Assembly (NCBI GenBank): GCA_947628305.1
Contig: CANQZG010000001.1
Coordinates: forward strand, 62,001 to 126,000
Reading direction: 5' to 3'
From: an uncultured Muribaculaceae bacterium
Lineage (GTDB): Bacteria > Bacteroidota > Bacteroidia > Bacteroidales > Muribaculaceae
DNA length: 64,000 bases
Shown here: positions 1-64,000 of the stretch, in pieces
Numbering within the stretch: the stretch's first letter is position 1
How the letters are laid out: each line of letters begins with the position of its first letter
Translations under genes and position numbers: made by a program
Notes under the pieces: generated by a model
What the model saw: only the letters and a program-made list of their open reading frames with translations
Told to the model about the DNA's origin: nothing
The model's database searches: none

Positions 1-1162
1 AGCTACCGGCATCAGGTGTCTGTTGCCCCATAATCAGACGGAACAGCGTTGTCTTCCCTGCGCCATTCGGGCCTATAACCCCGACAATACCGTTGGGGGG
101 TAACGAAAAATCGAGGTTCTCAAACAGCTTCTTATTGCCGAACGATTTTGCAAGCCCCTTGGCCTCTATTACCTTGTTACCAAGCCGGGGGCCGTTGGGG
201 ATGAAAATCTCAAGCCGTTCCTCCTTCTGTTTCTGGTCCTCGTTCAATAGCCGGTTATAGGATGACAGACGAGCCTTGCCCTTGGCCTGGCGGGCCTTTG
301 GTGCCATACGCACCCACTCAAGCTCTCGTTCAAGGGTCTTGCGCCGCTTGCTCGCCTGTTTCTCCTCCATTGCCATACGCTTGGTCTTCTGCTCAAGCCA
401 TGACGAGTAGTTGCCCTGCCATGGAATGCCCTCGCCACGGTCAAGCTCAAGAATCCACCCTGCGACATGGTCGAGGAAATAACGGTCGTGGGTAATCGCG
501 ATGACAGTGCCGGGATAACGCTGCAAGTGCTGCTCAAGCCAGTCGATTGACTCCGCGTCAAGGTGGTTGGTAGGCTCGTCAAGCAACAAGACATCAGGTT
601 GCTGCAACAACAGGCGGCATAATGCCACACGACGACGCTCCCCGCCCGAAAGCGTGGAAACCTTCTGGTCGTCAGGAGGGCACTGCAACGCATCCATCGC
701 CCGTTCAAGGCGCGAGTCGATATTCCATGCATCGGCTGCGTCCAACTTGTCCTGAATCTCGGCCTGCCGGTTGATGAGCGCATCCATCTTATCGGGGTCT
801 TCAAGCACATCAGGGTCGCCGAAACCCTCGTTAACCCTGTCATACTCGGCGAGCAAATCCATTATCGGCTGCACACCCTCCCGCACGATTTCAATAACCG
901 TCTTGTCGGGGTCGAGTTTAGGGTCTTGCTCAAGGTAACCGACTGTGTAACCCGGTGAGAACACGACTTCACCCTGATAGTCATTGTCAATGCCGGCGAT
1001 GATTTTAAGCAACGATGACTTTCCTGAACCGTTCAGACCGATAATACCGATTTTCGCCCCGTAAAAAAACGAGAGATAGATATTCTTCAACACTTGTTTC
1101 TGGGGAGGATAGGTCTTGCTGACCCCCACCATCGAGAATATGATTTTTTTGTCGTCAGCCAT
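1..1162 (-). CDS. ettA: EttA, ABC-F energy-dependent translational throttle protein (3' end cut by the window edge)
   Basis: A cytoplasmic ABC-F ATPase that binds the ribosomal E site and gates translation elongation according to the ATP/ADP ratio (family knowledge). About 387 codons are present, starting MADDKKIIFSMVGV. The first ABC domain has a Walker A GLNGSGKS at residues 42-49, a signature STLSGGERRR and a Walker B followed by LLLDEPTNHLD. A charged linker rich in K, R and E precedes the second domain. The window begins just after the second Walker A (GPNGAGKTT), so the second signature and the C-terminus lie outside. The start ATG overlaps the def stop codon (TAATG), so it is translated in one operon with ruvX and def. 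EttA is preferred over other ABC-F proteins because of the short linker and the immediate match of the opening residues; confidence is high. Confidence 0.95.
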   Translation of the reverse strand, partial: MADDKKIIFSMVGVSKTYPPQKQVLKNIYLSFFYGAKIGIIGLNGSGKSSLLKIIAGIDNDYQGEVVFSPGYTVGYLEQDPKLDPDKTVIEIVREGVQPIMDLLAEYDRVNEGFGDPDVLEDPDKMDALINRQAEIQDKLDAADAWNIDSRLERAMDALQCPPDDQKVSTLSGGERRRVALCRLLLQQPDVLLLDEPTNHLDAESIDWLEQHLQRYPGTVIAITHDRYFLDHVAGWILELDRGEGIPWQGNYSSWLEQKTKRMAMEEKQASKRRKTLERELEWVRMAPKARQAKGKARLSSYNRLLNEDQKQKEERLEIFIPNGPRLGNKVIEAKGLAKSFGNKKLFENLDFSLPPNGIVGVIGPNGAGKTTLFRLIMGQQTPDAGS

Positions 1163-1728
1163 TATTTTTTCTTTTTAGGCGCGTATTTTACAGGATATTC
1201 ACAACGGACGCGCCCCGATGCGATATTATTAAGTTTGTTACGTATCAACTGTTTCCTTATCGGAGATATGTGGTCAATATACATCATTCCGTCAAGATGG
1301 TCGCATTCATGCTGCACCACCCTCGACAGGAATCCCGACATCTCCTCCTCGTGAGGTTCAAAATTCTCGTCGAGCCAACGAAGCCTTATATGCTCGACCC
1401 GCGGCACATTTTCCGACAGTCCGGGCAGACTAAGGCAACCCTCGGGACGTGTGACCTTAGACCCGTCGAGTACCTCTATCTCCGGGTTAATCAACACAAG
1501 ACGACGCCCCTCGCACTCGGGATGCCCCTCTTTCAACGGGTCGGCGTCAATAACGACAATCGCATCGTTACGGCCTATCTGCGGGGCGGCAAGACCTACC
1601 CCCTCCGAGGCATACATCGTCTCAAACATGTCGTCAATCAACCCTTGCAGTCCGTCGTATGATTCGTCAATGTCGGCCGACACTTCCCTAAGGACAGGAT
1701 GGCCGTACAGATATACTGGAAGTTTCAT
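1162..1728 (-). CDS. def: Peptide deformylase
   Basis: A metal-dependent hydrolase that removes the N-formyl group from nascent proteins in the cytoplasm. The 188-residue product has all three family motifs: GVGLAAPQ at residues 43-50, EGCLS at 96-100 with the metal-binding Cys, and HECDH at 140-144 with the two metal-binding His and the catalytic Glu. Length is normal for the family. The C-terminus ends in a lysine-rich tail (APKKKK). The gene lies 5 bp downstream of ruvX and its stop overlaps the ettA start, giving a tight three-gene operon on the minus strand. Confidence 0.97.
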   Translation of the reverse strand: MKLPVYLYGHPVLREVSADIDESYDGLQGLIDDMFETMYASEGVGLAAPQIGRNDAIVVIDADPLKEGHPECEGRRLVLINPEIEVLDGSKVTRPEGCLSLPGLSENVPRVEHIRLRWLDENFEPHEEEMSGFLSRVVQHECDHLDGMMYIDHISPIRKQLIRNKLNNIASGRVRCEYPVKYAPKKKK

Positions 1729-1733
1729 TACTT

Positions 1734-2162
1734 TTATAGTGTGTTATTGAATTTACGGCTTTGAAGGTAGTCGTTGAGTATTATCGTCGCCGCGATGCGG
1801 TCAACCGCGCCCTTGTCACGACGCGCCATCTTCCCCACCCCGCTGTCAATCATCGACCGATGGGCGAGCGCGGATGTAAACCGCTCGTCAAAGAACCTCA
1901 CGGGGATTGACGGCAGTTCCTTGCGCAGTCGATTGATTCCCGGCTCGATATAACGCATCGACTCCGAGGCCTCACCCCGCATGGTGGTGGGATACCCGAC
2001 AATTATCTCATCGACCTGTTCCTGTGAGACATATCGCCTGACATAGTCTATCAGTCCCGCCGTCGGAACTGTGTCGAGCGCGGTGGCCACAAGACGCAAA
2101 GGGTCGGTCACGGCAATGCCGCAACGCCGACGTCCATAGTCAATGGCCAGCAGTCGTCCCAT
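1734..2162 (-). CDS. ruvX: RuvX/YqgF family Holliday junction resolvase-like nuclease
   Basis: An RNase H-fold protein of the YqgF family, implicated in pre-16S rRNA maturation and as a putative Holliday junction resolvase. The 142-residue product starts MGRLLAIDYGRRRCGIAVTDP, the family opening with the first catalytic Asp in AIDYG. Later it has VGYPTTMRGE, RFFDERFTSA and a conserved acidic segment near the C-terminus (KGAVDRIAATIILNDYL). It is the first gene of the ruvX-def-ettA operon and has a full-match Bacteroidetes promoter directly upstream. Confidence 0.93.
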   Translation of the reverse strand: MGRLLAIDYGRRRCGIAVTDPLRLVATALDTVPTAGLIDYVRRYVSQEQVDEIIVGYPTTMRGEASESMRYIEPGINRLRKELPSIPVRFFDERFTSALAHRSMIDSGVGKMARRDKGAVDRIAATIILNDYLQSRKFNNTL

Positions 2163-2166
2163 GTCG

Positions 2167-2198
2167 CAAATTTACTCATTATTTCCCATTTGCACAAA
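2167..2198 (-). promoter_or_regulatory. Promoter of the ruvX-def-ettA operon
   Basis: Read on the minus strand, a -33 TTTG (2195-2198) and a -7 TAAATTTG (2167-2174) are separated by 20 bp, matching the Bacteroidetes housekeeping consensus. The -7 box is only 4 bp from the ruvX ATG, so the transcript would be almost leaderless or the start codon slightly further in. Confidence 0.6.
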
Positions 2199-2234
2199 TC
2201 GCCTGATTATCAAGACGAAAGTCACAAGGGCTAA

Positions 2235-2372
2235 GAGTATGTTGCAAAACGAGTTAGGATGCTACTGCAGCACCGCCGATTGTATCATCATTGATTTTCA
2301 CCGAGTTGCGGTTCTGCCATGGCAGAACCCTACCTGATTCCAACCAATTCTCGCGAGTTTTGCAACATACTC
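2235..2372. mobile_element. MITE-like element 1 (138 bp) carrying a degenerate REP pair
   Basis: Perfect 16-bp terminal inverted repeats, GAGTATGTTGCAAAAC at 2235-2250 and its complement at 2357-2372, flanked on both sides by TAA (2232-2234 and 2373-2375). The 3-bp TWA duplication resembles that of IS5-type (IS1031 group) transposition. The interior has no gene. It contains a family A palindrome, GGTTCTGCCATGGCAGAACC at 2310-2329, and a decayed partner near 2263-2277, with the same spacer type as the repeat at 8683-8765. The related element at 47404-47671 starts with the same GAGTATGTT. Confidence 0.6.
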
Positions 2373-2419
2373 TAAATCTCAAAATAATCTTTAATTTTGT
2401 GGCCTAAAACACTCCAACC

Positions 2420-3170
2420 ATGGACGACAAGCTACAAAAAGAATACCTCCGCCTCTTTGATTCGATGGACATCAAGGAAAGCAGCCTTGATTATTCGATT
2501 GCCGACAGACATATAAAGGCTCTGAAGGAATCGCCTTTTCTCAACACCACCGCGGTCGCAATCTATGACAACTGCCGTCGCCGTCACATATATGAATCGG
2601 AATATCATCGACACATCTTCAAGGACGAGGATGGTGTCTATCGTGACATGACGATACACCCCGACGACATAGATGCTGTAATAAAGAACGCAATTTCAGT
2701 ACTCCGCCACATTTTCAGCGTAGAGACCCAGCTGAAGGAAAGCAAGCTGATACGCCAGTACAGGGTGAAAATAAACGGTATATACAAGCGTGTAACCGAG
2801 GAAATGCAGATTATAGAATCCACCCCGGCAGGCAATCCGTGGCTATCACTGAGCATCGTCAATATATCACCCGACCAGGAAGAACCGTTTATAGTGAAAT
2901 CCCAGCTTGTCGATACAAGGACAGGTGACACGTTCACCCCGCTTGACGAACTTTATGACCGCGACGCCATATTGACCGCACGTGAAATAGAGGTATTGAA
3001 AAAAATATCACAAGGACTTCTGTCCAAAGAAATTTTCAAGTCTGCTTGGCCTTAGCGTGCACACCGTGAACACCCACCGTCAGCGCATCCTTGCCAAGCT
3101 CAATGCCAACAACTCGATGGAAGCCGTAAAATACGCGATGGCGTTAGGCCTACTCAAGGCTACCACATAA
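2420..3170 (+). pseudogene. LuxR-type helix-turn-helix regulator, interrupted by a frameshift in the HTH
   Basis: The uninterrupted reading frame runs from 2420 to 3055 (211 residues). An unclassified N-terminal domain is followed by the start of a LuxR C-terminal HTH, LTAREIEVLKKISQGLLSKEI. It then goes out of frame near 3041 and stops. In another frame the sequence continues as LLGLSVHTVNTHRQRILAKL and ends with TAA at 3168-3170. Removing one T in AAGTCTGC restores a continuous HTH of exactly normal spacing. The DNA-binding recognition helix is thus separated from the rest. A -7-like TAATTTTG lies at 2392-2399, but no good -33 is visible. Either a true pseudogene, a phase-variable gene or a base-calling error; the sequence alone cannot tell. 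The next gene is a TonB-dependent receptor that it may once have regulated (inference). Confidence 0.8.
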
Positions 3171-3222
3171 GCCAGCGCACTAATTATCAACACATTGCAT
3201 ATTAAATAATGATAAATCAGTA

Positions 3223-3253
3223 TTGTAGAGGCTAACAAATCAATCTAATTTTG
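3223..3253 (+). promoter_or_regulatory. Promoter of the TonB-dependent receptor gene
   Basis: TTG at 3223-3225 and TAATTTTG at 3246-3253 are separated by 20 bp. The expected start of transcription lies just before the ATG at 3278, which supports that ATG over the in-frame TTG at 3251, which lies inside the -7 box. Confidence 0.55.
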
Positions 3254-3277
3254 CAATGGATTAATGTAAAATTAGAT

Positions 3278-5614
3278 ATGAAAAAAACGCTAACCATTCT
3301 GATGACCCTACTTGCCTGTGTAACCGAATTGTCGGCGCAAACAATGCAGACGGTACGTGGCACCGTCTATGAAAACGCCACGGGAGCACCGCTCGAATTT
3401 GCGACCGTTACAATTGCTGACGCAAATCCTCCAATAGGGACGACCACCGACTCGATAGGCGAATTTTCAATGAAAGTCCCCGTTGGACGTCACAATATAC
3501 AGGTTCAATATGTGGGCTTTGAGCCTGTGATACTGAAAGAGGTATTGGTAGGTTCATCAAAGGAGGTCGTGTTGAACATAGGGATGACCGAAAGTCTCAC
3601 AAAACTCGGCGAAGTGACCGTCACCCCCCACATCAATAAAGCGGAGCCGCTCAACAATATGGCCGTGACAGGCGGCCGCATGCTGAGCACAGAGGAAGCG
3701 AGCCGCTATGCAGGTGGCATGAACGACCCAGCACGTCTCGTGTCAGCGTTTGCAGGGGTATCGTCCAATGTCGGCAACAACGGTATCGTTGTCCGTGGCA
3801 ACGCCCCCCGCTCGTTGCAGTGGCGATTGGAGGATGTCGAGATACCCAACCCCAACCACTTCGCCGATGTAACCACATTCGGCGGAGGCGGTTTCACCTC
3901 ATTAAGCAGCTTCGTGCTGGGCAATTCCGATTTCTTCACGGGAGCGTTCCCGGCGGAATACAGCAACGCCCTTTCAGGAGTGTTCGACATGAACATGCGC
4001 AACGGCAACAACCAGAAATGGGAACACGCGTTCAAGGTCGGCGTGTTAGGCATCGACGCATCATCCGAGGGGCCGTTCAAGAAAGGATACAACGGCTCCT
4101 ACATAATCAACTACAGATACTCCACCTTGTCGCTCCTGTCACCGCTGCTGCCGGAGGATGCCGACGGCACCAACTATCAAGACCTTTCGTTCAAATTTTT
4201 CCTGCCCGCAAAGAAAGCGGGAATATTCACCCTATGGGGGACGGGCCTCATCGACAAGTCGGGGACAAAAGTTGAGAAAGACCGTGGCAAATGGGAATAT
4301 GACCAAGACATGGAGAATCAGGATGTGAAACAATACATGGCGGCGGCCGGACTTGGCCATAAACTCAATTTCGGTAACTCGGCTTTCCTGAAATCCACAC
4401 TTGCGTTTACCGTCAGCGGACTTGACATGCACACCGAACGAATGAACCCCGAGACCGATGTGCTGCTCAACAAGGACAAAATCAAGAACACCTACTGGAA
4501 TTTTGTATTCGCCTCGGCTTTCCAAAAGAAATACAGTTCACGGCACACCAACCGCACAGGCATACGTCTGACCGGGTTGAAATATGACCTCGATGTGCGT
4601 GACGCGGTGAACAAAGACGGGCAATTGATGACACTGGCCGACGAGACCGGTTTCAGCGCATTGCTGGCGGCCTATTCCACATCGACATTCCGCCTGTCGC
4701 CCGGATTGACAGCCAACATCGGACTCAACGCACAGATATTCACCCTCAACAACAACTACTCCATTGAACCGAGAGCGGGCATAAAATACCAATTCAGACC
4801 CAACCAGTCACTGTCATTGGGATATGGCATGCACAGCCGTCTCGAAATGCTGAACTACTATTTCACCAAGAAAGACGGCCAACATGTCAACAAAGACCTC
4901 GATTTCACCCGCGCCCACCACATTTCAATCGCTTACGACCTGAACATCGGCGAGAACCACCATCTGAAAGTCGAGCCATATTTCCAATACCTGTATGACG
5001 CCCCGATTATCCCCGACAGCACCTATTGCTTCCTGAACCTGCAGGGTGGTGACGACCTGTTCCTGTCCGACAAATTGGTAAACAAAGGCAAAGGCATGAA
5101 TTATGGCATCGACATAACATTTGAGAAATATATCACCAATGGATTTTATTACATGGTGACCGCCTCACTGTTCAACTCACGTTACAAGACCGATTTAGGC
5201 AAATGGTATAACACCCGGTACAACCGCAAATACGCCGTCAATCTTCTCGGTGGCAAGGAATGGATAGTGGGAAAGAGCCGCGTGAATATGTTCGGCCTGA
5301 ATATGCGCCTCACATTGCAGGGCGGCGAGAGATATTCCCCGATAAACGAACTGGAATCCGTCAACCAAGAAACCGCCGTCTACAATGAGAATGTCCCGTT
5401 CTCCAAATCCCTATCCCCCGCATTCGTCGGTTTCATCGGTGCCAAATACCGAATCAACCGCAAGCGTGTGGCTCACGAATTTGCAGTTCAGGTAATCAAC
5501 TTCACCGGCTATGAAGACTATTACGGTCACCGTTTCAATCACAAGACAGGGAAAGTCGAGCCGGAGCGCGAAGCCAATATGGTGCCTGAAATCAGCTACA
5601 AAATCGAGTTTTGA
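3278..5614 (+). CDS. TonB-dependent outer membrane receptor with carboxypeptidase-regulatory-like N-domain
   Basis: An outer membrane active transporter, powered through TonB; substrate unknown. The 778-residue product has a signal peptide (MKKTLTILMTLLACVTELSAQ), a carboxypeptidase-D regulatory-like beta-sandwich (about residues 25-105: GTVYENATGAPLEFATVTI, then VQYVGFEP), a plug domain (about 120-240, with GNAPRSLQWRLEDVEIPNPN), and a long beta-barrel rich in aromatic strands ending in ISYKIEF with a terminal Phe. It is shorter than SusC proteins and has no SusD downstream, so it is better seen as a stand-alone receptor for a small ligand such as a metal chelate or peptide. The start was chosen by the signal peptide and the upstream promoter. 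Confidence 0.85.
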   Translation: MKKTLTILMTLLACVTELSAQTMQTVRGTVYENATGAPLEFATVTIADANPPIGTTTDSIGEFSMKVPVGRHNIQVQYVGFEPVILKEVLVGSSKEVVLNIGMTESLTKLGEVTVTPHINKAEPLNNMAVTGGRMLSTEEASRYAGGMNDPARLVSAFAGVSSNVGNNGIVVRGNAPRSLQWRLEDVEIPNPNHFADVTTFGGGGFTSLSSFVLGNSDFFTGAFPAEYSNALSGVFDMNMRNGNNQKWEHAFKVGVLGIDASSEGPFKKGYNGSYIINYRYSTLSLLSPLLPEDADGTNYQDLSFKFFLPAKKAGIFTLWGTGLIDKSGTKVEKDRGKWEYDQDMENQDVKQYMAAAGLGHKLNFGNSAFLKSTLAFTVSGLDMHTERMNPETDVLLNKDKIKNTYWNFVFASAFQKKYSSRHTNRTGIRLTGLKYDLDVRDAVNKDGQLMTLADETGFSALLAAYSTSTFRLSPGLTANIGLNAQIFTLNNNYSIEPRAGIKYQFRPNQSLSLGYGMHSRLEMLNYYFTKKDGQHVNKDLDFTRAHHISIAYDLNIGENHHLKVEPYFQYLYDAPIIPDSTYCFLNLQGGDDLFLSDKLVNKGKGMNYGIDITFEKYITNGFYYMVTASLFNSRYKTDLGKWYNTRYNRKYAVNLLGGKEWIVGKSRVNMFGLNMRLTLQGGERYSPINELESVNQETAVYNENVPFSKSLSPAFVGFIGAKYRINRKRVAHEFAVQVINFTGYEDYYGHRFNHKTGKVEPEREANMVPEISYKIEF

Positions 5615-5636
5615 TTTGCAGGGTTATGCGAGAGGG

Positions 5637-6323
5637 TCACAGGTAATAGTTCTTGACGACCTGCATGCGTTCATCAAGTTCAAACACCCATGGCTTCCCA
5701 GTAGGGATTTCGACCGATACAATCTCCCGCGCAGTCAGATGTTGCATCATCATCGCCAATCCGCGCAACGAATTTCCATGCGCCGCCACAAGCACAGTCC
5801 CGTAAAGGCGCAACGCCGGGACTATAAGTTCCTCCCAACAGGGACGGACACGTGCAATGGTGTCCTGCAACGACTCTGAAAGAGGCAACTCATCGGCCGT
5901 GAGAGAGGCATATTTAGGGTCGTTGCCCGGGAAACGTTCGTCATCTGACGACAACAACGGCGGCATGACATCAAAGCTGCGACGCCACTCATGCACCTGC
6001 TCCGCGCCATATTTCTCGGCCGTCTCGGCCTTGTTCAACCCCTGCAACGCCCCGTAATGGCGTTCGTTAAGATGCCAGTCCTTGACTACCGGCACCCAAT
6101 CGCGCCCCATCGCCGCGGCGGCAATCTGCAACGTGTGTATAGCCCTTTTCAGGTAGGACGTGAAATAATAACACGGCTCGAGTCCCGCTTCCTTTATCTT
6201 GACCCCGGCCTGACGGGCCTCCTCGCGCCCCCTGTCGGTCAACTCGACATCAGTCCACCCGGTGAAACGGTTCTCAAGATTCCATTGGCTCTGGCCGTGA
6301 CGAAGCAATATGATTTTTCCCAT
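5637..6323 (-). CDS. gpmA: 2,3-bisphosphoglycerate-dependent phosphoglycerate mutase
   Basis: A cytoplasmic glycolytic enzyme interconverting 3- and 2-phosphoglycerate through a phosphohistidine. The 228-residue product has the catalytic LRHGQSQWN at residues 7-15 (phosphorylated His in RHG) and NRFTGWTDVELTDRG. It also has LNERHYGALQGLNKAE with the conserved Glu, and AHGNSLRGL near residue 180 with the second active-site His. The last residues (VVKNYYL) are typical. It is convergent with the TonB-dependent receptor gene, 22 bp apart, and separated from rplS upstream by a strong terminator. Confidence 0.95.
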   Translation of the reverse strand: MGKIILLRHGQSQWNLENRFTGWTDVELTDRGREEARQAGVKIKEAGLEPCYYFTSYLKRAIHTLQIAAAAMGRDWVPVVKDWHLNERHYGALQGLNKAETAEKYGAEQVHEWRRSFDVMPPLLSSDDERFPGNDPKYASLTADELPLSESLQDTIARVRPCWEELIVPALRLYGTVLVAAHGNSLRGLAMMMQHLTAREIVSVEIPTGKPWVFELDERMQVVKNYYL

Positions 6324-6388
6324 AATATTTTTAGAGATTAGAGTAATAGTCTAACGTCACGGCGAAACAATAAGTTCTTGACAAAACA

Positions 6389-6426
6389 AGACGGTCGTCC
6401 ATGCTTTTCAGCACGGACGACCGTCT
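6389..6426 (-). terminator. Intrinsic terminator after rplS
   Basis: A 17-bp stem with one mismatch and a 4-nt loop. Arms are AGACGGTCGTCC plus TGCT and their complements. It is followed on the minus strand by CTTGTTTTGT. It lies 23 bp beyond the rplS stop codon. Confidence 0.8.
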
Positions 6427-6449
6427 TATGTCTTGAATAAGAGTGACGC

Positions 6450-6809
6450 TTACTTCTTGAGACGACGCTCTTTGATACGAGCCTTCTTGCCGGTGAGTTT
6501 GCGCAGATAATAAAGTTTAGCGCGACGCACCTTACCGGGTTTGTTAACCACGATTGAGTCGATGAACGGAGACTCGATGGGGAATATACGTTCAACACCG
6601 ATGTTGTCTGACATCTTACGAACAGTGAAACGCTTCTTGTTTCCGTCACCTGAAATACGGATTACAACGCCGCGGTACTGCTGGATACGCTCCTTGTTAC
6701 CCTCTTTGATGCGATATGCCACCGTGATGGTATCACCGGGGACAAAGTCATAGTCGGTGTGCTGTTTGCCGGTAGCGAACGCCTCCTCGGCAACTTTAAT
6801 TAAGTCCAT
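6450..6809 (-). CDS. rplS: 50S ribosomal protein L19
   Basis: A structural protein at the 30S-50S interface. The 119-residue product begins [20 protein letters not shown] and carries [40 protein letters not shown] and [22 protein letters not shown], all characteristic of L19. An upstream in-frame ATG at 6860 exists but gives a non-conserved 17-residue extension, so the start at 6809 is preferred. Promoter and terminator are both visible, so the gene appears monocistronic, with a leader of about 70 nt. Confidence 0.96.
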
Positions 6810-6888
6810 TTTCTTATTATTTAAAATGTTAACAATAATCGCAATATGACCAGGCTGCATGTCCTGCCAGAGATTACGAATGCGGGCG

Positions 6889-6919
6889 CAAAGTTAATCA
6901 ATTTATCCGAAAGGCACAA
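6889..6919 (-). promoter_or_regulatory. rplS promoter, followed by a ~70-nt leader
   Basis: On the minus strand TTG (6917-6919), 20 bp, then TAACTTTG (6889-6896). The leader between about 6882 and 6810 contains a short CAGG/CCTG hairpin near 6850-6868. L19 leaders with autoregulatory structure are known in other phyla; whether this one is such an element cannot be decided here. Confidence 0.6.
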
Positions 6920-6958
6920 CAACCAATCAATTTATTTTCCATCCTTTACAACAAAAAA

Positions 6959-6990
6959 GCCGGTGTTGATTGAATTCAATCAACACCGGC
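6959..6990 (-). terminator. Terminator of the tRNA Gly-Gly-Leu operon
   Basis: A perfect 32-bp palindrome with arms GCCGGTGTTGATTGAA, followed on the minus strand by CTTTTTTG-type sequence. It lies 8 bp after the tRNA-Leu gene. Confidence 0.85.
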
Positions 6991-6998
6991 TTTCAAAG

Positions 6999-7082
6999 TG
7001 TCCGAAATGAGACTCGAACTCACACGACCCAATGGTCACTACCCCCTCAAAGTAGCGCGTCTACCAATTCCGCCATCCGGAC
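6999..7082 (-). tRNA. tRNA-Leu (anticodon GAG)
   Basis: An 84-nt class II tRNA with a 7-bp acceptor stem (GTCCGGA with TTCGGAC and one G-U pair). The D arm contains GGCGGAATTGGTAGACGC, and the anticodon loop TTGAGGG reads GAG. There is a long variable arm, and the T loop is GTTCGAGTC. CCA is not encoded. It is the last gene of a three-tRNA transcript. Confidence 0.93.
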
Positions 7083-7136
7083 ATTATCAATCCATCGCAA
7101 CCGCCGACGACCGTGAATGTGATAACGATTCAATAG

Positions 7137-7209
7137 AGCGAAAAACGGGACTCGAACCCGCGACCCCAACCTTGGCAAGGTTGTGCTCTACCAACTGAGC
7201 TATTTTCGC
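7137..7209 (-). tRNA. tRNA-Gly (anticodon GCC), copy 1
   Basis: 73 nt. Acceptor GCGAAAA pairs with TTTTCGC and discriminator U. D loop AGCTCAGTTGGTAGAGC, anticodon stem CAACC/GGTTG, loop TTGCCAA (GCC), T arm CGGGTTCGAGTCCCG. CCA is not encoded. The 73 nt are identical to copy 2 at 7267-7339. Confidence 0.95.
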
Positions 7210-7266
7210 AAGCACTGTCGTAACCGCGATTATTTTGCGATAGAATTTATTTCATTGTTCTCTTGG

Positions 7267-7339
7267 AGCGAAAAACGGGACTCGAACCCGCGACCCCAAC
7301 CTTGGCAAGGTTGTGCTCTACCAACTGAGCTATTTTCGC
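7267..7339 (-). tRNA. tRNA-Gly (anticodon GCC), copy 2
   Basis: Identical over all 73 nt to the copy at 7137-7209, 57 bp apart, while the flanks differ. This is a tandem gene duplication at the head of the tRNA operon. Confidence 0.95.
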
Positions 7340-7349
7340 GTTTGCTGTG

Positions 7350-7380
7350 CAAAGGTACGACTTATTTTTTAACCTCCAAA
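7350..7380 (-). promoter_or_regulatory. Promoter of the tRNA Gly-Gly-Leu operon
   Basis: On the minus strand TTTG (7377-7380), 19 bp, TACCTTTG (7350-7357): a full consensus match, 10 bp before the first tRNA. Confidence 0.75.
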
Positions 7381-7518
7381 AAAAATCACAACTTTTTTGC
7401 CCCTTGAATTTACCGCGCACGACCGACCACACCGCTATTCCATTGCAAATCAACCTATTCAAAGCCGATTACCACACCACCTTCTATAATCCATCTCTAC
7501 TGCCGACATAACTGCCAC

Positions 7519-7548
7519 TTGACTTACCGATATTTTTTATTAACTTTG
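7519..7548 (+). promoter_or_regulatory. Promoter of the esterase gene
   Basis: TTG at 7519-7521, 19 bp, TAACTTTG at 7541-7548, ahead of the ATG at 7574. The stretch 7383-7518 between this and the tRNA promoter shows nothing else. Confidence 0.6.
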
Positions 7549-7573
7549 GCATCAACCAAGAGACAACCTCAAC

Positions 7574-8437
7574 ATGAAAAAACTGTTAACCGTCGCCATC
7601 CTGCTCATGGCAACCATCCTGCAGTCACAATCACAGGAAAGAGAAAAATACAAGTTAAACTACGGCGATACTGTGCGTACATACGCGATGTACCTGCCCG
7701 CCACAATAAAAAAAGGGGCTCCGCTCGTCGTCTACACCCACGGCTACGGCTCCAAGACCCGCTGGGTCAAGGACCTCAACGCGGCCGCCGACCGTCACGG
7801 GTTTGCAGTGTGCTACCCCGACGGCTCCCCCGACACACGTGGCAAGGACGGATGGTATGTCGGCTATCCTCCACAGTCCAACATGCCCAAGAATGAGGAA
7901 GACTTTTTCAAGGCCCTGCTCGACGATGTATGCCCCCGTTTTAACCTAAGCCGTAAAAACGTGTTCATGGCCGGAATGTCAAACGGTGGAGACCTTTGTT
8001 ATCAGCTCGCCTATACATGTCCCGAGCTGTTCCGCGCCTACGCATCGGTGGCCGGACTGACATTCGAGTGGGTGTATAAGAACCATCGGCTGACAATCCC
8101 CGTCCCGTTCCTTGAAATACACGGCAACGCCGACAAGACCTCGGCCTGGCAGGGCGACCACCACAACAACGGCGGCTGGGGCGCATACATCCCAGTTCCG
8201 CTCGCCGTCGCCGCCGTCGCGGCCAACAACCGCTGCACCACACTCGCCATCGACACCATCCCCTCGATGCGCGACCCGCAGCGTGTCATCACCCGCTCGG
8301 TCTACAGCGGCGCGCCGTCGGGAATGGACGTCGTGGTCTATGAAGTGGACGGCGGCAAACACTCCTGGCACAGCAAAGACCTCGATACCGGCGAAATCAT
8401 CTGGCAATTTTTCGCCCCCTACGTCAAACCCGAATAA
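7574..8437 (+). CDS. Secreted alpha/beta-hydrolase esterase (PHB depolymerase/feruloyl esterase-like)
   Basis: A predicted periplasmic or secreted serine esterase of the LpqC/PHB-depolymerase-like superfamily (related to CE1 feruloyl and acetyl-xylan esterases). The 287-residue product has a signal peptide (MKKLLTVAILLMATILQSQSQ). It has the oxyanion region THGYGS, the nucleophile motif GMSNG with Ser136, a probable Asp187 in EIHGNADKTS and His263 in DGGKHSW, in the expected order. The CYPDGS segment and the LCYQLAYTCPELF helix after the nucleophile are also typical. No carbohydrate-binding module is visible. It stands alone with its own promoter; the true ester substrate cannot be told from sequence. 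Confidence 0.85.
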   Translation: MKKLLTVAILLMATILQSQSQEREKYKLNYGDTVRTYAMYLPATIKKGAPLVVYTHGYGSKTRWVKDLNAAADRHGFAVCYPDGSPDTRGKDGWYVGYPPQSNMPKNEEDFFKALLDDVCPRFNLSRKNVFMAGMSNGGDLCYQLAYTCPELFRAYASVAGLTFEWVYKNHRLTIPVPFLEIHGNADKTSAWQGDHHNNGGWGAYIPVPLAVAAVAANNRCTTLAIDTIPSMRDPQRVITRSVYSGAPSGMDVVVYEVDGGKHSWHSKDLDTGEIIWQFFAPYVKPE

Positions 8438-8453
8438 ACTTTTTCGCCCGAAA

Positions 8454-8485
8454 TTTGCACAAGTCAGAAACAACCCCTATCTTTG
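8454..8485 (+). promoter_or_regulatory. tRNA-Ala promoter
   Basis: TTTG at 8454-8457, 20 bp, TATCTTTG at 8478-8485, 12 bp before the tRNA; both elements match the consensus exactly. Confidence 0.75.
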
Positions 8486-8497
8486 CAATGCAAACAC

Positions 8498-8574
8498 GGG
8501 GTATTAGCTCATCTGGCTAGAGCGCGACACTGGCAGTGTCGAGGTGAGCGGTTCGAGTCCGCTATACTCCACCA
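8498..8574 (+). tRNA. tRNA-Ala (anticodon GGC)
   Basis: 77 nt including an encoded CCA. Acceptor GGGGTAT/ATACTCC with one G-U, D arm GCTC...GAGC, anticodon stem CGACA/TGTCG with loop CTGGCAG (GGC), T arm GCGGTTCGAGTCCGC. No integrase or duplicated tRNA 3' end is found nearby, so it is not an occupied attachment site. Confidence 0.95.
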
Positions 8575-8581
8575 CACAACG

Positions 8582-8615
8582 GTTGCTAATCTCTGAAATC
8601 AAGGAGGTTAGCAAC
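8582..8615 (+). terminator. Terminator after tRNA-Ala
   Basis: A 12-bp stem with one G-U pair (GTTGCTAATCTC / GAGGTTAGCAAC), a 10-nt loop and then TCTTCTGTTTTAG. Confidence 0.65.
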
Positions 8616-8682
8616 TCTTCTGTTTTAGGGGTCTGTACAAATGCTGTTTATTTAAGATGGTTTGGTGAATTGCATGGTATTG

Positions 8683-8765
8683 GTAGGGTGCGGCCATGGC
8701 CGCACCGCCGATTGTTCATCGCTGATTTTCAATGTGTTTCGGTTCAGCCATGGCTGAACCCTACC
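8683..8765. repeat. Paired-palindrome repeat, family A (reference copy)
   Basis: Two 20-bp perfect palindromes, GGTGCGGCCATGGCCGCACC (8687-8706) and GGTTCAGCCATGGCTGAACC (8741-8760), in outward GTAGGG...CCCTAC frame. The 34-bp spacer contains GCCGATTGT and CTGATTTTCA. The same palindromes and spacer occur, inverted, at 16094-16175 and in part at 2259-2334. This is a REP/BIME-like intergenic element with no coding capacity. Confidence 0.8.
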
Positions 8766-8951
8766 TTAGTTATCGCCTTAGGATATTATTTAGACAATAT
8801 CAAATTCCTTAAACAGCATTAGGGGACTATCCGAAATGAATATTTTATTAAACCGTCTCCATTTATTTTGCGATTGCCCCACCAATCAATGACATTTTTT
8901 AGCATTTTTGACTCTGTCGAAGATACTCATGTTAGGCAATGTTCAAATAAA

Positions 8952-8984
8952 TTTGGCATTGCACTCGACTTATCCGTATATTTG
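8952..8984 (+). promoter_or_regulatory. Orphan consensus promoter
   Basis: TTTG (8952-8955), 21 bp, TATATTTG (8977-8984). No protein gene follows on the plus strand before the minus-strand OmpA gene, so it probably drives a short RNA. Confidence 0.55.
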
Positions 8985-8990
8985 CACCAT

Positions 8991-9068
8991 AATATGGTTT
9001 GGAATTTGAACCATGTTATTAAAAATTTAGAACTAAAAAATGGTCTGTCCGCGAGGATAGACCATTTT
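8991..9068 (+). ncRNA. Candidate small RNA of about 80 nt
   Basis: Transcription from the promoter at 8952-8984 would begin near 8991. The transcript would fold into an 11-bp hairpin with one G-U pair (ATAATATGGTT / AACCATGTTAT) near 8991-9020. After an A-rich single strand comes a 14-bp hairpin with one G-U pair closed by a GCGA tetraloop (9037-9068). It matches no RNA family I can name. A 28-codon frame from ATG 8994 to 9080 also exists, but it lacks a leader and its second half is the hairpin. The terminal hairpin has a better U-run in the opposite direction, so it may really serve the OmpA gene, which lowers confidence. Confidence 0.35.
9037..9068 (-). terminator. Terminator downstream of the OmpA lipoprotein gene
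   Basis: A 14-bp stem with GNRA-type loop (AAAATGGTCTGTCC / GGATAGACCATTTT). Read on the minus strand it is followed by TTTTTTAG-type sequence. It lies 75 bp after the OmpA stop and could work in both directions. Confidence 0.65.
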
Positions 9069-9143
9069 AATATCATATAGAGGTCGCCGACTTAGGAGTA
9101 TGCTCCGTCAAGAGCCACAATACACTCCGCGGATATCTCCGAA

Positions 9144-9839
9144 TCAGTTGAGAGTTCCGTTATTGGCTTCCTTAATCATCTTTTCGTTGGCGGTGATGTA
9201 GATTTCAACGCGACGGTTCTGCGCCTTTCCCTCGGGGGTGTCGTTGCTGGCGACATAGTCCTGCATGGGGAGTCCCTCGGCGGTCACACGGCTACCGGCG
9301 ACACCGCTGTTGATGAGATAGGTACGGACTGCGTCAGCACGGCCGGTTGACACACGCTGGTTGACGCTCATCGTGCCGGTGTTGTCGGTAAAGCCATACA
9401 CCTGGACATCGGTGTCGGGGTTCTGGAGCAACGAGGTCGCGAACTTGGTAAGGTCAGTCTTGGCGTTGGCACTCAAGGCCGTACCGTTTGTCGGGAAAAG
9501 TATGCCACCCTCAAACGTCACTTTTATAGCCTGCAGACCGTTCTTGTCGGTCGTGGTCTCGACCTTGGCTGCATCGGCGAGCTGCTGTTTAAGCTCGGCC
9601 TCCTGCTTGTCCATCTTCTTACCGATGAGCGCACCTGCGCCTGCACCTACCGCCGCACCGATTGCCGCGCCGATACCTGCGCCTTTACCACCTCCGATGA
9701 GTGCGCCAAGGCCGGCACCTACACCCGCGCCAGAACCGCCACCGATAAGCGCCCCCTTGCCGGTGTTATTCATATTACAACCCGAAACGAGCATACACAG
9801 GGCCAATGCGGCCGCTCCAAAGAGTTTAATCGATTTCAT
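9144..9839 (-). CDS. OmpA-family lipoprotein with glycine-zipper domain
   Basis: A cell-envelope lipoprotein that anchors the outer membrane to peptidoglycan (family knowledge). The 231-residue product has a lipoprotein signal with lipobox LVSGC (Cys21). A glycine-rich double glycine zipper follows (about 28-75: repeated GALIGGG, GAGIGAAIGAAVGAGAGALIG), then a short charged helix. The C-terminal OmpA domain (about 105-220) has VYGFTDNTG, the NQRVSTGRADAVRTYL helix and GKAQNRRVEI, the peptidoglycan-binding NRRV motif. It has its own promoter and terminator, so it is monocistronic. Confidence 0.93.
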   Translation of the reverse strand: MKSIKLFGAAALALCMLVSGCNMNNTGKGALIGGGSGAGVGAGLGALIGGGKGAGIGAAIGAAVGAGAGALIGKKMDKQEAELKQQLADAAKVETTTDKNGLQAIKVTFEGGILFPTNGTALSANAKTDLTKFATSLLQNPDTDVQVYGFTDNTGTMSVNQRVSTGRADAVRTYLINSGVAGSRVTAEGLPMQDYVASNDTPEGKAQNRRVEIYITANEKMIKEANNGTLN

Positions 9840-9877
9840 TTCTGTTAAATATTAAGTTTATGTTTCTAAAATTTTCA

Positions 9878-9907
9878 CAAATATAATGCTTTTTCCTGTC
9901 TTTCCAA
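9878..9907 (-). promoter_or_regulatory. Promoter of the OmpA lipoprotein gene
   Basis: On the minus strand TTG (9905-9907), 19 bp, TATATTTG (9878-9885). The leader before the ATG at 9839 is about 30 nt. Confidence 0.6.
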
Positions 9908-10025
9908 TATAGCGGAGGATAAAACCACAGAATATATCCTGCCTATTGAAAATACAATTTAACCCTACAAAAGGTTTAAATCAAAAAAATTTGCTTAAGT
10001 TTGCATAACAATAAACATCATAACC

Positions 10026-10949
10026 ATGCTGCGACGACAGTCTACAGGAAAATTCACATTGCTCCTGTTCCATCTTGGAGCGATTCTGACAGTGACAGCC
10101 TGGGGGGCGTCATTTGTCTCCACCAAAGTCCTTCTTGACAACGGACTGCATCCGGCCGAGATTTATGTCTACCGTTTCACCCTGGCCTATCTAATCGTGT
10201 TGTTGTTCAACCACGAGAAATTCCGAAGCAATTCTCTCCGTGACGAAGGTCTTTTCCTGCTTATCGGCCTTTGCGCCGGCTCCATTTACTTCATCGCCGA
10301 GAACACCGCACTACAATACACCCTTACAACAAACGTATCGCTGATAACGACCACCGCACCGATATTGACGACATTGCTTGTCGGCGCGATTTACAAGTCA
10401 GAACGACCCGGACGTGGATTCCTTGTCGGGTCGGGCGTGGCGTTTCTCGGTGTCGGCTTTGTCGTGTTCAACAGTAGTTTCATGATTCAGGTCAACCCGT
10501 TGGGCGACCTTTTGTCACTGCTCGCGGCATTCGCCTGGGCCGTATACAGTCTGTTGTTGCGCAAACTTAACGCGACATACTCGGTGATGTACATTACCCG
10601 CAAGACATTCTTTTACGGAGTCATAACAGCAATACCGTTCGTGCTAATCGAGCCTGAAATATCCTCTCCGGCACTTTTATTGCGTCCGGCGGTGATAGGT
10701 AACCTCGTGTTCCTCGGAATCTTCGCCTCCATGGTCGGATACGCCTTATGGGCGCAGACCGTAAAGGCTTTAGGTCCCGTAAAGGCATCAAACTATCTGT
10801 ATTTCCAGCCGATTGTAACGCTCATAATAGCCGCGCTCGCCCTTGACGAACATGTGTCATGGATTGGTTACACGGGGTGCGCGCTCATCATAGGCGGAGT
10901 ATGGCTCAGCGACTTCCTGACACGGCGCAGCCTCGCAGCTAAAAGCTGA
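10026..10949 (+). CDS. EamA/DMT-family inner membrane transporter
   Basis: A drug/metabolite transporter superfamily permease; substrate unknown. The 307-residue product has about ten hydrophobic segments in two EamA repeats. The first (residues about 15-145) contains AWGASFVSTKVLLD and AENTALQYTLTTNVSLITTTAPILTTLL. The second (about 165-300) contains WAVYSLLLRKLNATYS and the LGPVKASNYLYFQPIVTLIIAALALDE stretch typical of the repeat end. A -7-like TAAGTTTG at 9996-10003 lies just upstream. No neighbour indicates a substrate. Confidence 0.9.
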   Translation: MLRRQSTGKFTLLLFHLGAILTVTAWGASFVSTKVLLDNGLHPAEIYVYRFTLAYLIVLLFNHEKFRSNSLRDEGLFLLIGLCAGSIYFIAENTALQYTLTTNVSLITTTAPILTTLLVGAIYKSERPGRGFLVGSGVAFLGVGFVVFNSSFMIQVNPLGDLLSLLAAFAWAVYSLLLRKLNATYSVMYITRKTFFYGVITAIPFVLIEPEISSPALLLRPAVIGNLVFLGIFASMVGYALWAQTVKALGPVKASNYLYFQPIVTLIIAALALDEHVSWIGYTGCALIIGGVWLSDFLTRRSLAAKS

Positions 10950-10960
10950 GCATCACCCCC

Positions 10961-10986
10961 AATTCCCCATTCCTAATTCCTAATTT
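10961..10986. repeat. Short AGGAAT-type simple repeat (family D)
   Basis: Reads ATTAGGAATTAGGAATGGGG on the minus strand. A related stretch lies at 31204-31236. Both occupy intergenic ends and look like slippage-prone 7-mers. Confidence 0.45.
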
Positions 10987-11528
10987 TCCAAAATATACTC
11001 AGCCTCGTCAAGCAACATTGCGGCCACGGAGCGAGTCAACACACACCCGCGCCCGCACTCGGCACGAGCCACCTTTACCGCCACATCCGCACTCTGCGGC
11101 AACAGGTTGAACAACAGTCGCAACGACGCATACCTCAACATATCATCATCCTCCACGGCCAAATCCGATGCCAGTTCAACAGCGAAAGGCCGATATCGTA
11201 ACAGCCTGTGGCACAAGACGTCCACAGTCTCTGTCGTAGGTGCGCCACGAAGCCATTCAACAGATTTCTCACGCGTCATCTCATCCCGTGGATATATCAT
11301 CGGGGCGAGCAGAAGACTCTCCCGTGTGGAGACATTGGCCCATAACCTTTCGGCAATCTCCGCGTCCGGCCCGAATTCACGCGAAATCTCAACTATCTGG
11401 GGCAGATTCAACCCGAAAATAATGCGGTAAGGGGCACCCTGCCGACGCATCGACTCACCCACAGCACCGTTTCGCAGTGCAAAAAAACGACGCTTGATTT
11501 GCTGAAATGTATTAAATGCTGTTGCCAT
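10980..11528 (-). CDS. HEAT-like helical repeat protein, unknown function
   Basis: I do not recognise a characterised homologue. The 182-residue product, from the ATG at 11528 (an in-frame TTG lies at 11537), is all-helical with no signal peptide. It contains helical pairs such as RESLLLAPMIYPRDEMTREKS and TETVDVLCHRLLRYRPFAVELA, and the LRYASLRLLFNLLPQ helix. This is reminiscent of HEAT-repeat proteins of the DNA alkylation repair (AlkD) superfamily, which occur as short orphans in Bacteroidales. No catalytic Asp can be assigned. It has a full promoter and diverges from the LysM gene. Confidence 0.6.
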   Translation of the reverse strand: MATAFNTFQQIKRRFFALRNGAVGESMRRQGAPYRIIFGLNLPQIVEISREFGPDAEIAERLWANVSTRESLLLAPMIYPRDEMTREKSVEWLRGAPTTETVDVLCHRLLRYRPFAVELASDLAVEDDDMLRYASLRLLFNLLPQSADVAVKVARAECGRGCVLTRSVAAMLLDEAEYILEN

Positions 11529-11544
11529 ATTGTCCAATTTTTCA

Positions 11545-11576
11545 CAAAATTAGTCATTTAAAAAGAATATGTCAAA
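11545..11576 (-). promoter_or_regulatory. Promoter of the HEAT-like gene
   Basis: On the minus strand TTTG (11573-11576), 20 bp, TAATTTTG (11545-11552). Confidence 0.65.
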
Positions 11577-11604
11577 CGAGGACGACCTTGTGGAGCACCA
11601 ACTC

Positions 11605-11635
11605 TTGGATATATCCCTGAAAGAGATTAACTTTG
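11605..11635 (+). promoter_or_regulatory. Promoter of the LysM-PorT gene pair
   Basis: TTG (11605-11607), 20 bp, TAACTTTG (11628-11635), 19 bp before the ATG at 11655. Confidence 0.65.
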
Positions 11636-11654
11636 TGCTTCCAATATTTCAGAG

Positions 11655-13442
11655 ATGATGAAAATACTACGCACACTCTGCGTGACGTTGCTATCAGCCA
11701 CCGTGCTATTGCAGGCGTCAGCTTCAGTCGAGGACTTGCCTGTGACAACAGTCGACGGGAAAACATACTATTATTACGAAGTACAACCCAAGGAGACCAT
11801 CTACTCGCTGACACATAAGCTCGGTGTCACAAAGGAGGATATAATACGCCACAACCCATCGGTTGCCGACGGACTAAAGGCCCACTCGACATTGTATTTC
11901 CCCGCGACATCACCCTCGGATACCCGTACCCACCAAGTTGAAAAAGGAGAGACTATCTATGGTATCGCCAAAAAATATGGTATAACCACCGACCGACTCA
12001 TCGAACTGAACCCGTCGTTGAACGATGGCCTTAAGGCCGGTCAGCAAATCAAAGTGCCGAACGCCGCGCCCTCCGCCCCCGGTCTCGCTTCCACTACAAC
12101 CTTTAAAGGTCATATCGTCTCGGAAGGCGAGACGTTCTATTCCATCGCACACAACAACGGCATAACCGTGGCTCAACTGGAGGCCGCCAACCCCGATGTA
12201 AAAATATTAAAAACCGGGCAGGTCATCAACATACCGTCGGCTGATACCCAAATTGCAGACACAACCGGCGAGACCAACCAATCTTCAACAATTGTCATTA
12301 CAGAAAACACGCCTGTCAAAATCATTGAACCCGCCATTGACACGACCGTCAGCGATACCGATAACGCAGGGGAAATAAAGGTCGCCGTGGCACTGCCTTT
12401 CATGCTCGTTCAAGGTAGCAAGCCCTCAAAGAACGCCCAACGGTTCACCGAATTCTACAAAGGATTCCTGTTGGCCGTCGACAGCATGCGCAATATCGGG
12501 TCGCCCATCAAGGTATATACATTCGACACCGCCGCCAACACCGACTCCGTGAAATCCATCCTGTCCCGTCCTGAATTAAAATCGGTTCAACTCATCATCG
12601 CCCCCGATGACGAGACACACCTCGCCATGTTCGGCGCGTTCGGCCGAGAGAACAATATTAACATCTTCAATCCGTTCGTGGTCAAAGACGAGAGTTATCT
12701 CACCAACCGGGCCATGATGCAGGCCAATATCCCGCATGACCGCATGTATCACAAGGCCATCGAGGGACTTACCCGCCGTTTCGAGGGGTACACCCCGGTG
12801 ATACTGAACCGCACCGACGGAGCGACGGATAAACAGGAATATATCGAACAGCTGAAAAAGGAACTGTCAGACAACGGAATCACCTACAATGTAATCAATT
12901 TCACCAACAAACTCTCGGCAGCGAATCTCAAGCCGTTACAGAACGGTCGTTTTGTGTTCATCCCCGTCAGCGGGAAAAAGGCCGAGGCCGACCGTATACT
13001 ACCGGCTCTCGCCGAGTTCCGGGAGACGTTTGACGAGAAAGACTGTGTCAGGGTGTTCGGCTATCCCGAATGGATTACATTCCGTGGTGAGACATTAACC
13101 AATATGAGCAATCTTAACACCGTTATATATTCCCGTTTCCACATCGATGATGAAGACATACAGTCACGTGACATCGAGGCCCGGTTCAAGAAATGGTATG
13201 GAGGACGCGGCATCGAGAATGCAGTTCCCAAGCAAGGATTGTTCGGGTTTGACACCGGAATGTACCTAATCAGGGCACTCTACCGCAACAACGGGGATTT
13301 CAAAGACGCCACACCCTCCTATTCAGGAGTACAGAACAGTTTCCGTCTCACCTCTCCGGGTGAAAACGCCGGATATTACAACGATGTGCTCTATTTCATC
13401 AACTACCGTCCGTCAGGGATGATTGACAAGACAACCCTATGA
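11655..13442 (+). CDS. Secreted protein with three LysM domains and a periplasmic-binding-like domain
   Basis: A cell-wall-associated periplasmic protein. The 595-residue product has a signal peptide (ending VLLQASA) and three LysM modules at about residues 38-85, 93-138 and 152-196, each with the KGETIYxIA core and an N-P-x asparagine turn. After a Thr-rich linker comes a domain of about 350 residues beginning IKVAVALPFML, with FYKGFLLAVDSMRN, resembling type 1 periplasmic (amino-acid ABC-type) binding proteins. The combination suggests a peptidoglycan-tethered binding or scaffold protein; no catalytic motif is seen. Its stop overlaps the next start by 4 bp (ATGA), so the two proteins are co-translated and may act together. 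Confidence 0.85.
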   Translation: MMKILRTLCVTLLSATVLLQASASVEDLPVTTVDGKTYYYYEVQPKETIYSLTHKLGVTKEDIIRHNPSVADGLKAHSTLYFPATSPSDTRTHQVEKGETIYGIAKKYGITTDRLIELNPSLNDGLKAGQQIKVPNAAPSAPGLASTTTFKGHIVSEGETFYSIAHNNGITVAQLEAANPDVKILKTGQVINIPSADTQIADTTGETNQSSTIVITENTPVKIIEPAIDTTVSDTDNAGEIKVAVALPFMLVQGSKPSKNAQRFTEFYKGFLLAVDSMRNIGSPIKVYTFDTAANTDSVKSILSRPELKSVQLIIAPDDETHLAMFGAFGRENNINIFNPFVVKDESYLTNRAMMQANIPHDRMYHKAIEGLTRRFEGYTPVILNRTDGATDKQEYIEQLKKELSDNGITYNVINFTNKLSAANLKPLQNGRFVFIPVSGKKAEADRILPALAEFRETFDEKDCVRVFGYPEWITFRGETLTNMSNLNTVIYSRFHIDDEDIQSRDIEARFKKWYGGRGIENAVPKQGLFGFDTGMYLIRALYRNNGDFKDATPSYSGVQNSFRLTSPGENAGYYNDVLYFINYRPSGMIDKTTL

Positions 13443-14128
13443 CCACCTCATCACGCCTGTTGCTGACACTCCTGATATCATTGCTGTCAATGCCCGCCGT
13501 GGCACAGCGGCAATACTCCCCCAACCTCGCTGTCGGTGTCAAAGGTGGCATGACAATGTCACGCATGTCGTTCTCGCCCAATGTACAGCAAAAATTCCTC
13601 AACGGCATGCTTGCCGGTTTCGCCGTCAGATACACCGAGGAGAACCATTTCGGCCTCATCGGGGAACTGAACATCCAACAACGCGGATGGCAGGAGGACT
13701 TTGAAGGCGAACCTTTCACCTACAGCCGGACACTGACATACGTCCAGATACCGCTACTGACCCACATCTATTTCGGCAGCGATAAGTTCAGGGGGTTCTT
13801 CAACCTCGGCCCGGAGTTCGCATTCATGATAGGCAATTCGGTGTCAGCCGACTTTGACTACCACAACATTGCCACCGTCCCCGGATTCCCGACCCGCAAC
13901 CGTGTGACCGAACAGATGACCATGGATATATCCAACAAATTTGACTACGGTATCTCGGCAGGACTCGGCATCGAGTTCATCGCCCGCAAGAAACACTCAT
14001 TCATGCTTGAAGGACGTTTCTACTACGGGCTCGGGAACATCTTCCCCGCCGCCAAGAAAGATTACTTCTCGGCCTCACGCGGCATGTCAATCGAGGTTTC
14101 GGCGGTATACATGTTCCGCATCCGATAA
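13439..14128 (+). CDS. PorT-family outer membrane beta-barrel protein
   Basis: The 229-residue product has a signal peptide (SLLSMPAVAQ) and an eight-strand barrel pattern: GVKGGMTMSRMSF, FGLIGELNIQQRGW, YVQIPLLTHIYF, FFNLGPEFAFMIG, YGISAGLGIEF and MLEGRFYYGLGNI, ending SAVYMFRIR. This fits the PorT-like outer-membrane beta-barrel family. It is co-translated with the LysM protein at 11655-13442, an arrangement that would link the outer membrane to the cell wall (inference). Barrels of this family have been linked with type IX secretion in Porphyromonas, and two proteins with T9SS-like tails are encoded at 20.8-25.3 kb. Confidence 0.85.
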   Translation: MTTSSRLLLTLLISLLSMPAVAQRQYSPNLAVGVKGGMTMSRMSFSPNVQQKFLNGMLAGFAVRYTEENHFGLIGELNIQQRGWQEDFEGEPFTYSRTLTYVQIPLLTHIYFGSDKFRGFFNLGPEFAFMIGNSVSADFDYHNIATVPGFPTRNRVTEQMTMDISNKFDYGISAGLGIEFIARKKHSFMLEGRFYYGLGNIFPAAKKDYFSASRGMSIEVSAVYMFRIR

Positions 14129-14129
14129 A

Positions 14130-15170
14130 TCACACAGCGATGTTGCCGGCGGCCGTCAATATACGGAATATCAAGTCCTGCAAAAGGTCATATTCCTCCT
14201 GACGGCTTCCGATTCCCTTTGAACGGGTGTCAAACTCACGTATGGCCGATATTATTTCTATCGACTGACGGGCATTGTAATATCTCGCCCCGGTCTCATA
14301 GTTGCGCAACTGCCACGTCCCCTTAAATCCAAGTGCGACCATATACCCCGCAGGTGTCCTGTCCTTACAAAATTGATAAATCAACAGATTGGAGAAATAG
14401 TTGAACAGTGACGCAACCGTCATCACCGTCGGATTCTTGCGGGGATTGCTTCTAAAATAGTTGATGACACGCAACGCCTTGGCCGCATCACGCACCGACA
14501 GGGCATCGACAAGTTCAAAATTGTTGTAATCCTTGCTTATACCGATGTTCCGCTCGATGCTCTCGGGGGTGACGGTCGCCCCCGGCCCGAGCACAATCGC
14601 GAGTTTGTTGATTTCGTTGTAAAGGCGAGACAGGTCAGTTCCGATATAGTCGCGCAACATAGTCAGTCCCTTGGCCTCGATATGCAACCCCTTGTCCTTT
14701 ATCAGGTCGTTGATGACAGGCCCCACAGTGCGTTCAGTCAGTTTCTTCGATTCAAAGACAACCCCGCCCACCTTTTTCATCTCGGCAAGGAGATTCTTGG
14801 CCTTGGCCTGCGCACCGCGCACACATATTACAAGGACTGTCGTCGGTGTCGGACGCTGGGCATACAGATGTAGTCGGTTCACCTCATCGGCCCTTACCGA
14901 CTGCGCCTCCTTCACTATAACTACCTGACGTTCTGCCATCATCGGGTAACGCCGACACGCATCCATCACTGTATCGGCGTTCACCTCGGGAGCATACATG
15001 GTGTACAGATTGAAATCACGCTCACTTTCAGGGACAAGCGCCTCAAAGTCCTTTACAAGTTCATCGATATAGTAACCCTCCTCCCCGTGCAGCAGATATA
15101 TAGGCGCGAGTTCACGTTTCTTCAGCTGTTGCCGCAGTTCAAGGAATGTCGGTGTAGGGTTGACTGCCAT
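14130..15170 (-). CDS. holA: DNA polymerase III, delta subunit
   Basis: A clamp-loader subunit that opens the beta sliding clamp. The 346-residue product begins MAVNPTPTFLELRQQLKKRE and has LAPIYLLHGEEGYYIDELV, the degenerate P-loop region of the delta family. It also has VVIVKEAQ, LSRLYNEINKLAIVLG in domain II and the helical collar domain III. The in-frame upstream ATG at 15203 adds a poorly conserved 11 residues, so the start at 15170 is chosen. The stop lies 1 bp from the convergent PorT gene. It diverges from the nuclease-like gene at 15220, separated by 49 bp that include a GTAAATTTAC palindrome usable by both promoters. Confidence 0.93.
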   Translation of the reverse strand: MAVNPTPTFLELRQQLKKRELAPIYLLHGEEGYYIDELVKDFEALVPESERDFNLYTMYAPEVNADTVMDACRRYPMMAERQVVIVKEAQSVRADEVNRLHLYAQRPTPTTVLVICVRGAQAKAKNLLAEMKKVGGVVFESKKLTERTVGPVINDLIKDKGLHIEAKGLTMLRDYIGTDLSRLYNEINKLAIVLGPGATVTPESIERNIGISKDYNNFELVDALSVRDAAKALRVINYFRSNPRKNPTVMTVASLFNYFSNLLIYQFCKDRTPAGYMVALGFKGTWQLRNYETGARYYNARQSIEIISAIREFDTRSKGIGSRQEEYDLLQDLIFRILTAAGNIAV

Positions 15171-15219
15171 AGTTAGGGATATTTTTTGTAAATTTACACA
15201 CAATTTCCGGTACTACCAA

Positions 15220-15669
15220 ATGAATCTAAATCTGCCAGCACTCGAAAACCCACGTCTGCGACGTACACCCCGCGGCCTCGACATCTATGACCCGCTAAGA
15301 GCCAAATTTGTCGCCCTCACCCCCGAGGAGACCGTCAGACAGCATTTCACGTCTTTTCTCGTGAATCAACGTGGGTTTCCCGCATCACTGATGGCCAACG
15401 AGGTCTCATTAAAACTCAACGGGACATCGCGACGGTGTGATACCGTCGTGTTTGACAGCGACCTGAAACCGTTTGTAATCATCGAATACAAGGCCTCTGA
15501 CGTCCCTGTCTCCCAAGCCGTCTTTGAACAGATTCTGCGCTATAACATCGTCCTACATGCCCGATACCTGATTGTATCCAACGGCTTGCGCCATTTCTGC
15601 TGTCGAATCGACTACGAGAATGGTCGACACCGCTTTCTCACCGATATACCCCGATACAACGAACTGTGA
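15220..15669 (+). CDS. Small PD-(D/E)XK nuclease-fold protein (HsdR N-terminal-like)
   Basis: A 149-residue cytoplasmic protein matching the type I restriction enzyme R N-terminal (HSDR_N) domain, but without helicase motifs or an S/M partner. The core reads CDTVVFDSDLKPFVIIEYKA, giving the Asp and the E-x-K of a PD-(D/E)XK site. An upstream helix has ETVRQHFTSFLVNQRGFP. Stand-alone proteins of this type sit beside holA in many Bacteroidetes (family knowledge), and the function is not established. The start at 15220 matches the conserved MNLNLPALENPRLRR opening. Confidence 0.82.
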   Translation: MNLNLPALENPRLRRTPRGLDIYDPLRAKFVALTPEETVRQHFTSFLVNQRGFPASLMANEVSLKLNGTSRRCDTVVFDSDLKPFVIIEYKASDVPVSQAVFEQILRYNIVLHARYLIVSNGLRHFCCRIDYENGRHRFLTDIPRYNEL

Positions 15670-15675
15670 CCGCTC

Positions 15676-16023
15676 CTAACACCAACGCACACCTGCGACA
15701 TTGGCGACAAAATCATATATATCACAACTCCTGTTCAGTTCAGGAATCCCCTGCAACAGCTCAATCACACCACCGATTGCCATTGACACACATATCAACA
15801 TGACAGCCGCACGCCACGACAACCGCCGTCCACGCGAATAGTCCCACACCAACAACGACGCAAGGACTCCGAACATCGCAAAATGACACAGCTTATCGAA
15901 CCCGTCAAAGTCAGGCAAGACATCTGGCGGCAACGGATTAGGTGTCAATGTCAGATAGACTATCGCCACAAAAACGACCCCGCTCAACCACCACCGAGGT
16001 ATCTTCAACAGCATCCTTTTCAT
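15676..16023 (-). CDS. VanZ-like membrane protein, probably frameshifted at its C-terminus
   Basis: A small inner-membrane protein of the VanZ-like family; function unknown, with teicoplanin resistance reported only for some relatives. From ATG 16023 it has 115 residues. There is a first membrane helix (WWLSGVVFVAIVYLTLTP), then FDKLCHFAMFGVLASLLVW, a third helix and ELLQ...CDIYDFVANVAG. The last membrane helix expected after VANVAG is missing. In another frame, skipping one GT in GCAGGTGTGCG, the sequence continues GALVLGAVTVRCIGVYR and stops at 15638. That restores the family ending and would overlap the neighbouring gene by 32 bp. This looks like a 2-bp insertion (GT repeat slippage) or a sequencing error. 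Confidence 0.75.
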   Translation of the reverse strand: MKRMLLKIPRWWLSGVVFVAIVYLTLTPNPLPPDVLPDFDGFDKLCHFAMFGVLASLLVWDYSRGRRLSWRAAVMLICVSMAIGGVIELLQGIPELNRSCDIYDFVANVAGVRWC

Positions 16024-16093
16024 GCTCCCAAAATTACAAAAATTCAGGAAATTATTCCGATTCAAAACCTTTTTAGAGTGTGACAAAATCAGA

Positions 16094-16175
16094 TAGGGTT
16101 CAGCCATGGCTGGACTGAAACATCTTTAAAATCATCAATGACATAGTTGGCGGTGCGGCCATGGCCGCACCCTAC
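16094..16175. repeat. Paired-palindrome repeat, family A (inverted relative to 8683-8765)
   Basis: A partly decayed palindrome GGTTCAGCCATGGCTGG at about 16097-16113 and a perfect GGTGCGGCCATGGCCGCACC at 16152-16171, with a spacer containing AAAATCATCAATGACATAG. Reverse complemented, it aligns along its whole length with the copy at 8683-8765. Confidence 0.75.
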
Positions 16176-16202
16176 CAATTCAATACAATTATCAAATCAA
16201 CA

Positions 16203-16292
16203 TCGTAGGGACGCGACTACGTTCGCGTCCCTTATTGCATACAATTGATAATCATCTCTTTAAAGACGCGCACGTTGGCGCGTCCCTACGAT
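16203..16292. repeat. Paired-palindrome repeat, family B (reference copy)
   Basis: TCGTAGGGACGCG...CGCGTCC, then a spacer containing ATTGCATACAATTGATAATC, then GACGCGCACGTTGGCGCGTCCCTACGA. The two palindromes face outward as GTAGGGACG...CGTCCCTAC. It follows the family A element by 27 bp, so the whole 308-bp gap between the VanZ-like and GDPD genes is repeats. Confidence 0.75.
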
Positions 16293-16331
16293 TTAGCATT
16301 AAGTCTCAATTTTGCGATACCCTCATTCCCG

Positions 16332-17915
16332 TTACTTTTTCTTGAGGTAGGGGGCGATGTAGGGCATGACGATGCGCTCCATGATTTTGTACCCATCGAG
16401 GGTGGGGTGACAACCGTCCTTGCTTAGATTGGCAGGAAGTCCGCCTTCGTCATTCGTCATTGCAGAGTGATAATCGACGTATGGGATTTTGTTCTCCTTG
16501 GCATACCGCTGTAGCATCTCGTTAAGCCGCTTGATGTCATTTGCCGGTTTAACCGACCTGTCCCAGTGGAACACTGTCGAGGGAAGTACCGATGCGATAA
16601 TCGGCTTGATTTTGTTGGCACGGGCGATTTCACACATTGACTTGACGTTCTGAACCACATGTTCAAGCGTGATGACACCGTTGTTACGCGCGATGTCGTT
16701 AGTCCCGGCAAGAATAACCACGGCCTTGGGATGAAGGTCGATGACATCGCTCTGGAAACGGGCGAGCATGTGAGACGAGGTCTGCCCGCTTATGCCACGC
16801 CCTGCTATGTTATGGTCGGTGAAAAACGCCTTGTCATTCTTGGGCCAGTTGTCCGTGATTGAGTTGCCCATGAACACAACATCAGGTGTCTTTTCCAATT
16901 CACGGTTCATCTTTTCATACCGATAGAACTGCGCCCAGTCGCTTGAACGTTGTTTCTCACGTGCCTCGGCCTTGAATTTCTTGGAAAAACGCTTGGCATC
17001 GACAAGATTAAACACCGCCTTTTTCAATCCCCGCTCGGCAAGATAGCCTATCAGGAACTGCGGCTGGTCGGTCTGGATTACGGAGCATCCCAGGCTGTCT
17101 ATAAGGAATCCGAAACCATCGGCGGGATTCACCAGCGATGCGAAATCGTCACGACCTCCGGCAAGAGTGCCCCACAGCGAGTTATACCACAGACGCGTTT
17201 TCCCTTTCAGTATAGGTTTCAATTTACCGGGGATGACATTGACAGTGTCACGATAAACCAGTTCTATGGCCGCAGGTTTCATCTTAGACATGAAGTCATT
17301 GACGCGTTCAATCGCGGTCGCCCGGTCGTCGAGTTTGACAATCGGCATGTAAATCAGTTTGTCAAGATACTTGCCATATCGGGTCTTGACCTCATCGGCA
17401 GTGGCACTACCTTTCATGATAACCTGGGATGTCGTCCCTGTCTCATCAAGGATTTTCATCACATCGTCAAAATAGTCGAATGCCTGGTCAAGATTGAACA
17501 ACGCTCTCCCTTTGTTGGCCGTCATCGCCTCACGCAAGGTGGGGACACGGTAAGGTGTTTTCTGCCCCACTCCGCTTTTCAGGTAAAGTCGCTTGATTTC
17601 AGCCAATGTCAGGTCTTCCACTTTTCCTTTGCCGGTTGTCGTACGGTCAACCGTCTTGTCATGCATCAACACCAATTCACCGTCGGCTGTACGTTTAAGG
17701 TCGACCTCGACAATATCTGCGCCGAGTTTGATTGCATTGTCGATACCTTCAAGCGAGTTCTCGGCATAGTTGCGCCAGTCGCCACGGTGCACGGCCACGA
17801 GCACCTCGCGGTCCTGCGGGTCAAGGAACTTGGCACGAATAGAGTCGGCCCGCGTCGCAGCCATGGAGGTCATGGCGACGGACAACGCAGCCATGGAAAG
17901 CAGTAGTTTTTTCAT
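16332..17915 (-). CDS. Secreted fusion: glycerophosphodiester phosphodiesterase + SGNH/GDSL hydrolase
   Basis: The 527-residue product has a signal peptide (MKKLLLSMAALSVAMTSMAA) and two catalytic domains. Domain 1 (about 35-300) is a GDPD TIM barrel: HRG at 43-45, EN at 52-53, EVD at 70-72 and HD at 85-86, the metal and acid/base residues for cleaving glycerophosphodiesters. Domain 2 (about 340-527) is an SGNH esterase: FMGNSITDNW with Ser352, Gly of GRGISG, GTND at 404-407 and DGCH with Asp500/His503. Both sites look intact. The pair could remove an acyl or acetyl group and break a phosphodiester on one substrate. It is the last gene of the PUL 1 run, separated from GH31 by a palindrome. 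The start at 17915 was chosen by the signal peptide. Confidence 0.88.
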   Translation of the reverse strand: MKKLLLSMAALSVAMTSMAATRADSIRAKFLDPQDREVLVAVHRGDWRNYAENSLEGIDNAIKLGADIVEVDLKRTADGELVLMHDKTVDRTTTGKGKVEDLTLAEIKRLYLKSGVGQKTPYRVPTLREAMTANKGRALFNLDQAFDYFDDVMKILDETGTTSQVIMKGSATADEVKTRYGKYLDKLIYMPIVKLDDRATAIERVNDFMSKMKPAAIELVYRDTVNVIPGKLKPILKGKTRLWYNSLWGTLAGGRDDFASLVNPADGFGFLIDSLGCSVIQTDQPQFLIGYLAERGLKKAVFNLVDAKRFSKKFKAEAREKQRSSDWAQFYRYEKMNRELEKTPDVVFMGNSITDNWPKNDKAFFTDHNIAGRGISGQTSSHMLARFQSDVIDLHPKAVVILAGTNDIARNNGVITLEHVVQNVKSMCEIARANKIKPIIASVLPSTVFHWDRSVKPANDIKRLNEMLQRYAKENKIPYVDYHSAMTNDEGGLPANLSKDGCHPTLDGYKIMERIVMPYIAPYLKKK

Positions 17916-17956
17916 TTCTGTCAATGTTTCTGTATATTGCATATTATACATTTTGG

Positions 17957-17994
17957 AATCGTAAGGACGCGCTCGTTGGCGCGTCCCTACGATT
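17957..17994. repeat. Single palindrome of repeat family B
   Basis: AATCGTAAGGACGCGC, 6-nt loop, GCGCGTCCCTACGATT: a 16-bp stem with one mismatch, between the GH31 and GDPD-SGNH genes. It may act as an intercistronic hairpin. Confidence 0.7.
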
Positions 17995-18003
17995 TATTAC
18001 AAT

Positions 18004-20640
18004 TCATCGTTTAAGCTGGGCTTTCAAGCGTTTCTTGAACCCGTCGCCTATGATGTCCATTTCATCGGTTTTATCAAACAATTGTCCGATATTGCTCTCG
18101 AAGTCCTTTATACAAGTCCTGATTTCGGCAGGATTTTCAAGTATGAAGTTGGGACATTGTGACACTTTCAGATATTCCTGCGGCAGCATCAGCCTGTCCT
18201 CCCCGTGACGTCCCTGTTCCTCCTTGAACTGCGGTGTCAGTGCGAGACAACGGTTGAACACCGCCTTTTTGCCGTATAACGCCGCATTGTCGGCATCAAC
18301 GCCCTCATAGTCAAGTGTCACGACCGCATCATTACCGACAGGAAGCGAGGCGGTATATACCACCGGCTGCAACGAATAACCGTCGTAGGTCCATTCACCG
18401 GCCTTTGGGAATCGTGAATAAGAGTATTTTACTCCGTTCACCTCGACCGATGCCGGAGGCATCATCGCCGGGAATCTAAGTTCATATCTCCGAGCGTCAG
18501 GTGCGCCGTCATAACCACCCTTGCGCGCGGCGATTCTTACATTGACACGGTTTCCGTCGGTATTTTTCTCCACATGAGTAATGGCATAATCACTCTCGTA
18601 GGATGATGATACACCGTCATCCTCATAGTGGTCGAGCGCGCCGTCATCACCCGGGATAAATGTCAGCACAAGTGTATCGCAATCCCGCTGTAGGTTCTTT
18701 ACATTATCAGGGTTCATCGGAATAATCGCGCCCGCCTTGACATAAAAGGGATTCTCGGCGAGGGTATAGGCCAATGTTTTTTCCTGATTCCCATCAATCA
18801 TGTCGCCGGTCACGAAGTCATACCAACGTCCCTGCGGGAACCACATCTTACGTTCAGCCAGGCCTGTAACCGAGTCTACGGGAGAGGCGACAACCGTGGC
18901 AAGGATATCGTCACCGAGGAAGAATTGCTCCGGGACATTGTAGGCCTTATCAAGCTCGGGATATTCATAATACATCGGTCGTGTCATCGCCACGCCCGTG
19001 TCATAGTTGGCACGCGCCGCGTTATAGATATAGGGGACGAGCGAGTAACGCTGCTTGATAGCATCACGCATCATGAACAGATGGTCGGGGAACGCCCACG
19101 GATAGCGCACGATGTTCATGTCCTTGCTCGAATGGGTCTTGAAAATCGGGGTGAACACACCATATTGCAACCACCGCAGATAAAGCTCGGGGTCGGTGTA
19201 ATGCCACTTGCCGTCCTTTGCAAAATAATGCCCGCCGATGTCGTGTCCCCAGTAACCGTAATTGACATTGGAGGCCGTCGAAGTGAAGTAAGGCAGGAAT
19301 GCGAGCGTAGACCATTTGATATAGGTATCACCCGAGAACCCGAGCGGATAACGGTGGCTTCCGAGACCTCCCCAGCGGTGATAAATAAACGGACGCTCTT
19401 TCACGTCTCGGTTCTTCGCATGCTTGAAGAAAGTGTGATTAAGCCAGAAAGTGTTGGAAAGGCCGGGGAGGAACTTAGACTCGCGCCACTGCTGCCAGTC
19501 GAGCCACCAAAAATCGACACCTTCCTTCTCCATAGGTTCAAGTATTGTCTTGAAATAAGTGTCGGCCCATTTCTTTTCATCCATCTTGAAAGGAATGCTT
19601 TTTGTCGTGTCCCTCCATCCATATTCCTTGGCAAAACGCTGATAGCATTCCTCGTATGGCTGAATACCCGACGCCGGATGCAGGTTCAACGCCACTTTCA
19701 AGTCCTCGTTTTCAGTCCATTTCAGGAAATTGGCCGGATTGGGGAACAATTGTTTCTGCCAGGTGTAACCCGTCCAGCCGATACGCTGTCCGTACTCATC
19801 CTTGGGCGTGTCTTTCGACCTTAATCCAAACGTGTCATGCCAGTCCATATCGACAATCAGGACATCGATTGGAATGTCAAACGCCTTTATTTTATCCACG
19901 ACATCCACCAATTCGTTGTCGGAATACTGCCAGTAACGGCTCCACCAGTAGCCAAAGGTATATTTCGGGGGCAGCGGTGCGCGACCCGCCACTTTCTGAT
20001 AGTCAGACAACGCCTTTTTATAGTCATGCCCGTAAGCGAACAGATACAGGTCTTGACGCTCTCCGTCGGGACGTGCGGCCACCCATTCGTCCCAGGACGA
20101 ATCGTCAGGCTTCAACAGATGGTTACGGCTATCATCAACAATAGCCCATCCGGCACGCGAGACAAGCCCTTTTTCCATAGGCTCACGACCAAACTTGATT
20201 CCGTCACACGCATCGAGGGTGCGTGCCGTCCCCATCAGGTTCTGTGTGTCATCCATTCCGGGATGCCACACAACATCCTTCCCGTTCATCTTGAACTTCA
20301 CCTCAAGATTTTTATCGTCAAAGGGTTTTCCGTCTTTTTTATAGGTGAGGGTAAGGGCATCGGTCTTGATGACGAGACGGGATTTGTTATCCTTTACAGT
20401 GAATTTGGGGACAGGCAGGGAACGGTTGACAAAAGTCAGCGTCTTGCAGTCTTCCCATTTGCCGTCAGGACTATATTCCATGCGTATCAGTTGCGGGGTC
20501 AACACCGTGAAACGCGCGTCACCAGCTGTCACTACCGCGCATCGGTCAGCCTTGGGGTCATCCTTGGCGTATGAGGTAAAACATGTCGCCGTCAATACAA
20601 CCGCGACACATATACGGGATACCAGACTGGATATTTTCAT
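18004..20640 (-). CDS. Glycoside hydrolase family 31 (alpha-glucosidase/xylosidase-type), secreted
   Basis: A retaining exo-acting alpha-glycosidase. The 878-residue product has a signal peptide (VVLTATCFTSYA) and an N-terminal beta-sandwich (about 35-215). The (beta/alpha)8 barrel (about 220-570) opens PPKYTFGYWWSRYWQYS and contains IPIDVLIVDMDWH. The probable nucleophile is Asp381 in DFWWLDWQQW and the acid/base is Asp438 in GFSGDT. It also has VNYGYWGHDIGG. Proximal and distal beta domains follow, and a C-terminal helical extension of about 90 residues that most GH31 enzymes lack. GH31 covers alpha-glucosidase, alpha-xylosidase, alpha-galactosidase and sulfoquinovosidase activities; I cannot choose. 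It has a possible promoter of its own at 20678-20705. Confidence 0.92.
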   Translation of the reverse strand: MKISSLVSRICVAVVLTATCFTSYAKDDPKADRCAVVTAGDARFTVLTPQLIRMEYSPDGKWEDCKTLTFVNRSLPVPKFTVKDNKSRLVIKTDALTLTYKKDGKPFDDKNLEVKFKMNGKDVVWHPGMDDTQNLMGTARTLDACDGIKFGREPMEKGLVSRAGWAIVDDSRNHLLKPDDSSWDEWVAARPDGERQDLYLFAYGHDYKKALSDYQKVAGRAPLPPKYTFGYWWSRYWQYSDNELVDVVDKIKAFDIPIDVLIVDMDWHDTFGLRSKDTPKDEYGQRIGWTGYTWQKQLFPNPANFLKWTENEDLKVALNLHPASGIQPYEECYQRFAKEYGWRDTTKSIPFKMDEKKWADTYFKTILEPMEKEGVDFWWLDWQQWRESKFLPGLSNTFWLNHTFFKHAKNRDVKERPFIYHRWGGLGSHRYPLGFSGDTYIKWSTLAFLPYFTSTASNVNYGYWGHDIGGHYFAKDGKWHYTDPELYLRWLQYGVFTPIFKTHSSKDMNIVRYPWAFPDHLFMMRDAIKQRYSLVPYIYNAARANYDTGVAMTRPMYYEYPELDKAYNVPEQFFLGDDILATVVASPVDSVTGLAERKMWFPQGRWYDFVTGDMIDGNQEKTLAYTLAENPFYVKAGAIIPMNPDNVKNLQRDCDTLVLTFIPGDDGALDHYEDDGVSSSYESDYAITHVEKNTDGNRVNVRIAARKGGYDGAPDARRYELRFPAMMPPASVEVNGVKYSYSRFPKAGEWTYDGYSLQPVVYTASLPVGNDAVVTLDYEGVDADNAALYGKKAVFNRCLALTPQFKEEQGRHGEDRLMLPQEYLKVSQCPNFILENPAEIRTCIKDFESNIGQLFDKTDEMDIIGDGFKKRLKAQLKR

Positions 20641-20677
20641 TCTATTATATATTCTATTATAATTGTGTTAGTATATG

Positions 20678-20705
20678 CAAATGTACTAAAAATAACCTAA
20701 AACAA
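20678..20705 (-). promoter_or_regulatory. Possible internal promoter for GH31
   Basis: On the minus strand TTG (20703-20705) and TACATTTG (20678-20685), spacing 17 bp, slightly short. Located in the 150-bp gap upstream of GH31. Confidence 0.4.
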
Positions 20706-20790
20706 TCTTTTCCACCATTGAAATTTCCCTGTTACAACAACCTAAATTACCTTAAAACATCCACCAAACTCGCAAATCATCAAAAGATTC

Positions 20791-23448
20791 TTATCTTACG
20801 ACCTTGAATGTGCGGCCTCCACATGCAATCAGGCAGATACATGCCGACAGACTTGACAAATCAATGTCAACCTCGGTAGAACCGTTACCACCAACATTCT
20901 TCAACACACGCCCTGAAAGGTCGGAGACCACTACATTCCTTATGACATCAGGCGATGAAAGGCGGTAGACGCCATCCGAGACACAGGAGAGCACGACAGA
21001 GCTATCAACGTCGGAGACAACATCACCTATAGCAGTCAGTTCGCTATACTCAATCGCCCCCGGGACTGATTTACCTGCACGCGCATTACCGTGCTGGTCC
21101 ACTTTCAACTGATTCCCGACAACTCCATTGCCGTCAATATCGACACTGAACTCTTTCTCCAGATTACGCATCAACACAGTCAACGTGTTGACATCGCAGT
21201 CACCATATTTTGTCGATGCAAGCCTGGCGTATGGAGTCTTGCCGGCCTCACGTATTATATTGGCCGAAAAAACTCCGTTTTCCATTTTGCCATCCATCAA
21301 CGCCGGAAAGGCGTTGATGTAGGCATTCTTATCGACCGCCATTATAGACTTCGCGTCAGGGATGAAACTGACGGTTGTGGCGGTGGAGTACAGGTTATTG
21401 GCATCCTTCAGCACCCGGTCAGGGTCTTCTACACAAATATCGGCGTATGCTTCAGTCCCGTCGGAATGGTTACCGGCTATTATGTTATTCATCAGACGGA
21501 CATCGCCGCCTGAAATATTGATTGCCGAGGCATAATAGTTACCGGCCGATGACGCTGGAACAGTGGCCCGGTTGCCCGTCACTGTGACATGCCCCAGGTT
21601 CAGCCTTGACGTACCCGCCTTGGCTTCTTCATTGACAGCCGAATCTGAAAGACGCGCATGGATGGCTGCTCCGGCACACGCTTTCACGACAGTAGCCAAC
21701 CCGCCCTTTGAATCAAGCGTGTTGTCGGCGAATGTCGTGTTGACAACCGTGAACTGGACACTGGGCATCTCGTCATTGATGTACAATGCGCCCGACTTGC
21801 GCGACTTGTTCTCGACAAAGGAGCTGTTGCTTATCATGGCCGTAGCGTTGGTGAACCATATTTCAGTAGCCACAGGCGTGCCACAGTCAAGATAAACCGC
21901 CCCGGCCGTGGATGTGGCCTCGTTACTGTCAAACGAACATCCGTCGAGCCTGAACTTGTCATAGAAACCAACCGCTATCGCACCGCCGTTGACGGCCTTG
22001 TTTCCCTTGAACGAGCAACGTGTCGCGATGAAATTATTGCAATCGGCATAATAGGGTTTTAAGTCAGGATTGGATATTGCCGATACGGCACCGCCATAAC
22101 CAACCGCCTCATTATTGATGAAATCCACATTTTCAAGAGTCAGGTCGCAACCACGGAACAGCAACGCGCCGTCACGCTCGACAGCTGTAGAACGATAGTT
22201 GCGCAGTTCACAGTTCTTCATTGTCAACGAATAATTCTCGGGGACATACACCAACGGATATTCAAGACCCTCGCCGTCAAGGACTGTCTTACCGACTACC
22301 TCGGTGAACGCCTTGTTGTAACCGCCAAGAATCGTCAGGGTGTTCTCCGGGGCGACCGATTCATTGTAAACGCCCTCCGTGACCATTATAATGTCGTCAA
22401 TCTCGGCGTTGGCGGCCGCATCGGCAATAGAGTTGTACGGCTTCGCTTTTGTCCCGTCGCCGTCAGCCGAAGCCTCGGAGTCAACGTAAACCTCCCTGGG
22501 GGCACCCGGAGATTCAAGCTCGGCAACCACAAACACAGGGAAATGGTCCGATGCCGGATACTGCGTGCCCTGGTAGTCGTAAGTGTCAACGACAATGTGA
22601 CGTTCAAGAATCTTCATGTGGCGGAAAAACTGATAGTCGATTTCCTTGAAAGCATAACTTGACGAAGTGGTGTTGAACGCGCCATACGTCCCCTCTGTAC
22701 CGGGCAATGTCGTGGGCAGACAATAATTTTTCTCGGCCGCAACTTCAAACTTTGCGTCCTTGAACGAGGCACGATAGGCTTTATAGGCTTTCACATCACG
22801 CGGTATACGCTGCATGTTATAGTCAGCCACTACCATGACGGGATAATCCCCGGCGATTTCCTTGACACGATTCACCACAAGTTGGGAGCCGTATACACCG
22901 TCGAGAGTCCAGCCGTTATTGGTATGGGTGGCCGCATAGAAGAATATATCGCCTGTGCTTTTGTCCTTTAGTTTCACCCAGCCTACATTTCGGGTGTGGG
23001 TGGCTATTTTCTTGTCCCATCCCGCCGAATATTTCTCGGGGGTCGGCGATATAAAGAAACTGCCGGATTCAAGCATATCATATTTCCCGTTCTTGAACGC
23101 GATGCCGACATACTCCTTGTCGGCCGTGCCGTCACGGTCCCATGCGAGGAACGTGTACCCCGACCCTTCAAGGCTCGCACGGAACTCCTCCAACTGGGAC
23201 TTCCCTGTCAAGGAATTGTTATTGCCACGGCCACGTCCTGTCAGCTCCTGGAAACCAACCACGTCAAAATCGTATTTGGTTATCATGCTGATTGCAAACG
23301 GCCCACGGTTACACCAATCCTTGCCCCCCTTGTCGGTCGTCGCGCAATATCTCACATTGAACGTCGCGAGACGATGGGACGCGGCCACACCGCCCAAAGA
23401 AGCGATAACGAGTGAAAACAGTGTTATAAATAGTTTGGTTTTATTCAT
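20791..23448 (-). CDS. Secreted fusion: EEP-family phosphodiesterase + parallel beta-helix + T9SS-like tail
   Basis: The 885-residue product has a signal peptide (MNKTKLFITLFSLVIASLGG). Domain 1 (about 25-312) is an endonuclease/exonuclease/phosphatase fold: FNVR (Asn31), FQE (Glu68), THTNNGW (His175), ADYNM (Asp209/Asn211), IDYQF and SDHFP (Asp301/His302), a complete metal-dependent active site. Domain 2 (about 318-780) is a right-handed beta-helix with repeated NNEAVGYGGAVSAI, GNKAVNGGAIAVG and SNEATSTAGAVYLD coils. The last 70 residues include VVSDLSGRVL, a degenerate type IX secretion sorting domain. Members of the EEP fold cleave nucleic acids, sphingomyelin or inositol phosphates. The beta-helix probably binds or docks. 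Start 23448 was chosen by the signal peptide; the longer frame to 23553 runs into a repeat element. Confidence 0.87.
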   Translation of the reverse strand: MNKTKLFITLFSLVIASLGGVAASHRLATFNVRYCATTDKGGKDWCNRGPFAISMITKYDFDVVGFQELTGRGRGNNNSLTGKSQLEEFRASLEGSGYTFLAWDRDGTADKEYVGIAFKNGKYDMLESGSFFISPTPEKYSAGWDKKIATHTRNVGWVKLKDKSTGDIFFYAATHTNNGWTLDGVYGSQLVVNRVKEIAGDYPVMVVADYNMQRIPRDVKAYKAYRASFKDAKFEVAAEKNYCLPTTLPGTEGTYGAFNTTSSSYAFKEIDYQFFRHMKILERHIVVDTYDYQGTQYPASDHFPVFVVAELESPGAPREVYVDSEASADGDGTKAKPYNSIADAAANAEIDDIIMVTEGVYNESVAPENTLTILGGYNKAFTEVVGKTVLDGEGLEYPLVYVPENYSLTMKNCELRNYRSTAVERDGALLFRGCDLTLENVDFINNEAVGYGGAVSAISNPDLKPYYADCNNFIATRCSFKGNKAVNGGAIAVGFYDKFRLDGCSFDSNEATSTAGAVYLDCGTPVATEIWFTNATAMISNSSFVENKSRKSGALYINDEMPSVQFTVVNTTFADNTLDSKGGLATVVKACAGAAIHARLSDSAVNEEAKAGTSRLNLGHVTVTGNRATVPASSAGNYYASAINISGGDVRLMNNIIAGNHSDGTEAYADICVEDPDRVLKDANNLYSTATTVSFIPDAKSIMAVDKNAYINAFPALMDGKMENGVFSANIIREAGKTPYARLASTKYGDCDVNTLTVLMRNLEKEFSVDIDGNGVVGNQLKVDQHGNARAGKSVPGAIEYSELTAIGDVVSDVDSSVVLSCVSDGVYRLSSPDVIRNVVVSDLSGRVLKNVGGNGSTEVDIDLSSLSACICLIACGGRTFKVVR

Positions 23449-23481
23449 TTTGTGATTTTTAAACAACCTCTTAATTCGGAA

Positions 23482-23571
23482 TCGTAGGGACGCACCAACG
23501 TGTGCGTCCATCATTGCAGATAGTTGATATTCTGCTACTCTGGAGACGCGCACGTTGGCGCGTCCCTACGA
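23482..23571. repeat. Paired-palindrome repeat, family B
   Basis: Same layout as 16203-16292: TCGTAGGGACGC..., spacer with ATTGCAGATAGTTGATATTC, then GACGCGCACGTTGGCGCGTCCCTACGA. The second palindrome is identical to that of 16203-16292. It sits between two co-oriented PUL genes. Confidence 0.75.
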
Positions 23572-23609
23572 CACTGATTTATGAATTGTACAACATCCTT
23601 TAATGTCGG

Positions 23610-25280
23610 TTATTTCGCAACCTTGACGGACGCGTTACCGGCCTTGATGATGTAGACACCGCCGGCCATGCCTTCAAGGGATATTATCGAGTTGTCTCCA
23701 AGTTCCTGGGTCAGGACCTTGCGGCCGGAGATGTCATAGACATCAGCGACACCTTCGGTACCCTCGACCTTGAAGCTGCCGTTGCCAAGGGAAACGACCT
23801 TGATGTCATCACCGCTGACAGCGACATCGGCGATACCTGAACCACCGGCCGACGCGTTGGGGTCATAGCAACCGCGATAGGAGGTGGCGGCACGTTTGTT
23901 CCCGTAGATATCGACTGAAAGGTCGATTTTTACATCCTTGAACGCTGTGAGGAAATCACACGCGTCAAACGCAGCCTGTACCGACGCCACATTTACATCT
24001 CCGCATGAAGCCAGCGGCTCGATGTAGTAACCGCCGTCCTTTTCAGTGATTTTGTTGCTGCCGAGCACATCGCTCTGGGTTGCGACATTCCAATTGTCGG
24101 TCGATGCCCATGTATTGTTCACGAGACCTGTTTCCCAGATTGATTCGGGCTGAGAGTTCATATAACGGCCCCCTATAGAGTTGTAACCGCCTGTTATGTA
24201 TTTAAGTTTATTATTATTTTGGTCAAAGAAAGCGTACACTTTAGGGACATCGGTCGTCATGGGTGAAACAATGATGTTACCGGCAATGAAGAAAGGAGTA
24301 CCCGCATTGATTGAGCATACCACGCCCTTACTGTCAGACGGGTCTGTTGTGTTGAAATTATAGAATGTATTGTAGGCCATAATCATCTGGCAATTGTTAG
24401 CCTGACGTAAGCATCCTCCGTTCTGCTTCAAGGTCAGGCCACTTCCGTCAAGCAGGTTGTTAACCATCACCAAGTCAACTGATTTATCCTGGTTGGCGAT
24501 AAGACCGCCATAGCAGAACACAGTCTTGGCAAGTTCAGCGTTGGCAAGAGTGTTGCCTGTCATCGTACATCCCTCAAGAACAACGAGAGAATGCTCTGTC
24601 TCGCCACCACGAGCACTGATGCAGACTGCCCCGGTATTGTTCTTTTTCTTGTCACCGCTGCCGGCTGCATCGTAATGAACTTCATAATAATTGTTGACAT
24701 TATTCCTCCACACACAATGCTTTGCATAGAACTGTGACTTATAGGGTACTACAATGCCACCCCATGAGGTGACGTTGTTTTCAAATGTCACATCCTCAAT
24801 CTTCATGATAGCCTTGCGAGTATAAAGGACAGTGCCTTTATATTCAGTGATATTTCCACCTGTCGCACCTGTGAAGGTGACACCCTTGATTTCGGTGGCC
24901 TGTTTACTTTGTTCCTCATTATTGACACTAATAAACGGCTCGCCGCCATTCTTGCCCTGGGCATCGAAGATTGTCTTGTTTACCGAGGGATTGTAACCTG
25001 ACACGTCAGTCCCGGTGGCCGACGCGGGAAAACCGCCTATCACCGATATACCGTCGACCATGTTGACTGTGACACCGTTATAGGTACCCGCTCCGAAATA
25101 TATGATGTCTCCTGATTCAACACCTTCAAGAATATCAGCGAGTGACTCGGCGGGGAATGCGTTCTCCCATGATGAACCGTCCTGTTCACCGGCTCCGGCC
25201 GGAGTTGCAAAATAGGTCGCTGCACCGGCATTGAACCCGGCTAAAAGAGCGGCCACCAATAAGAAAGTAGATTTTTTCAT
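23610..25280 (-). CDS. Secreted parallel beta-helix protein with T9SS type A sorting domain
   Basis: The 556-residue product has a signal peptide (LLVAALLAGFNAGAA). A pectate-lyase-like beta-helix follows (about 20-400; first coils AGEQDGSSWENAFPAESLADIL, IIYFGAGTYNG). The C-terminal 75 residues are of type A sorting type: VYDISGRKVL...GGVYIIKAGNASVKVAK. Polysaccharide lyases and hydrolases share this fold, but no catalytic residues can be assigned, so a binding or structural role is equally possible. It sits between SusD and the EEP fusion and shares the beta-helix theme with the latter, so the two may act on, or dock to, the same surface polymer. Confidence 0.83.
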   Translation of the reverse strand: MKKSTFLLVAALLAGFNAGAATYFATPAGAGEQDGSSWENAFPAESLADILEGVESGDIIYFGAGTYNGVTVNMVDGISVIGGFPASATGTDVSGYNPSVNKTIFDAQGKNGGEPFISVNNEEQSKQATEIKGVTFTGATGGNITEYKGTVLYTRKAIMKIEDVTFENNVTSWGGIVVPYKSQFYAKHCVWRNNVNNYYEVHYDAAGSGDKKKNNTGAVCISARGGETEHSLVVLEGCTMTGNTLANAELAKTVFCYGGLIANQDKSVDLVMVNNLLDGSGLTLKQNGGCLRQANNCQMIMAYNTFYNFNTTDPSDSKGVVCSINAGTPFFIAGNIIVSPMTTDVPKVYAFFDQNNNKLKYITGGYNSIGGRYMNSQPESIWETGLVNNTWASTDNWNVATQSDVLGSNKITEKDGGYYIEPLASCGDVNVASVQAAFDACDFLTAFKDVKIDLSVDIYGNKRAATSYRGCYDPNASAGGSGIADVAVSGDDIKVVSLGNGSFKVEGTEGVADVYDISGRKVLTQELGDNSIISLEGMAGGVYIIKAGNASVKVAK

Positions 25281-25306
25281 AATGATTTAAGTGTTAAAGT
25301 TATATA

Positions 25307-25349
25307 GAGTCCTTAGGGACTTTAAGGGCCTTAAAGTCCCTAAGGACTC
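25307..25349 (-). repeat. Perfect 19-bp inverted repeat between SusD and the beta-helix gene
   Basis: Arms GAGTCCTTAGGGACTTTAA and its exact complement around GGGCC. No U-run follows on the minus strand, so it is more likely an intercistronic processing or stabilising hairpin than a full terminator. A relative with GAGTCCTTAA arms is at 40596-40630. Confidence 0.75.
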
Positions 25350-25357
25350 CGGGTTAG

Positions 25358-27145
25358 TTATTCAAATGTCAGCCCGTCGTTCCAGCCGGGGTTCTGTGTG
25401 AGCGCGCCGCCTGAAAGCGTCCTCTCGCCCACGGGAATACCGTAGAGATAATCGCGGTCCTCGCGCCAGGTGCGTTTGTTGGCATCGTCGCCGAAACGCA
25501 AGGCGAAACCATGGTCACCCTCGCTAAGGATGATATCCTTGCCGATTTCGAGGAACTTCAAGCCGAGTCCACCAGGTTTCTTGCCCTCGTAGATACAGAT
25601 ATTGGCTTTGCCGTCACCTGTCATGTCATACTTACCGGGACCGGGGAAATAGATACCATAGAACGGCTTCTCATAGACTTTACCCTCTTTCCAGCGGAGG
25701 ATATCATTATAGTGTACCAGCTCGAGCGCAAGCTCGACCATGCGCTCGCGGCGTATCTCAAGAATCACGCCTGTGTTGGCACTCTTCGTTACGTTGGGGT
25801 ACCCCCACTCCTCACTCATCAGATAGGTATCGGGGGCTGAATTGGCGTCGGCCATCTTCAGGTCGGGCATGCCGACACGGTCACGCAGACGGTTTACCGA
25901 AATGTCGAGGTCGTTCTGGGTGAGCGTTCCAAGCTCGGCAAGAGCCTCGGCATAGTTGAGATAAATCTCGGCGAGACGGAAAATGGGCATGGCCGTGCGA
26001 GACTGGTTGTAGGCATCATGGGAGTCATCCATCACATATTTAATATACTGATAGCCACCCTTAGTGTTGGTTATGTTCATGACGCTCACCTTGCTCTGTC
26101 CCTGCTGGATATAGCCGGGGCCGAGGACAGTCTGTGACATGCGCGGGTCACGGTTCTTGAACTCATCGACATATTCCATGGTCTTCCATGACGGATTGTC
26201 AGTAAAACGCGAGCCATCGGCATTCAGGTAAAGGTTGACAAAACGCTTTGTCAGAGACATGCTACGGGTCTTGGAATTGTCGTTGGCATTGTGTTTACCG
26301 CCGACCTGGTCACCGTAGATGCGCGCCCATATATACTCGTTGCCGTCAGGCTCAATTGTCGAGAAAAGGTCACGATAAGGCTCAGCACCACCCTTGTGGA
26401 GAGAATATCCACCCTCGTCCATAAGTTTTTTGGATGCCTCGGCACATGTCTTCAGCAACTCGTCACCCGGTAGATTGGCGGGATTGAACGGGTCGCCCGC
26501 ATGATACTTGCGGAACGTCCCTTCAAATAGACATGCGCGTGACTTCAACGCAAGTGCCGTCCATGCACACACCTGGGTCGTGTTGCGTGTCTTGGGCAAC
26601 AGTTCAAACGCCTTGTCACAGTCCTCTATGATGTGATTGATGACCACATCACGGTTGTCCCGGGGTTTATTCAGCATAGCATGGTCGCCCGAGCCCACAG
26701 GCTGGTCATACCAGGGCACCTCGCCGAACTTCACCAGATAATTATAGTAGAAGAACGCGCGGAAGAAGTAGGCAACGCCATCATAATGGTCGCGTGCCGC
26801 CTTGTCGGGGCAACGGTGGGAGTACAACAGATAATAGTTGATGTTGCGCAACGTGCCCCAGGACCAACCCACATCGCCTGCCTTGGAAGGCAACGGACGC
26901 GAGCCTCTGATTTCATTGGACGGGACCTCGGGGGTCACAAGTTCACCCTGCTCAAGAAACCACTTGAACGTCCCCACTTGCGGCTGCAGCGAGTAAAACG
27001 AGTTGGTGAACTGTTGCAGTTCAGCCTCCGACCCGAAATAATTCTCCGGGACAAGCCTGTCCTCGGGGAACTGGTCCATGGTGGTACAGCCGGTCATGGC
27101 CGATACAGCCATTAAGCCTGTAATGAATTTATATATTGATTTCAT
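25358..27145 (-). CDS. SusD/RagB-family glycan-binding lipoprotein (PUL 1)
   Basis: A surface lipoprotein that caps the SusC channel and binds substrate. The 595-residue product has a lipoprotein signal with lipobox MTGC (Cys20). A TPR-rich helical body follows (EAELQQFTNSFYSLQPQV; YFFRAFFYYNYLVKFGEVPWYDQPVG, a SusD hallmark; AWTALALKSRACLFEGTFRKYH). The C-terminal half has PIFRLAEIYLNYAEALAELG, ILEIRRERMVELALEL and IPVGERTLSGGALTQNPGW, all standard. It lies 13 bp after SusC. The start at 27145 follows the signal peptide; an in-frame extension to 27181 overlaps the SusC end. Confidence 0.95.
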   Translation of the reverse strand: MKSIYKFITGLMAVSAMTGCTTMDQFPEDRLVPENYFGSEAELQQFTNSFYSLQPQVGTFKWFLEQGELVTPEVPSNEIRGSRPLPSKAGDVGWSWGTLRNINYYLLYSHRCPDKAARDHYDGVAYFFRAFFYYNYLVKFGEVPWYDQPVGSGDHAMLNKPRDNRDVVINHIIEDCDKAFELLPKTRNTTQVCAWTALALKSRACLFEGTFRKYHAGDPFNPANLPGDELLKTCAEASKKLMDEGGYSLHKGGAEPYRDLFSTIEPDGNEYIWARIYGDQVGGKHNANDNSKTRSMSLTKRFVNLYLNADGSRFTDNPSWKTMEYVDEFKNRDPRMSQTVLGPGYIQQGQSKVSVMNITNTKGGYQYIKYVMDDSHDAYNQSRTAMPIFRLAEIYLNYAEALAELGTLTQNDLDISVNRLRDRVGMPDLKMADANSAPDTYLMSEEWGYPNVTKSANTGVILEIRRERMVELALELVHYNDILRWKEGKVYEKPFYGIYFPGPGKYDMTGDGKANICIYEGKKPGGLGLKFLEIGKDIILSEGDHGFALRFGDDANKRTWREDRDYLYGIPVGERTLSGGALTQNPGWNDGLTFE

Positions 27146-27158
27146 GTGATTGACTGTT

Positions 27159-30100
27159 TTAGAAAACGATATTGACACCAAATGAGAACGACTTGGAGAA
27201 ACCGTAGGTCAGCGCGTCATTGGTCTTTTTGCCTGAGTTGGTCGCAGTTTCGGGGTCTATTGTCTTGCAATGTTTCTTCAACGGAGACCAGTAGCAGAGG
27301 TTCTCACCCGAGAAATACAAACGCAGCTCCTGGAAATACTGTTTCAGCACCGGTAGGGTGTAACCCACCGTCAGGTTCTTCAGACGCAGATAGGCCAGCG
27401 ACTGGAGGTAACGGGTGTTAGGTCCTGCGCCCATGGAGTTCTTGCTTCCGTATGCCTCGTATGAACGTAGACGCGGGAAATAGGCATCAGGGTTATCCTC
27501 GTTCCAAACGTTGGAGAGGAAATCGGCCGGGAGATAGGCGTTATAAGGTCGGCAATACGGGCCCCAGAACGTACGGGCCTCGTTGCCGGGATACCAGTCA
27601 CACTTGCCTATCCCCTGGAAGAACGCCGAGATGTCGATTCCCTTCCACTCAATGCTGCCACGGAAATTGTAGTTGTAACGAGGGGTGGAGTTACCGATGA
27701 CACGCATGTCGCCCGGTTTCTTAACCGTTCCTTCGCCGGGGGTGATTTCGCCGTTGCCATCGACATCGACATAACGGACATCACCTGCATGAAGTCCACG
27801 GTACGGGCCCTGGGTGTAGATGTCACTGTAAACGTATGTGCTCCCGTCAATATGTTTCATGTATTCGGCCGCCTCCTCGTCACTGCTGAACAGGCCGTCG
27901 ATTGTGTAACCCCATATCTCACCGAGACGTTCGCCCACATAGTGGCTTCCAATCTTGTAGTTGGAATTGTCGAACTTGGTTATTTTGGACGAATAGTCAC
28001 CGATACCCGCGCCTACCGAATAACGGAATGTCGAGCCGAGCAACTTGAAATCGTCGTTCCATGACACGGCGAGTTCCCAACCCTTAGTGCGGAGGTCGGC
28101 ACAGTTGGCCTTGGGCACCGATGCACCGTAGACAGCCGTCAGGTCGGCACCGCTGGTGAGCATGTCCTTGGTATCGCGGATATACATGTCGCCCGTGAAA
28201 TTGAGGCGGCTGTTAAGGAAGCTGAGGTCGAGACCGGCGTTATAGGTGATGACCTTCTCCCATGTCAGGTCAGAGGCGGGAGGTGCGCTCACCGAGGCGT
28301 AGGGGACGTAGGTCGTGCCGTCAAACGTCAGGTTGTCCATCAGCTGATTGGTGGTGATTTTCTGTATATAGTCGTAATATCCCACCTGCTGGTTGCCGAG
28401 GCTACCGTAGGAAAGACGGATTTTACCGTTGCTCCACCAGTCACGCACAGGCTCGAAGAAATTCTCCTCGCTGAAACGCCAGCCTGCCGAGGCCGAAGGG
28501 AAGAAACCCCAGCGGTGGTTCTTGGCGAATCGTGACGAGCCGTCGTAACGTCCTGAAAGTTCCAAGAGATACTTGCCGGCGTAATCATAGTTGACACGCG
28601 CGAAATAGCCGTAGGTCACCGAATTGTTGATTTCGTCCTTGAAATCCTTCACCTCGCCCGTGGCGATGTTGAGTGAGTTGACATCGGGGCTCATCAGGTC
28701 CTGGCGTTCACCCTTGAAATAAAGGTGACGGTAGATTTCACCGTTGAAACCGGCGGTGACTTTCAGATTGTGGTCCCCGAAACTCGGCGACACGGTTGTA
28801 TAGGCGTTGATTGTCTGCGTGGTGTTGTTGGTCATGCCACGGGTGAACATGTCCCAGCACATCGAGTCGGCCGCGCCGTCAATCCACCCGACGATGCCGT
28901 CGGTATTGCTGTAAGGCACGGGGACACGGCGCATCTCGCGGTTGAGGTTACGGTAGAGATAGGCATAGTCGGCGTTGATTGTCCACCATGATACGGGAGT
29001 GATTTCAATGGCGTTCTTCACCATGAACTCACGGTTCTGGTCCTTGTTCTTGTGTTTGCCGTAGTTGAGCAGGGCGTTGTAGCCGTCGCTGACCTTGGCC
29101 GTACCCACGGTAATGATGCCCGATATATCCCACAGTGAAGTACCGTCGGGGTTGGTCGAGGGGAACGATGCGAGCGCATGGTTGGCCGAACGATAGAAGA
29201 AGTCGTTGAGGTCAGACGAGCCTGAACGCTCGTAGGTCGACTCGAAGAAACTCGTGTTGACCCTGTATTTCAGCCAGTCGGTGACCTTGATGTCGAGTTT
29301 GGCACGCATCGAGTAACTCTTGTACTTGTCATTGTCAATGTTCATCACGCCGTCCTCAAAGTAGGCACGGCCACTGACATAGTAGTTAACCCTCTTTGAG
29401 CCACCGGTGATAGAGACATTGTAGTCCTGCATCGGACGGCTCTTGCGGTAGTAGTGGGAATACCAGTCATGGTTGGCATAGTAACGCCAGTGTTTGTCAG
29501 ACGTCGGGATTGCCCATGGACGCTCGGCCGACTCGGTTGTCTGACCGAGACGCATCCACATCTCGGCGTAATCATACTCGTCATAGTTGGTATAAGGGTT
29601 GCCGCCATGGTTCAGGTTGGCCTGGTCATTGATATATGTCGACCAGAAACCGCTTGTGACAAAATCGGTGCTGACGGTCTGACGACGCCATCCGGCCTTA
29701 AGGTCAGCCGACACCTTGGGGGTGGCGTCAAGTTCGCCCGACTTGGTCGTAACGAGCACAACGCCCGCCGAGGCTTTCGCTCCGTAAATCGCCGCTGCCG
29801 AAGCGTCCTTTAGAATCGAGACCGACTCTATATCGTTGGCGTTCACACGAGTCAGGTCCATCTCTACACCGTCAACGAGCACCAAAGGGCTACCACCGTT
29901 GATTGAGGCGACACCACGTATGTTGATTGAAGCACCCGCGTTAGGGCCGCCCGAACCCATCGACAGGTTGAGAGCCGGGTCAGCGCCCTGAAGGGCGGTC
30001 GCCGCATTGCCAGTAGGACGTCCGTTGACATCCTTGGCCTTGACAACGCTCACCGCACCGGTGAGGTTAACCTTCTTCTGACTGCCGTAACCGACGATTA

Positions 30101-30722
30101 CGACCTCGTTGAGGACATTGTCGGCGGCATTCATCCTGTAGTCGTAGGCCCCGCCATGCGTAACCTTTACCGACGCGGGCGTATAACCTACGTATGTGAA
30201 TTCAAGCACGTCACCCTTGGCGACATTGTTCAACGTATAGTTACCATCGACATCGGTGGCGACACCGTTGGACGGATTCCCCTTGACACGCACGCTCGCG
30301 CCAATCAGAGGTTCGTCATTTTCGTCGGTGACACGACCGTTCACGGTAAAAGTTTCTTTCACACCGCCCTCCCTGGCGGCTGCGGTGACATCCTTTGGCG
30401 GCTCTGTTCCTTTCTCAAAGACAGCGACATTATTATTCGCCCCGAGGCGGTAATCAAGTTTTGAACCGGCAAACATGCGGTCGAGCACCTGACGCTCTGT
30501 GGCGTTCTTCACCGACACGCTGACGGGACGGTCAAGACCGGGCAATGTCGATTTATAGAAAAACCGAAGTTCCGAGACCCTCTCGACCTCACGCATGGCA
30601 CGCGAGAGCGGAATCTTGGAAAACGACACCGTTATATCGGCCCACACCGAGACAGCCGAGACAGCCACGGCAACCGTCAGGGCCAACAGACGGCGAGATT
30701 GATGTTGTAATGAAATCCTCAT
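27159..30722 (-). CDS. SusC/RagA-family TonB-dependent transporter with STN domain (PUL 1)
   Basis: The outer membrane importer of PUL 1. The 1187-residue product has a signal peptide (VAVAVSAVSVWA) and an STN secretin/TonB short N-domain (about 30-95, ITVSFSKIPLSRAMREVE). A carboxypeptidase-like sandwich follows (about 125-205, VNGRVTDENDEPLIGASVRV). Then comes the SusC plug, with EVVIVGYGSQKKVNLTGAVSVV and the DASAAAIYGAKASAGVVLVTTKSG signature. A 22-strand barrel ends FSFGVNIVF. The STN domain normally contacts the FecR anti-sigma factor, and a FecR and ECF sigma gene lie just upstream, so substrate-triggered trans-envelope signalling is expected. Confidence 0.96.
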   Translation of the reverse strand: MRISLQHQSRRLLALTVAVAVSAVSVWADITVSFSKIPLSRAMREVERVSELRFFYKSTLPGLDRPVSVSVKNATERQVLDRMFAGSKLDYRLGANNNVAVFEKGTEPPKDVTAAAREGGVKETFTVNGRVTDENDEPLIGASVRVKGNPSNGVATDVDGNYTLNNVAKGDVLEFTYVGYTPASVKVTHGGAYDYRMNAADNVLNEVVIVGYGSQKKVNLTGAVSVVKAKDVNGRPTGNAATALQGADPALNLSMGSGGPNAGASINIRGVASINGGSPLVLVDGVEMDLTRVNANDIESVSILKDASAAAIYGAKASAGVVLVTTKSGELDATPKVSADLKAGWRRQTVSTDFVTSGFWSTYINDQANLNHGGNPYTNYDEYDYAEMWMRLGQTTESAERPWAIPTSDKHWRYYANHDWYSHYYRKSRPMQDYNVSITGGSKRVNYYVSGRAYFEDGVMNIDNDKYKSYSMRAKLDIKVTDWLKYRVNTSFFESTYERSGSSDLNDFFYRSANHALASFPSTNPDGTSLWDISGIITVGTAKVSDGYNALLNYGKHKNKDQNREFMVKNAIEITPVSWWTINADYAYLYRNLNREMRRVPVPYSNTDGIVGWIDGAADSMCWDMFTRGMTNNTTQTINAYTTVSPSFGDHNLKVTAGFNGEIYRHLYFKGERQDLMSPDVNSLNIATGEVKDFKDEINNSVTYGYFARVNYDYAGKYLLELSGRYDGSSRFAKNHRWGFFPSASAGWRFSEENFFEPVRDWWSNGKIRLSYGSLGNQQVGYYDYIQKITTNQLMDNLTFDGTTYVPYASVSAPPASDLTWEKVITYNAGLDLSFLNSRLNFTGDMYIRDTKDMLTSGADLTAVYGASVPKANCADLRTKGWELAVSWNDDFKLLGSTFRYSVGAGIGDYSSKITKFDNSNYKIGSHYVGERLGEIWGYTIDGLFSSDEEAAEYMKHIDGSTYVYSDIYTQGPYRGLHAGDVRYVDVDGNGEITPGEGTVKKPGDMRVIGNSTPRYNYNFRGSIEWKGIDISAFFQGIGKCDWYPGNEARTFWGPYCRPYNAYLPADFLSNVWNEDNPDAYFPRLRSYEAYGSKNSMGAGPNTRYLQSLAYLRLKNLTVGYTLPVLKQYFQELRLYFSGENLCYWSPLKKHCKTIDPETATNSGKKTNDALTYGFSKSFSFGVNIVF

Positions 30723-30746
30723 AGTTCTTTAAGGTTAGTGTGACGG

Positions 30747-31163
30747 TCATTCGACCACTTTGATTTTCTTGCCTATCTCGACCTTGCGCCAGTCGTAATT
30801 GGGGAACTCGACACGCCCGAAGAAGTAAAGGGTCACATCCCCGGCCTGGGTGAGCGTGATTTCTGACGAGGTGTTAACCCCGTCGGCGTCGAATTCCTGA
30901 AAATCGGCTTTCATCTCGGAGTCGGCGAACCACCACGAGGCATACCACCAATAGCTGGCATCACGCAGGTCTTCGCTCGCCGGGGCGGTCTGGCTGATTG
31001 AGCAGCGCACGACATCGCCCACCTTGTACACGTCCTTCTCAGGGGTGACCTTAATCACACTGAACGACGGCACATGTGTTGAATCGTCATCGCTGCACGA
31101 TGCCGGGACAACCCCCAGCAGCAAGACAAGCATCAGATAATAAATGCACTTGGTTTTAAACAT
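30747..31163 (-). CDS. Small surface lipoprotein between FecR and SusC
   Basis: A 138-residue lipoprotein with lipobox PASC (Cys23), followed by SDDDST, acidic residues after Cys that suit surface export in Bacteroidetes. The rest is one predicted beta-sandwich of about 95 residues starting VIKVTPEKDVYKVGDVVRCSI (a PKD or Ig-like opening) and containing a Trp-rich stretch, YWWYASWWF. The aromatic cluster could form a glycan-binding platform (inference). No homologue recognised. Position inside the regulator-SusC run, 24 bp before SusC, suggests it helps substrate capture or signalling. Confidence 0.75.
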   Translation of the reverse strand: MFKTKCIYYLMLVLLLGVVPASCSDDDSTHVPSFSVIKVTPEKDVYKVGDVVRCSISQTAPASEDLRDASYWWYASWWFADSEMKADFQEFDADGVNTSSEITLTQAGDVTLYFFGRVEFPNYDWRKVEIGKKIKVVE

Positions 31164-31203
31164 AATTTAAAGTTATATAGGTAATTAAATAAGGTTTAGG
31201 GTT

Positions 31204-31236
31204 AATTAGGAATGAGGAATGTGGAATGTGGAATTA
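31204..31236. repeat. Simple GGAATGT repeat (family D)
   Basis: AATTAGGAATGAGGAATGTGGAATGTGGAATT-type sequence, with 7-bp units GGAATGT/GGAATGA, in the 85-bp gap between the FecR and lipoprotein genes, where a sigma-dependent promoter for the SusC operon would be expected. A relative is at 10961-10986. Confidence 0.5.
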
Positions 31237-31248
31237 AACTTTAAAAAG

Positions 31249-32220
31249 TCACGGATTGCGGGAGAGATAAAACACCGAGTCGTTCTCCTGATGAACCGTC
31301 AGTCCGGCCGCGGCCGAGATTGTCCTCAATGTCCCGTTCAGGTCCTTGTCTCCCATGCTGCCGGTGAAACGCACATTGTTCAACGACCCGTCGAGGATAT
31401 TGACTCTCACACCGTAACGGCGTTCGACAGTGCGCAGGATGTCATCAAGTCTTTCGGCATTGAACCGCATGTAACCGTCAACCCATTCACAATAATCGGC
31501 TGCGCGTGCCGCACGTGTCTCGAGCCTGTGACTCGACTTGTCATAGTGTACAACCATGTCGGGGGTCATCGTCACCTGATTTCCGCCTTCAGAGACAAGA
31601 ACCGACCCTTCCTTCAGCGCGACCGTCATGACCGTGTCATCGGGATAGTTCTTGACATTGAACTGCGTCCCACGGCATTCCACCTCTACGCCGTCACACT
31701 TGACGACAAAAGGATGGGCGGCGTCGGAGGCTACGTCAAAGAACGCCTCGCCTTTCAGTTCCACCACACGGCGACGGCTCTCCCCGTCATAACTGTAGAC
31801 AACCTCCGAAACCGAGTTAATATTCACCGCCGTACCATCGGGCAGTGTCACACGCGACTGTTGCATCGCTCCGGCCTTGACAGCCAACGGCATCGACGGC
31901 GGCATGTCATGCCGCCCGATAACAATGAAACCCAACGCAAGCATCAACAACACGCTCGCCGCAACCGACATCGCGAGCATACCGCCCGAGAAACGCCTCG
32001 CACCACGGTCGCCCTGACGGCCCGAGACCACCTGACGGCGTATGCGCCTACCGACCGTGGCATCCACCATCGGCGACGCCGACATGATTTCCTCTTTGAG
32101 CCATGAGCCGAACGTCGTATCGGTCTCATACCACAGTCTCACGTCCTCACGCTCGTCAAGCGAGGCCTCTCCCGCGAGATATTTCTCGACCATCCGTCTT
32201 GTTTCGTTTATATCTTTCAT
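31249..32220 (-). CDS. FecR-family anti-sigma factor (PUL 1)
   Basis: An inner-membrane anti-sigma regulator. The 323-residue product has an N-terminal sigma-binding helical part (MKDINETRRMVEKYLAGEAS...W). A membrane helix lies at about 82-103 (MLAMSVAASVLLMLALGFIVIG). A periplasmic FecR domain (about 120-220; VTLPDGTAVNINSVSEVVYSYDGESRRRVVELKGEAFFDVA) is followed by a C-terminal STN-interacting domain (DUF4974-type; ERLDDILRTVERRYGVRVNI). Its start overlaps the sigma factor stop by 1 bp. It should hold the sigma factor until the SusC STN domain signals. Confidence 0.95.
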   Translation of the reverse strand: MKDINETRRMVEKYLAGEASLDEREDVRLWYETDTTFGSWLKEEIMSASPMVDATVGRRIRRQVVSGRQGDRGARRFSGGMLAMSVAASVLLMLALGFIVIGRHDMPPSMPLAVKAGAMQQSRVTLPDGTAVNINSVSEVVYSYDGESRRRVVELKGEAFFDVASDAAHPFVVKCDGVEVECRGTQFNVKNYPDDTVMTVALKEGSVLVSEGGNQVTMTPDMVVHYDKSSHRLETRAARAADYCEWVDGYMRFNAERLDDILRTVERRYGVRVNILDGSLNNVRFTGSMGDKDLNGTLRTISAAAGLTVHQENDSVFYLSRNP

Positions 32221-32792
32221 TACAGTGCCAATATCAAAATTAGGGACATAAACATCGCCCTGATGTGGTAACGGCTCGACAGCTGCTCCTTGATGAATTT
32301 CAACGCCAACGCCACATGGGTCTCGACTGTGCTGACCGAGATGTCGAGTTCCTCTGAAATCTGCTTGTAGGATTTATCCTCAAGACGGTTCATCCTGAAC
32401 ACCCGGCGACGGACAGGTGGCAGTTCCTCGACCAGTGCATTGATATACCCCGAGAGGAAACGGGCATCGACATCCTGCTCAGTCGTGCACTCATACCCTT
32501 TGCCTGTTTTCAACAGATAATTGAAATAGGCATGCTCGACGGCCTGACGCTCGCAGTGGTTGAAAAAGACATTACGGGCAATCGAGAGCAGAAACGCCTC
32601 CATTGACTCCACATCCGACATCATACCACGCCGCTCCCACACCCGCATGAAAACCATCTGCGTGATTTCCTCGGCAAGCCACTCGTCACCATGGGAAATA
32701 TGGAGCACAAAATTGTAGATGCGCCCGCTGTAATCATGGTACAGAGTCTCAAAATGCCGGTCTGGCAGCCTTTCAGGCTTACGGTGTAACAT
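32220..32792 (-). CDS. ECF-type RNA polymerase sigma factor (PUL 1)
   Basis: A 190-residue Bacteroidetes ECF sigma factor. Sigma region 2 (about 15-80: HFETLYHDYSGRIYNFV, EEITQMVFMRVWE) and region 4 (about 125-175: MNRLEDKSYKQISEELDISVSTVETHVALALKFIKEQL) are both complete. A short hydrophobic tail (MFMSLILILAL) follows. It is the first gene of a co-directional run through FecR, lipoprotein, SusC, SusD, two beta-helix proteins, GH31 and GDPD-SGNH. No consensus -33/-7 pair is visible in the 80 bp upstream, so it may be autoregulated. Confidence 0.95.
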   Translation of the reverse strand: MLHRKPERLPDRHFETLYHDYSGRIYNFVLHISHGDEWLAEEITQMVFMRVWERRGMMSDVESMEAFLLSIARNVFFNHCERQAVEHAYFNYLLKTGKGYECTTEQDVDARFLSGYINALVEELPPVRRRVFRMNRLEDKSYKQISEELDISVSTVETHVALALKFIKEQLSSRYHIRAMFMSLILILAL

Positions 32793-32956
32793 TACGTGAT
32801 TGGTGTTTTATGGTATGAATTTCCCCCAAGACAGTTAAGTCCCCGATTTTATCTAATCGGAAACTCATTTTTAATCTTTTTTAACCAAAAACCTCCTTAC
32901 AACACATAATTCTATACGACAAAGGATGGCGTCGCAAAACTGATGTCCCGCGCAAA

Positions 32957-33047
32957 ATCGTAGGGACGGGGCGTGTCCCCGTCCGATAAACGCAGTTGAT
33001 TTATAGCAATTTATGACGGTAGACACGACACGTCGTGTCCCTACGAT
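32957..33047. repeat. Paired-palindrome repeat, family B (diverged)
   Basis: ATCGTAGGGACGGGGCGTG..., spacer with GCAGTTGATTTATAGCAAT, then ACACGACACGTCGTGTCCCTACGAT. The outer GTAGGGAC/GTCCCTAC ends and spacer TTGAT are kept, while palindrome centres differ from the other copies. Confidence 0.65.
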
Positions 33048-33250
33048 GCCAATTTCACGTATTTTGCGGCAACCCCGCGACAATCCCCCGACAAAAATAA
33101 AGGTAGATTTACCCCCCCATACAAATCGCTGATTCACAACGATTTATGTTCGCGTATTTCATTTCGTACAAAAATTTTTATAGTTTTTCATGGTTATTCC
33201 CCCGCCAATTTAACCAAATAATCGTGAAATGCCGAACAGACCGAAATCAG

Positions 33251-33317
33251 GTAGGGTGCGGGCATGCCCGCACCGAAAAAAGCCGACACAGGCGGTGCTG
33301 CTGTAGCAGCACCCTAC
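33251..33317. repeat. Paired-palindrome repeat, family A (short spacer)
   Basis: GGTGCGGGCATGCCCGCACC (33255-33274) and GGTGCTGCTGTAGCAGCACC (33294-33313) within GTAGGG...CCCTAC. The spacer is only 19 bp. Confidence 0.7.
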
Positions 33318-33410
33318 CCCAATCCCCTCCCGGTGGCCACAATCGCCTGAAAGGCCGTGGCATGCCACACTCGGTCGCAGACGCGAGGTCTCCGACATCT
33401 TTCCCGCATC

Positions 33411-33527
33411 GTAGGGACGCGACTACGTTCGCGTCCGGGGAACGGAGGCGGAGACGTGATTGCGAAGCAATCCAATGCCGGCAGCCGGGACGCGAAGCGG
33501 GCGCGTCCCGTGATGGAACGCGCCCGC
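33411..33527. repeat. Family B palindromes at the end of PUL 2
   Basis: GTAGGGACGCGACTACGTTC with CGCGTCC (33411-33436) repeats the first arm of 16203-16292. A second hairpin, 13 bp with one mismatch (GCGGGCGCGTCCC / GGAACGCGCCCGC), is at 33497-33527, 34 bp beyond the BACON gene stop, where it may end that transcript. The 768-bp gap 32793-33560 contains only these and the two preceding repeats. Confidence 0.65.
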
Positions 33528-33560
33528 TTTATAGGGTCAATTCAATCGTCCGCGATGTGA

Positions 33561-35081
33561 TTACATGGGCGATGAAATCTTAATGTTGTCAAGGAACCAG
33601 CGTAATGCCTTGGAGTTGGGCCATTGCGCATCAGTGTTACGTATAATGATACGGGTATTCTTGTCAACCTTAGCACCTGAGAGGTCTACATCAGCGTTAA
33701 CCCATACCAGTTTACCGTTGTCAGGTATACCGTGCTGGAGGGTAGCGACAGGTGTCTCCTCATCTCCGTTCTTCAAAATAACCACGAGTTCAGTCGGGTC
33801 AACGACACCGCTGCCTTGACGCTGCGATGACCATACAAACGAAAGTTTCAAACCTTCGATACCACCGTCACCAAGAGCCTCTATTGCAGGAAGTATGATA
33901 CCTCCCTGATAGCTTGTCTTACCGAACTTGAAATAGTTGCCGTTAAGATATATACACTCACCAGCCTTCTTATCGGGAGCACAAGTGCGCAGGAATTCAT
34001 ATCCACGAGCCTGGGCGGCGCCTTCGGCCGTCACACCGTCAACCTTGGTACCGGCTGCTGAAATCTGCGGAGAACTTGCGCCCGGGTCATCGGTCTCGAT
34101 TGTGCTGCCGGCACCTGATGCCTGGACATGCGGAGCAAGCCATTCGAAGTCATCGCTGAAGTAGATTGTCTCGGCGATACCGTTGTCGGCAATCAGGTTG
34201 GATGCAATAACCTTCACGGCAGGGGCAGCCACACCCGAGAAGTATCCCCCGATAGTTACGCTGTGACCCTTGAAGTCATCCAGTTTCAGGTTTTCAGCGA
34301 CTTCAATGAACTGGACCTTGTTTGTCGCACCCTTCACCGACAGGACATTGCCGTCGAGTACGCCGGTAACCGTTATGTAGTCACGCTTGGTCAGCGTCAT
34401 ATTGTCAAGACTGCCGGTGATGTCAGTGCCCTGTGGGTATGTAACGGCCTGACCATCGGAGAGCTTGGTTACGCGCTCGCCCAGGACGTATGCCATTCCA
34501 TCAGTCCATTTTTCACCCTGCACCTTCACCATATTGCCCGGAGCGACAGAGATATCACTGCCGAGAACCCAGATGTTATCAGTGCCGTCGGTTGCCACAA
34601 AACCGTTGGAAGTGACAGCCATGACAGTCAAATTGGTAATCGCGACCACGGTCTCGTCATTGACAGCGTCAATCTCGTTGATTTGATATTCCTTGCCATC
34701 GCGGAACTTGTCGCCGTCCTGGCGTATAACGACCTTGGCCTGGCTGGCCAATGACGGCCCATGGAAAATCAGGTCATAACGACGGGGATTATCGAGCGCG
34801 CCGTCACGGAGGTTATCGGAGACTGAAATCTCGACATCCATTGTACCGACACCCTCGGCCGGGGTGACTGTAATCCACTCGGGGGCATCAACAGTCCATG
34901 CACCGTCGGAATATACGGTGACTATCTTTGTATCAGGATTTGTCCCCTCAAAGTTCAACCCGCTCGCGCTGACAAGCACAGCCTTGGCGGGTGCAGGGCC
35001 GTCATCGTCCTTACATGAGCTGACCGAGAGTGTCAGCACGCTCATGAGCGCAACGAAACAATATTTAAATATATTTTTCAT
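33561..35081 (-). CDS. BACON-domain surface lipoprotein, probable glycan-binding protein (PUL 2)
   Basis: The 506-residue product has a lipoprotein signal with lipobox VSSC (Cys23) followed by KDDDG (surface export signal). A BACON domain (about 35-122; SDGAWTVDAPEWITVTPAEG, a BACON hallmark) is followed by a middle OB-fold-like DUF5689-type domain (about 130-290; INEIDAVNDETVVAITNLTVMAVTSNGFVATDGTDNIWV). A C-terminal jelly-roll-like domain (about 305-506) ends ALRWFLDNIKISSPM. No catalytic motif is present. It occupies the SusE/SusF position after SusD and is likely a surface glycan-binding protein. Transcription of PUL 2 appears to end here. Confidence 0.88.
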   Translation of the reverse strand: MKNIFKYCFVALMSVLTLSVSSCKDDDGPAPAKAVLVSASGLNFEGTNPDTKIVTVYSDGAWTVDAPEWITVTPAEGVGTMDVEISVSDNLRDGALDNPRRYDLIFHGPSLASQAKVVIRQDGDKFRDGKEYQINEIDAVNDETVVAITNLTVMAVTSNGFVATDGTDNIWVLGSDISVAPGNMVKVQGEKWTDGMAYVLGERVTKLSDGQAVTYPQGTDITGSLDNMTLTKRDYITVTGVLDGNVLSVKGATNKVQFIEVAENLKLDDFKGHSVTIGGYFSGVAAPAVKVIASNLIADNGIAETIYFSDDFEWLAPHVQASGAGSTIETDDPGASSPQISAAGTKVDGVTAEGAAQARGYEFLRTCAPDKKAGECIYLNGNYFKFGKTSYQGGIILPAIEALGDGGIEGLKLSFVWSSQRQGSGVVDPTELVVILKNGDEETPVATLQHGIPDNGKLVWVNADVDLSGAKVDKNTRIIIRNTDAQWPNSKALRWFLDNIKISSPM

Positions 35082-35106
35082 TTTGATTTATTTCTAAAGT
35101 TTGAAA

Positions 35107-36945
35107 TTATTCCCATCCGGGATTCTGAACGAGATTGGGATTGAGAGCAATCTGATTGGCAGGAATCGGATAGAGGTAGTCACGGGTCTCGTTGAAAGGA
35201 TAGTTCTCAGTCTTCATGCCAACATGCCAGTCAAAATAGCCTCTGTTACCGTCGCTCAAGAATATCTCCTTACCGATTTCGTAGACCTGTCCGACCCCGG
35301 AGGGCTTGGCATCGCCCTGATTGTAGAGAGCCAGGTCAGCCTTGCCGTCCCCCGTCAAATCATACTTGCCCGCACCGGGGAAATACATTCCATAAAGAGG
35401 TTGGTCAAGACACTTGCCGGCTTTCCAGCGGAAAAGGTCCATAAGACGGAAACCTTCCATGACGAGTTCGATTCCACGCTCACGGCGTATCTCAAGAATC
35501 ACACCCTTGTTGTTACCTGTTACATTGGGATAGCCGTATTCATCACCGGCAAGATAAGGGTCGGGGATAGCGTTGGCCTGTGCCATGTTCATGTCAGGCA
35601 TGCCGACACGTTTGCGCAGCAGATTGACTGACTTATCAAGGTCATCCTGGGTGAGCGAACCAAGTTCGGCCTTAGCCTCGGCATAGTTCAACAGAACCTC
35701 GGCGTAACGCATCCATGGGAGGTCATTGGTCGATCTATCAATATTGTCATTCTGGTTATTGCCGGTCTTGGATTGCTGCACAAACTTAATAGGCTGATAA
35801 CCCGTGACTGAAATTCCCAAGTCCGGAGCAAGAACAGTGTTCTCACCGATACGTTTATAATTCAGGCCACGTACAGTCTGTGACAGACGGGGGTCACGGT
35901 CCTTCATCTCCTCGGTGAACTGCATTGTCTGCCAACCGGGGATGTCAGTGAAACGACGACCATCCTTCATCAGGTAGGAACAGATAAATTTACGTGTAAG
36001 ACCCGGTTGTCCTTGGCTCGCAATAAGCGTAAAACCGTTAGTGTTGTGCGACGTTCCGCTAACCAAGGTAGATGATGAGGAATATCTTGAGAAGATGTAT
36101 TCATCTTTGTCGGCATCTTCCTGTACAAAGAGGTCGCGGTAGTCGGTATCGGTCTTGCCGGTGAGACGCTTGATGCTGTACTCCTTGCGGTCCATCAGTG
36201 TCTGGGCGGCATCGGCCGCGAGCTGAAGATAATAATTATAATCATGCTCGGGATAAGTAAGGTTATGATACTTGCGCCATGTGCCTTCAAAAAGACAGAT
36301 ACGGGACTTAAGTGCGAGAGCCGCACCGATAGTTACACGGTAAGGGGCTTCCTTCTCATCTTTCTTGGCTTTGAGATGCTCGATTGCATAGTCGACATCC
36401 TCGATGATTTTAGTCATGATGAACTCACGGCTGTCACGGGCCTTGTAAAGGTCAGGGTCGGCCGAACCGAGCTGCTTGTCATACCAGGGCACATCGCCAT
36501 AGTGTTTCAGCTTCTCGGCATAGAAATATGCACGGAAAAAGCGTGACACTGCGGTATAATGTATCTTGGCCTCCTGGTCCTGACACTTGTCGACATTCTC
36601 AAGCAGGGTGTTGATACGGCGCAGGTCCTTCCATCCGCTATTGGACCACTCCCAATGGCTACCGGAACCATCCTTTGGAGTATAACGCTTGATTCCGCCG
36701 ATTATCTCATCGCTCAGGGTACGCTGAATCAGCTGGTCACTCTGTTCCGTGAAGAAATCCTTAATCGGAATGTTATTGTAATAAGGATTAGTGAACATCT
36801 CGAGGTCAGTGGCTGTCGTGAAATAGGTCTCATTTGCCAGCTTATCCTTGGGGACTACGTCAAGCGTGTCATCGCATGAGGTAAAACCCACGGCAACCAA
36901 CGACGTTAACAGTATTGGAAATATTTTTTTCATTGTTTGATTCAT
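35107..36945 (-). CDS. SusD/RagB-family glycan-binding lipoprotein (PUL 2)
   Basis: The 612-residue product (or 608 from the ATG at 36933) has lipobox FTSC, a SusD body with RFFRAYFYAEKLKHYGDVPWYDKQLG, IGAALALKSRICLFEGTWRKYHN, MRYAEVLLNYAEAKAELG and ILEIRRERGIELVMEGFRLMDLFRW, and ends IALNPNLVQNPGWE. It is close in architecture to the PUL 1 SusD (shared FRAxFYY, FEGTxRKYH and GKCLDQPLYGMYFPGAGKYDLTGDGKA-type segments), which suggests both PULs arose from one ancestral pair. It lies 8 bp after SusC. Confidence 0.95.
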   Translation of the reverse strand: MNQTMKKIFPILLTSLVAVGFTSCDDTLDVVPKDKLANETYFTTATDLEMFTNPYYNNIPIKDFFTEQSDQLIQRTLSDEIIGGIKRYTPKDGSGSHWEWSNSGWKDLRRINTLLENVDKCQDQEAKIHYTAVSRFFRAYFYAEKLKHYGDVPWYDKQLGSADPDLYKARDSREFIMTKIIEDVDYAIEHLKAKKDEKEAPYRVTIGAALALKSRICLFEGTWRKYHNLTYPEHDYNYYLQLAADAAQTLMDRKEYSIKRLTGKTDTDYRDLFVQEDADKDEYIFSRYSSSSTLVSGTSHNTNGFTLIASQGQPGLTRKFICSYLMKDGRRFTDIPGWQTMQFTEEMKDRDPRLSQTVRGLNYKRIGENTVLAPDLGISVTGYQPIKFVQQSKTGNNQNDNIDRSTNDLPWMRYAEVLLNYAEAKAELGSLTQDDLDKSVNLLRKRVGMPDMNMAQANAIPDPYLAGDEYGYPNVTGNNKGVILEIRRERGIELVMEGFRLMDLFRWKAGKCLDQPLYGMYFPGAGKYDLTGDGKADLALYNQGDAKPSGVGQVYEIGKEIFLSDGNRGYFDWHVGMKTENYPFNETRDYLYPIPANQIALNPNLVQNPGWE

Positions 36946-36953
36946 TTTTAGGT

Positions 36954-39900
36954 TTAGAATGTCACGTCGATACCAAACATATAGGTCTTGGGCCAAGGAT
37001 AGAAACCACCGTTGGCGTCGTCATCGCGGTTGAACGCAGCCTCGGGGTCAACATACTTGGTGTGTTTCTTCAACGGAGACCAGTAACAGAGGTTTTCACC
37101 CGTGAAATAGACACGCACCTTGTCAATGTGAGCCTTCTTGGTGATATTTGTCGGAATCGTATAACCTACGGTCAGGTTCTTGAAACGGAGGTAACGGATA
37201 TTCTGGATGTAACGGTCATTGTAGTTCTGGAGGTTACCGTTTGAACGGGCCTTTGCCAATGGACGGGGGAAGTAGGCGTCACGGTTCTCAACCGACCATA
37301 CATTGTCCATGAAGTTCTCGGGCACGAACGAAGCGTATTCACAGTAGCCGTAAGGTCCCCAGAATGCTGTGGTACGGTTATTGGGATACCAATAGTGGTT
37401 ACCTGTGCCCTGGAAGAACGCCGACACATCGAAACCGAAGTACTGGAACGACGCTGTAAAGCCATACTGCAACGAAGCGAGCGAGTTACCGAGTTTCTTG
37501 AGGTCACCATGGTTGTAGAGTGAGTTGATGGGCACACTCTTGAACACGGGATTGCCGTCGGCGTCTTTCATCGCCTTAGCCTCGGCATAACCTTCATCAC
37601 CCTCGACAAGGAAAGTCTTACCATCGGAAATCATGGTGGGGTCACCGTCATTCACCTTCTTGTCACCGTTGGTGTCAAGGAAAATGAGGTCACCGGCCTG
37701 ATAACCACCGGCGATTGAGTTGGTCACCTTAGTCAGGTCAATATCTTTCTTGTAGGCATCGGCTTCCTCGTCGCTCTGGAACAGACCGCCGGTGGAGTAA
37801 CCCCAGATATCGCCTACACGCTTGCCCTCGTAATTAGAGCCGAGGAGCTTGCTTTCGTTGTTCTTGAACTTGGTGATTGTACTGTTGTAGTCCGAGATAT
37901 TGAAACCGACACTGTAGCTGAAACGTTTGCCGAACAGCTGGAAAGAATCGTTCCAGCTCACAGCAAGTTCGTAACCTTTGGTGCGGAGGTCGGCTGCATT
38001 TGACTTGATTGCGCCGGCGCCGTAAACGTCGGGGAGCTGCATCGCATCGGTGAGCATGTCCTTGGTATCACGGATATAGAGGTCACCGGTGAAACTCAAG
38101 CGGTTGTTGAACAACAGAAGGTCAAGACCTAAGTCCCACTGGTTGGCTTTCTCCCATGTGAGGTCCGATGCCTTGGGGTCTTGCAGACTCGTGTAAGAGC
38201 CTGGGGAGTCAGAGCCAAATGTATAAGAAGCGAATGTGTTGGTCGTCACGAGACGAAGCCATGTATAGTAGTCCGACACATTCTGGTTTCCGAGTGAACC
38301 GTATGATGCACGGATTTTGGCATTGTCAAGCCAACCACGGGTCGACTCCATGAACTTTTCTTCGGAGAAACGCCAACCGATAGAACCCGAGGGGAACATA
38401 CCCCAGCGGTGTCCCTTTGAGAAGCGTGACGAACCATCGTAACGGCCTGAAAGTTCAAGGAGATATTTGCCTTTGTAGTCATAGTTGATACGGCCGAATA
38501 TACCCATCAGCTTATATTCACCCTGACCGCCTGATACCTCAACGACAGGAGAACCGTTCTCACCATTCACAACGAGGTCAAAGTCATCGAGGTCATCGCT
38601 TGCAAGATTATAAGCCTTGGTATAGACTTTCTTGAGAGTGTATTGCTCGTAGTTGTAACCTGCCATAACGGTGAGGTTGTGGTCTTCCTTGAATGTATCC
38701 TTATAGGTCGCAAACGCATTCACTGAATAATAGTTGTGAGTATTGATTGTCTCTTTCAATGCGTTCTCGCCCGCGCCGGTTGTATAATAGCCAATCTCAT
38801 CCCCGGGGTTGGAACGGAATCCCAGGTTAGTGGAACGTCCTGTGTTACGTGCCTGATAGAATCGATAGGAGAAGTCTCCTACAATCGAGAGTTGCTTGAT
38901 AGGGTTGATTGTCAAGCGCGATGTATTAGTGAAGTTGGTCTTACGGTCCATGTTGCGGTCCTTGCCTTCAAGAAGAATCTGATGGCGTGAGTTACCGACA
39001 TTGGCTGTAATCCAAGGAATTGAACGCAGATAAGTCCCGTCAGGGTTGGTAAGAGGGAAACATGCATACAGGTGACGTCCAAGCATCGCCATGTTATCAT
39101 CGATTGCACCGTAACCTACATGGTCGTATGTCGAGCCATAGAATGCCATGTTGTTGGAGAATGACGCATACTTGTTGATTGCGAAGTCAATCTTTGAACG
39201 GATGTTGTAACGTTTGTATTTATCGGTGTGAACCTTGAGCATACCGTCACGGTATTCGAGGCCTCCTGATACAAAATAGTTGAGCTTACCTTTTCCGCCT
39301 GACAAAGAAACGTTATGTTGCTGAACCGGGCGAGTGGTATCGAACAATGTGTTGTACCAGTCGGTGTTGGCATAATATTTCCAAACTTTCTTACCGTTGA
39401 TGGTTTTCTCAACAGTCCAAGGACGGTCAGGGTTCTCTGTCGTGTCATTGACACGGGCGAGAAGTTCCATCATGTCCTCATCATCATATAATATAAGGTT
39501 GGAGTTGGATGATGCCTGTTTAAACGTGTTGATAGTCTTCACATGCCAGTAACCGGTCTTGATGAAATCGGTTGACGTCGTACCCGAGTCCCAACCGAAA
39601 CGACCGTTATAACGGACCTTGGTCTTACCCTCCTCGGTCTTACCCGACTTGGTTGTCACGAGAATGACACCGAACGCTGCACGGGCACCGTAAACGGCGG
39701 CAGCCGAGGCGTCCTTGATGACCGACACTGACTCGACGTCATTAGGGTTGACAAGGTTCATGTCGCCAATCGCGCCGTCGATGAGCACCAACGGGCCGTT
39801 GTTGCCCGACAGAGACTCACGTCCACGGATATTGATTGACGCTGCCTGTCCCGGGACACCTGACGATGTCGAGATGTTAAGACCGGCGACAGACCCCTGG

Positions 39901-40328
39901 AGCATATTGCTTATAGATGTCGCAGGGCGTCCCTCGAGTTTTTCGCCATCGATACTTGCGACAGCACCAGTGAGGTTCACCTTCTTCTGTGTACCGTAAC
40001 CGATGACGACAGTCTCGTTAAGCATGATGGCATCCTCTTTCATCACAACATTGACATTGGTCTCATTTGGACCTACAGTCACTGTCTGAGGAGCGAAACC
40101 CACGTATGTGAGTTTGAGCGTAACCGCGCCTGACGGTACTTTCAGACTGAACTTACCGTCAATGTCGGTCATTCCGCCGGTGGTTTTACCGCTCATGATG
40201 GTAACTCCAGCCAATGGCTCTCCCTGGGTGTCGAGAACTGTTCCCGTCACCGTCCTGCCCTGTGCCGCGGCCGCAAACGACCATAACGCCACAAAGAGCA
40301 TTAGGAATAACGATTTAATTACTTTCAT
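36954..40328 (-). CDS. SusC/RagA-family TonB-dependent transporter (PUL 2)
   Basis: The 1124-residue product has a signal peptide (LMLFVALWSFAAAAQ). A carboxypeptidase-like sandwich follows (about 25-105, VTGTVLDTQGEPLAGVTIMSG). The plug carries NETVVIGYGTQKKVNLTGAVASI and DASAAAVYGARAAFGVILVTTKSG, and the barrel ends YMFGIDVTF. There is no STN domain, so it is not signalled through FecR, unlike the PUL 1 SusC; no regulator lies next to it. The barrel shows clear similarity to the PUL 1 SusC over its C-terminal half (LSGRYDGSSRF, WGxFPSxSxGWRFSEExF, GENLCYWSPLKKH). Confidence 0.96.
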   Translation of the reverse strand: MKVIKSLFLMLFVALWSFAAAAQGRTVTGTVLDTQGEPLAGVTIMSGKTTGGMTDIDGKFSLKVPSGAVTLKLTYVGFAPQTVTVGPNETNVNVVMKEDAIMLNETVVIGYGTQKKVNLTGAVASIDGEKLEGRPATSISNMLQGSVAGLNISTSSGVPGQAASINIRGRESLSGNNGPLVLIDGAIGDMNLVNPNDVESVSVIKDASAAAVYGARAAFGVILVTTKSGKTEEGKTKVRYNGRFGWDSGTTSTDFIKTGYWHVKTINTFKQASSNSNLILYDDEDMMELLARVNDTTENPDRPWTVEKTINGKKVWKYYANTDWYNTLFDTTRPVQQHNVSLSGGKGKLNYFVSGGLEYRDGMLKVHTDKYKRYNIRSKIDFAINKYASFSNNMAFYGSTYDHVGYGAIDDNMAMLGRHLYACFPLTNPDGTYLRSIPWITANVGNSRHQILLEGKDRNMDRKTNFTNTSRLTINPIKQLSIVGDFSYRFYQARNTGRSTNLGFRSNPGDEIGYYTTGAGENALKETINTHNYYSVNAFATYKDTFKEDHNLTVMAGYNYEQYTLKKVYTKAYNLASDDLDDFDLVVNGENGSPVVEVSGGQGEYKLMGIFGRINYDYKGKYLLELSGRYDGSSRFSKGHRWGMFPSGSIGWRFSEEKFMESTRGWLDNAKIRASYGSLGNQNVSDYYTWLRLVTTNTFASYTFGSDSPGSYTSLQDPKASDLTWEKANQWDLGLDLLLFNNRLSFTGDLYIRDTKDMLTDAMQLPDVYGAGAIKSNAADLRTKGYELAVSWNDSFQLFGKRFSYSVGFNISDYNSTITKFKNNESKLLGSNYEGKRVGDIWGYSTGGLFQSDEEADAYKKDIDLTKVTNSIAGGYQAGDLIFLDTNGDKKVNDGDPTMISDGKTFLVEGDEGYAEAKAMKDADGNPVFKSVPINSLYNHGDLKKLGNSLASLQYGFTASFQYFGFDVSAFFQGTGNHYWYPNNRTTAFWGPYGYCEYASFVPENFMDNVWSVENRDAYFPRPLAKARSNGNLQNYNDRYIQNIRYLRFKNLTVGYTIPTNITKKAHIDKVRVYFTGENLCYWSPLKKHTKYVDPEAAFNRDDDANGGFYPWPKTYMFGIDVTF

Positions 40329-40415
40329 AAATTTGCACTGTAATATTTAATTATAACTCGGTTTTTCTATGGTAATAAGCGGCCACGGGTCTAAAAGATT
40401 GTCTAATGTACATTA

Positions 40416-40457
40416 GCTTCCTGCACCGATGGTGCAGGAAGCCGCCATGGCGGCTTC
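40416..40457. repeat. Two overlapping palindromes upstream of SusC (PUL 2)
   Basis: GCTTCCTGCACC-GAT-GGTGCAGGAAGC (40416-40442) and GAAGCCGCCATGGCGGCTTC (40438-40457) share the GAAGC arm, so only one can form at a time in single strand. A third palindrome with core CGCGGCATGCCGCG follows at about 40535-40550. They may be a family A-like repeat or a transcript switch ahead of SusC. No consensus promoter is seen in this 311-bp gap. Confidence 0.6.
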
Positions 40458-40595
40458 AAGTTTTCCCCGGTCAACGCCGAGGTTGTCAGGCGGAGGGTGT
40501 TGCAGACGACAGTTTTCAGGCGAATCTGTACGGTCGCGGCATGCCGCGGCCTGTACGATTCTTTTCTTGCAACGTCCTCTCTATATTTTCAAAGT

Positions 40596-40630
40596 CTTTA
40601 GAGTCCTTAAGGTCTTTAAGGACTCTAAAG
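40596..40630 (-). terminator. Hairpin after the calcineurin-type phosphoesterase gene
   Basis: A perfect 15-bp inverted repeat CTTTAGAGTCCTTAA around GGTCT, 9 bp beyond the stop codon. There is only a weak T tract on the minus strand. Its GAGTCCTTA core is shared with 25307-25349. Confidence 0.55.
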
Positions 40631-40639
40631 ATGGTTTCG

Positions 40640-42634
40640 TCAGTTTTGCATTTTGTAGGCGTCGGTCGAGAATGCCTTGGGACGGGCCATGTTCTCGGTC
40701 CAGGTGTGGCCGAACTCGTCCTTTACCGTGATTACAAGGTCGGTATCGGCATCGGGGGCGGTCACCTTGAAGAAGTGGTGGGAGCGTTCGGTGATGAAAC
40801 TCGGTTTGGATGTCGCACCGGCGAAACGCTTGACGGTCAGAGCCGCGATGTGCAGCGGGTCGTAGGCCGATGTCTTTGTCACGGCCAGGTTCTGACCTGA
40901 CTGGGTTGTCACCGTGACAGTCCAGGCCGGATTCCAGTTCCACACGTTAATCAACACCTCGTTCTTGCTGTTCTTGGGATAGGCCGACACGTAAGGCTGG
41001 AAAGCCGAATTCAGCGAGGATGACATACCGGGAACATCGTCCATCGAAAAGCTGACATTGTTAAGGTCATAGCTGTGGAACTGATGGCTCTCGGGGTAAC
41101 CGGCCGCCTTGTAAAGCATACTTTCGATATTGCTCCCCTTCACATCCCAGATTGCGTAACCACCGGGGGAGCCGTCGAGGCTGACATGGACACCGGGGGT
41201 GAGGTTGCCTGACCACCACCATGACGAGCAGATGGCAGCGACGTTGTGCTCGGTGAAGTCATGTCCGCCGACAGTGTTCATCTGTGTCGCAGTCAGTGTA
41301 TAGTTCTTGTGTGTATGACCTGTGACAAAATAGACTTTGTAGCCGTTGAAGATTTCAAACATGTTCTTCATGCTCGCCGATGCGACAGACGCGTGGGAGA
41401 TTGAGGCCGAAGTATTGCTCGTCGGTTCGGCACAAATATGGGAGTGCATCGTGGCGATGACAGTCGAACCCTTGGCGACATGCTCGAGGTCCTTGCGAAG
41501 CCACTGCAGCTGGTCGCTCGAGATGCGCACCTGATAATTTCGTGACGAAGTGCCGTCGTAGTCGCTGCAATCGATGTCGTCCATGACAACATAATGGACT
41601 TTACCGATGTTGAACGAATAATAGGTCGGGGCGATTGTTCTACGGTACTTGACCTCGGCATCGAAGTCGGAGAATGTCTCCATCTCGTTATCGTGGTTAC
41701 CCATAGTGTGGAAAATCTGTATCCCCTTCACCTGCCCGTTGACTGTCTTGAGGTATTCGGGCAAGCCGTATTTCCTTGATACCCAGTACAAATCCCATGT
41801 CATGTCGCCGAGGGTGACGGCATACATCTTTTCACTTGCATGGGCATAGCGGTAATTGTTGAAATCAGCCATCACCTTGTTGAACTGGGCCTCATCGTTT
41901 GTACGGTTGGCCAGGTGCATGTCGCCAAGGAAGAACACCTTGTAATTATCCTGTCCCGACACAGGTTTCAGCGTGAAATCCACACGCTCGGCCGTGTTGG
42001 CATCATTCTTCAACAACGAATAGAACTGCGGCAGGATACCGTCGGCCAACGCCTCGTAACCCGAAGGAATCGACATGAACACATATCCCCACTTCTTGGC
42101 CGACTTAATCTGATAGACACCTTTGTCGTTGGTTGTCACGACCTCGTCACCGTCTGAAACGACAACTCCGGCGACAGGCATGCCGTCCTCGGTTGAAATC
42201 ACGCCAAACACGGTTGTCCCTGCATCAGGCGTGATTATATCCTTCACTATATTAATGTGAAGCGTTCCGTAGGTCTTTTTACGGGTATCACGCTTGAGCG
42301 CGACACGGTAATCGCCGGACACAAGTGTCTCGGGAAGTTTCACCGTGAACTTGTCAGCGGCAACAGTCTCGATTTTGGCGGTTGTAGAGACGCCTGAACT
42401 TTCCAACATCATCACATCGGTAGCCAACGGAGCCTTGCCATTGAGTACCGCGAACTCAATTGTACCACCCTTGACGACATCAATTGTCGCGGGAACAGTG
42501 AACTGCACATCGAAATCACCCGTTGGGTTCACAGGGCCGTCCGGTTCCTCCTTGCTGTCTCCACAGCTGACGGCAAAAGCCGGCAAAAGCAGGACAAGAG
42601 TCACCCATAACAGATACTTGCTTATATTTTTCAT
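40640..42634 (-). CDS. Calcineurin-like metallophosphoesterase lipoprotein
   Basis: A surface or periplasmic two-metal phosphoesterase. The 664-residue product has lipobox AVSC (Cys24) followed by GDSKEEPDG, an N-terminal beta-sandwich (about 40-130) and a carboxypeptidase-like domain (about 142-222). The calcineurin core (about 230-460) has FLGDMH (Asp238, His240), TLGDM (Asp277), MGNHDNE (Asn313, His314), MHSH and GHTH. A C-terminal beta domain (about 520-660) follows. This MetallophosN-core-C layout is common in Bacteroidetes PULs, but substrates are mostly unknown; phosphomonoesters, diesters or nucleotides are all possible. It is 311 bp upstream of, and co-directional with, SusC of PUL 2. 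Confidence 0.9.
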   Translation of the reverse strand: MKNISKYLLWVTLVLLLPAFAVSCGDSKEEPDGPVNPTGDFDVQFTVPATIDVVKGGTIEFAVLNGKAPLATDVMMLESSGVSTTAKIETVAADKFTVKLPETLVSGDYRVALKRDTRKKTYGTLHINIVKDIITPDAGTTVFGVISTEDGMPVAGVVVSDGDEVVTTNDKGVYQIKSAKKWGYVFMSIPSGYEALADGILPQFYSLLKNDANTAERVDFTLKPVSGQDNYKVFFLGDMHLANRTNDEAQFNKVMADFNNYRYAHASEKMYAVTLGDMTWDLYWVSRKYGLPEYLKTVNGQVKGIQIFHTMGNHDNEMETFSDFDAEVKYRRTIAPTYYSFNIGKVHYVVMDDIDCSDYDGTSSRNYQVRISSDQLQWLRKDLEHVAKGSTVIATMHSHICAEPTSNTSASISHASVASASMKNMFEIFNGYKVYFVTGHTHKNYTLTATQMNTVGGHDFTEHNVAAICSSWWWSGNLTPGVHVSLDGSPGGYAIWDVKGSNIESMLYKAAGYPESHQFHSYDLNNVSFSMDDVPGMSSSLNSAFQPYVSAYPKNSKNEVLINVWNWNPAWTVTVTTQSGQNLAVTKTSAYDPLHIAALTVKRFAGATSKPSFITERSHHFFKVTAPDADTDLVITVKDEFGHTWTENMARPKAFSTDAYKMQN

Positions 42635-42956
42635 TTCATCAGTAGGTTAAAATTCTTCGGCATTTAGGCTAAATAATCGCGGATGCCAATATTCTTAATA
42701 TCTAAGGTAGAGATTCATGGCAATAATTATTCAGCCTGACGTTCAATTGTTTTTACGTTAGTTTTACGGTTGTCTATTATAGAAAGTATGTTAGGTATTA
42801 TACATCATCCGAAAGTTAAAAACGACTCTTAATTTTGGTTATTTTTAACTAATACGAAACCATTGAGGTTTCATGACGCAACAAATTTAAGAGTTATTGG
42901 AGAATATTCAAAATATTTTCCAATAAAAATGAGGATTATGCTAAATTTTTAGCAAA
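42635..42956. other. 322-bp AT-rich gap without a gene
   Basis: Contains a short hairpin GCTAA/TTAGC (about 42938-42951) just after the stop of the 210-residue protein gene. A second hairpin, GGAGAATATT/AATATTTTCC, lies at 42899-42921. On the plus strand there is a -7-like TAATTTTG at 42830-42837, without a convincing -33, followed by GAAACC/GGTTTC (42856-42872). No supported promoter for the phosphoesterase gene. Confidence 0.4.
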
Positions 42957-43589
42957 TCACTCCTTGTGAAGCGCATTGGGGTCAAACGGCTTGACACGCA
43001 CCAGAGTCATGTCATCGGGGTTCACGCGGATATCCCCTTTCTCCTCGATTGTCTTGATGTAATGCTCACGAAGTTCCTTGATTTTACGCGCGGCGACCTT
43101 GGGTTTATCGGCGTACACCTTATTAATAACGCGCGTGTCAAGGCCGATTTTATAGAACGCTACATGGATGAACTTCCAGTTCTGGTCGGTCAGGTTATAT
43201 TTTTTCTTGAAACGGTCGGCAATGGCCACACCCTCCGCCGAAGCCTCGGCATCATAAACGCCCCGGTAATACTGCATCAATTCATCCTCGCTCATGATTT
43301 TTTTCAATCCTGCCGTATGGAATCTATCAAGGGCGTTACGTGACTTATTTGTGAGAAGGCCACCGTCAGCGTTGACCAACTTGACAAACATCTTGTCCTC
43401 CTCCTTTACCATCTTGGCGACCTCCCGCTGCTTGGCGGCGTCAAGGTTGACATAACGGCATACATCGTAGGTGGCCCGCTGCACAGCCGGAGTAAAATCC
43501 TTCAACGCATCACAGTCCATAGTCTGCGCCGAAACGCCGAAAAACACCGATAAAGCTGCAATAATAATTGGGTATTTAGATATTTTCAT
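42957..43589 (-). CDS. Secreted helical protein of unknown function
   Basis: Not recognised. The 210-residue product has a signal peptide (MKISKYPIIIAALSVFFGVSAQ). The rest is mostly helical and highly charged (KQREVAKMVKEEDKMFVKL, IADRFKKKYNLTDQNW, PKVAARKIKELREHYIKTIEEKG), with two Cys near the mature N-terminus (MDCDALKDF, YDVCRYV) that could form a disulfide. Periplasmic location is expected. It has a strong promoter and is divergent from the sulfatase gene, so a link with sulfatase export or folding is possible but unproven. Confidence 0.7.
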   Translation of the reverse strand: MKISKYPIIIAALSVFFGVSAQTMDCDALKDFTPAVQRATYDVCRYVNLDAAKQREVAKMVKEEDKMFVKLVNADGGLLTNKSRNALDRFHTAGLKKIMSEDELMQYYRGVYDAEASAEGVAIADRFKKKYNLTDQNWKFIHVAFYKIGLDTRVINKVYADKPKVAARKIKELREHYIKTIEEKGDIRVNPDDMTLVRVKPFDPNALHKE

Positions 43590-43642
43590 GGCTTTTTTAG
43601 TTAAAAGTTTCGTTTTCTAAAGAAAAGTTTATAATTTAGCAA

Positions 43643-43673
43643 CAAAATTAGCATATTATCTTATAAAAACAAA
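43643..43673 (-). promoter_or_regulatory. Promoter of the secreted helical protein gene
   Basis: On the minus strand TTTG (43670-43673), 19 bp, TAATTTTG (43643-43650). It lies in the divergent gap before the sulfatase gene; no full consensus is seen for the sulfatase direction. Confidence 0.65.
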
Positions 43674-43699
43674 AACAAAAACCTATAAAAATCGCAATC

Positions 43700-45268
43700 A
43701 TGGCCTTAAATCTTCGCAAAATAGCCATCGGAGCAGGGACTCTAACCATGGCAGGCTCTCTATATGCCCAGAAGAACGCTCCCGCCAAGGACTCGCGCAT
43801 GAACGTGCTGTTCATCGCCGTGGACGACATGAAACCGTGGATATCACCTTACGGCGACCCAATCGCCCACACTCCCGCGATGGAGGAACTCGCGGCGCGT
43901 GGAACGACATTCAACAACGCTTATTGCCAAGTGGCGTTGAGCGGCCCGACTCGTTCAAGCCTCCTTACAGGACTCAACCCCGACCACACAGGCGTGTGGT
44001 GGCTCATGGGGTCGTTCCGCAAGAACAACCCCGACATAGTCACCTTGCCACAATGTTTCAAGAACCAAGGATATGAGACCGTCGGTGTCGGTAAAATCTA
44101 CCACCCGTTAAAGGACAAGACCGTCAAGGACGACCCCGTGTCATGGAGCAAGCCTTACATCAAGACAAGCGCACCGGCCTACCGCCTCGCCAACGGGCGT
44201 GTGGCGACAGAATGCGCCGACGTGCCCGATAACGGATATGTCGATGGCATAATAGCCGAGGAGGCCGTCAAGGAAATGAAACGCCTGAAGGACGGGGACA
44301 AGCCGTTCTTCCTCGCCGTCGGGTTCAAGAAACCGCACCTGCCGTTCTGTGCGCCCAAGAAATACTGGGATTTATATGACCGCGAGAAGATGCCGGTAGC
44401 CGAGTTCCAGGACATGGCGAAAAACGGGGTCGAATACGCCTACCACAACAGCCTTGAAATCAAGGGATATTCCGACATACCTCCGTTCGAGAGTTTCGTT
44501 GACACAAAACACCTCGACACCGAGACACAGAAAAGGCTTCTGCACGCCTATTACGCCTGCATCTCCTACACCGACGCCCAGATAGGCAAACTGCTCGCGG
44601 CACTTGACGAGAACGGCTTGGCCGACAACACGGTCATCGTGCTGTTCGGCGACCATGGCTATCATCTGGGCGACCACGGCCTATGGAACAAAATCACCGA
44701 CTTCGAGCAATCGACCCACGTGCCATTGCTCATCGCAGCCCCCGGCACACGCAAAGGGAACAAGACATCGTCGCTCGCATCGTTCACCGACATTTACCCT
44801 ACCATCTGCGACCTAACCGGCGTGACCCCACCGCCCCATCTTGACGGCGTGAGTCTCGTCCCGGCCATGAAGAACCCCAAGGCCAAGGTCAAAGATTACT
44901 GCATCAGCCAGGTGAGCCGCACATCGGCCGAAGATTACACCATCAGTTCCGACACCGACCTCGAAGGCAAGGCCGACTGGCTCAAGAACGACATTATGGG
45001 GTATGCGATACGCGATGGACGATATCGGCTTGTCGAATGGACCAAGGGGTTCAAGACCTATCAGCCGTTCAACGATGATGTCGAAATCATGGGATATGAA
45101 CTGTATGACTACGACAAAGACCCGTTAGAGACGGTAAATGTCGCCGGCGATAAAAAATATGCCAAAGTTGTCGAACGCCTGAAAAAGCAACTCCACGACT
45201 ATTACCGGCAAAGCTACGAATCGCCTATGAGCGCACCGATAGCCGAATGCGCCTCCCGCAAGAAATAA
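43700..45268 (+). CDS. S1-family sulfatase, serine type (iduronate-2-sulfatase-like)
   Basis: Hydrolyses sulfate esters on glycans such as glycosaminoglycans or mucin. The 522-residue product has a signal peptide (GAGTLTMAGSLYAQ), VLFIAVDDMKPW with the metal-binding Asp pair, and the maturation motif SGPTR (Ser81, Pro83, Arg85) in CQVALSGPTRSSLLTG. It also has GFKKPHLPFCAPKKYWDLYD, typical of iduronate-2-sulfatase-like S1 subfamilies, and LFGDHGYHLGDHGLWNK with metal ligands. Because the converted residue is Ser, not Cys, it needs an anaerobic sulfatase-maturating enzyme (anSME) to make formylglycine; none is encoded in this window. With the GH89 enzyme at 54.8 kb, heparan-type or mucin glycans are plausible targets. 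Confidence 0.93.
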   Translation: MALNLRKIAIGAGTLTMAGSLYAQKNAPAKDSRMNVLFIAVDDMKPWISPYGDPIAHTPAMEELAARGTTFNNAYCQVALSGPTRSSLLTGLNPDHTGVWWLMGSFRKNNPDIVTLPQCFKNQGYETVGVGKIYHPLKDKTVKDDPVSWSKPYIKTSAPAYRLANGRVATECADVPDNGYVDGIIAEEAVKEMKRLKDGDKPFFLAVGFKKPHLPFCAPKKYWDLYDREKMPVAEFQDMAKNGVEYAYHNSLEIKGYSDIPPFESFVDTKHLDTETQKRLLHAYYACISYTDAQIGKLLAALDENGLADNTVIVLFGDHGYHLGDHGLWNKITDFEQSTHVPLLIAAPGTRKGNKTSSLASFTDIYPTICDLTGVTPPPHLDGVSLVPAMKNPKAKVKDYCISQVSRTSAEDYTISSDTDLEGKADWLKNDIMGYAIRDGRYRLVEWTKGFKTYQPFNDDVEIMGYELYDYDKDPLETVNVAGDKKYAKVVERLKKQLHDYYRQSYESPMSAPIAECASRKK

Positions 45269-45272
45269 CCCT

Positions 45273-45311
45273 AAAAAAGAGAAGGAGGGCAATGCCCACC
45301 TTCTCTTTTTT
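45273..45311. terminator. Bidirectional terminator between sulfatase and SDR genes
   Basis: An 18-bp stem with one mismatch, AAAAAAGAGAAGGAGGGC / GCCCACCTTCTCTTTTTT, loop AAT. It works in both directions through its A and T runs, and it overlaps the SDR stop codon. Confidence 0.85.
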
Positions 45312-46104
45312 AACGCGTACCCGCGCCCATGGTCTGCACACCGCCTCCGTTGACAAACAATGTCTGACCACTGACCCATGCCGACACCGGAGCGGCAAAA
45401 TACAATACCGCCCCGGCTATGTCTGACACCTCGCCGATGCGCTTTAACGGTGTATGGGCGAGCATCGCCTCCTGAAGCCACGGGGTAAGCACCGACTCCA
45501 GCGCATGGGTGCGTGTCGCACCCGGGCCGACATTGTTGACCCGCACGCCCATCGGACCGAAATCGTATGCAAGATTAGCGGCGAGATGATTCAAAGCCGC
45601 CTTTGAAGAGGCATAAACACCCATATCAGGTTCCTTATTCACACTGCTCATCGACGTTATATTGACAACGCTGCCATAACCCGACTTAGCCATGTAAGGC
45701 ACCACGAGCTGACACAACCTCCAGGGCGCGATTACATTTATATTATATATCCGTTCGACATACTGGCGGTCAATCTTGAACGGGTCCTCACGGCCTCCAC
45801 CCCCGACTCCCGCGTTATTTACGAGAACATTGACCGTCCCATAGGTCTCCACAGTGTTATTCACAAGATTGACAAGGTCACCGTCATCAAGCACATTGCA
45901 CGCGATGGGGGTCGCATCACCCCCGAGAGCGACAATCCCGTCGGCCACAACCCGTGCCTTTTCAGCTGACAGGTCACTGACCATCACCGACGCCCCGGCC
46001 GCGGCAAGTATTTCGGCACACCCTTTGCCTATACCGTCCCCACCACCGGTGACAACCGCCACCTTTCCGGCAAGGTCAAACAATTTTGCAATATCGTCTT
46101 TCAT
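45310..46104 (-). CDS. Short-chain dehydrogenase, 7alpha-hydroxysteroid dehydrogenase-like
   Basis: An NAD(P)-dependent cytoplasmic oxidoreductase. The 264-residue product has the Rossmann motif TGGGDGIG (19-26), NNAG (96-99) and catalytic Ser151, Tyr164 and Lys168 (ITSMSS, YASSK). Along its length it closely resembles the E. coli HdhA pattern, for example AGASVMVSDLSAE, HLAANLAYDFG, VTPWLQEAMLAHTPLKRIG and the ending WVSGQTLFVNGGGVQ. HdhA oxidises the 7alpha-hydroxyl of bile acids, and related enzymes occur in gut Bacteroides. Other SDRs of this branch act on sugars or ketoacids, so the substrate is unproven. It is downstream of, and co-directional with, lacI, and its start codon lies in a perfect inverted repeat. 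Confidence 0.85.
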   Translation of the reverse strand: MKDDIAKLFDLAGKVAVVTGGGDGIGKGCAEILAAAGASVMVSDLSAEKARVVADGIVALGGDATPIACNVLDDGDLVNLVNNTVETYGTVNVLVNNAGVGGGGREDPFKIDRQYVERIYNINVIAPWRLCQLVVPYMAKSGYGSVVNITSMSSVNKEPDMGVYASSKAALNHLAANLAYDFGPMGVRVNNVGPGATRTHALESVLTPWLQEAMLAHTPLKRIGEVSDIAGAVLYFAAPVSAWVSGQTLFVNGGGVQTMGAGTR

Positions 46105-46133
46105 AATGAATCATATACAGAGTATTCATTATG
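46102..46133 (-). promoter_or_regulatory. Inverted repeat covering the SDR start codon
   Basis: CATAATGAAT and ATTCATTATG, 10 bp perfect, 12-nt loop. In the mRNA it would pair the ATG with upstream sequence, or it may be a regulator site at DNA level. Confidence 0.5.
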
Positions 46134-46192
46134 AACATACATTTCAAGCAATTAGTTCCCGTAAAGAATTAAAACTGTTACTTAATAAAAAT

Positions 46193-47212
46193 TTAGGTGT
46201 ATATTTTCTTTATGGAAGCACCCGCTATAATTTCCGGTGGCAATATTATTCCCGGTTTCCACTCTTCAGTTCCGAGAATTGAATCTATCAAGAGCTTGGT
46301 GGCCACCATTCCAATATGTTCAATCGGTTGTGCTATTCGGGTAATCGGCGGATTTAAATAGTCCAAAAATACATTGTTGTCAAAAGATATAATAGAAATA
46401 TCATCTGGTATCTTCAGGCCATTTTCATTGATAGCTTTCACTGCGCCAAGCATGATTGTACTTGAGCATGCCAATATCGCTGTAGGCGGTTTTTTCGACA
46501 TCAGGCGAAGGCGTGTCTCCACGTAACCGCTTTGAATGGAATACTCATTCCCTGAAATCGCAATCCTATCAACAAACCCCGCGTCGGTCATGGCATCACT
46601 GTATCCTTGCACACGCTTTTTTGACGTAATAGATGACGGAACCCCCTGTAGGCACAATATATCACGATGCCCGGACCCTATCAGCAATTTAGTGGCATCA
46701 TACGCCCCCTTATAATTATCAGTTGCAACGTATGTGAGATTTGTATCCTCGAAATAACGGTCAATCAGGACAACCGGCATGTGTTCCGACATCTTGAGAA
46801 ATTTATCGGGACTTTCCGAGGATGGAGCCGCGATTATGCCGTCAACATTTCTCGACAATAACATTTCCAACGCATTCTCTTCCTCTACGGGACTTTCCCC
46901 TGTGTCGATAAGCATTACAGGGAAAGTATATTTGTCAGCCTCACGTATGACAATGCTTGCGATGTTGGAAAAAAATGGATTATCAATCTTGGGGACGAGC
47001 AAACCTATTGTATGAAACAGGTTTCTACGAAGACTTTGCGCGGCATAATTAGGTCTGAACTCCAGCTTGCACGCAGCCTCCCTAACCTTCTCTTGAGAGG
47101 CTTTACTTATCCGGTATTCTTCTGATTTATTGTTCAATACACGGGATATTGTAGTCACCGACAGACCGGTATAAGCCGATAGGTCAGAAAGGGTTGTTTT
47201 TTTTCCTGGCAT
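46193..47212 (-). CDS. LacI-family transcriptional regulator
   Basis: A sugar-responsive DNA-binding repressor or activator. The 339-residue product starts with the LacI HTH (TTLSDLSAYTGLSVTTISRVLNNK) and hinge helix (NYAAQSLRR). The periplasmic-binding-like effector domain has HTIGLLVPKIDNPFFSNI, DGIIAAPS, VVLIDRYF and ISIISFDNNVFLDYLNPPITRIAQP. It lies just downstream of the rbsK operon. The TTTGCGCA sites at three promoters of this region are its best candidate operators. The effector may be ribose or a nucleoside, by analogy with RbsR (inference). Confidence 0.93.
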   Translation of the reverse strand: MPGKKTTLSDLSAYTGLSVTTISRVLNNKSEEYRISKASQEKVREAACKLEFRPNYAAQSLRRNLFHTIGLLVPKIDNPFFSNIASIVIREADKYTFPVMLIDTGESPVEEENALEMLLSRNVDGIIAAPSSESPDKFLKMSEHMPVVLIDRYFEDTNLTYVATDNYKGAYDATKLLIGSGHRDILCLQGVPSSITSKKRVQGYSDAMTDAGFVDRIAISGNEYSIQSGYVETRLRLMSKKPPTAILACSSTIMLGAVKAINENGLKIPDDISIISFDNNVFLDYLNPPITRIAQPIEHIGMVATKLLIDSILGTEEWKPGIILPPEIIAGASIKKIYT

Positions 47213-47244
47213 TATTGGCGAGAATCACGATTGGTTATCAACCG

Positions 47245-47274
47245 CAAAGGTAATCAAATTTCGTAAAAAAGCAA
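47245..47274 (-). promoter_or_regulatory. Promoter of the LacI-family gene
   Basis: On the minus strand TTG (47272-47274), 19 bp, TACCTTTG (47245-47252). It has no TTTGCGCA pair, so the regulator is probably made constitutively. Between this promoter and the MITE-like element (47275-47400) nothing else is seen. Confidence 0.6.
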
Positions 47275-47403
47275 GGAAAAGGGCACAAGCATCTCGGCCA
47301 GTCCTGTCCCTGACTTATACAATCTCCAAAATCTAACTAAATCGCTTATTCGCCAATAATGTATATGCCAATTAATTCGTTAGCAACGATTGAAAAAGTT
47401 TTA

Positions 47404-47671
47404 GAGTATGTTTGAATTTAACAGTCGAATTTTTATAGGCAGGTTTCGAGACAGTTCCGGGTCTCCGAGCGAGGAGTGCATCGAGATACATGACGAGCGA
47501 GAGACTCGGAAATGACCGGAAGATGCCGTCAAGGAGTCCTACGGGCGGTCTCTTGGACGCTTTTGCCCCTTTGCCTCGGTCACGATGCCCGTATCGCTCC
47601 CTCGGCTGCATGGCCAAAATCATTCCAAGACTCCGCATAAAAATTTCTGTCTGTTAAATCCAAACATACTC
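47404..47671. mobile_element. MITE-like element 2 (268 bp)
   Basis: Terminal inverted repeats begin GAGTATGTTTGAATTTAACAG (left, 47404-47424) with 20 of 21 bases matching on the right (47651-47671). With one gap, similarity extends to about 38 bp (ATTTTTAT). It is flanked by TTA on both sides (47401-47403, 47672-47674). The right-hand TTA is the stop codon of the glycerol-1-phosphate dehydrogenase gene, so insertion kept or supplied the stop. An 88-codon open frame crosses it on the minus strand but looks unlike a real protein. No transposase is present. Confidence 0.65.
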
Positions 47672-48991
47672 TTAGGAACGGAATATATTATCGAGCCACT
47701 TGTCAAGAAGTCCGGTGCGGACAGCGACATCAAGGATTGTAAATCGACGGCGAATCTGCTGCGCACGTATGGCACTTGAGCGGAGACGCGTTTTTGTAAT
47801 CCCTATCTGTTCAGGTTCTGTAGGCGCACCCACCAAAGCGAGCGATTGACGCACCTCGGCGAGTGGAAGTATCTGCTCCCGTAGGCGCGCTTGTATCCTC
47901 GGCCAATTATCCCTTAGCGTAGAGAGCTGGCGACGGAGTTCGTCGGAGGTGGAGTATTTGGCTGTAAGTTCGGTTTCACCGATAGTAGGGAAATCGGTAT
48001 CCTTGAACATCTCACGTGACATTTCAACCTGCGCTTCAAGCGTAGGCCACGCCACTACACAAGCGTCAATGTCAAGTCCTGTGAAATCTTCGGCAAAGAA
48101 CTGCTCATAAAGAGCCGTTGACATCAGGGTGCCTATGCTTACTTGAAAACCGTGTGAAGGCACCGTACCATCCGCCATTTCGTGATGCTCCATATTCCAA
48201 AGATGCGAGAACTGGTGGTCGGCACCACTCGCCGGACGACTTGACTGATGAATCTGCATGGCAAAACCACTCATCAGCAATCCCTCAACCAAGGCATGCA
48301 ACGCCTCAAGATTACCATCGGCAAGAGCCTGAGGAGAGCACAGCGCAGTCTTCAACTGACCCTGCACCACGTTGAATGACTGCGAATCGATGGATTCCAC
48401 ACCAAGTTCCTCGGCGAGAATCCAGTCGGCACCTGCCGGGATTTTTGCAAAAAGGTCGGCGTAACCGCTGGCTGTCATCTCTTTAGGTGCGGTTGCCATA
48501 ACGTCAATATCAGCCACGAACCCAAGAGGTGCTCGACATGAAAAGGTCTGCTTGGCTCCATTACGGGTAATTGATGCGCCGTAAGCTGTGTAACCATCCA
48601 TCGAAACCGCCGTACCTACAGTCATATAACGGCGACCGAGATGTTCTGACACGAGTTTGGTAAGGTCATTTATAGTCCCGGAACCTACGGCGATTGCAAT
48701 TGCGTCCTTTTCCCTGAGATATTCTTCCAATTCTTCTATGAAGTGCCATTCGGCATGAAGATTAGGGTCGGTAAAAAGATACGGCTCCATCGGGTCAAGC
48801 CCGGCATCGGCGAGAAGGGACTGTAACTTTTCACCCGCCACACTCCAGGTCCTGGGGTCGGCGACAATTATGGGACGCTTGCCGGGAAAAAGTCCTGCAA
48901 ACATTTCGGGTGTCTGACTTAACACTCCGCGACCTATCGAAAGTTTTTTGGTGTCAGATGCGTTAGCCAGTATTTTTTCAATTCTATTCAT
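47672..48991 (-). CDS. sn-Glycerol-1-phosphate dehydrogenase-like enzyme (AraM/EgsA family)
   Basis: A NAD(P)-linked, metal-dependent dehydrogenase of the iron-alcohol-dehydrogenase/dehydroquinate synthase fold. It interconverts dihydroxyacetone phosphate and sn-glycerol 1-phosphate in characterised members. The 439-residue product has VGSGTINDLTKLVSEHLGR (nucleotide binding), VGTAVSMDGYTAYGASIT, ADIDVMATAPKEMTASGYADLFAK (metal Asp) and HLWNMEHHE with SHGFQVSIG (metal His residues). The start at 48991 overlaps the nucleoside hydrolase stop by 8 bp (ATGAATAG), so they are co-translated. It is an unexpected member of a ribose/nucleoside operon. An alternative is oxidation of another sugar phosphate. 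Confidence 0.85.
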   Translation of the reverse strand: MNRIEKILANASDTKKLSIGRGVLSQTPEMFAGLFPGKRPIIVADPRTWSVAGEKLQSLLADAGLDPMEPYLFTDPNLHAEWHFIEELEEYLREKDAIAIAVGSGTINDLTKLVSEHLGRRYMTVGTAVSMDGYTAYGASITRNGAKQTFSCRAPLGFVADIDVMATAPKEMTASGYADLFAKIPAGADWILAEELGVESIDSQSFNVVQGQLKTALCSPQALADGNLEALHALVEGLLMSGFAMQIHQSSRPASGADHQFSHLWNMEHHEMADGTVPSHGFQVSIGTLMSTALYEQFFAEDFTGLDIDACVVAWPTLEAQVEMSREMFKDTDFPTIGETELTAKYSTSDELRRQLSTLRDNWPRIQARLREQILPLAEVRQSLALVGAPTEPEQIGITKTRLRSSAIRAQQIRRRFTILDVAVRTGLLDKWLDNIFRS

Positions 48992-51044
48992 TAGAGTTTG
49001 ATTTTGTAGATTCATCAAAAACGAGAATATTGTGAAAATATTGTTTATCGTTTTCAGCAATGCCTCTCGCCGTAAAACCGAGATAAAGTTTGCCTTTATG
49101 CACCTTAATCCCCTCTGGCTCGAGCGTGCCATATACCGAGATTCCGGCTTTCTTCATGGCTTCCCGGTCAGCGACCCCGGCTACAAGCTGCCGTGGCTCA
49201 ATTATCCGGCCATTAAAGTCAAACACCGTAATATAGGCATAAGATGGAGAACCGTCAAAAAAGGTATGTTTAAGATTATAGTTGCTCTGTCCATCGGAGT
49301 AATAGAGACGGTCTTTGCTCACGTAATACCCTTGCCAGTCATAGTAGGTGTCGCCCTTCTTGCCAAATCCCCGTTTCAGGAATCTCGGACGTCCTACCGG
49401 GACGAGAGTTGTCAGGTCATGGGCGCGAACAGTGGCCTTAGTTACCTTGGTTGATGTATAATCGCCCGTCAAATAGCCATCGGTACAGCTGACTGTAACC
49501 TCTTTCAACGGCGCATTTTTAGCCTCGCTGAGCCGATATATCACAAAACATCGGTAGGCCGGGTTGTCCTTATCGTGGTAATTGATAGTCAAAAGGTCGT
49601 TTTCGGCATCGATTGAAGGATGTTCTTCTGAAAAATCACCGATATAATAGTAGTCGTCACATTGGTGAGTCCCGATGTTGGCATTCGGCGAATATTTCAC
49701 CCTCCCTACAAGCGGACATCCCCAGTAAGCACCTTTTTCGTTGCACGAACTGAAGCACCCCGACCAAAGATAACGGTCATCGCCATCAGCCTCCACCGCG
49801 CAATTTGTACCATGTCCGAAACCGGAAAGTATCATATACTCGTCAACCGAAGTGAGAATATCGGTACCCGGATTCTGACGGGATTTTATAAAATATAACT
49901 TCTCACGGTCACATTGAGTGTACCAGATTGAACCGTCAGGGTCAAAATCGAAACCCTGTATGGCCGTTCTTACCGGGAGGGATGTGTTGCGACTAAATAT
50001 GTTCGCTTCACTAAATCGGTCAAGGCCCATAGTGCATGATGACCAAGAGTCCCTTTTCTGTGAACGTGGCGGGCAAATAGTGGTAAAGATTATGTGGTCA
50101 CGGATGTCACGGGCCTGTTTCCCACTTAGAGTGAGCACTCGGTGCTGTCCACCGGGTTTCGGAATAAAGTTTGTGAACCCCTTATTATCCACTGAGACAA
50201 TACCGGGTTCTCCCATGCCGAACATTTCGGGATTAGTCACAAAAATCACCGAAAGCAGGTCCCAAGTGGCTCGGTTATACGGCATCTTTTTATAATTCTT
50301 ATATCCCTCGACCACCGGATGAACCTCAGCCCAAAAGAAACATTGCTCTATGGCTTTTGCAGGATACTGCGCCATGACTCCAAGTTCGAAAGGATTTTGA
50401 TAAATTGGGCGTGGCCAGAGACGGAACACCGTCTGCATTGCAGGAATATCATTGATAACGTTGAATTCCGCACGTTTCTTCTCTCCGTAGCTACCCGCCA
50501 TGATAGAGAGATATTTAGCCTTTTTGCCCACCAGTCCTTGCCCGTCGAGAGGACTGAACTCATCGGGTTTAGATTTCAGAAGTTTTGCAATATCTGTTCC
50601 GAACCCAAGTGAAATCACCACAACAGAGGTATCAGGACTTTCGGCAAGGAGCCGACGGTACATTTTAACCGGGTCTCCGAAATCCCCCTCTTTCTTAGTA
50701 CGGCCAAAGGCAGGATTCGCCGACACCGCCATTGTATAGTCGCTCCCTTCGTAAACCTCAACTGGAGTAGTCGAACGGCTTATCGGTATCGAAGGATAGC
50801 CATAGTAGGTATTCAGAATATCTATATACGCCGAGGCCCCGGATGTTTTTTTGTGGTTACTTATTCCAAGCAGATTAATTTTACCCTCATCCATTGCCTT
50901 GTAAAGCATGTCAAATGCAAGAGCATCGTCTATATCGTTTCCCATGTCGGTATCGACGATGACCCTTGTAGGTTCGACCGCAGCTGCCGTCAACCCTGAA
51001 AACGCAATGAAAACGGCCAATATATTTTTAATCAGAAATTTCAT
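48984..51044 (-). CDS. Secreted nucleoside hydrolase fused to a beta-propeller-like domain
   Basis: The 686-residue product has a signal peptide (MKFLIKNILAVFIAFSGLTAAA). Its N-terminal inosine-uridine-preferring nucleoside hydrolase domain (about 25-330) has DTDMGNDIDDALAF (calcium-binding Asp31, 33, 39, 40), ISLGFGTDIAKLL and ATWDLLSVIFV with a family Asp. The C-terminal half (about 360-680) is not part of the usual enzyme. It is beta-rich with QGFDFDPDGSIWYTQ, DRYLWSGCFSSCNEKG and VHKGKLYLGF, like a beta-propeller of the helveticin/phage receptor-binding type. It should release ribose from nucleosides outside the cytoplasm, feeding the permease and ribokinase encoded upstream. 1 bp separates it from the permease stop. 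Confidence 0.85.
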   Translation of the reverse strand: MKFLIKNILAVFIAFSGLTAAAVEPTRVIVDTDMGNDIDDALAFDMLYKAMDEGKINLLGISNHKKTSGASAYIDILNTYYGYPSIPISRSTTPVEVYEGSDYTMAVSANPAFGRTKKEGDFGDPVKMYRRLLAESPDTSVVVISLGFGTDIAKLLKSKPDEFSPLDGQGLVGKKAKYLSIMAGSYGEKKRAEFNVINDIPAMQTVFRLWPRPIYQNPFELGVMAQYPAKAIEQCFFWAEVHPVVEGYKNYKKMPYNRATWDLLSVIFVTNPEMFGMGEPGIVSVDNKGFTNFIPKPGGQHRVLTLSGKQARDIRDHIIFTTICPPRSQKRDSWSSCTMGLDRFSEANIFSRNTSLPVRTAIQGFDFDPDGSIWYTQCDREKLYFIKSRQNPGTDILTSVDEYMILSGFGHGTNCAVEADGDDRYLWSGCFSSCNEKGAYWGCPLVGRVKYSPNANIGTHQCDDYYYIGDFSEEHPSIDAENDLLTINYHDKDNPAYRCFVIYRLSEAKNAPLKEVTVSCTDGYLTGDYTSTKVTKATVRAHDLTTLVPVGRPRFLKRGFGKKGDTYYDWQGYYVSKDRLYYSDGQSNYNLKHTFFDGSPSYAYITVFDFNGRIIEPRQLVAGVADREAMKKAGISVYGTLEPEGIKVHKGKLYLGFTARGIAENDKQYFHNILVFDESTKSNSNE

Positions 51045-51045
51045 A

Positions 51046-52056
51046 TCAATTAGCCCCTGATTCAATAATGATACCCAGGCCGACCAAGAAAAGGACAAAC
51101 ATGGCCATGAGCAGGTAATTCGTCCCTCGGTTAGCCCCCTTGAATTCTTTCCATACGAATACGCCCCATATAGCGGCAATCATCGGGGCACCCTGCCCGA
51201 GGGCGTAGGATATAGCGGCCCCGGCCTTCCCGGCGGCGATGTAGCTACATGCCGTACCAACTGTCCAAATCGCACCGCCGAGCACTCCTACAAGGTGAGT
51301 CCTCAACGAGCCTTTGAAATATTCGGCATAAGTCACGGGGGTACCTGTGAACGGGCGGCGCATCACAAATGAATTAAAGATGAAGTTACTGCCAAACGCC
51401 CCTATGGCAAACACAAAGAGTGCCGAGTAAGGAGTCATCATCCCAGGAGTAGGATTCTCAAAATCTGACAAGTCCATAGCGGCAGCGACAAAACGATAGA
51501 AGAAAGCCATTAGCACACCGGCAACTACAGCAAGGACGAGCCCTTTACGATTATCACGTGCCGAGGCTCCACCTTTGTTCATGCGACCCGAAGCAATGCC
51601 ATTGCATATTATCGCTATCACAATAAGCAGAACCCCTATAAACAGCAATGTGGGGTCTCCTTTAGGCGCACCCATATAATTCACTGTCACGCCCAAGACC
51701 AATGCAATACCCACTCCAAGAGGAAAAGCGACCGCCATGCCGGCCAATGACACAGACGCCGAGAGCAGGATGTTAGAGGCGTTGAACACAATACCTCCCA
51801 ATATAACGCTGCCGATTCCGGCCGCCGAAGCCTGGGTGAGGTCTTCTACAAAATGTCGGCCGTGCTCACCGAATGAGCCGAAAGTGAATCCGATTACAAT
51901 GGCCGTGAGCAACATGCCGATTATATAGTCCCAATAATAAAGCTCATAGCGCCAGGTTTTAGCCGCAAGTTTTTGAGTGTTGCCCCATGACCCCCAGCAC
52001 AGCATGGTTATAAAGCAGAGCACTACCGCCATCGCATAACTGTTTACGATATACAT
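51046..52056 (-). CDS. RbsU/GRP-type sugar (ribose) permease
   Basis: A DMT-superfamily inner membrane sugar permease related to glucose/ribose porters. From the ATG at 52056 it has 336 residues and ten hydrophobic segments (MAVVLCFITMLCWGSWGN; YWDYIIGMLLTAIVIGF; LSLAGMAVAFPLGVGIALVLG-like helices; GVLGGAIWTVGTACSYIAAGKAGAAISYALGQGAPMIAAIWGVFVWKEFKG, a family hallmark). The in-frame TTG at 52062 is rejected as a start. It lies between the ribokinase gene (11 bp) and the nucleoside hydrolase gene (1 bp), which supports ribose as substrate, as in the Bacteroides thetaiotaomicron ribose-scavenging locus. Confidence 0.85.
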   Translation of the reverse strand: MYIVNSYAMAVVLCFITMLCWGSWGNTQKLAAKTWRYELYYWDYIIGMLLTAIVIGFTFGSFGEHGRHFVEDLTQASAAGIGSVILGGIVFNASNILLSASVSLAGMAVAFPLGVGIALVLGVTVNYMGAPKGDPTLLFIGVLLIVIAIICNGIASGRMNKGGASARDNRKGLVLAVVAGVLMAFFYRFVAAAMDLSDFENPTPGMMTPYSALFVFAIGAFGSNFIFNSFVMRRPFTGTPVTYAEYFKGSLRTHLVGVLGGAIWTVGTACSYIAAGKAGAAISYALGQGAPMIAAIWGVFVWKEFKGANRGTNYLLMAMFVLFLVGLGIIIESGAN

Positions 52057-52067
52057 AGTCAAAAAGT

Positions 52068-53003
52068 TTATATAGCCGTATTTAATGATTTTTCTTTAAG
52101 CATTGCATCGACTTCACATCGGTGAGGCACCGAGTCCTGCGCACCGAATCGGGTCACTGAAATAGCCGACGCACAGGTGGCGAACTCCGCCGCATCATGG
52201 AGGGATTTCCCCTCGGCAAGAGCGACTGTAAGCGCCCCGTTATAGACATCGCCGGCAGCAGTGGTGTCAACGGCTTTCACTTTACGCGCCTGAACAAGGT
52301 CACATCCCACCTTTGTACAAACCAGTGAACCTTTGGCTCCACAGGTCACGATGACATTTTCCACCCCAAGATTCAAGAGCCGTTCAGCAGCAACCGCAGC
52401 ATCGGCCTCATTTTCCACTTTCATCCCGGTGAGAATTGAAGCCTCGGTTTCATTGGGAGTTATGAGATAGATATATTTATAGAGTTCCGCCGAGAGTTTG
52501 GTGGCAGGAGCAGGATTTAGAATAACCTTTGCACCTGCACTATAGGCTTTACGTATCGCATATTCAACCGTCTTGATTGGTATTTCCAGCTGAATGAGCA
52601 CAAACTGCGCCTCATTGATTGCCACCATGGCCCTGTCAATATCGGCGGTTGAAAGCCGGGCGTTAGCCTCCGGAGCGACAACAATACTATTTTCGCCCTT
52701 GGCATCGACACTGATAAGCGCCACGCCCGAAACCAAGTTGTCATCCCGCGTTATATATTTAGTGGACAGGCCATCAGCCTGATAGTTCTCAAACAGACGG
52801 TTGCCAAACATGTCTTTACCAACTCGGGCTACGAAGTCGGCATTGCCACCCAAACGCGCCACAGCCACAGCCTGATTGGCACCTTTCCCTCCAAAAATTA
52901 TACGGAAATCACCGCCTATGACAGTTTCGCCGGGTCGCGGAATTTTAGGCGTGCGCACACACAAATCAGTATTAGCACTTCCTATAACTACTATTTTGTT
53001 CAT
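52068..53003 (-). CDS. rbsK: Ribokinase
   Basis: Phosphorylates D-ribose to ribose 5-phosphate in the cytoplasm. The 311-residue PfkB-family product has SANTDLCVRTPKIPRPGET, GGKGANQAVAVARLGG (39-54), LQLEIP-type QLEIP, NPAP, TPNETEASILTG and the anion-hole/base motif DTTAAGDVYNG with catalytic Asp252 (Val replaces the usual Thr after it). It is the first gene of the operon rbsK-permease-nucleoside hydrolase-G1PDH and has the double TTTGCGCA site at its promoter. Confidence 0.95.
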   Translation of the reverse strand: MNKIVVIGSANTDLCVRTPKIPRPGETVIGGDFRIIFGGKGANQAVAVARLGGNADFVARVGKDMFGNRLFENYQADGLSTKYITRDDNLVSGVALISVDAKGENSIVVAPEANARLSTADIDRAMVAINEAQFVLIQLEIPIKTVEYAIRKAYSAGAKVILNPAPATKLSAELYKYIYLITPNETEASILTGMKVENEADAAVAAERLLNLGVENVIVTCGAKGSLVCTKVGCDLVQARKVKAVDTTAAGDVYNGALTVALAEGKSLHDAAEFATCASAISVTRFGAQDSVPHRCEVDAMLKEKSLNTAI

Positions 53004-53074
53004 CGGGTATATTGATTAGTTATTATCGTTAGATGGTTAGGCGGTGAGTAAGGCGGCTTACGATACAACTGTTC

Positions 53075-53098
53075 GTGCGCAAACTTTGCGCAAATATA
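53075..53098 (-). promoter_or_regulatory. rbsK operon promoter with double TTTGCGCA operator
   Basis: On the minus strand a -7 TATATTTG (53091-53098) runs into palindrome TTTGCGCAAA (53085-53094). A second copy, GTTTGCGCAC (53075-53084), starts 11 bp after the first. No good -33 is visible, suggesting dependence on an activator. The rest of the 454-bp divergent gap (53099-53360) is AT-rich without other features. Confidence 0.6.
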
Positions 53099-53360
53099 AA
53101 TAAAAAATTTTATCTCCACTATGATTTTATATGTTTTTTTAAGTTAATGCCGATTTTTTTCAAATCCACTTTAATCAACCAACGAAAACAGGCAACGAAA
53201 TCCGCATCTATCAACCGTTACGTCAACCGTCTCAATTTCAGACTGCGCAGTACTTAATATTGTATTCTTATATTTATTCTTATATTAAGGTATATCACCA
53301 TCCATCAATCTTGAACTTAAATATTTTTTACTTTTTCTTTAATTATGCTCAAAATTCCAT

Positions 53361-53385
53361 TATATTTGCGCAAAATTTGTCCACG
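53361..53385 (+). promoter_or_regulatory. Promoter of the MBL-GH89 operon with TTTGCGCA operator
   Basis: TATATTTG (53361-53368) overlapping TTTGCGCAAA (53365-53374); second, weaker copy TTTGTCCACG at 53376-53385, 11 bp on. Followed by AAC, as at the rbsK promoter (CACGAAC in both). The -33 is weak. Confidence 0.6.
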
Positions 53386-53457
53386 AACCATATACCAACA
53401 GGAATCAAGCGGCAAATAAATTAGGATGCCAATCATTTAAACCCCAAGATACACATC

Positions 53458-54789
53458 ATGAAAGCGAGATTATATTTCCTCTCTGCAGTAGCCTTTATAT
53501 TTGCTTCAGCCGTAGCGATAGGCTGCTCCAAATCTGACGAACCGAATCCCACCCCGGACCCGACGCCCGACCCGCAACCCACCCCCTCAACCCAAGGGCC
53601 TAAGATTGGCGACATCCTGCCGGCATGGACTGAAGGCGACCTGGACATACATTCCATAAGCACCGGGCGCGGAGAATCCAACTTTTACATCATGCCTGAC
53701 GGCACCACTCTCCTTGTCGACGCCCCCGGTGTCCTTGTCACAGATGAAATGTTTAAAAGCAAAGGTGACGAGGGAGCGACACCGGCACGCCCCGACTGGA
53801 GCGTCTCGTCAGGCTCCGTTGTCGGACGTTATGTAAAAACCTACGCTCCCAATGGCAAAATAGACTATTGGCTCAACTCCCATTTCGACACCGACCATAT
53901 TGGGAATTATCCGCCCGACTACCCTACCAACAATAGCCTCTGCGCCAAAAACACCGATGGCGACTTCTGGCTCAACGGTATCGCCGAGATTGGTTCAATG
54001 ATTCCTATCGGCAAGATTATCGACCGAGGATACACAAAACCAATTGACCGTTCAGGAGAAAAACGCATTGCCGACTACATACGTTTCGTCAACTGGTCAA
54101 TCAAAACCAACGGCACCAATTATGAAGAAGCAAGACCCGGAAGCAAGACACAGATTGCAATGCTCTATAATCCCGCGAAATACTCCAACTTCAACATAAG
54201 AATACTCTGCGCTGCCGGTGTCTACTGGACGGGGGCCGGTGAAAACACCACAAGCAACCTTCCCACAAGTTCCGCGGAACTCCAAGCCGCAAACCCGGCC
54301 GAAAACATCTATTCGGTAGCCTTCATGCTCAATTTTGGCAACTTCAACCTCTTTTCGGGAGGAGACCTACAGTATAACGGACGCTCGACCTACCCATGGA
54401 AAGATGCCGAAAGACCCCTCATTCCCATTGTAAGGAAAGTCGAAGTGATGAAAGCATGCCATCATGCCACCAATTATACCAATTCAGCCGAACTTCTCGC
54501 CGTACTCAAGCCTGATGTAGTCTGGATTAATCCATGGCGCACACCTCATCCAAATATAGACACCGTCAACCGATTCCTTAACGCCAATAATCAGGTCGTG
54601 TTACTTTCAACCAATGTGTCCCCGGAACACAAGACCGAACTCGGCGCACTCGCCAACAAATTCGCATCCTGGAACGGCCATATAGTCATAAGAGTCAAGG
54701 CTGACGGTTCCTATAAAATTTATATCCTTGACGACAACGATGAGAATCACAAAATCATCCGCATACTTGGCCCGTACAAAAGTAAATGA
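53458..54789 (+). CDS. Metallo-beta-lactamase-fold lipoprotein
   Basis: A surface lipoprotein hydrolase of the metallo-beta-lactamase superfamily, ComEC-like subgroup. The 443-residue product has lipobox AIGC (Cys23), a Pro/Asp-rich linker (NPTPDPTPDPQPTPS), then the MBL core: SNFYIMPDGTTLLVDAPG, the metal motif NSHFDTDHIGN (His142, Asp144, Asp146, His147), FNLFSGGDLQ and MKACHHA. ComEC-like members include nucleases and phosphodiesterases; the substrate here is unknown. It is first in an operon with GH89 (54 bp apart) and has the shared operator at its promoter, so it probably acts on the same material. Confidence 0.83.
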   Translation: MKARLYFLSAVAFIFASAVAIGCSKSDEPNPTPDPTPDPQPTPSTQGPKIGDILPAWTEGDLDIHSISTGRGESNFYIMPDGTTLLVDAPGVLVTDEMFKSKGDEGATPARPDWSVSSGSVVGRYVKTYAPNGKIDYWLNSHFDTDHIGNYPPDYPTNNSLCAKNTDGDFWLNGIAEIGSMIPIGKIIDRGYTKPIDRSGEKRIADYIRFVNWSIKTNGTNYEEARPGSKTQIAMLYNPAKYSNFNIRILCAAGVYWTGAGENTTSNLPTSSAELQAANPAENIYSVAFMLNFGNFNLFSGGDLQYNGRSTYPWKDAERPLIPIVRKVEVMKACHHATNYTNSAELLAVLKPDVVWINPWRTPHPNIDTVNRFLNANNQVVLLSTNVSPEHKTELGALANKFASWNGHIVIRVKADGSYKIYILDDNDENHKIIRILGPYKSK

Positions 54790-54843
54790 CTTCAATAATA
54801 CTGTAAACCCAAAAACGTAATCCCTAATTTTCACAAAGCAATA

Positions 54844-57045
54844 ATGTCACGGTTGAAATATCTTTTTCTCGCGCTTATATCATTAGCATTCTGCGCCGAC
54901 GCGCTGGCTGAAAGTGAAACCCGGATTGCCGGTGATTTGGCACAGCGAATCCTCGGCAATAAAGCGGAAATGATTGAGTTTACCGAAATACCTCCGGCAA
55001 AGAAGTCCAAATCTCCCGACATCTTTACACTTGAAAGCCGTAACGGCAAGATAATTATCGGTGGCAACAACGCAAACTCCATGGCCGTAGGCCTCAATTA
55101 TTATCTTAAAAACTACGCCGGGACAACCGTATCATGGTATAAAGATGATGCAGTTTATATCCCCGACTCATTCCCGGCCGTGGAAAACAAGATAGAAGTA
55201 AAATCAATAGTCCCCGACCGATTTTTCCTTAATTACTGCACCTTCGGTTATACAATGCCATGGTGGAAATGGAACGACTGGGAGCGACTTATTGACTGGA
55301 TGGCACTTAACGGAGTGAACATGCCACTGGCCATCACAGGGCAGGAGGCCGTATGGTATAATGTGTGGCGTTCAATGGGTTTGACCGACGAAGAAGTCAG
55401 AGGATATTTCACCGGCCCCGCTCATTTACCTTGGCACAGAATGTGCAACATTGATTCATGGCAGGGGCCTCTCCCAATGGAATGGCTTGAAAATCAGAAA
55501 GAACTGCAATCCAAAATAGTGGAACGCGAACGCCAGCTCGGCATGCGCCCGGTGCTCCCCGCTTTTGCAGGCCATGTGCCCTCTCTTCTAAAAAAATATC
55601 GCCCGGAAGCCAGGACGAGCGATGTCGGCGACTGGGAATCATTCGGAAAGGATTATGAATGCACCTACCTATGCCCGTCCGACCCACTTTACACCGAGAT
55701 ACAGAGATTATTCCTTGAAGAACAGACGCGCCTCTACGGTACCGACCATATCTATGGCATCGACTGTTTCAATGAAGTGGCCCCCCCGTCATGGCGACCC
55801 GATTCTCTTAAAATGATTGCATCCTCGGTGCTTAAATCTCTCACATCCGTCGACCCGAAGGCACGATGGCTGCAAATGGCATGGTTTTTCTACTATGACA
55901 AACGCTGGACTACCGACCGAATAAAAGCATTCCTTTCAGGCATCCCCAAGGGTAGAATGATAAATCTCGATTACTATTGTGACAATAAGCCTTTGTGGAA
56001 AATAACCGATAATTTTCACGGCCACGACTACATCTGGTGCTTCCTGGGCAATTTCGGCGGGACCTCGTTCCTGATGGGCAACCCTAAACAGGTGAGCGCC
56101 CGCATTGCCGAGTGTTCAGCCAACGGCGGAAATAATTTTTCAGGGCTTGGCTCCACTCTTGAAGGCTTCGACCTCAACCCCTATCTGCATGAATTTATCT
56201 TCGACAAAGCCTGGGAACGTCCACTCACTGACGAGCAGACATTTGAGACTATCGCCCGAAGTCGCAGCGGAAACTCCAAAGAGGCACGCGCCGCCTGGAA
56301 AATAATCTTTGACAGCGTATATGTCCAGCGTACCGGCTGTAGCCACGCCACACTTAACTGCTCGCGACCTTGTCTCACAGGTAACGGGACGCAGTTCACA
56401 CGAGCCGAGCACAAATATCTCAACACCACTTTACTTGACGCCTGGGAACTACTCCTTAAAGTTGACGGCAATGGACGGGATTCATACGAATTTGACTTAG
56501 TCAATATCGGACGGCAGGTACTCGGGAATCATTTCAGCGTGCTTCGCGATAGATTCTACAAAGCATATTTGAGCAAAAACATCGACAGCCTACAGACACT
56601 CGGGGCACAGATGCGCGAACTCAACGGCGACATCACCGCCCTCCTGGCTTGTCATCCCACCTTTTCGCTTCATCGCTGGCTCGAAGACGCACGGGAAATG
56701 AGCAACGACCCTCAACTCAAGGATTATTATGAAGCCAACGCCCGCACACTCATCACCTATTGGGGCGGGACAGGCACACATCTCGCTGATTACGCCAACC
56801 GGGCATACGCCGAACTCAACGACCAGTTTTACGGTGAACGCTGGAACAGATTCATAGACCGCGTGATAGCCGATGTTAAAGCCGGACGTAAATTCAATCA
56901 AAAAGAGTTTACTGAAAGCATCAGAGAGTTTGAACGAAGCTGGGCCAATCCGTCGCAACAGCGGGTTTATTATATCCCCGACGGCGACGGTGTCGCCACC
57001 GCAAGGAGACTTTTTGCCAAATACGCGCCCCTGATACGCTCATAG
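54844..57045 (+). CDS. Alpha-N-acetylglucosaminidase, GH89 (NAGLU-like)
   Basis: Removes terminal alpha-linked GlcNAc, as found in heparan sulfate and on gastric-type mucin. The 733-residue product has a signal peptide (LALISLAFCADALA), an N-terminal domain (SRNGKIIIGGNNANSMAVGLNYYLKNY) and the TIM barrel with NYCTFGYTMPWWKWNDWERLIDWMALNGVNMPLA. Probable catalytic Glu311 is in DCFNEVAPP and Glu440 in GSTLEGF, matching the two essential Glu of the human enzyme by motif. A C-terminal helical domain follows (about 500-733). No extra CBM is seen. It is convergent with the beta-propeller gene, 2 bp between stops. Confidence 0.95.
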   Translation: MSRLKYLFLALISLAFCADALAESETRIAGDLAQRILGNKAEMIEFTEIPPAKKSKSPDIFTLESRNGKIIIGGNNANSMAVGLNYYLKNYAGTTVSWYKDDAVYIPDSFPAVENKIEVKSIVPDRFFLNYCTFGYTMPWWKWNDWERLIDWMALNGVNMPLAITGQEAVWYNVWRSMGLTDEEVRGYFTGPAHLPWHRMCNIDSWQGPLPMEWLENQKELQSKIVERERQLGMRPVLPAFAGHVPSLLKKYRPEARTSDVGDWESFGKDYECTYLCPSDPLYTEIQRLFLEEQTRLYGTDHIYGIDCFNEVAPPSWRPDSLKMIASSVLKSLTSVDPKARWLQMAWFFYYDKRWTTDRIKAFLSGIPKGRMINLDYYCDNKPLWKITDNFHGHDYIWCFLGNFGGTSFLMGNPKQVSARIAECSANGGNNFSGLGSTLEGFDLNPYLHEFIFDKAWERPLTDEQTFETIARSRSGNSKEARAAWKIIFDSVYVQRTGCSHATLNCSRPCLTGNGTQFTRAEHKYLNTTLLDAWELLLKVDGNGRDSYEFDLVNIGRQVLGNHFSVLRDRFYKAYLSKNIDSLQTLGAQMRELNGDITALLACHPTFSLHRWLEDAREMSNDPQLKDYYEANARTLITYWGGTGTHLADYANRAYAELNDQFYGERWNRFIDRVIADVKAGRKFNQKEFTESIREFERSWANPSQQRVYYIPDGDGVATARRLFAKYAPLIRS

Positions 57046-57047
57046 AT

Positions 57048-58208
57048 TTATTTCACCTTCACAAATCCGGCTTCATTTTCGGGCATCCATTTGTACAGTT
57101 CAACCGTGCAATACTGTCGGCCATCTTTATTCTTTGCGTTCTTTGCCATATAGAAATAACCATCCCCTATAGAGCAGAGTCCCGTAGAACCTCCAGGGGC
57201 ATTCCATCCCGGAGTCACATCATGACGATTATTCCCGACCAACGACAAAGTCTTCGCACTTAACTCTGGTTCAACCCCTTGTATAATTCTTTTTATCGGC
57301 TTTTTGTGACCGTTTACAACATATAGGTTATAGTTTGGCCACTGTGATTTTTTACCCTTATACACAGCCATAAAGAGATTTCCAGTGAAGGAATCATAAT
57401 TCAAGTTCTGTACACCATACGTGGTGTTACCGGTCTTCACGAAATAAATATTTTCAGGCTTTGACGGGCCGGTGCGGTGAAGCGCGACGGCACTGTAGGC
57501 TTGAGACATTCGGTTTACACCCTTAAGATTATATTCAAGAAGCACCTGATAATCATTGTCAGTCCTTGTGGTATCGCCATAGATACCGTAGGCCACAAAC
57601 AAGCGGTCGTTCTTGCCCTTGCTCCCTAATTTCGGAGCGACAGCCGTGCCATCTATTCCCGAGCAACCAAACCGATGCTTCATGGTTTTACCATTGTTTC
57701 TGACTTCAGCAAAATAGTCATTGAAAACCTGTGGCAGAAACGCGAGTTTCATCACACCTGATGTGGCCGCGTCAATATTTGTGCGATTTATGTCGCTACC
57801 CTTGAATGAAGCGACATAGAAGCCGGTTTCATTTGTTTCATCAACCGACACAGCACTTTTCCCGGCCGATTTTCTAAGCGACCGACCTATTTCATCACTT
57901 TTATATTCACATGACGCATAGAGCGTTCCATCCTCCTGGTTAAATGAGAGACAACCGAGATGACAGCCTCCCATATTGACGACAGAACCTATGATATTTC
58001 CTTGAAAATCCGTTTTTATAAGCGATGACGTAAAGGAGAGGTATATGACCTCATTGTCCATGTCCACCGCAACACCTTGCACATGAAATTTGTCCTGTGG
58101 CGCAATATTTATCGCACGGGGTAACTTTTCGTAATCAATCCCTCGTGCGTTCAGAGTGTAAATTAAAGAAACAAAGAGCAGCGATAGAATGTATTTGGCT
58201 CGTTTCAT
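57048..58208 (-). CDS. Secreted beta-propeller-like protein of unknown function
   Basis: The 386-residue product has a signal peptide (ILSLLFVSLIYTLNARG). It then shows a repeating beta pattern of propeller type: VQGVAVDMDNEVIYLSFTSSLIKTDFQGNIIG, LGCLSFNQEDGTLYASCEYK, VQNLNYDSFTGNLFMAVYKGKKSQWPNYNLYVV, STGLCSIGDGYFYMAK. It resembles NHL/SMP-30-like or helveticin-type propellers, as does the C-terminal half of the nucleoside hydrolase at 48984-51044. No metal or catalytic residues can be assigned. It stands divergent from SusC of PUL 3 with its own promoter, so it may be expressed independently. Confidence 0.72.
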   Translation of the reverse strand: MKRAKYILSLLFVSLIYTLNARGIDYEKLPRAINIAPQDKFHVQGVAVDMDNEVIYLSFTSSLIKTDFQGNIIGSVVNMGGCHLGCLSFNQEDGTLYASCEYKSDEIGRSLRKSAGKSAVSVDETNETGFYVASFKGSDINRTNIDAATSGVMKLAFLPQVFNDYFAEVRNNGKTMKHRFGCSGIDGTAVAPKLGSKGKNDRLFVAYGIYGDTTRTDNDYQVLLEYNLKGVNRMSQAYSAVALHRTGPSKPENIYFVKTGNTTYGVQNLNYDSFTGNLFMAVYKGKKSQWPNYNLYVVNGHKKPIKRIIQGVEPELSAKTLSLVGNNRHDVTPGWNAPGGSTGLCSIGDGYFYMAKNAKNKDGRQYCTVELYKWMPENEAGFVKVK

Positions 58209-58251
58209 AATTGCTTGTTAAATTTTTTAGCAAGATTAGTTATTTCGGTTG

Positions 58252-58283
58252 CAAAACTATGAAAATATAAGGCAACTGACAAA
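58252..58283 (-). promoter_or_regulatory. Promoter of the beta-propeller gene
   Basis: On the minus strand TTTG (58280-58283), 20 bp, TAGTTTTG (58252-58259). Confidence 0.65.
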
Positions 58284-58390
58284 TAATTATTCGATTTATT
58301 CTTCAGTTTTTCGCATTAAAAAGAAACAAAATTTTCAACAAAGGAAAAATTTTAACTAAAAAATTTTGAAGTTTGGTATATATATATCCA

Positions 58391-58416
58391 TATATTTGCG
58401 CAATCATTTGCGCATT
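58391..58416 (+). promoter_or_regulatory. SusC (PUL 3) promoter with double TTTGCGCA operator
   Basis: TATATTTG (58391-58398) overlapping TTTGCGCAAT (58395-58404), then TTTGCGCATT at 58407-58416, 12 bp on. A -33 TTTG lies at 58365-58368 (22 bp, slightly long). Same layout as at rbsK and at 53361. Confidence 0.6.
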
Positions 58417-58473
58417 TCTTGTGCTATCAAATTTTAAACTCAATCATATTAACCAACCTAAAAAACAAACCCT

Positions 58474-61400
58474 ATGCCAATCACCATCAGAAAAACATGG
58501 TTATTGCTGGCGGCGTTTATGGCCATTGCAATTAGCCCGCAGGCCCAGAACAAGGTTGTCACGATTAAAGCTGACAACACACCGCTATCAGCAGTGCTCT
58601 CAAGTATTGAGCAGCAAACCGGCTACACTTTTTCTTATTCAGATGCAATCAATCTGAATCGTACAGTCGATGTAAATGTCACCGACACACCGACATCAAA
58701 AGTACTTTCAATAATTTTTCCGAAGTCAGCCAATGTAAGCTGGGACTTTAAGGGCACAGAAATCACCCTCCTGTCAAAAACAAAAAGCAAAAACGACATA
58801 GGTACGGGCAAACGCACTGTGACCGGGACTGTCAAGGATGCCAAGAATGGCGAACCTTTGACCGGTGCGGTAGTAACTATCGTGGGAGACCCTAATTCGG
58901 GCACACTTGTTGACGTTGACGGCAATTTTGCAATCGAGGTCACAGGCAAGAAACCCATGCTGCAAGTGAATTACATCGGTTACAAGCCACGAGAAGTGCC
59001 TGTCGGCGACCTCACCAACGTCGACATTCCTATGACAGGTGCCGAAAACACGTTTGACGAGGTCATCGTCGTTGGCTCCGGCACACAGAAAAAGGTTTCT
59101 GTAACAGGTGCCATCTCATCTGTAAGCGGCGAGACACTGAAGATGCCCACCTCTACCCTGTCACGCGCCTTAGGCGGACGAATCGCAGGCCTCATCACAA
59201 AGCAGAACAGCGGTGAACCGGGAACCGGGGCTGACTTCTATATTCGCGGTATTTCCACCTTCGGCGGGAAAGCGACTCCCCTGATTCTACTTGACGATGT
59301 GGAGATTAACGCATCAGACCTTAACGCCATTCCGGCCGAGAACATCGAAAGTTTCTCGGTACTTAAAGACGCATCCGCAACGGCTATCTATGGCGCACGC
59401 GGTGCCAACGGTGTCATGATTATCACCACTAAAGGCGGTGATTACAATTCCAAGACCAAAATCAACCTGAAAGTTGAAACCACATTCAATTTTCTCAGCA
59501 AGGTCCCTGAATTTATCAGTGCAGTACCCTTCATGGAGTTCTACAACAAAGCCAATTCATTCCGCAACCCGAATTCGACTCCGTTATACAGCGATGTACA
59601 GATTCAGCGCACAAGGGACAAAGTGAATGAGTATCTCTATCCCGATGTCGACTGGCGCGATGAACTATTCAGAAGAAACTCGCAACGTCAGCGTGTGAAC
59701 CTGAGTGTCAGCGGAGGCGGCACAAGAGCCAAATACTACATGTCGCTCGATTTCCAGCATGAAAACGGCATCCAGAAACCTGACAAACTGTATTCATGGA
59801 ACAACCGCCAACAAATTTACAACTATACATTCCAGAACAATATCAGTTACAAACTGACCCCCTCCACTGTCCTCGCGCTGAATATCAACGCACAGATTCA
59901 GCAAACGACCCGGCCCAACACCGAATCAGAGACTACATTCAACTGGATTCGTTTCTACGCCAACCCCGTTGAGTTCCCGGTTTATTATCCCGCAGGTGAG
60001 GACGGCAAAGTCCGTTACGCATCAAAATCGGTAGGTACTTCAGGATTCCTCACCAACCCTAAAGCCGAAATGAACAAGAGTTTCTTCCATCGCAACCGCT
60101 CGGTTGTAAATTCCGTAGTGAAACTTGACCAAGACCTCAACTTTATCACACCGGGGCTTAAGCTCAACGCCTGGGTGAACTTCAAGACCGCCCATCGCGA
60201 CTATTACACCCGTTCTATCGACCCCTATCTGTATTACTACCGCGTTGACGACGACACGGACCCGACAGCCGCTTTCGAGCCTACAGTCCTGAATCCATCG
60301 GCCAACCAATACATCAATCAGAGTGGCACGCATCCCACAGGAAATACCACTTTCGAATTGCAGGGCAACCTCAACTGGAACCGCAAATTCGGTCTTAACG
60401 ACATCTCCGCCATGGTGATGTACCGCATGCGTGAGTATCGCAGCAGCGATGCAGCCCTTCCCAACAGGAATCAAGGCATATCAGGCCGCATCACCTACGA
60501 TTACGGCCACCGCTATCTTGCTGAATTCAATTTCGGTTATAACGGTTCTGAACGTCTGACCAAGAAATATCGCTTCGGGTTCTTCCCTGCCGGCTCAATC
60601 GGATGGGTAATCTCAAATGAAGACTTCTGGGAACCGTTGAGCAACGCCGTATCCAACCTCAAGCTCCGCGCTTCCTACGGTCTGGTGGGTTCTGACGACC
60701 TCGCTTCGCCCAACGGAACATATTACCTGTATATCGACCAGATTTATAACAACAATCTTAATTTCTGGAACTGGAGCACCGGCGACGGTGATGGCTCTTA
60801 TACAGGAAGCGGCCCGCTCATCCGCTATTATGCGCTCAACAATGTGACATGGGAAAAAAGTCGCAAATTCGACGTCGGCCTTGACTTCACCCTGTTCCGT
60901 GACCTCCACGGCTCGATAGAGTATTTCAACGAGTATCGTTATGACATCTTCATGGAACGCGCATCATGGCCTTACGCCCTTGACTATGGCCTGGCGGTGC
61001 CTTGGGCCAACACCGGTAAAGCCCGGAATCAAGGTTTTGAACTCAGCCTCAACTACAACCGACGTCTCACCAATGATTTATCACTTTCTTTCCAAGGGAA
61101 CTTCACATATACACAGAATAAATTCCTTGACAAAGACGAGCCTAACTACCAGTATCCATGGCAGCGAGTCACCGGGACCCCTCTTGACGGATACCGCGTT
61201 GAAGGCTACATCGCCGAAGGTCTGTTCCGCAGCCAGGAAGAAATTGACATGTCTCCGGTACAGCAGGTCGGCACCAACATCGTCCGCGTGGGTGACATCA
61301 AATACCGCGACCTCAACGGTGACGGTAAAATCAACTCCGATGACAAAACCATGATTTCGAAATACGGAAGCACTCCGCGCATCATGTATGGCTTTGGTGC

Positions 61401-61833
61401 CACCCTTAACTGGAAGAAATGGGACTTTGGCTTCTTCTTCACCGGAGCCGGATGCCGTACAATTTCCATTGCCGGGACAAGCGACCCTCAACAGAACACA
61501 TGGCTTCAGAACGAAAACGTATTCCAGTGGGTGAATGATGACTATTTCGACCCCGACAAAGGCAATTTCGATGCAGCATACCCTCTGCCCGGCGTGACTT
61601 CAAGCGACATTTCAAATAACACCGTCAACTCCACCTACTGGTTGCGCAATGCATCATATCTTCGTTTGCGCGAACTCGAACTCGGCTGGACATTCAAATA
61701 TGGCCGTATCTTCGCAAGCGGTAATAACTTGTTCGTGTTCAGCGGATTCAAATACTGGGACCCCGAGTTAAACAGCCCAAATGTATATCCCCTCCAGAAA
61801 TCTCTGAATATAGGCATACAGTTTAACCTCTGA
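58474..61833 (+). CDS. SusC/RagA-family TonB-dependent transporter with STN domain (PUL 3)
   Basis: The 1119-residue product has a signal peptide (LLLAAFMAIAISPQAQ). An STN domain follows (about 28-100; VVTIKADNTPLSAVLSSIEQQTGYTFSYSDA). A carboxypeptidase-like sandwich (about 112-195; VTGTVKDAKNGEPLTGAVVTIVG) precedes the plug with DEVIVVGSGTQKKVSVTGAIS and DASATAIYGARGANGVMIITTKGG. The barrel ends SLNIGIQFNL. The STN domain implies a FecR partner, but no FecR or ECF sigma gene is next to it; the visible control element is the TTTGCGCA promoter. It differs clearly from the SusC proteins of PUL 1 and PUL 2. Confidence 0.96.
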   Translation: MPITIRKTWLLLAAFMAIAISPQAQNKVVTIKADNTPLSAVLSSIEQQTGYTFSYSDAINLNRTVDVNVTDTPTSKVLSIIFPKSANVSWDFKGTEITLLSKTKSKNDIGTGKRTVTGTVKDAKNGEPLTGAVVTIVGDPNSGTLVDVDGNFAIEVTGKKPMLQVNYIGYKPREVPVGDLTNVDIPMTGAENTFDEVIVVGSGTQKKVSVTGAISSVSGETLKMPTSTLSRALGGRIAGLITKQNSGEPGTGADFYIRGISTFGGKATPLILLDDVEINASDLNAIPAENIESFSVLKDASATAIYGARGANGVMIITTKGGDYNSKTKINLKVETTFNFLSKVPEFISAVPFMEFYNKANSFRNPNSTPLYSDVQIQRTRDKVNEYLYPDVDWRDELFRRNSQRQRVNLSVSGGGTRAKYYMSLDFQHENGIQKPDKLYSWNNRQQIYNYTFQNNISYKLTPSTVLALNINAQIQQTTRPNTESETTFNWIRFYANPVEFPVYYPAGEDGKVRYASKSVGTSGFLTNPKAEMNKSFFHRNRSVVNSVVKLDQDLNFITPGLKLNAWVNFKTAHRDYYTRSIDPYLYYYRVDDDTDPTAAFEPTVLNPSANQYINQSGTHPTGNTTFELQGNLNWNRKFGLNDISAMVMYRMREYRSSDAALPNRNQGISGRITYDYGHRYLAEFNFGYNGSERLTKKYRFGFFPAGSIGWVISNEDFWEPLSNAVSNLKLRASYGLVGSDDLASPNGTYYLYIDQIYNNNLNFWNWSTGDGDGSYTGSGPLIRYYALNNVTWEKSRKFDVGLDFTLFRDLHGSIEYFNEYRYDIFMERASWPYALDYGLAVPWANTGKARNQGFELSLNYNRRLTNDLSLSFQGNFTYTQNKFLDKDEPNYQYPWQRVTGTPLDGYRVEGYIAEGLFRSQEEIDMSPVQQVGTNIVRVGDIKYRDLNGDGKINSDDKTMISKYGSTPRIMYGFGATLNWKKWDFGFFFTGAGCRTISIAGTSDPQQNTWLQNENVFQWVNDDYFDPDKGNFDAAYPLPGVTSSDISNNTVNSTYWLRNASYLRLRELELGWTFKYGRIFASGNNLFVFSGFKYWDPELNSPNVYPLQKSLNIGIQFNL

Positions 61834-61861
61834 TTCTCTCACACCCACAAATATAACACTT

Positions 61862-63856
61862 ATGAAAATCAAAAACATTATATTATCAGGTGTTGTCATC
61901 CTGGCATCAGGCATGACATCGTGTGATTACCTTGATGTCGTCCCCCCCGAACAGCCTTCGGTCAACAACACCATGGACAATTACACCCAGGCCCTCGGAT
62001 TTCTATATACCTGCTACAAAGGTGTCACAACACCCGTGATGACCGATTGGCGTCAAGACCAGAACATCAATTACTGCCAGCCGGTGCCGGGCCAACATGC
62101 CGGCGACTACGCAGGCTGTACTGACGAATGGGTCATGGAAAACGCCCAGGCCGCTCCGATAGTACGCGCCAATTACTCCAACACCCTTTCAGCCAACAAC
62201 AATCTCAATGTATTGAAGATTTACTCAATATGGCTCAATAACGTATTTTTGTTCCTTGAGAAACTTGAAGAGATAGGAGAACCCAATGGCATAGCCGATG
62301 CCGAGACCATCAAGGAATGGCGTGCGGAAGCAAAATTCCTCCAGGCATTCTATCATTACCGGATGCTTCAGAGATACGGCCCCATCCCCGTTGTTGAACG
62401 TCACAGTCCTTTGGATATAAGTTCAAGCGACTTCCCGGGGCGTATGCACTATGACTATTGCGTGGACTGGATATGTAAAAAACTCGACGAAGCCGCCGAA
62501 GACCTTCCCGCCACACGCACCTCATCCGAGGTGGGCAGAGCAACCTCAGTTATCTGCAAGGCATTGAAAGCCCGCATTCTGCTTTACGCCGCATCGCCTC
62601 TTTACAACGGCGAATTCCCTTTCCCCGAATGGAAAAACAAGATACAGACACCGGGGTACGGGTATGACCTCGTAAGCAATGAGTATGACCGCACAAAATG
62701 GGAACGTGCCCTTCAGGCAAGCCGCGAGGCCCTTGACGCAGCGAGAGCAGCCGGACACGAACTATACCAAGGCAGCTCAACCTATGAAACCCAGGACATG
62801 ATTAACAATACGTATGTTCCCGTTGACGGTGCCGATGACGATTTCAAACGCGCAGTTATCCGTATGCGTAATGTCAATGTACTCAAGGTATCCGAAGGTA
62901 ACATTGAGTTGATTTGGTCATCACTTGCCAATAACGCCAACTCCTACGAATATCGCGCCCGCATAGTAAGAAACCCGTTGCCCAAAACCACCGCGCTCCC
63001 CAACGGCTTTACATCATCGACCGGTATCGTAGGACCGACTCTTGCCACCATACTTCGCTTCCAGACCAAGGACGGCTATCAGCCCGAAAACGACCCCAAC
63101 TTCACCCCCGAAAACGAATGGTTCAAATCGGCCGGCATCCCGGATAATGGCGATGCATTGCGCTCCCACATCATCAACCTGAACAAGAACCGGGAGCCTC
63201 GGTTCTATGCATGGTTCTCTTTTGACGGCGGAGACTACGGTACAACCTTGAAATACGGTCGCGGTCCGGTACACGTCAATATGCTCAGCACAAGCGCCCA
63301 GGGATATGATTCTTCCAAACCCCGCGATTATTCTACAACAGGATATAATACCCAGAAATACATCAATCCCCGCTCCAACATAAATGAGTCAGGCAAAGAA
63401 AGCTACATCTATGGGCCGCGCAACCTTATCCGTGTTGCCGAGCTGTATCTCAACATTGCCGAATGCCAGGCTGAATTAGGCAACACCCAGGAAGCACTCA
63501 ACAACATAAACATCATCCGCCGGAGGGCAGGAGCCAAAGAGCTTACCATCGACATGGTGGCCACAAGCGGAAAGAGCATTGTTGACTGGGCACGTGATGA
63601 ACGTTCGATTGAACTATTTGACGAGATGCACCGCTATTTCGACCTTCGCCGTTGGGTGATTGGAGAAGTATGCGGTCAAGGCAAACGCCTGGGTCTGAAT
63701 TCAAGGGTCAACAATCCCACTTTCGAGCAATTCAACACCGTCACCTCCATAAATCAGGGACATATCTACAATTGGGGCGACCGCATGTATCTGTATCCCA
63801 TAGACGCACAGGAACTGTATGCCAACCCCAACATGGTTCAAAGTCCCGGTTACTAA
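61862..63856 (+). CDS. SusD/RagB-family glycan-binding lipoprotein (PUL 3)
   Basis: The 664-residue product has lipobox MTSC (Cys21) and an N-terminal SusD domain (LDVVPPEQPSVNNTMDNYTQALGFLYTCYKG). EWRAEAKFLQAFYHYRMLQRYGPIPVVE is the SusD core helix pair. It also has CKALKARILLYAASPLYNG, LIRVAELYLNIAECQAELGNTQEALNNINIIRRRAG and the ending DAQELYANPNMVQSPGY. It lies 28 bp after SusC. It is longer and more complete in RagB features than the SusD proteins of PUL 1 and 2. Confidence 0.95.
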   Translation: MKIKNIILSGVVILASGMTSCDYLDVVPPEQPSVNNTMDNYTQALGFLYTCYKGVTTPVMTDWRQDQNINYCQPVPGQHAGDYAGCTDEWVMENAQAAPIVRANYSNTLSANNNLNVLKIYSIWLNNVFLFLEKLEEIGEPNGIADAETIKEWRAEAKFLQAFYHYRMLQRYGPIPVVERHSPLDISSSDFPGRMHYDYCVDWICKKLDEAAEDLPATRTSSEVGRATSVICKALKARILLYAASPLYNGEFPFPEWKNKIQTPGYGYDLVSNEYDRTKWERALQASREALDAARAAGHELYQGSSTYETQDMINNTYVPVDGADDDFKRAVIRMRNVNVLKVSEGNIELIWSSLANNANSYEYRARIVRNPLPKTTALPNGFTSSTGIVGPTLATILRFQTKDGYQPENDPNFTPENEWFKSAGIPDNGDALRSHIINLNKNREPRFYAWFSFDGGDYGTTLKYGRGPVHVNMLSTSAQGYDSSKPRDYSTTGYNTQKYINPRSNINESGKESYIYGPRNLIRVAELYLNIAECQAELGNTQEALNNINIIRRRAGAKELTIDMVATSGKSIVDWARDERSIELFDEMHRYFDLRRWVIGEVCGQGKRLGLNSRVNNPTFEQFNTVTSINQGHIYNWGDRMYLYPIDAQELYANPNMVQSPGY

Positions 63857-63875
63857 CCCTACATCCATAAAAATC

Positions 63876-64000
63876 ATGAAAATTAGAAATAAATTCTTAG
63901 CGGCCCTGATTTCACTGGCGGCAGTGGCTATAACGGGTTGCGACAATTACGATAACCGATACATCGATGAATATGCCTCGGTGGTACGTCTCAAAACCTA
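63876..64000 (+). CDS. PUL 3 surface lipoprotein, N-terminal fragment
   Basis: Starts 19 bp after SusD and runs off the window. The 41 visible residues give a lipoprotein signal, MKIRNKFLAALISLAAVAITGC, with Cys22, then DNYDNRYIDEYASVVRLKT. The D-x-Y...Y opening with an early VRL strand resembles DUF1735-type or other SusE-position surface glycan-binding lipoproteins, but too little is seen to name it. Confidence 0.75.
   Translation, partial: MKIRNKFLAALISLAAVAITGCDNYDNRYIDEYASVVRLKT

Follow-up and report, generated by a model that had tools for sequence, protein, structure and literature searches.

Sus-type loci are commonly read as glycan importers. What, then, would be taken up by two neighbouring Sus-type loci whose main enzymes are phosphoesterases? 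The window analysed here, a stretch of 64,000 nucleotides from an uncultured Muribaculaceae bacterium, carries two such loci (named A and B), which the first-pass annotation had joined into one possible island for a phosphate-linked polymer. We consider it fairly probable that the two are separate import systems, independent of each other and drawn from a single SusC/SusD lineage linked to phospho-esters, with B serving glycerophosphodiesters and A an alpha-glucosylated phosphate-bearing glycan.

Gene content of the two loci

Every gene in the first-pass inventory was found, at the following positions.

16332..17951, minus: end of locus A, GDPD + SGNH fusion, accessory gene (Pfam)
18004..20640, minus: locus A, GH31 (Pfam)
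20791..23553, minus: locus A, EEP phosphatase domain fused to a beta-helix (EEP structure matches; Pfam Beta_helix)
23610..25280, minus: locus A, secreted protein of beta-helix type whose C-terminal tail is type IX-secretion-like (TIGR04183)
25358..27181, minus: locus A, SusD-type lipoprotein (Pfam)
27159..30722, minus: locus A, SusC-type transporter with N-terminal STN domain (Pfam)
31249..32220, minus: locus A, FecR-type anti-sigma factor (Pfam FecR + FecR_C)
32220..32792, minus: locus A, ECF-type sigma factor (Pfam sigma-70 r2/r4)
33561..35081, minus: locus B, lipoprotein of surface type, conserved (weak BACON match; C-terminal part predicted as a CBM/SGBP-like jelly roll)
35107..36996, minus: locus B, SusD-type lipoprotein (Pfam)
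36954..40328, minus: locus B, SusC-type TonB-dependent transporter (Pfam)
40640..42634, minus: locus B, calcineurin-type metallophosphoesterase lipoprotein (Pfam MetallophosN + Metallophos + MetallophosC)
47672..49132, minus: outside the range of the two loci, possible partner, sn-glycerol-1-phosphate dehydrogenase-like enzyme (PRK00843)

Each locus is a transcription unit of its own. The phosphoesterase-type genes (GDPD–SGNH, EEP–beta-helix and calcineurin-type) all encode complete motifs, and they are accompanied by one GH31, two beta-helix proteins and two SusC/SusD pairs. Like the Sus-type PULs of Bacteroidetes, the loci combine SusC/SusD with surface lipoproteins and secreted hydrolases, with sigma/anti-sigma control in A, and SusC–SusD adjacency is present in both. 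Unlike in those PULs, the main enzymes are phosphoesterases; the carbohydrate-active enzyme of locus A is its GH31, and none occurs among the four genes of locus B. Tandem-repeat and Rfam searches returned nothing relevant.

A shared SusC/SusD lineage

In a SusC tree of 179 proteins, both SusC/SusD pairs of the window fall in one fully supported clade of 99 members. EEP, calcineurin, GDPD, NAGPA or GlpT genes share a same-strand run with 78 of the 99 clade members versus 4 of 80 proteins outside, a contrast for which Fisher values overstate independence, as clade sampling followed similarity to the query and the sequences are related. The label changes 20 times on the tree, against 49–69 times when shuffled, and within the bacterium's own family such runs occur in 24/27 clade members and 1/69 others. 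The gene labels were seeded from clade loci, a bias offset only in part by a Pfam control, in which Exo_endo_phos (14/78), Metallophos (5) and GDPD (3) were counted behind SusD in the clade; the control loci are led by GH20 and sulfatases, with these three families missing from the 25 listed. Twenty-one clade members have no phosphoester gene in their run, and at least one member (L144) resembles a sialic-acid locus. Retention of SusC/SusD by relatives without the phosphoesterases, which was to speak against a phosphate-linked target, is not the pattern among orthologs: the calcineurin gene is present in every ortholog of locus B whose calcineurin position is readable, and an EEP gene lies in the run of 4/4 locus A orthologs, although in one of them (G205) it is separate and further downstream. 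A deep phosphoesterase-tied SusC/SusD lineage that spans Bacteroidota and has one branch connected with glycerol-phosphate catabolism would offer an annotation rule for phospho-ester loci.

By gene content, which rather than SusC/SusD phylogeny is the basis of this comparison, both loci resemble the PUS systems of Flavobacterium. In F. johnsoniae, the SusC/SusD-like pair PusCD is co-localised with phosphomono- and phosphodiesterases, not CAZymes, and is induced by phosphate depletion, and the same response includes an EEP protein and an abundant lipoprotein annotated as pectate-lyase-like IPR011050 (PMC8115612). The window's EEP–beta-helix and beta-helix proteins resemble those response proteins, and the co-localisation is found in both loci (EEP and GDPD in A, calcineurin in B) and conserved in relatives. 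Together with clade members from Sphingobacterium, Dyadobacter and Maribacter that also carry EEP, these likenesses lend some weight to a lesser but real possibility, namely that assorted organophosphates, mainly phospholipid head groups, are taken up as a phosphorus source when phosphate is limiting, as happens in Flavobacterium. However, carbon use is indicated as well, since related loci have GlpABC, alpha-glycosidases and a DeoR-type regulator as neighbours, and PusD forms are reported to be polyphyletic (PMC8115612). The window's loci also differ from PUS in that the calcineurin–SusC–SusD–lipoprotein cassette is tied in relatives to glpC/glpT/GDPD, and in the GH31 and sigma/anti-sigma pair of locus A. 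Apart from PUS, the literature searched (most subscription journals lie outside it) yielded no direct precedent for Sus-type teichoic or glycerophosphodiester loci and no description of such loci in gut Bacteroidales.

Locus B and glycerol-phosphate

The calcineurin-type protein belongs to the Metallophos family and retains complete metal motifs (GDMH237, GDMTW276, GNHD312, MHSH396 and GHTH439). Its predicted model is confident (pLDDT 89), and the closest fold to the predicted core is the glycerophosphodiesterase GpdQ (2zo9, 2dxl; Z 19.7, tied with Rv0805 and Lmo2642), with an rmsd of 2.5 across 221 residues at 11% identity. Unlike GpdQ, the window protein is a lipoprotein with extra N- and C-terminal domains. 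Dinuclear metallophosphoesterases are active on many esters. One structure tied with GpdQ as nearest fold is a cyclic-nucleotide phosphodiesterase. The lipoprotein at 33561–35081 matches BACON at 0.0016 (1.4e-5 for its L138 ortholog); its model is of low to modest confidence (pLDDT 62.7), and the weak CBM/SGBP-like matches from the fold search were excluded as ligand evidence. The name DUF5689 has no support from Pfam for this protein, whose one match is the weak BACON one.

The four genes form a cassette with calcineurin first, complete in 23 other loci, and SusC_B orthologs (53–69% identity) accompany it in ten further genomes of this family. In two genomes (L138, L139), glpC, a glpT-like gene and GDPD precede the cassette on one strand, glpC scoring 588–591 bits with TIGR03379 (cutoff 280); glpT, GDPD or glpABC occur in the SusCD gene run of the orthologs L138, L139, L206, L211 and L221. 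A GlpT-type transporter is encoded by 11/11 surveyed family genomes with cassette B versus 40/187 without it, and this contrast is repeated inside four genera. We therefore favour glycerol-phosphate as the unit for locus B, because of the contiguous glpC–glpT–GDPD genes in orthologs and the co-occurrence with GlpT. No GDPD or glp gene stands beside the window's own locus B, so that its link to glycerol-phosphate would run through orthology and through glpABCT, encoded elsewhere in this genome. There glpABCT adjoins GH36, opposite lipoproteins, SusC, calcineurin, GH31 and GDPD. The genome's third SusC paralog (L145) lies with a G3P-dehydrogenase-like gene, GDPD, GlpT, SusD, a BACON protein, an S1/P1 nuclease and calcineurin. 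Known GlpQ/GDPD systems with GlpT and GlpABC are matched here by complete GDPD motifs and by the contiguity with glpC–glpT in orthologous loci; unlike in those systems, the window's GDPD is fused to SGNH and located in locus A, and an outer-membrane SusCD importer is added.

In the mechanism that we propose, the lipoprotein and SusD of locus B would bind a glycerophosphodiester-type ligand at the surface and SusC would import it. The calcineurin-type enzyme, joined by GDPD in relatives, may cut the phosphodiester to yield glycerol-phosphate, which GlpT and GlpABC would import and oxidise. For both loci, gene content, conservation, co-occurrence and motifs are observed, and the enzyme activities, the ligand, the place in the cell where each step occurs and the regulation are inferred. 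Since locus B of relatives adjoins genes for importing and burning glycerol-phosphate, it is suggested that bacteria with such loci use glycerol compounds with phosphate links as food, for instance phospholipid head groups or the teichoic acids of Gram-positive neighbours. It would thereby become a testable question whether Bacteroidales in the gut consume phospholipids or teichoic acids that belong to other bacteria, and SusC_B, calcineurin, GDPD–SGNH and the glycerol-1-phosphate dehydrogenase are offered for the test. Teichoic acid, phospholipid head groups and other phosphoglycans are all candidate ligands.

Lipoteichoic acid is the most interesting candidate, still a tentative one, hinted at by the glycerol-1-phosphate dehydrogenase, relatives of which adjoin GDPD or GlpT: family homologs lie directly behind GDPD (L308, L315, L316) or before GlpT (L313). 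The window's enzyme matches PRK00843 at 3.6e-55, below that model's cutoff, with 9h4x as closest PDB entry. Glycerol-1-phosphate dehydrogenase is known mainly from archaeal lipid synthesis, and the lipoteichoic-acid reading, if true, would give it a catabolic role. sn-Glycerol-1-phosphate is the unit of lipoteichoic acid (PMC7086022). It is a speculative, rather unlikely proposal that the genome encodes a dedicated system for glycosylated, acylated poly(glycerol-phosphate), notably lipoteichoic acid of Gram-positive neighbours, in which GH31/GH36 alpha-glycosidases and esterases would strip the substituents, GDPD and calcineurin cut the chain, SusC/SusD import it, and both product enantiomers be catabolised (sn-glycerol-3-phosphate by GlpABC, sn-glycerol-1-phosphate by the 47672–49132 dehydrogenase).

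Locus A and its possible ligand

SusC_A orthologs (64–76% identical) were found in G178, G115, G142 and G205, with the sigma factor conserved upstream. The gene set sigma/anti-sigma–SusC–SusD–beta-helix–EEP–GH31 is conserved in relatives, including the 23610–25280 beta-helix protein, with EEP–beta-helix present in G115, G142 and G178 and GH31 in G115 and G142. G115, G142, G178 and G205 are the genomes that hold both loci, and A and B are separated in each of them, by 1.44 Mb in the one-contig genome G115, so that the single island is unsupported as a conserved unit. The GDPD–SGNH fusion was rejected as a core part of locus A, from which it is missing in G115, G142 and G205 (L122, L123, L124).

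The EEP domain matches the EEP structures 3g6s (4.6e-17), 3mpr and 4c1r (6.3e-14); the Pfam EEP model gave no match in this protein at 0.001, and Beta_helix was reported there. Complete motifs (FNVR65, GFQE100, ATHTNN208, VADYN242, SDHFP335) place it in the superfamily, and its true start is probably near 23448, with the signal peptide MNKTKLF... The near solved relative 4c1r shares the fold and one sequence group and is named mannosyl-6-phosphatase, a monoesterase, which qualifies the label phosphodiesterase; unlike 4c1r, the window's EEP is fused to a beta-helix and neighbours GH31 rather than mannosidases. For the 23610–25280 protein, TIGR04183 scored 23.3 bits (cutoff 23) and Pfam gave no match; its presumed beta-helix fold derives from the first reading and sequence similarity. 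The solved enzyme closest to the GH31 is LlGH31_u1 (7wj9; phmmer 9e-138), an alpha-1,3-glucosidase (PMC9061262).

These matches to 4c1r and to an alpha-1,3-glucosidase, and the recurrence of GH31 with EEP–beta-helix in L127–L130, would also suit a PUL of the ordinary kind that targets an alpha-glucan or a glycoconjugate, the EEP merely removing phosphate decorations as the mannosyl-6-phosphatase does. We regard this as doubtful: a second glycosidase was identified neither in locus A nor in its orthologs, a related locus can hold as many as three EEP proteins (L127), and the sister loci L125 and L126 hold EEP, two GDPD and an OPA-family transporter with no glycosidase in the same-strand run. 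Extracellular nucleic acid, proposed earlier as feeding the nucleoside hydrolase–ribokinase operon at 48–53 kb, is the weakest candidate and very improbable. EEP and metallophosphoesterase folds do include nucleases, but the only such link seen in the SusC clade is the S1/P1 nuclease of L145, the EEP domain has its nearest structures in a sugar phosphatase and putative phosphatase-family proteins, GDPD, GlpT and GlpC have no role in nucleic acid use, and the pairing of that operon's dehydrogenase homologs with GDPD or GlpT points to glycerol-phosphate. The earlier interpretation is supported in part: for the lineage's tie to phosphoesterases, with glycerol-phosphate favoured for B, but not for the single island, GDPD–SGNH as core or nucleic acid.

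In our preferred reading, locus A would be controlled by its own sigma/anti-sigma pair, with which the STN domain of its SusC is compatible, and would serve a ligand different from that of B, an alpha-glucosylated phosphate-bearing glycan from which EEP–beta-helix may take off phosphate and GH31 alpha-glucose. The GDPD–SGNH fusion may contribute phosphodiester and ester cleavage in this strain. It matches GDPD (2.3e-26), DUF4996 (3.5e-24) and Lipase_GDSL_2 (7.2e-27) in Pfam, with 3i10 as closest PDB entry, and both halves are complete in their motifs (HRG55, EVDL82 and HD97 of the GDPD family; GNS362, GRG384, GTND416 and DGCHP512 of SGNH). Separate SGNH-like and GDPD genes are neighbours in L003 and L004.

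Gene content and conservation of the two loci

The first-pass annotation had read the two neighbouring SusC/SusD loci, A and B, as a possible phosphopolymer utilization island. All the genes it named are present on the minus strand, and the complete catalytic motifs it claimed were confirmed for the GDPD, SGNH, EEP and calcineurin domains. The genes of locus B, in order of transcription, and then of locus A, in listed order, are as follows.

Genes of locus B and locus A
40640-42634 (-), locus B, calcineurin-type lipoprotein
36954-40328 (-), locus B, SusC (SusC_B)
35107-36996 (-), locus B, SusD
33561-35081 (-), locus B, lipoprotein
32220-32792 (-), locus A, sigma factor
31249-32220 (-), locus A, FecR
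27159-30722 (-), locus A, SusC (SusC_A)
25358-27181 (-), locus A, SusD
23610-25280 (-), locus A, beta-helix protein
20791-23553 (-), locus A, EEP-beta-helix protein
18004-20640 (-), locus A, GH31
16332-17951 (-), locus A, GDPD-SGNH

The EEP domain of 20791-23553 was identified via sequence matches to the solved EEP structures 3g6s, 3mpr and 4c1r, the last of which bears the name mannosyl-6-phosphatase; no EEP domain was recognised in this protein by Pfam. The closest match of the GH31 protein is 7wj9, the Lactococcus alpha-1,3-glucosidase LlGH31_u1, which also acts on kojibiose with an efficiency 13% of that on nigerose (PMC9061262). The beta-helix protein (23610-25280, -) has a type IX-secretion-like C-terminal tail, with TIGR04183 barely over its cutoff, and the EEP-beta-helix protein (20791-23553, -) ends similarly as judged by eye. 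Just past the calcineurin gene and a small gene (42957-43589), on the opposite strand, lies a sulfatase-family gene (43700-45268, +), whose nearest NCBIfam models, all under cutoff, include arylsulfatase, choline-sulfatase and PehA. The gene at 54844-57045 (+) is one we take to be NAGLU-like. The third SusC/SusD pair of the window (58474-63856, +) lies in a run without phosphoester genes.

SusC_A and SusC_B were used as queries against 198 Muribaculaceae genomes, and the neighbourhoods of the matches were then read. SusC_A has orthologs (64-76%) in four genomes: the order sigma-FecR-SusC-SusD-beta-helix-EEP-beta-helix-GH31 is intact in G115 and G142, the contig of G178 ends inside the EEP gene, and G205 retains the first part of the locus, with separate EEP and SGNH genes further downstream. 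The GDPD-SGNH gene is absent from all three orthologous loci with readable ends, and the fusion is an accessory of locus A. SusC_B orthologs (53-69%) occur in 10 genomes beyond the window's own, with the identical four-gene order calcineurin-SusC-SusD-lipoprotein (cassette B) wherever the contig permits reading, several contigs in the survey ending early. Conservation in relatives thus holds for each locus separately and not for A and B as one unit. Their orthologs are 1.44 Mb apart in the one-contig genome G115 and on different contigs in G142, G178 and G205, so a single island is not supported: A and B are separate units that adjoin by chance in the window.

A SusC lineage tied to phosphoester genes

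Among loci with SusC proteins of ~46% similarity, L125 and L126 read SusC-SusD-EEP-GDPD-GDPD-OPA-family transporter, L127-L130 combine SusC-SusD with GH31 and EEP-beta-helix proteins, and L131 combines it with NAGPA phosphodiester glycosidases and GH97. The stretch L131:8434-17143, with several NAGPA-type enzymes and GH97 in its SusC/D locus, is possibly another phosphoglycan locus.

The sample was widened by 60 further SusC loci from the family and 80 named loci across Bacteroidota, and neighbouring genes were labelled by profile models derived from the initial loci. In a tree of 179 SusC proteins, from loci chosen for their similarity to the query, SusC_A and SusC_B share a clade of 99 members that has full support. 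A phosphoester gene (EEP, calcineurin, GDPD, NAGPA or GlpT) lies in the same-strand run of 78/99 loci in the clade versus 4/80 outside, the Fisher values being descriptive because related genomes are not independent. Label changes on the tree number 20, versus 49-69 with shuffled labels, and among family members alone such runs accompany 24 of 27 SusC proteins in the clade versus one of 69 outside.

Because the profile models were seeded from clade loci, the genes behind SusD were also scanned with Pfam as a control. Exo_endo_phos was found in 14 of 78 clade genes, Metallophos in 5 and GDPD in 3; GH20 and sulfatases are foremost among 63 control genes. None of the three phosphoester families is among the 25 families listed for the control genes, beyond which lie families seen in a single gene, so a stray match is possible. 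The runs of 21 clade members contain no phosphoester gene, and one member, L144, has the appearance of a sialic-acid locus.

Probable glycerol-phosphate link and predicted pathways

At L138 and L139 (genomes G186 and G155), the same strand carries, upstream of cassette B, glpC (~590 bits to TIGR03379, against a cutoff of 280), then genes for a GlpT-type transporter and a GDPD, and in G186 the remaining glpABC genes come after (L297). The named Maribellus loci L206 and L221 join GlpT and GDPD to cassette B, L211 carries GlpT, and at L143 cassette B is followed by GDPD and GH31; a protein 43% identical to the NAGLU-like product precedes the L143 cassette. A GlpT-type transporter is encoded in 11/11 family genomes with cassette B versus 40/187 without, and in genera g1, g9, g26 and g30 exactly in the cassette-B genomes; the exact substrate is inferred, since scores fall under the NCBIfam GlpT equivalog cutoffs.

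The window genome itself encodes a third SusC of the clade (L145, contig C16), in a run of G3P-dehydrogenase-like protein, GDPD, GlpT, SusC, SusD, BACON protein, S1/P1 nuclease and calcineurin. On its contig C9 (L285, L291), GH36, HAD, glpT, glpC, glpB and glpA lie opposite a second set of genes: DeoR-type regulator, lipoproteins, SusC, a lipoprotein of 547 aa where SusD would usually stand, calcineurin, GH31 and GDPD. This arrangement, repeated in G205 (L286, L292), is likely a glycosylated glycerol-phosphate locus.

The calcineurin protein of locus B has a confident predicted structure (pLDDT 89), the core of which is closest in fold to the glycerophosphodiesterase GpdQ (Z 19.7). Since GpdQ is tied with Rv0805 and Lmo2642, the predicted fold is consistent with glycerophosphodiesterase activity but is no proof of it. 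In locus B, the ligand would be bound at the surface by SusD and the lipoprotein and imported by SusC; the phosphodiester would then be cut, and the glycerol-phosphate used via GlpT and GlpABC, encoded elsewhere. In locus A, presumably under sigma/anti-sigma control, EEP would dephosphorylate and GH31 alpha-deglucosylate a phosphate-bearing glycan. By sequence inspection, putative stand-alone close relatives of the GDPD domain of GDPD-SGNH lie directly behind an SGNH-type esterase gene at L003 and L004, that of L004 preceding an apparent OPA-type transporter, so deacylation and phosphodiester cleavage would be a recurring pair.

Candidate polymer and described systems

Lipoteichoic acid (LTA) is favoured by two hints, short of proof: alpha-glycosidases adjoining glp genes, and a glycerol-1-phosphate dehydrogenase-like gene (47672-49132, -), LTA being built of sn-glycerol-1-phosphate and wall teichoic acid (WTA) of sn-glycerol-3-phosphate (PMC7086022). 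Homologs of this gene are rare (5/198 family genomes); at three of five places outside the window GDPD lies directly upstream (L308, L315, L316), and at one (L313) GlpT follows, neighbours that suggest a catabolic role. Phosphatidylglycerol head groups would be a source of glycerol-1-phosphate too. In the window itself this gene sits within a nucleoside hydrolase-ribokinase operon, where a role in glycerol-phosphate use is tentative.

The enzyme activities, ligands and regulation of both loci are predictions from gene content, and similarity to the query sequences decided which loci were compared. Among described systems, the PUS loci of Flavobacterium come closest: there, SusCD-like pairs and phosphoesterases are induced by phosphate depletion (PMC8115612). 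Locus B shares their gene content and is a candidate for such a system, and locus A also qualifies, by its genes, as a polysaccharide utilization locus. The Flavobacterium PUS response includes EEP and beta-helix-annotated exoproteins (PMC8115612).

Follow-up and report, generated by a model that had tools for sequence, protein, structure and literature searches.

What does a protein do that carries an EEP domain and a right-handed beta-helix on one polypeptide chain, and which polymer would it act on? This question is raised by an 885-residue protein encoded in the window, by which we mean the whole stretch of 64,000 nucleotides, from a gut-type Bacteroidota genome, that was analysed. A previous reading of the DNA letters (the sequence-only reading) had placed its gene at 20791-23448, which is right; the frame is on the minus strand, with its ATG at 23448 and its stop at 20791, and the plus strand is interrupted by stops. 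The same reading had divided the product into an EEP domain, a beta-helix and a degenerate type A sorting tail, and this three-part organization is confirmed by profile matches, by the kept catalytic residues and by homologues (Table 1). On inspection of the sequence, the N-terminal signal region has no lipobox cysteine. An AlphaFold model computed from the lone 885-residue sequence reached a mean pLDDT of 34.9, which is too low for the fold to be read from it.

Table 1. Positions in the window of the EEP-beta-helix gene, its parts and the genes of its cluster, with the basis of each assignment.
Feature	Position	Strand	Basis
EEP-beta-helix gene, 885 aa	20791..23448	-	open frame from ATG; same-architecture homologues in 12 genomes
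Probable Sec signal peptide, residues 1 to about 23	23380..23448	-	hydrophobic N-terminus by eye; inferred
EEP domain, residues about 22-312	22513..23385	-	homology and catalytic residues
Right-handed beta-helix region, residues about 313-800	21049..22512	-	PF13229; 3vst/5olq over first coil only
Degenerate C-terminal sorting-type tail, residues about 801-885	20791..21048	-	6/11 family members match TIGR04183
ECF-type sigma factor	32220..32792	-	PF08281, PF04542
FecR-type anti-sigma factor	31249..32220	-	PF04773 65 bits
Small putative lipoprotein, 138 aa	30747..31163	-	66% identical in G091 and G118 loci; no family match
SusC family TonB-dependent transporter	27159..30722	-	TIGR04056 845 bits
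SusD family lipoprotein, probably with a start some codons further in	25358..27181	-	PF07980 142 bits
Beta-helix protein with T9SS type A tail	23610..25280	-	TIGR04183 23.3 bits vs 23; hhalign 97.4%
GH31 of GH31_u1 (alpha-1,3-glucosidase) kind	18004..20640	-	7wj9 9e-138; active-site residues
GDPD (with DUF4996) fused to SGNH/GDSL esterase	16332..17951	-	PF03009, PF16387, PF13472; 3i10 1.8e-88, 3p94 3.6e-70

Before the substrate can be considered, it has to be asked whether the protein is likely to be an enzyme at all. In the window protein, PF03372 matches residues 29-302 with 19.3 bits, which is under the gathering score of 24.5, and this could be taken as a sign that the EEP domain is a mere relict in a binding protein, or that the protein is an adhesin without relevant catalysis. 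The homologues L032, L036 (two proteins) and L038 exceed the gathering score, and PF03372 is matched at E<=0.05 by all 11 fused family members. Asn31, Glu68, His175, Asp209, Asn211, Asp301 and His302, all of which the sequence-only reading had listed as retained, are invariant in 8/8 and, in a larger set, in 11/11 fused proteins, of which those other than the window protein are 25-48% identical to it, and such invariance among divergent members makes a relict domain scarcely credible. A phmmer search of the PDB with the window protein gave 3g6s (4.4e-17), 3mpr (3.9e-14) and 4c1r (6e-14), and a profile built from 11 fused homologues matched 4c1r at 2.6e-56 with the entire EEP domain covered, the E values for 4c1r, 3mpr and 3g6s ranging from 2.6e-56 to 3.5e-55. 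These three proteins resemble the fused proteins over the whole length of the EEP domain and have the setting in a polysaccharide utilization locus (PUL) in common with them, whereas they are stand-alone EEP proteins without the beta-helix and the sorting tail that the window protein possesses.

The NCBIfam model MnuA is also matched by 8/11 members (best 5.8e-5) and ExeM/NucH by 4/11 (best 3.7e-5) at E<=0.05, as would be expected if the protein were a NucH/ExeM- or MnuA-like nuclease that scavenges nucleic acid, DNA or RNA, outside the cell. However, 4c1r and its relatives are matched far more strongly, the matches to the nuclease models stem from the EEP fold that all these proteins have in common, and the gene is part of a glycan PUL with GH31 or NAGPA rather than of a locus for nucleoside scavenging, so that we regard a nuclease as very unlikely. 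The closest characterised EEP relative is 4c1r, which presumably comes from a Bacteroides yeast-mannan PUL, and its PDB name is mannosyl-6-phosphatase, that is, a phosphomonoesterase by name. Phosphodiester cleavage by the EEP domain is thus an unproven proposal, and a sugar-phosphate phosphatase has to be taken as a serious rival because the closest characterised EEP protein carries that name.

In the beta-helix region, PF13229 is found at residues 400-582 with 27.0 bits, above its cut-off of 25.9, and is matched at E<=0.05 by only 3/11 family members. When a profile was built from this region, it matched the solved enzymes 3vst (1.9e-6) and 5olq (0.0025) over its first ~45 positions only. 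At the C-terminus, neither PF18962 nor TIGR04183 matches the window protein at E<=0.1, yet TIGR04183 is matched by 6/11 relatives at E<=0.05, and the tail had therefore been fairly described as a degenerate type A sorting domain. The genome to which the window belongs encodes SprA (2699 bits) and PorU (906 bits, two matches above the cut-off), and 14 Por_Secre_tail matches were obtained in it at E<=0.01, 4 of them above the cut-off. As SprA and PorU are present, export of the EEP-beta-helix protein by the T9SS is plausible.

The combination of domains is not confined to the window. Altogether, the fusion was found in at least 15 proteins from 13 loci in 12 genomes, which belong to three families of the order. 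The genomes came from draws that overlap one another. In the same-family draw, 106/297 genomes had a match at E<=1e-10, which in most cases covered no more than the EEP part, and EEP and helix occurred together in at least 8/297 (G000, G118, G091, G154, G032, G127, G012 and G187), both counts referring to the best three candidates at most that were scored per genome. G032 has three fused proteins and G127 has two, and in G154 and G187 the gene is split across two contigs and was treated as one. Among the same-family genomes searched, G024 and G045 from the window's own genus gave no match. With the best two candidates per genome, a draw of 393 genomes from the order gave the fusion in G503, G648 and G460, which represent two other families, and in G000; a second order draw of 393 genomes gave, outside f1, only G503, G648, G1067 and G460 again, and a class draw of 395 genomes gave G000 alone. 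Within family f109, the fusion is present in 3/9 genomes (G503, G648 and G1067), and within family f60 in 1/5 (G460). Peptide-pattern scans detected no relative in genome contigs, nor in viral contigs, and five phage records showed matches at the level of the EEP domain only, with 22-24% identity.

An assembly error that joins two separate genes had been named beforehand as what would speak against the protein, together with an architecture search as a check; this objection falls, and an artefact is ruled out, because proteins of the same build occur in 12 genomes. Of the 63 EEP domains in a tree, the 13 that belong to fused proteins form one clade with a support of 100/98, and none of the 50 other EEP domains, a non-random sample of best matches from the family, order and class draws, is placed inside it. 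The two split proteins of G154 and G187 (2/15) are not in this tree, the rows L006_1 and L007_2 are cut by a locus edge and were counted as fused from the locus readings, and 4c1r itself is outside the sampling, so the clade is one among the sampled Bacteroidia EEPs. The single clade rules out repeated independent fusion for the sampled proteins. As the fused proteins group together in this way, the fusion seems to have arisen once, and the EEP-beta-helix proteins are a real and distinct family. We found no paper on this family in one open-access library, with queries that never paired EEP with beta-helix.

The function of the protein is best approached from the locus. The EEP-beta-helix gene is the seventh of nine same-strand genes with intergenic gaps of -23 to 161 bp, in the order sigma factor, FecR, small lipoprotein, SusC, SusD, beta-helix protein, EEP-beta-helix, GH31 and GDPD-SGNH. 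With a SusC/SusD pair, enzymes and a sigma/FecR regulator, this cluster is a PUL. The beta-helix protein of the adjacent gene, in which the sequence-only reading had suspected a partner or ancestor, is indeed homologous to the helix part, as hhalign aligns it over 477 columns (97.4%) with both the helix and the tail in the EEP-beta-helix family; it occupies the position of a surface glycan-binding protein, and at 9/13 loci a gene for a beta-helix protein with a sorting tail lies between those for SusD and EEP. The GDPD-SGNH gene starts 52 bp past the GH31 gene on the same strand, and its product has the HRG/EN/ExD/HD residues.

From this setting we propose, with a probability of roughly 0.4, that the EEP-beta-helix protein is an exported PUL phosphoesterase that takes part in the breakdown of a glycan with alpha-glycosylation and phosphodiesters. 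This glycan would probably be of the glycerol-phosphate (teichoic-acid) type, the nature of the substrate being deduced from the gene neighbourhood. The T9SS would carry the protein to the cell surface or to the outside, where its beta-helix and the partner beta-helix protein encoded next door would hold the glycan, and the EEP domain would remove phosphate esters or cut phosphodiester links of the captured chain. SusC and SusD could then import the products, from which a periplasmic GH31 would strip alpha-1,3-linked glucose and a periplasmic GDPD-SGNH protein would release glycerol phosphate and esters; one may speculate that the SGNH part takes off D-alanyl or acetyl esters. The most likely class of substrate would be an alpha-glycosylated glycerol-phosphate glycan, such as wall teichoic acid or lipoteichoic acid from Gram-positive bacteria nearby. 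It had been suggested before that the helix binds a polymer while the EEP domain cuts its phosphodiester links, and this idea is compatible with, and sharpened by, the PUL setting, the GH31, the GDPD and the NAGPA, GlpT and GlpD of the relatives that are described below.

The assumption of alpha-linked glucose is based on the GH31 neighbour. Its structural match 7wj9 is LlGH31_u1 of Lactococcus, a GH31_u1 enzyme with a strict preference for nigerose (PMC9061262). Across 475 aligned positions, the window GH31 is 43% identical to this enzyme, and 7/7 listed active-site residues are kept (His280, Gln343, Phe391, Asp394, Asp423, His427 and Ser455; PMC9061262); position 429, an Asn in the paper and a Gln in the alignment, was left out of this count, and the window GH31 departs from LlGH31_u1 at Tyr99 (Lys here) and Met122 (Ala here). 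The orthologues of G118, G091 and G154 keep the same residues, save for a Ser455 to Thr exchange, and the four GH31 proteins of distant loci have no equivalent of His427. Since the residues are kept in the window GH31 and His427 is missing in the distant ones, alpha-1,3-linked glucose can reasonably be supposed in the substrate of the window enzyme, and with less confidence for the distant loci. LlGH31_u1 is probably intracellular (PMC9061262), whereas the window GH31 has a signal peptide and is encoded in a PUL.

It is understandable that a glucosidase gene should accompany a phosphodiesterase gene, as the Bacillus subtilis phosphodiesterase GlpQ removes sn-glycerol-3-phosphate from wall teichoic acid and halts at alpha-glucosylated units (PMC7086022). 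The attack of GlpQ on the phosphodiesters of glycerol-phosphate glycans is the reaction that we propose here, and the GDPD domain encoded in the window is of the GlpQ superfamily; however, GlpQ is itself of the GDPD type and acts in the wall of its own producer, whereas the EEP-beta-helix protein is of the EEP type. The nigerosyl wall teichoic acid that lactobacilli possess was considered as the exact substrate; a review obtained on it did not contain the term in the text examined, and this candidate is kept out of the evidence.

Related loci permit a comparison of the gene neighbourhoods. SusC/SusD is present at 12/13 EEP-beta-helix loci, the exception being G187, on whose two contig ends no SusC/SusD was seen. 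GH31 is encoded at 8/9 loci of the window's family, again with the exception of G187, and at 0/4 loci outside that family. A further phosphoester enzyme is found close by at 9/13 loci, a number counted at the EEP-beta-helix loci alone, and no phosphoester enzyme besides the EEP-beta-helix protein at the other 4/13 (G091, G118, G154 and G012). A GDPD-SGNH gene follows the PUL in the window only and not in G091, G118 or G154. One of the G032 loci (G032:C71) has a separate EEP near the EEP-beta-helix gene. In G460, an alkaline phosphatase and a MetallophosN/C (calcineurin-like phosphoesterase) protein adjoin it, and its neighbours in G187 are a GH84 and two MetallophosN/C (calcineurin-like phosphoesterase) proteins. 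At G127 and at the second G032 locus (G032:C13), a separate EEP, a GH97 and a GH31 are in the neighbourhood, and the G127 GH97 is closest to an alpha-galactosidase (3a24, 2.9e-221).

These differences in the accessory genes suggest several related substrates. The same genes would also suit glycans other than a teichoic acid, provided that these contain phosphodiesters and either glucose or galactose in alpha linkage, and the GH97 of the alpha-galactosidase kind at G127 and G032:C13 fits such a glycan as well. Another phosphate-bearing bacterial glycan, namely a capsule, an O-antigen or an exopolysaccharide with glycerol-phosphate or sugar phosphate, is an alternative against which nothing specific counts, and which we nevertheless consider distinctly unlikely.

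The three congeneric f109 loci (G503, G648 and G1067) share the order GlpD, GlpT, SusC, SusD, beta-helix protein, NAGPA, EEP-beta-helix, NAGPA. NAGPA takes the sugar off a sugar-1-phosphate diester, and it is common in these genomes, with 10 matches in G648 and 10 in G1067. The flanking of the EEP-beta-helix gene by NAGPA at three loci would also be expected if the protein were a phosphomonoesterase with capping sugar phosphates as its targets. Glycosidases or enzymes of the NAGPA type would first expose a sugar phosphate, for example at the sugar-1-P-6-sugar links of yeast phosphomannan or of other glycans, and its phosphate would then be taken off by the EEP domain, in line with mannosyl-6-phosphatase as the best profile match. 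Such a pathway leaves GlpT/GlpD and GDPD unexplained, and no alpha-mannosidase family was found among the neighbours scanned, save a GH99 below the cut-off at G460 (22.2 vs 33 bits); we therefore judge this explanation to be rather unlikely, albeit one to be kept firmly in mind.

For the glycan proposed here, the glycerol-phosphate component is suggested by three observations, which are the GDPD in the window operon, GlpT and GlpD before SusC in one genus, and a separate cluster on contig C33 of the window's genome with the order SusD, unknown protein, NAGPA, GDPD/DUF4996, MFS. The C33 cluster ties NAGPA to the same GDPD/DUF4996 family that occurs in the window. With 639 bits, the GlpT of the G648 PUL is just above its cut-off (632.55), and in the f109 genus this PUL-type GlpT is present in 3/3 genomes with the PUL and in 0/6 others. 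Five of these six genomes without the PUL carry another GlpT and one carries none; in the two cases inspected, this other type belongs to a glp/GDPD cluster, and in G585 it is accompanied by a GDPD and a glpABC-like set. As it is limited to one genus, the linkage with GlpT/GlpD counts as one evolutionary event. GlpT matches from the window's own genome were considered too and are weak as support, with three matches of 317, 277 and 221 bits, far below 632.55.

A wider and more doubtful extension of our proposal would be that gut Bacteroidota own PULs devoted to teichoic acids from Gram-positive neighbours or to similar glycerol-phosphate glycans, with the EEP-beta-helix protein as the signature surface enzyme. 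Its helix would grip the polyanionic chain, EEP and NAGPA would cut phosphodiester and sugar-phosphate links, GH31 would clear the alpha-glucose that blocks enzymes of the GDPD/GlpQ type, and GlpT and GlpD would take in the glycerol phosphate. In one open-access library we found no description of a teichoic-acid PUL. If the extension holds true, the presence of EEP-beta-helix genes with NAGPA, GDPD and GlpT/GlpD beside SusC/SusD would offer a genetic handle on the recycling of the phosphate-rich wall polymers of Gram-positive bacteria in the gut, and these polymers would be a source of carbon and phosphorus. Even without teichoic acid as substrate, a seemingly single-origin family is defined that joins a phosphoesterase to a beta-helix in PULs. 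A beta-helix that binds and cuts teichoic acid is known from the gp12 tail spike of phage phi29; this is a phage protein without EEP domain, and the likeness in joining a beta-helix to teichoic-acid cleavage is a functional analogy only.

The locus immediately upstream of the PUL that bears the EEP-helix gene (an EEP phosphoesterase domain followed by a right-handed beta-helix and a sorting-type tail) encodes a BACON-like lipoprotein, SusD, SusC, and a calcineurin-like phosphoesterase (MetallophosN/C), all on the strand of that PUL, and the family of this phosphoesterase also adjoins EEP-helix genes in two other genomes, G460 and G187. Elsewhere in the genome of the window, on contig C33, a small PUL combines a SusD-like protein, a 446-aa protein, an NAGPA phosphodiester glycosidase, GDPD/DUF4996, and an MFS transporter, and this is likely a separate glycerophosphodiester-glycan locus.

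Features of the window, its genome (G000), and relatives with EEP-helix loci
Feature	Source	Position	Strand
Second SusC/SusD locus	window	33561-42634	-
Sulfatase-family gene, adjoining the second PUL	window	43700-45268	+
Small PUL	G000:C33 (L141)	896-9066	
Two adjacent PorU-type T9SS sortase genes, both above family cut-off	G000:C10	53872-61799	
EEP-helix tandem duplicates	G032:C71	L036 15112-19809	
EEP-helix tandem duplicates	G127:C8	L038 16105 to L039 2132	
DUF4886 + sugar-isomerase-like TIM barrel (AP_endonuc_2) fusion	G127:C8	L038 14487-16256	
SusC in two pieces, 1089 + 90 aa	G091	L033 8071-11622	

Among the relatives, the gene for the DUF4886 fusion is flanked by GH31 and EEP-helix. SusC is unbroken in G118, whereas its split reading in G091 reflects either a sequencing error or a frameshift.
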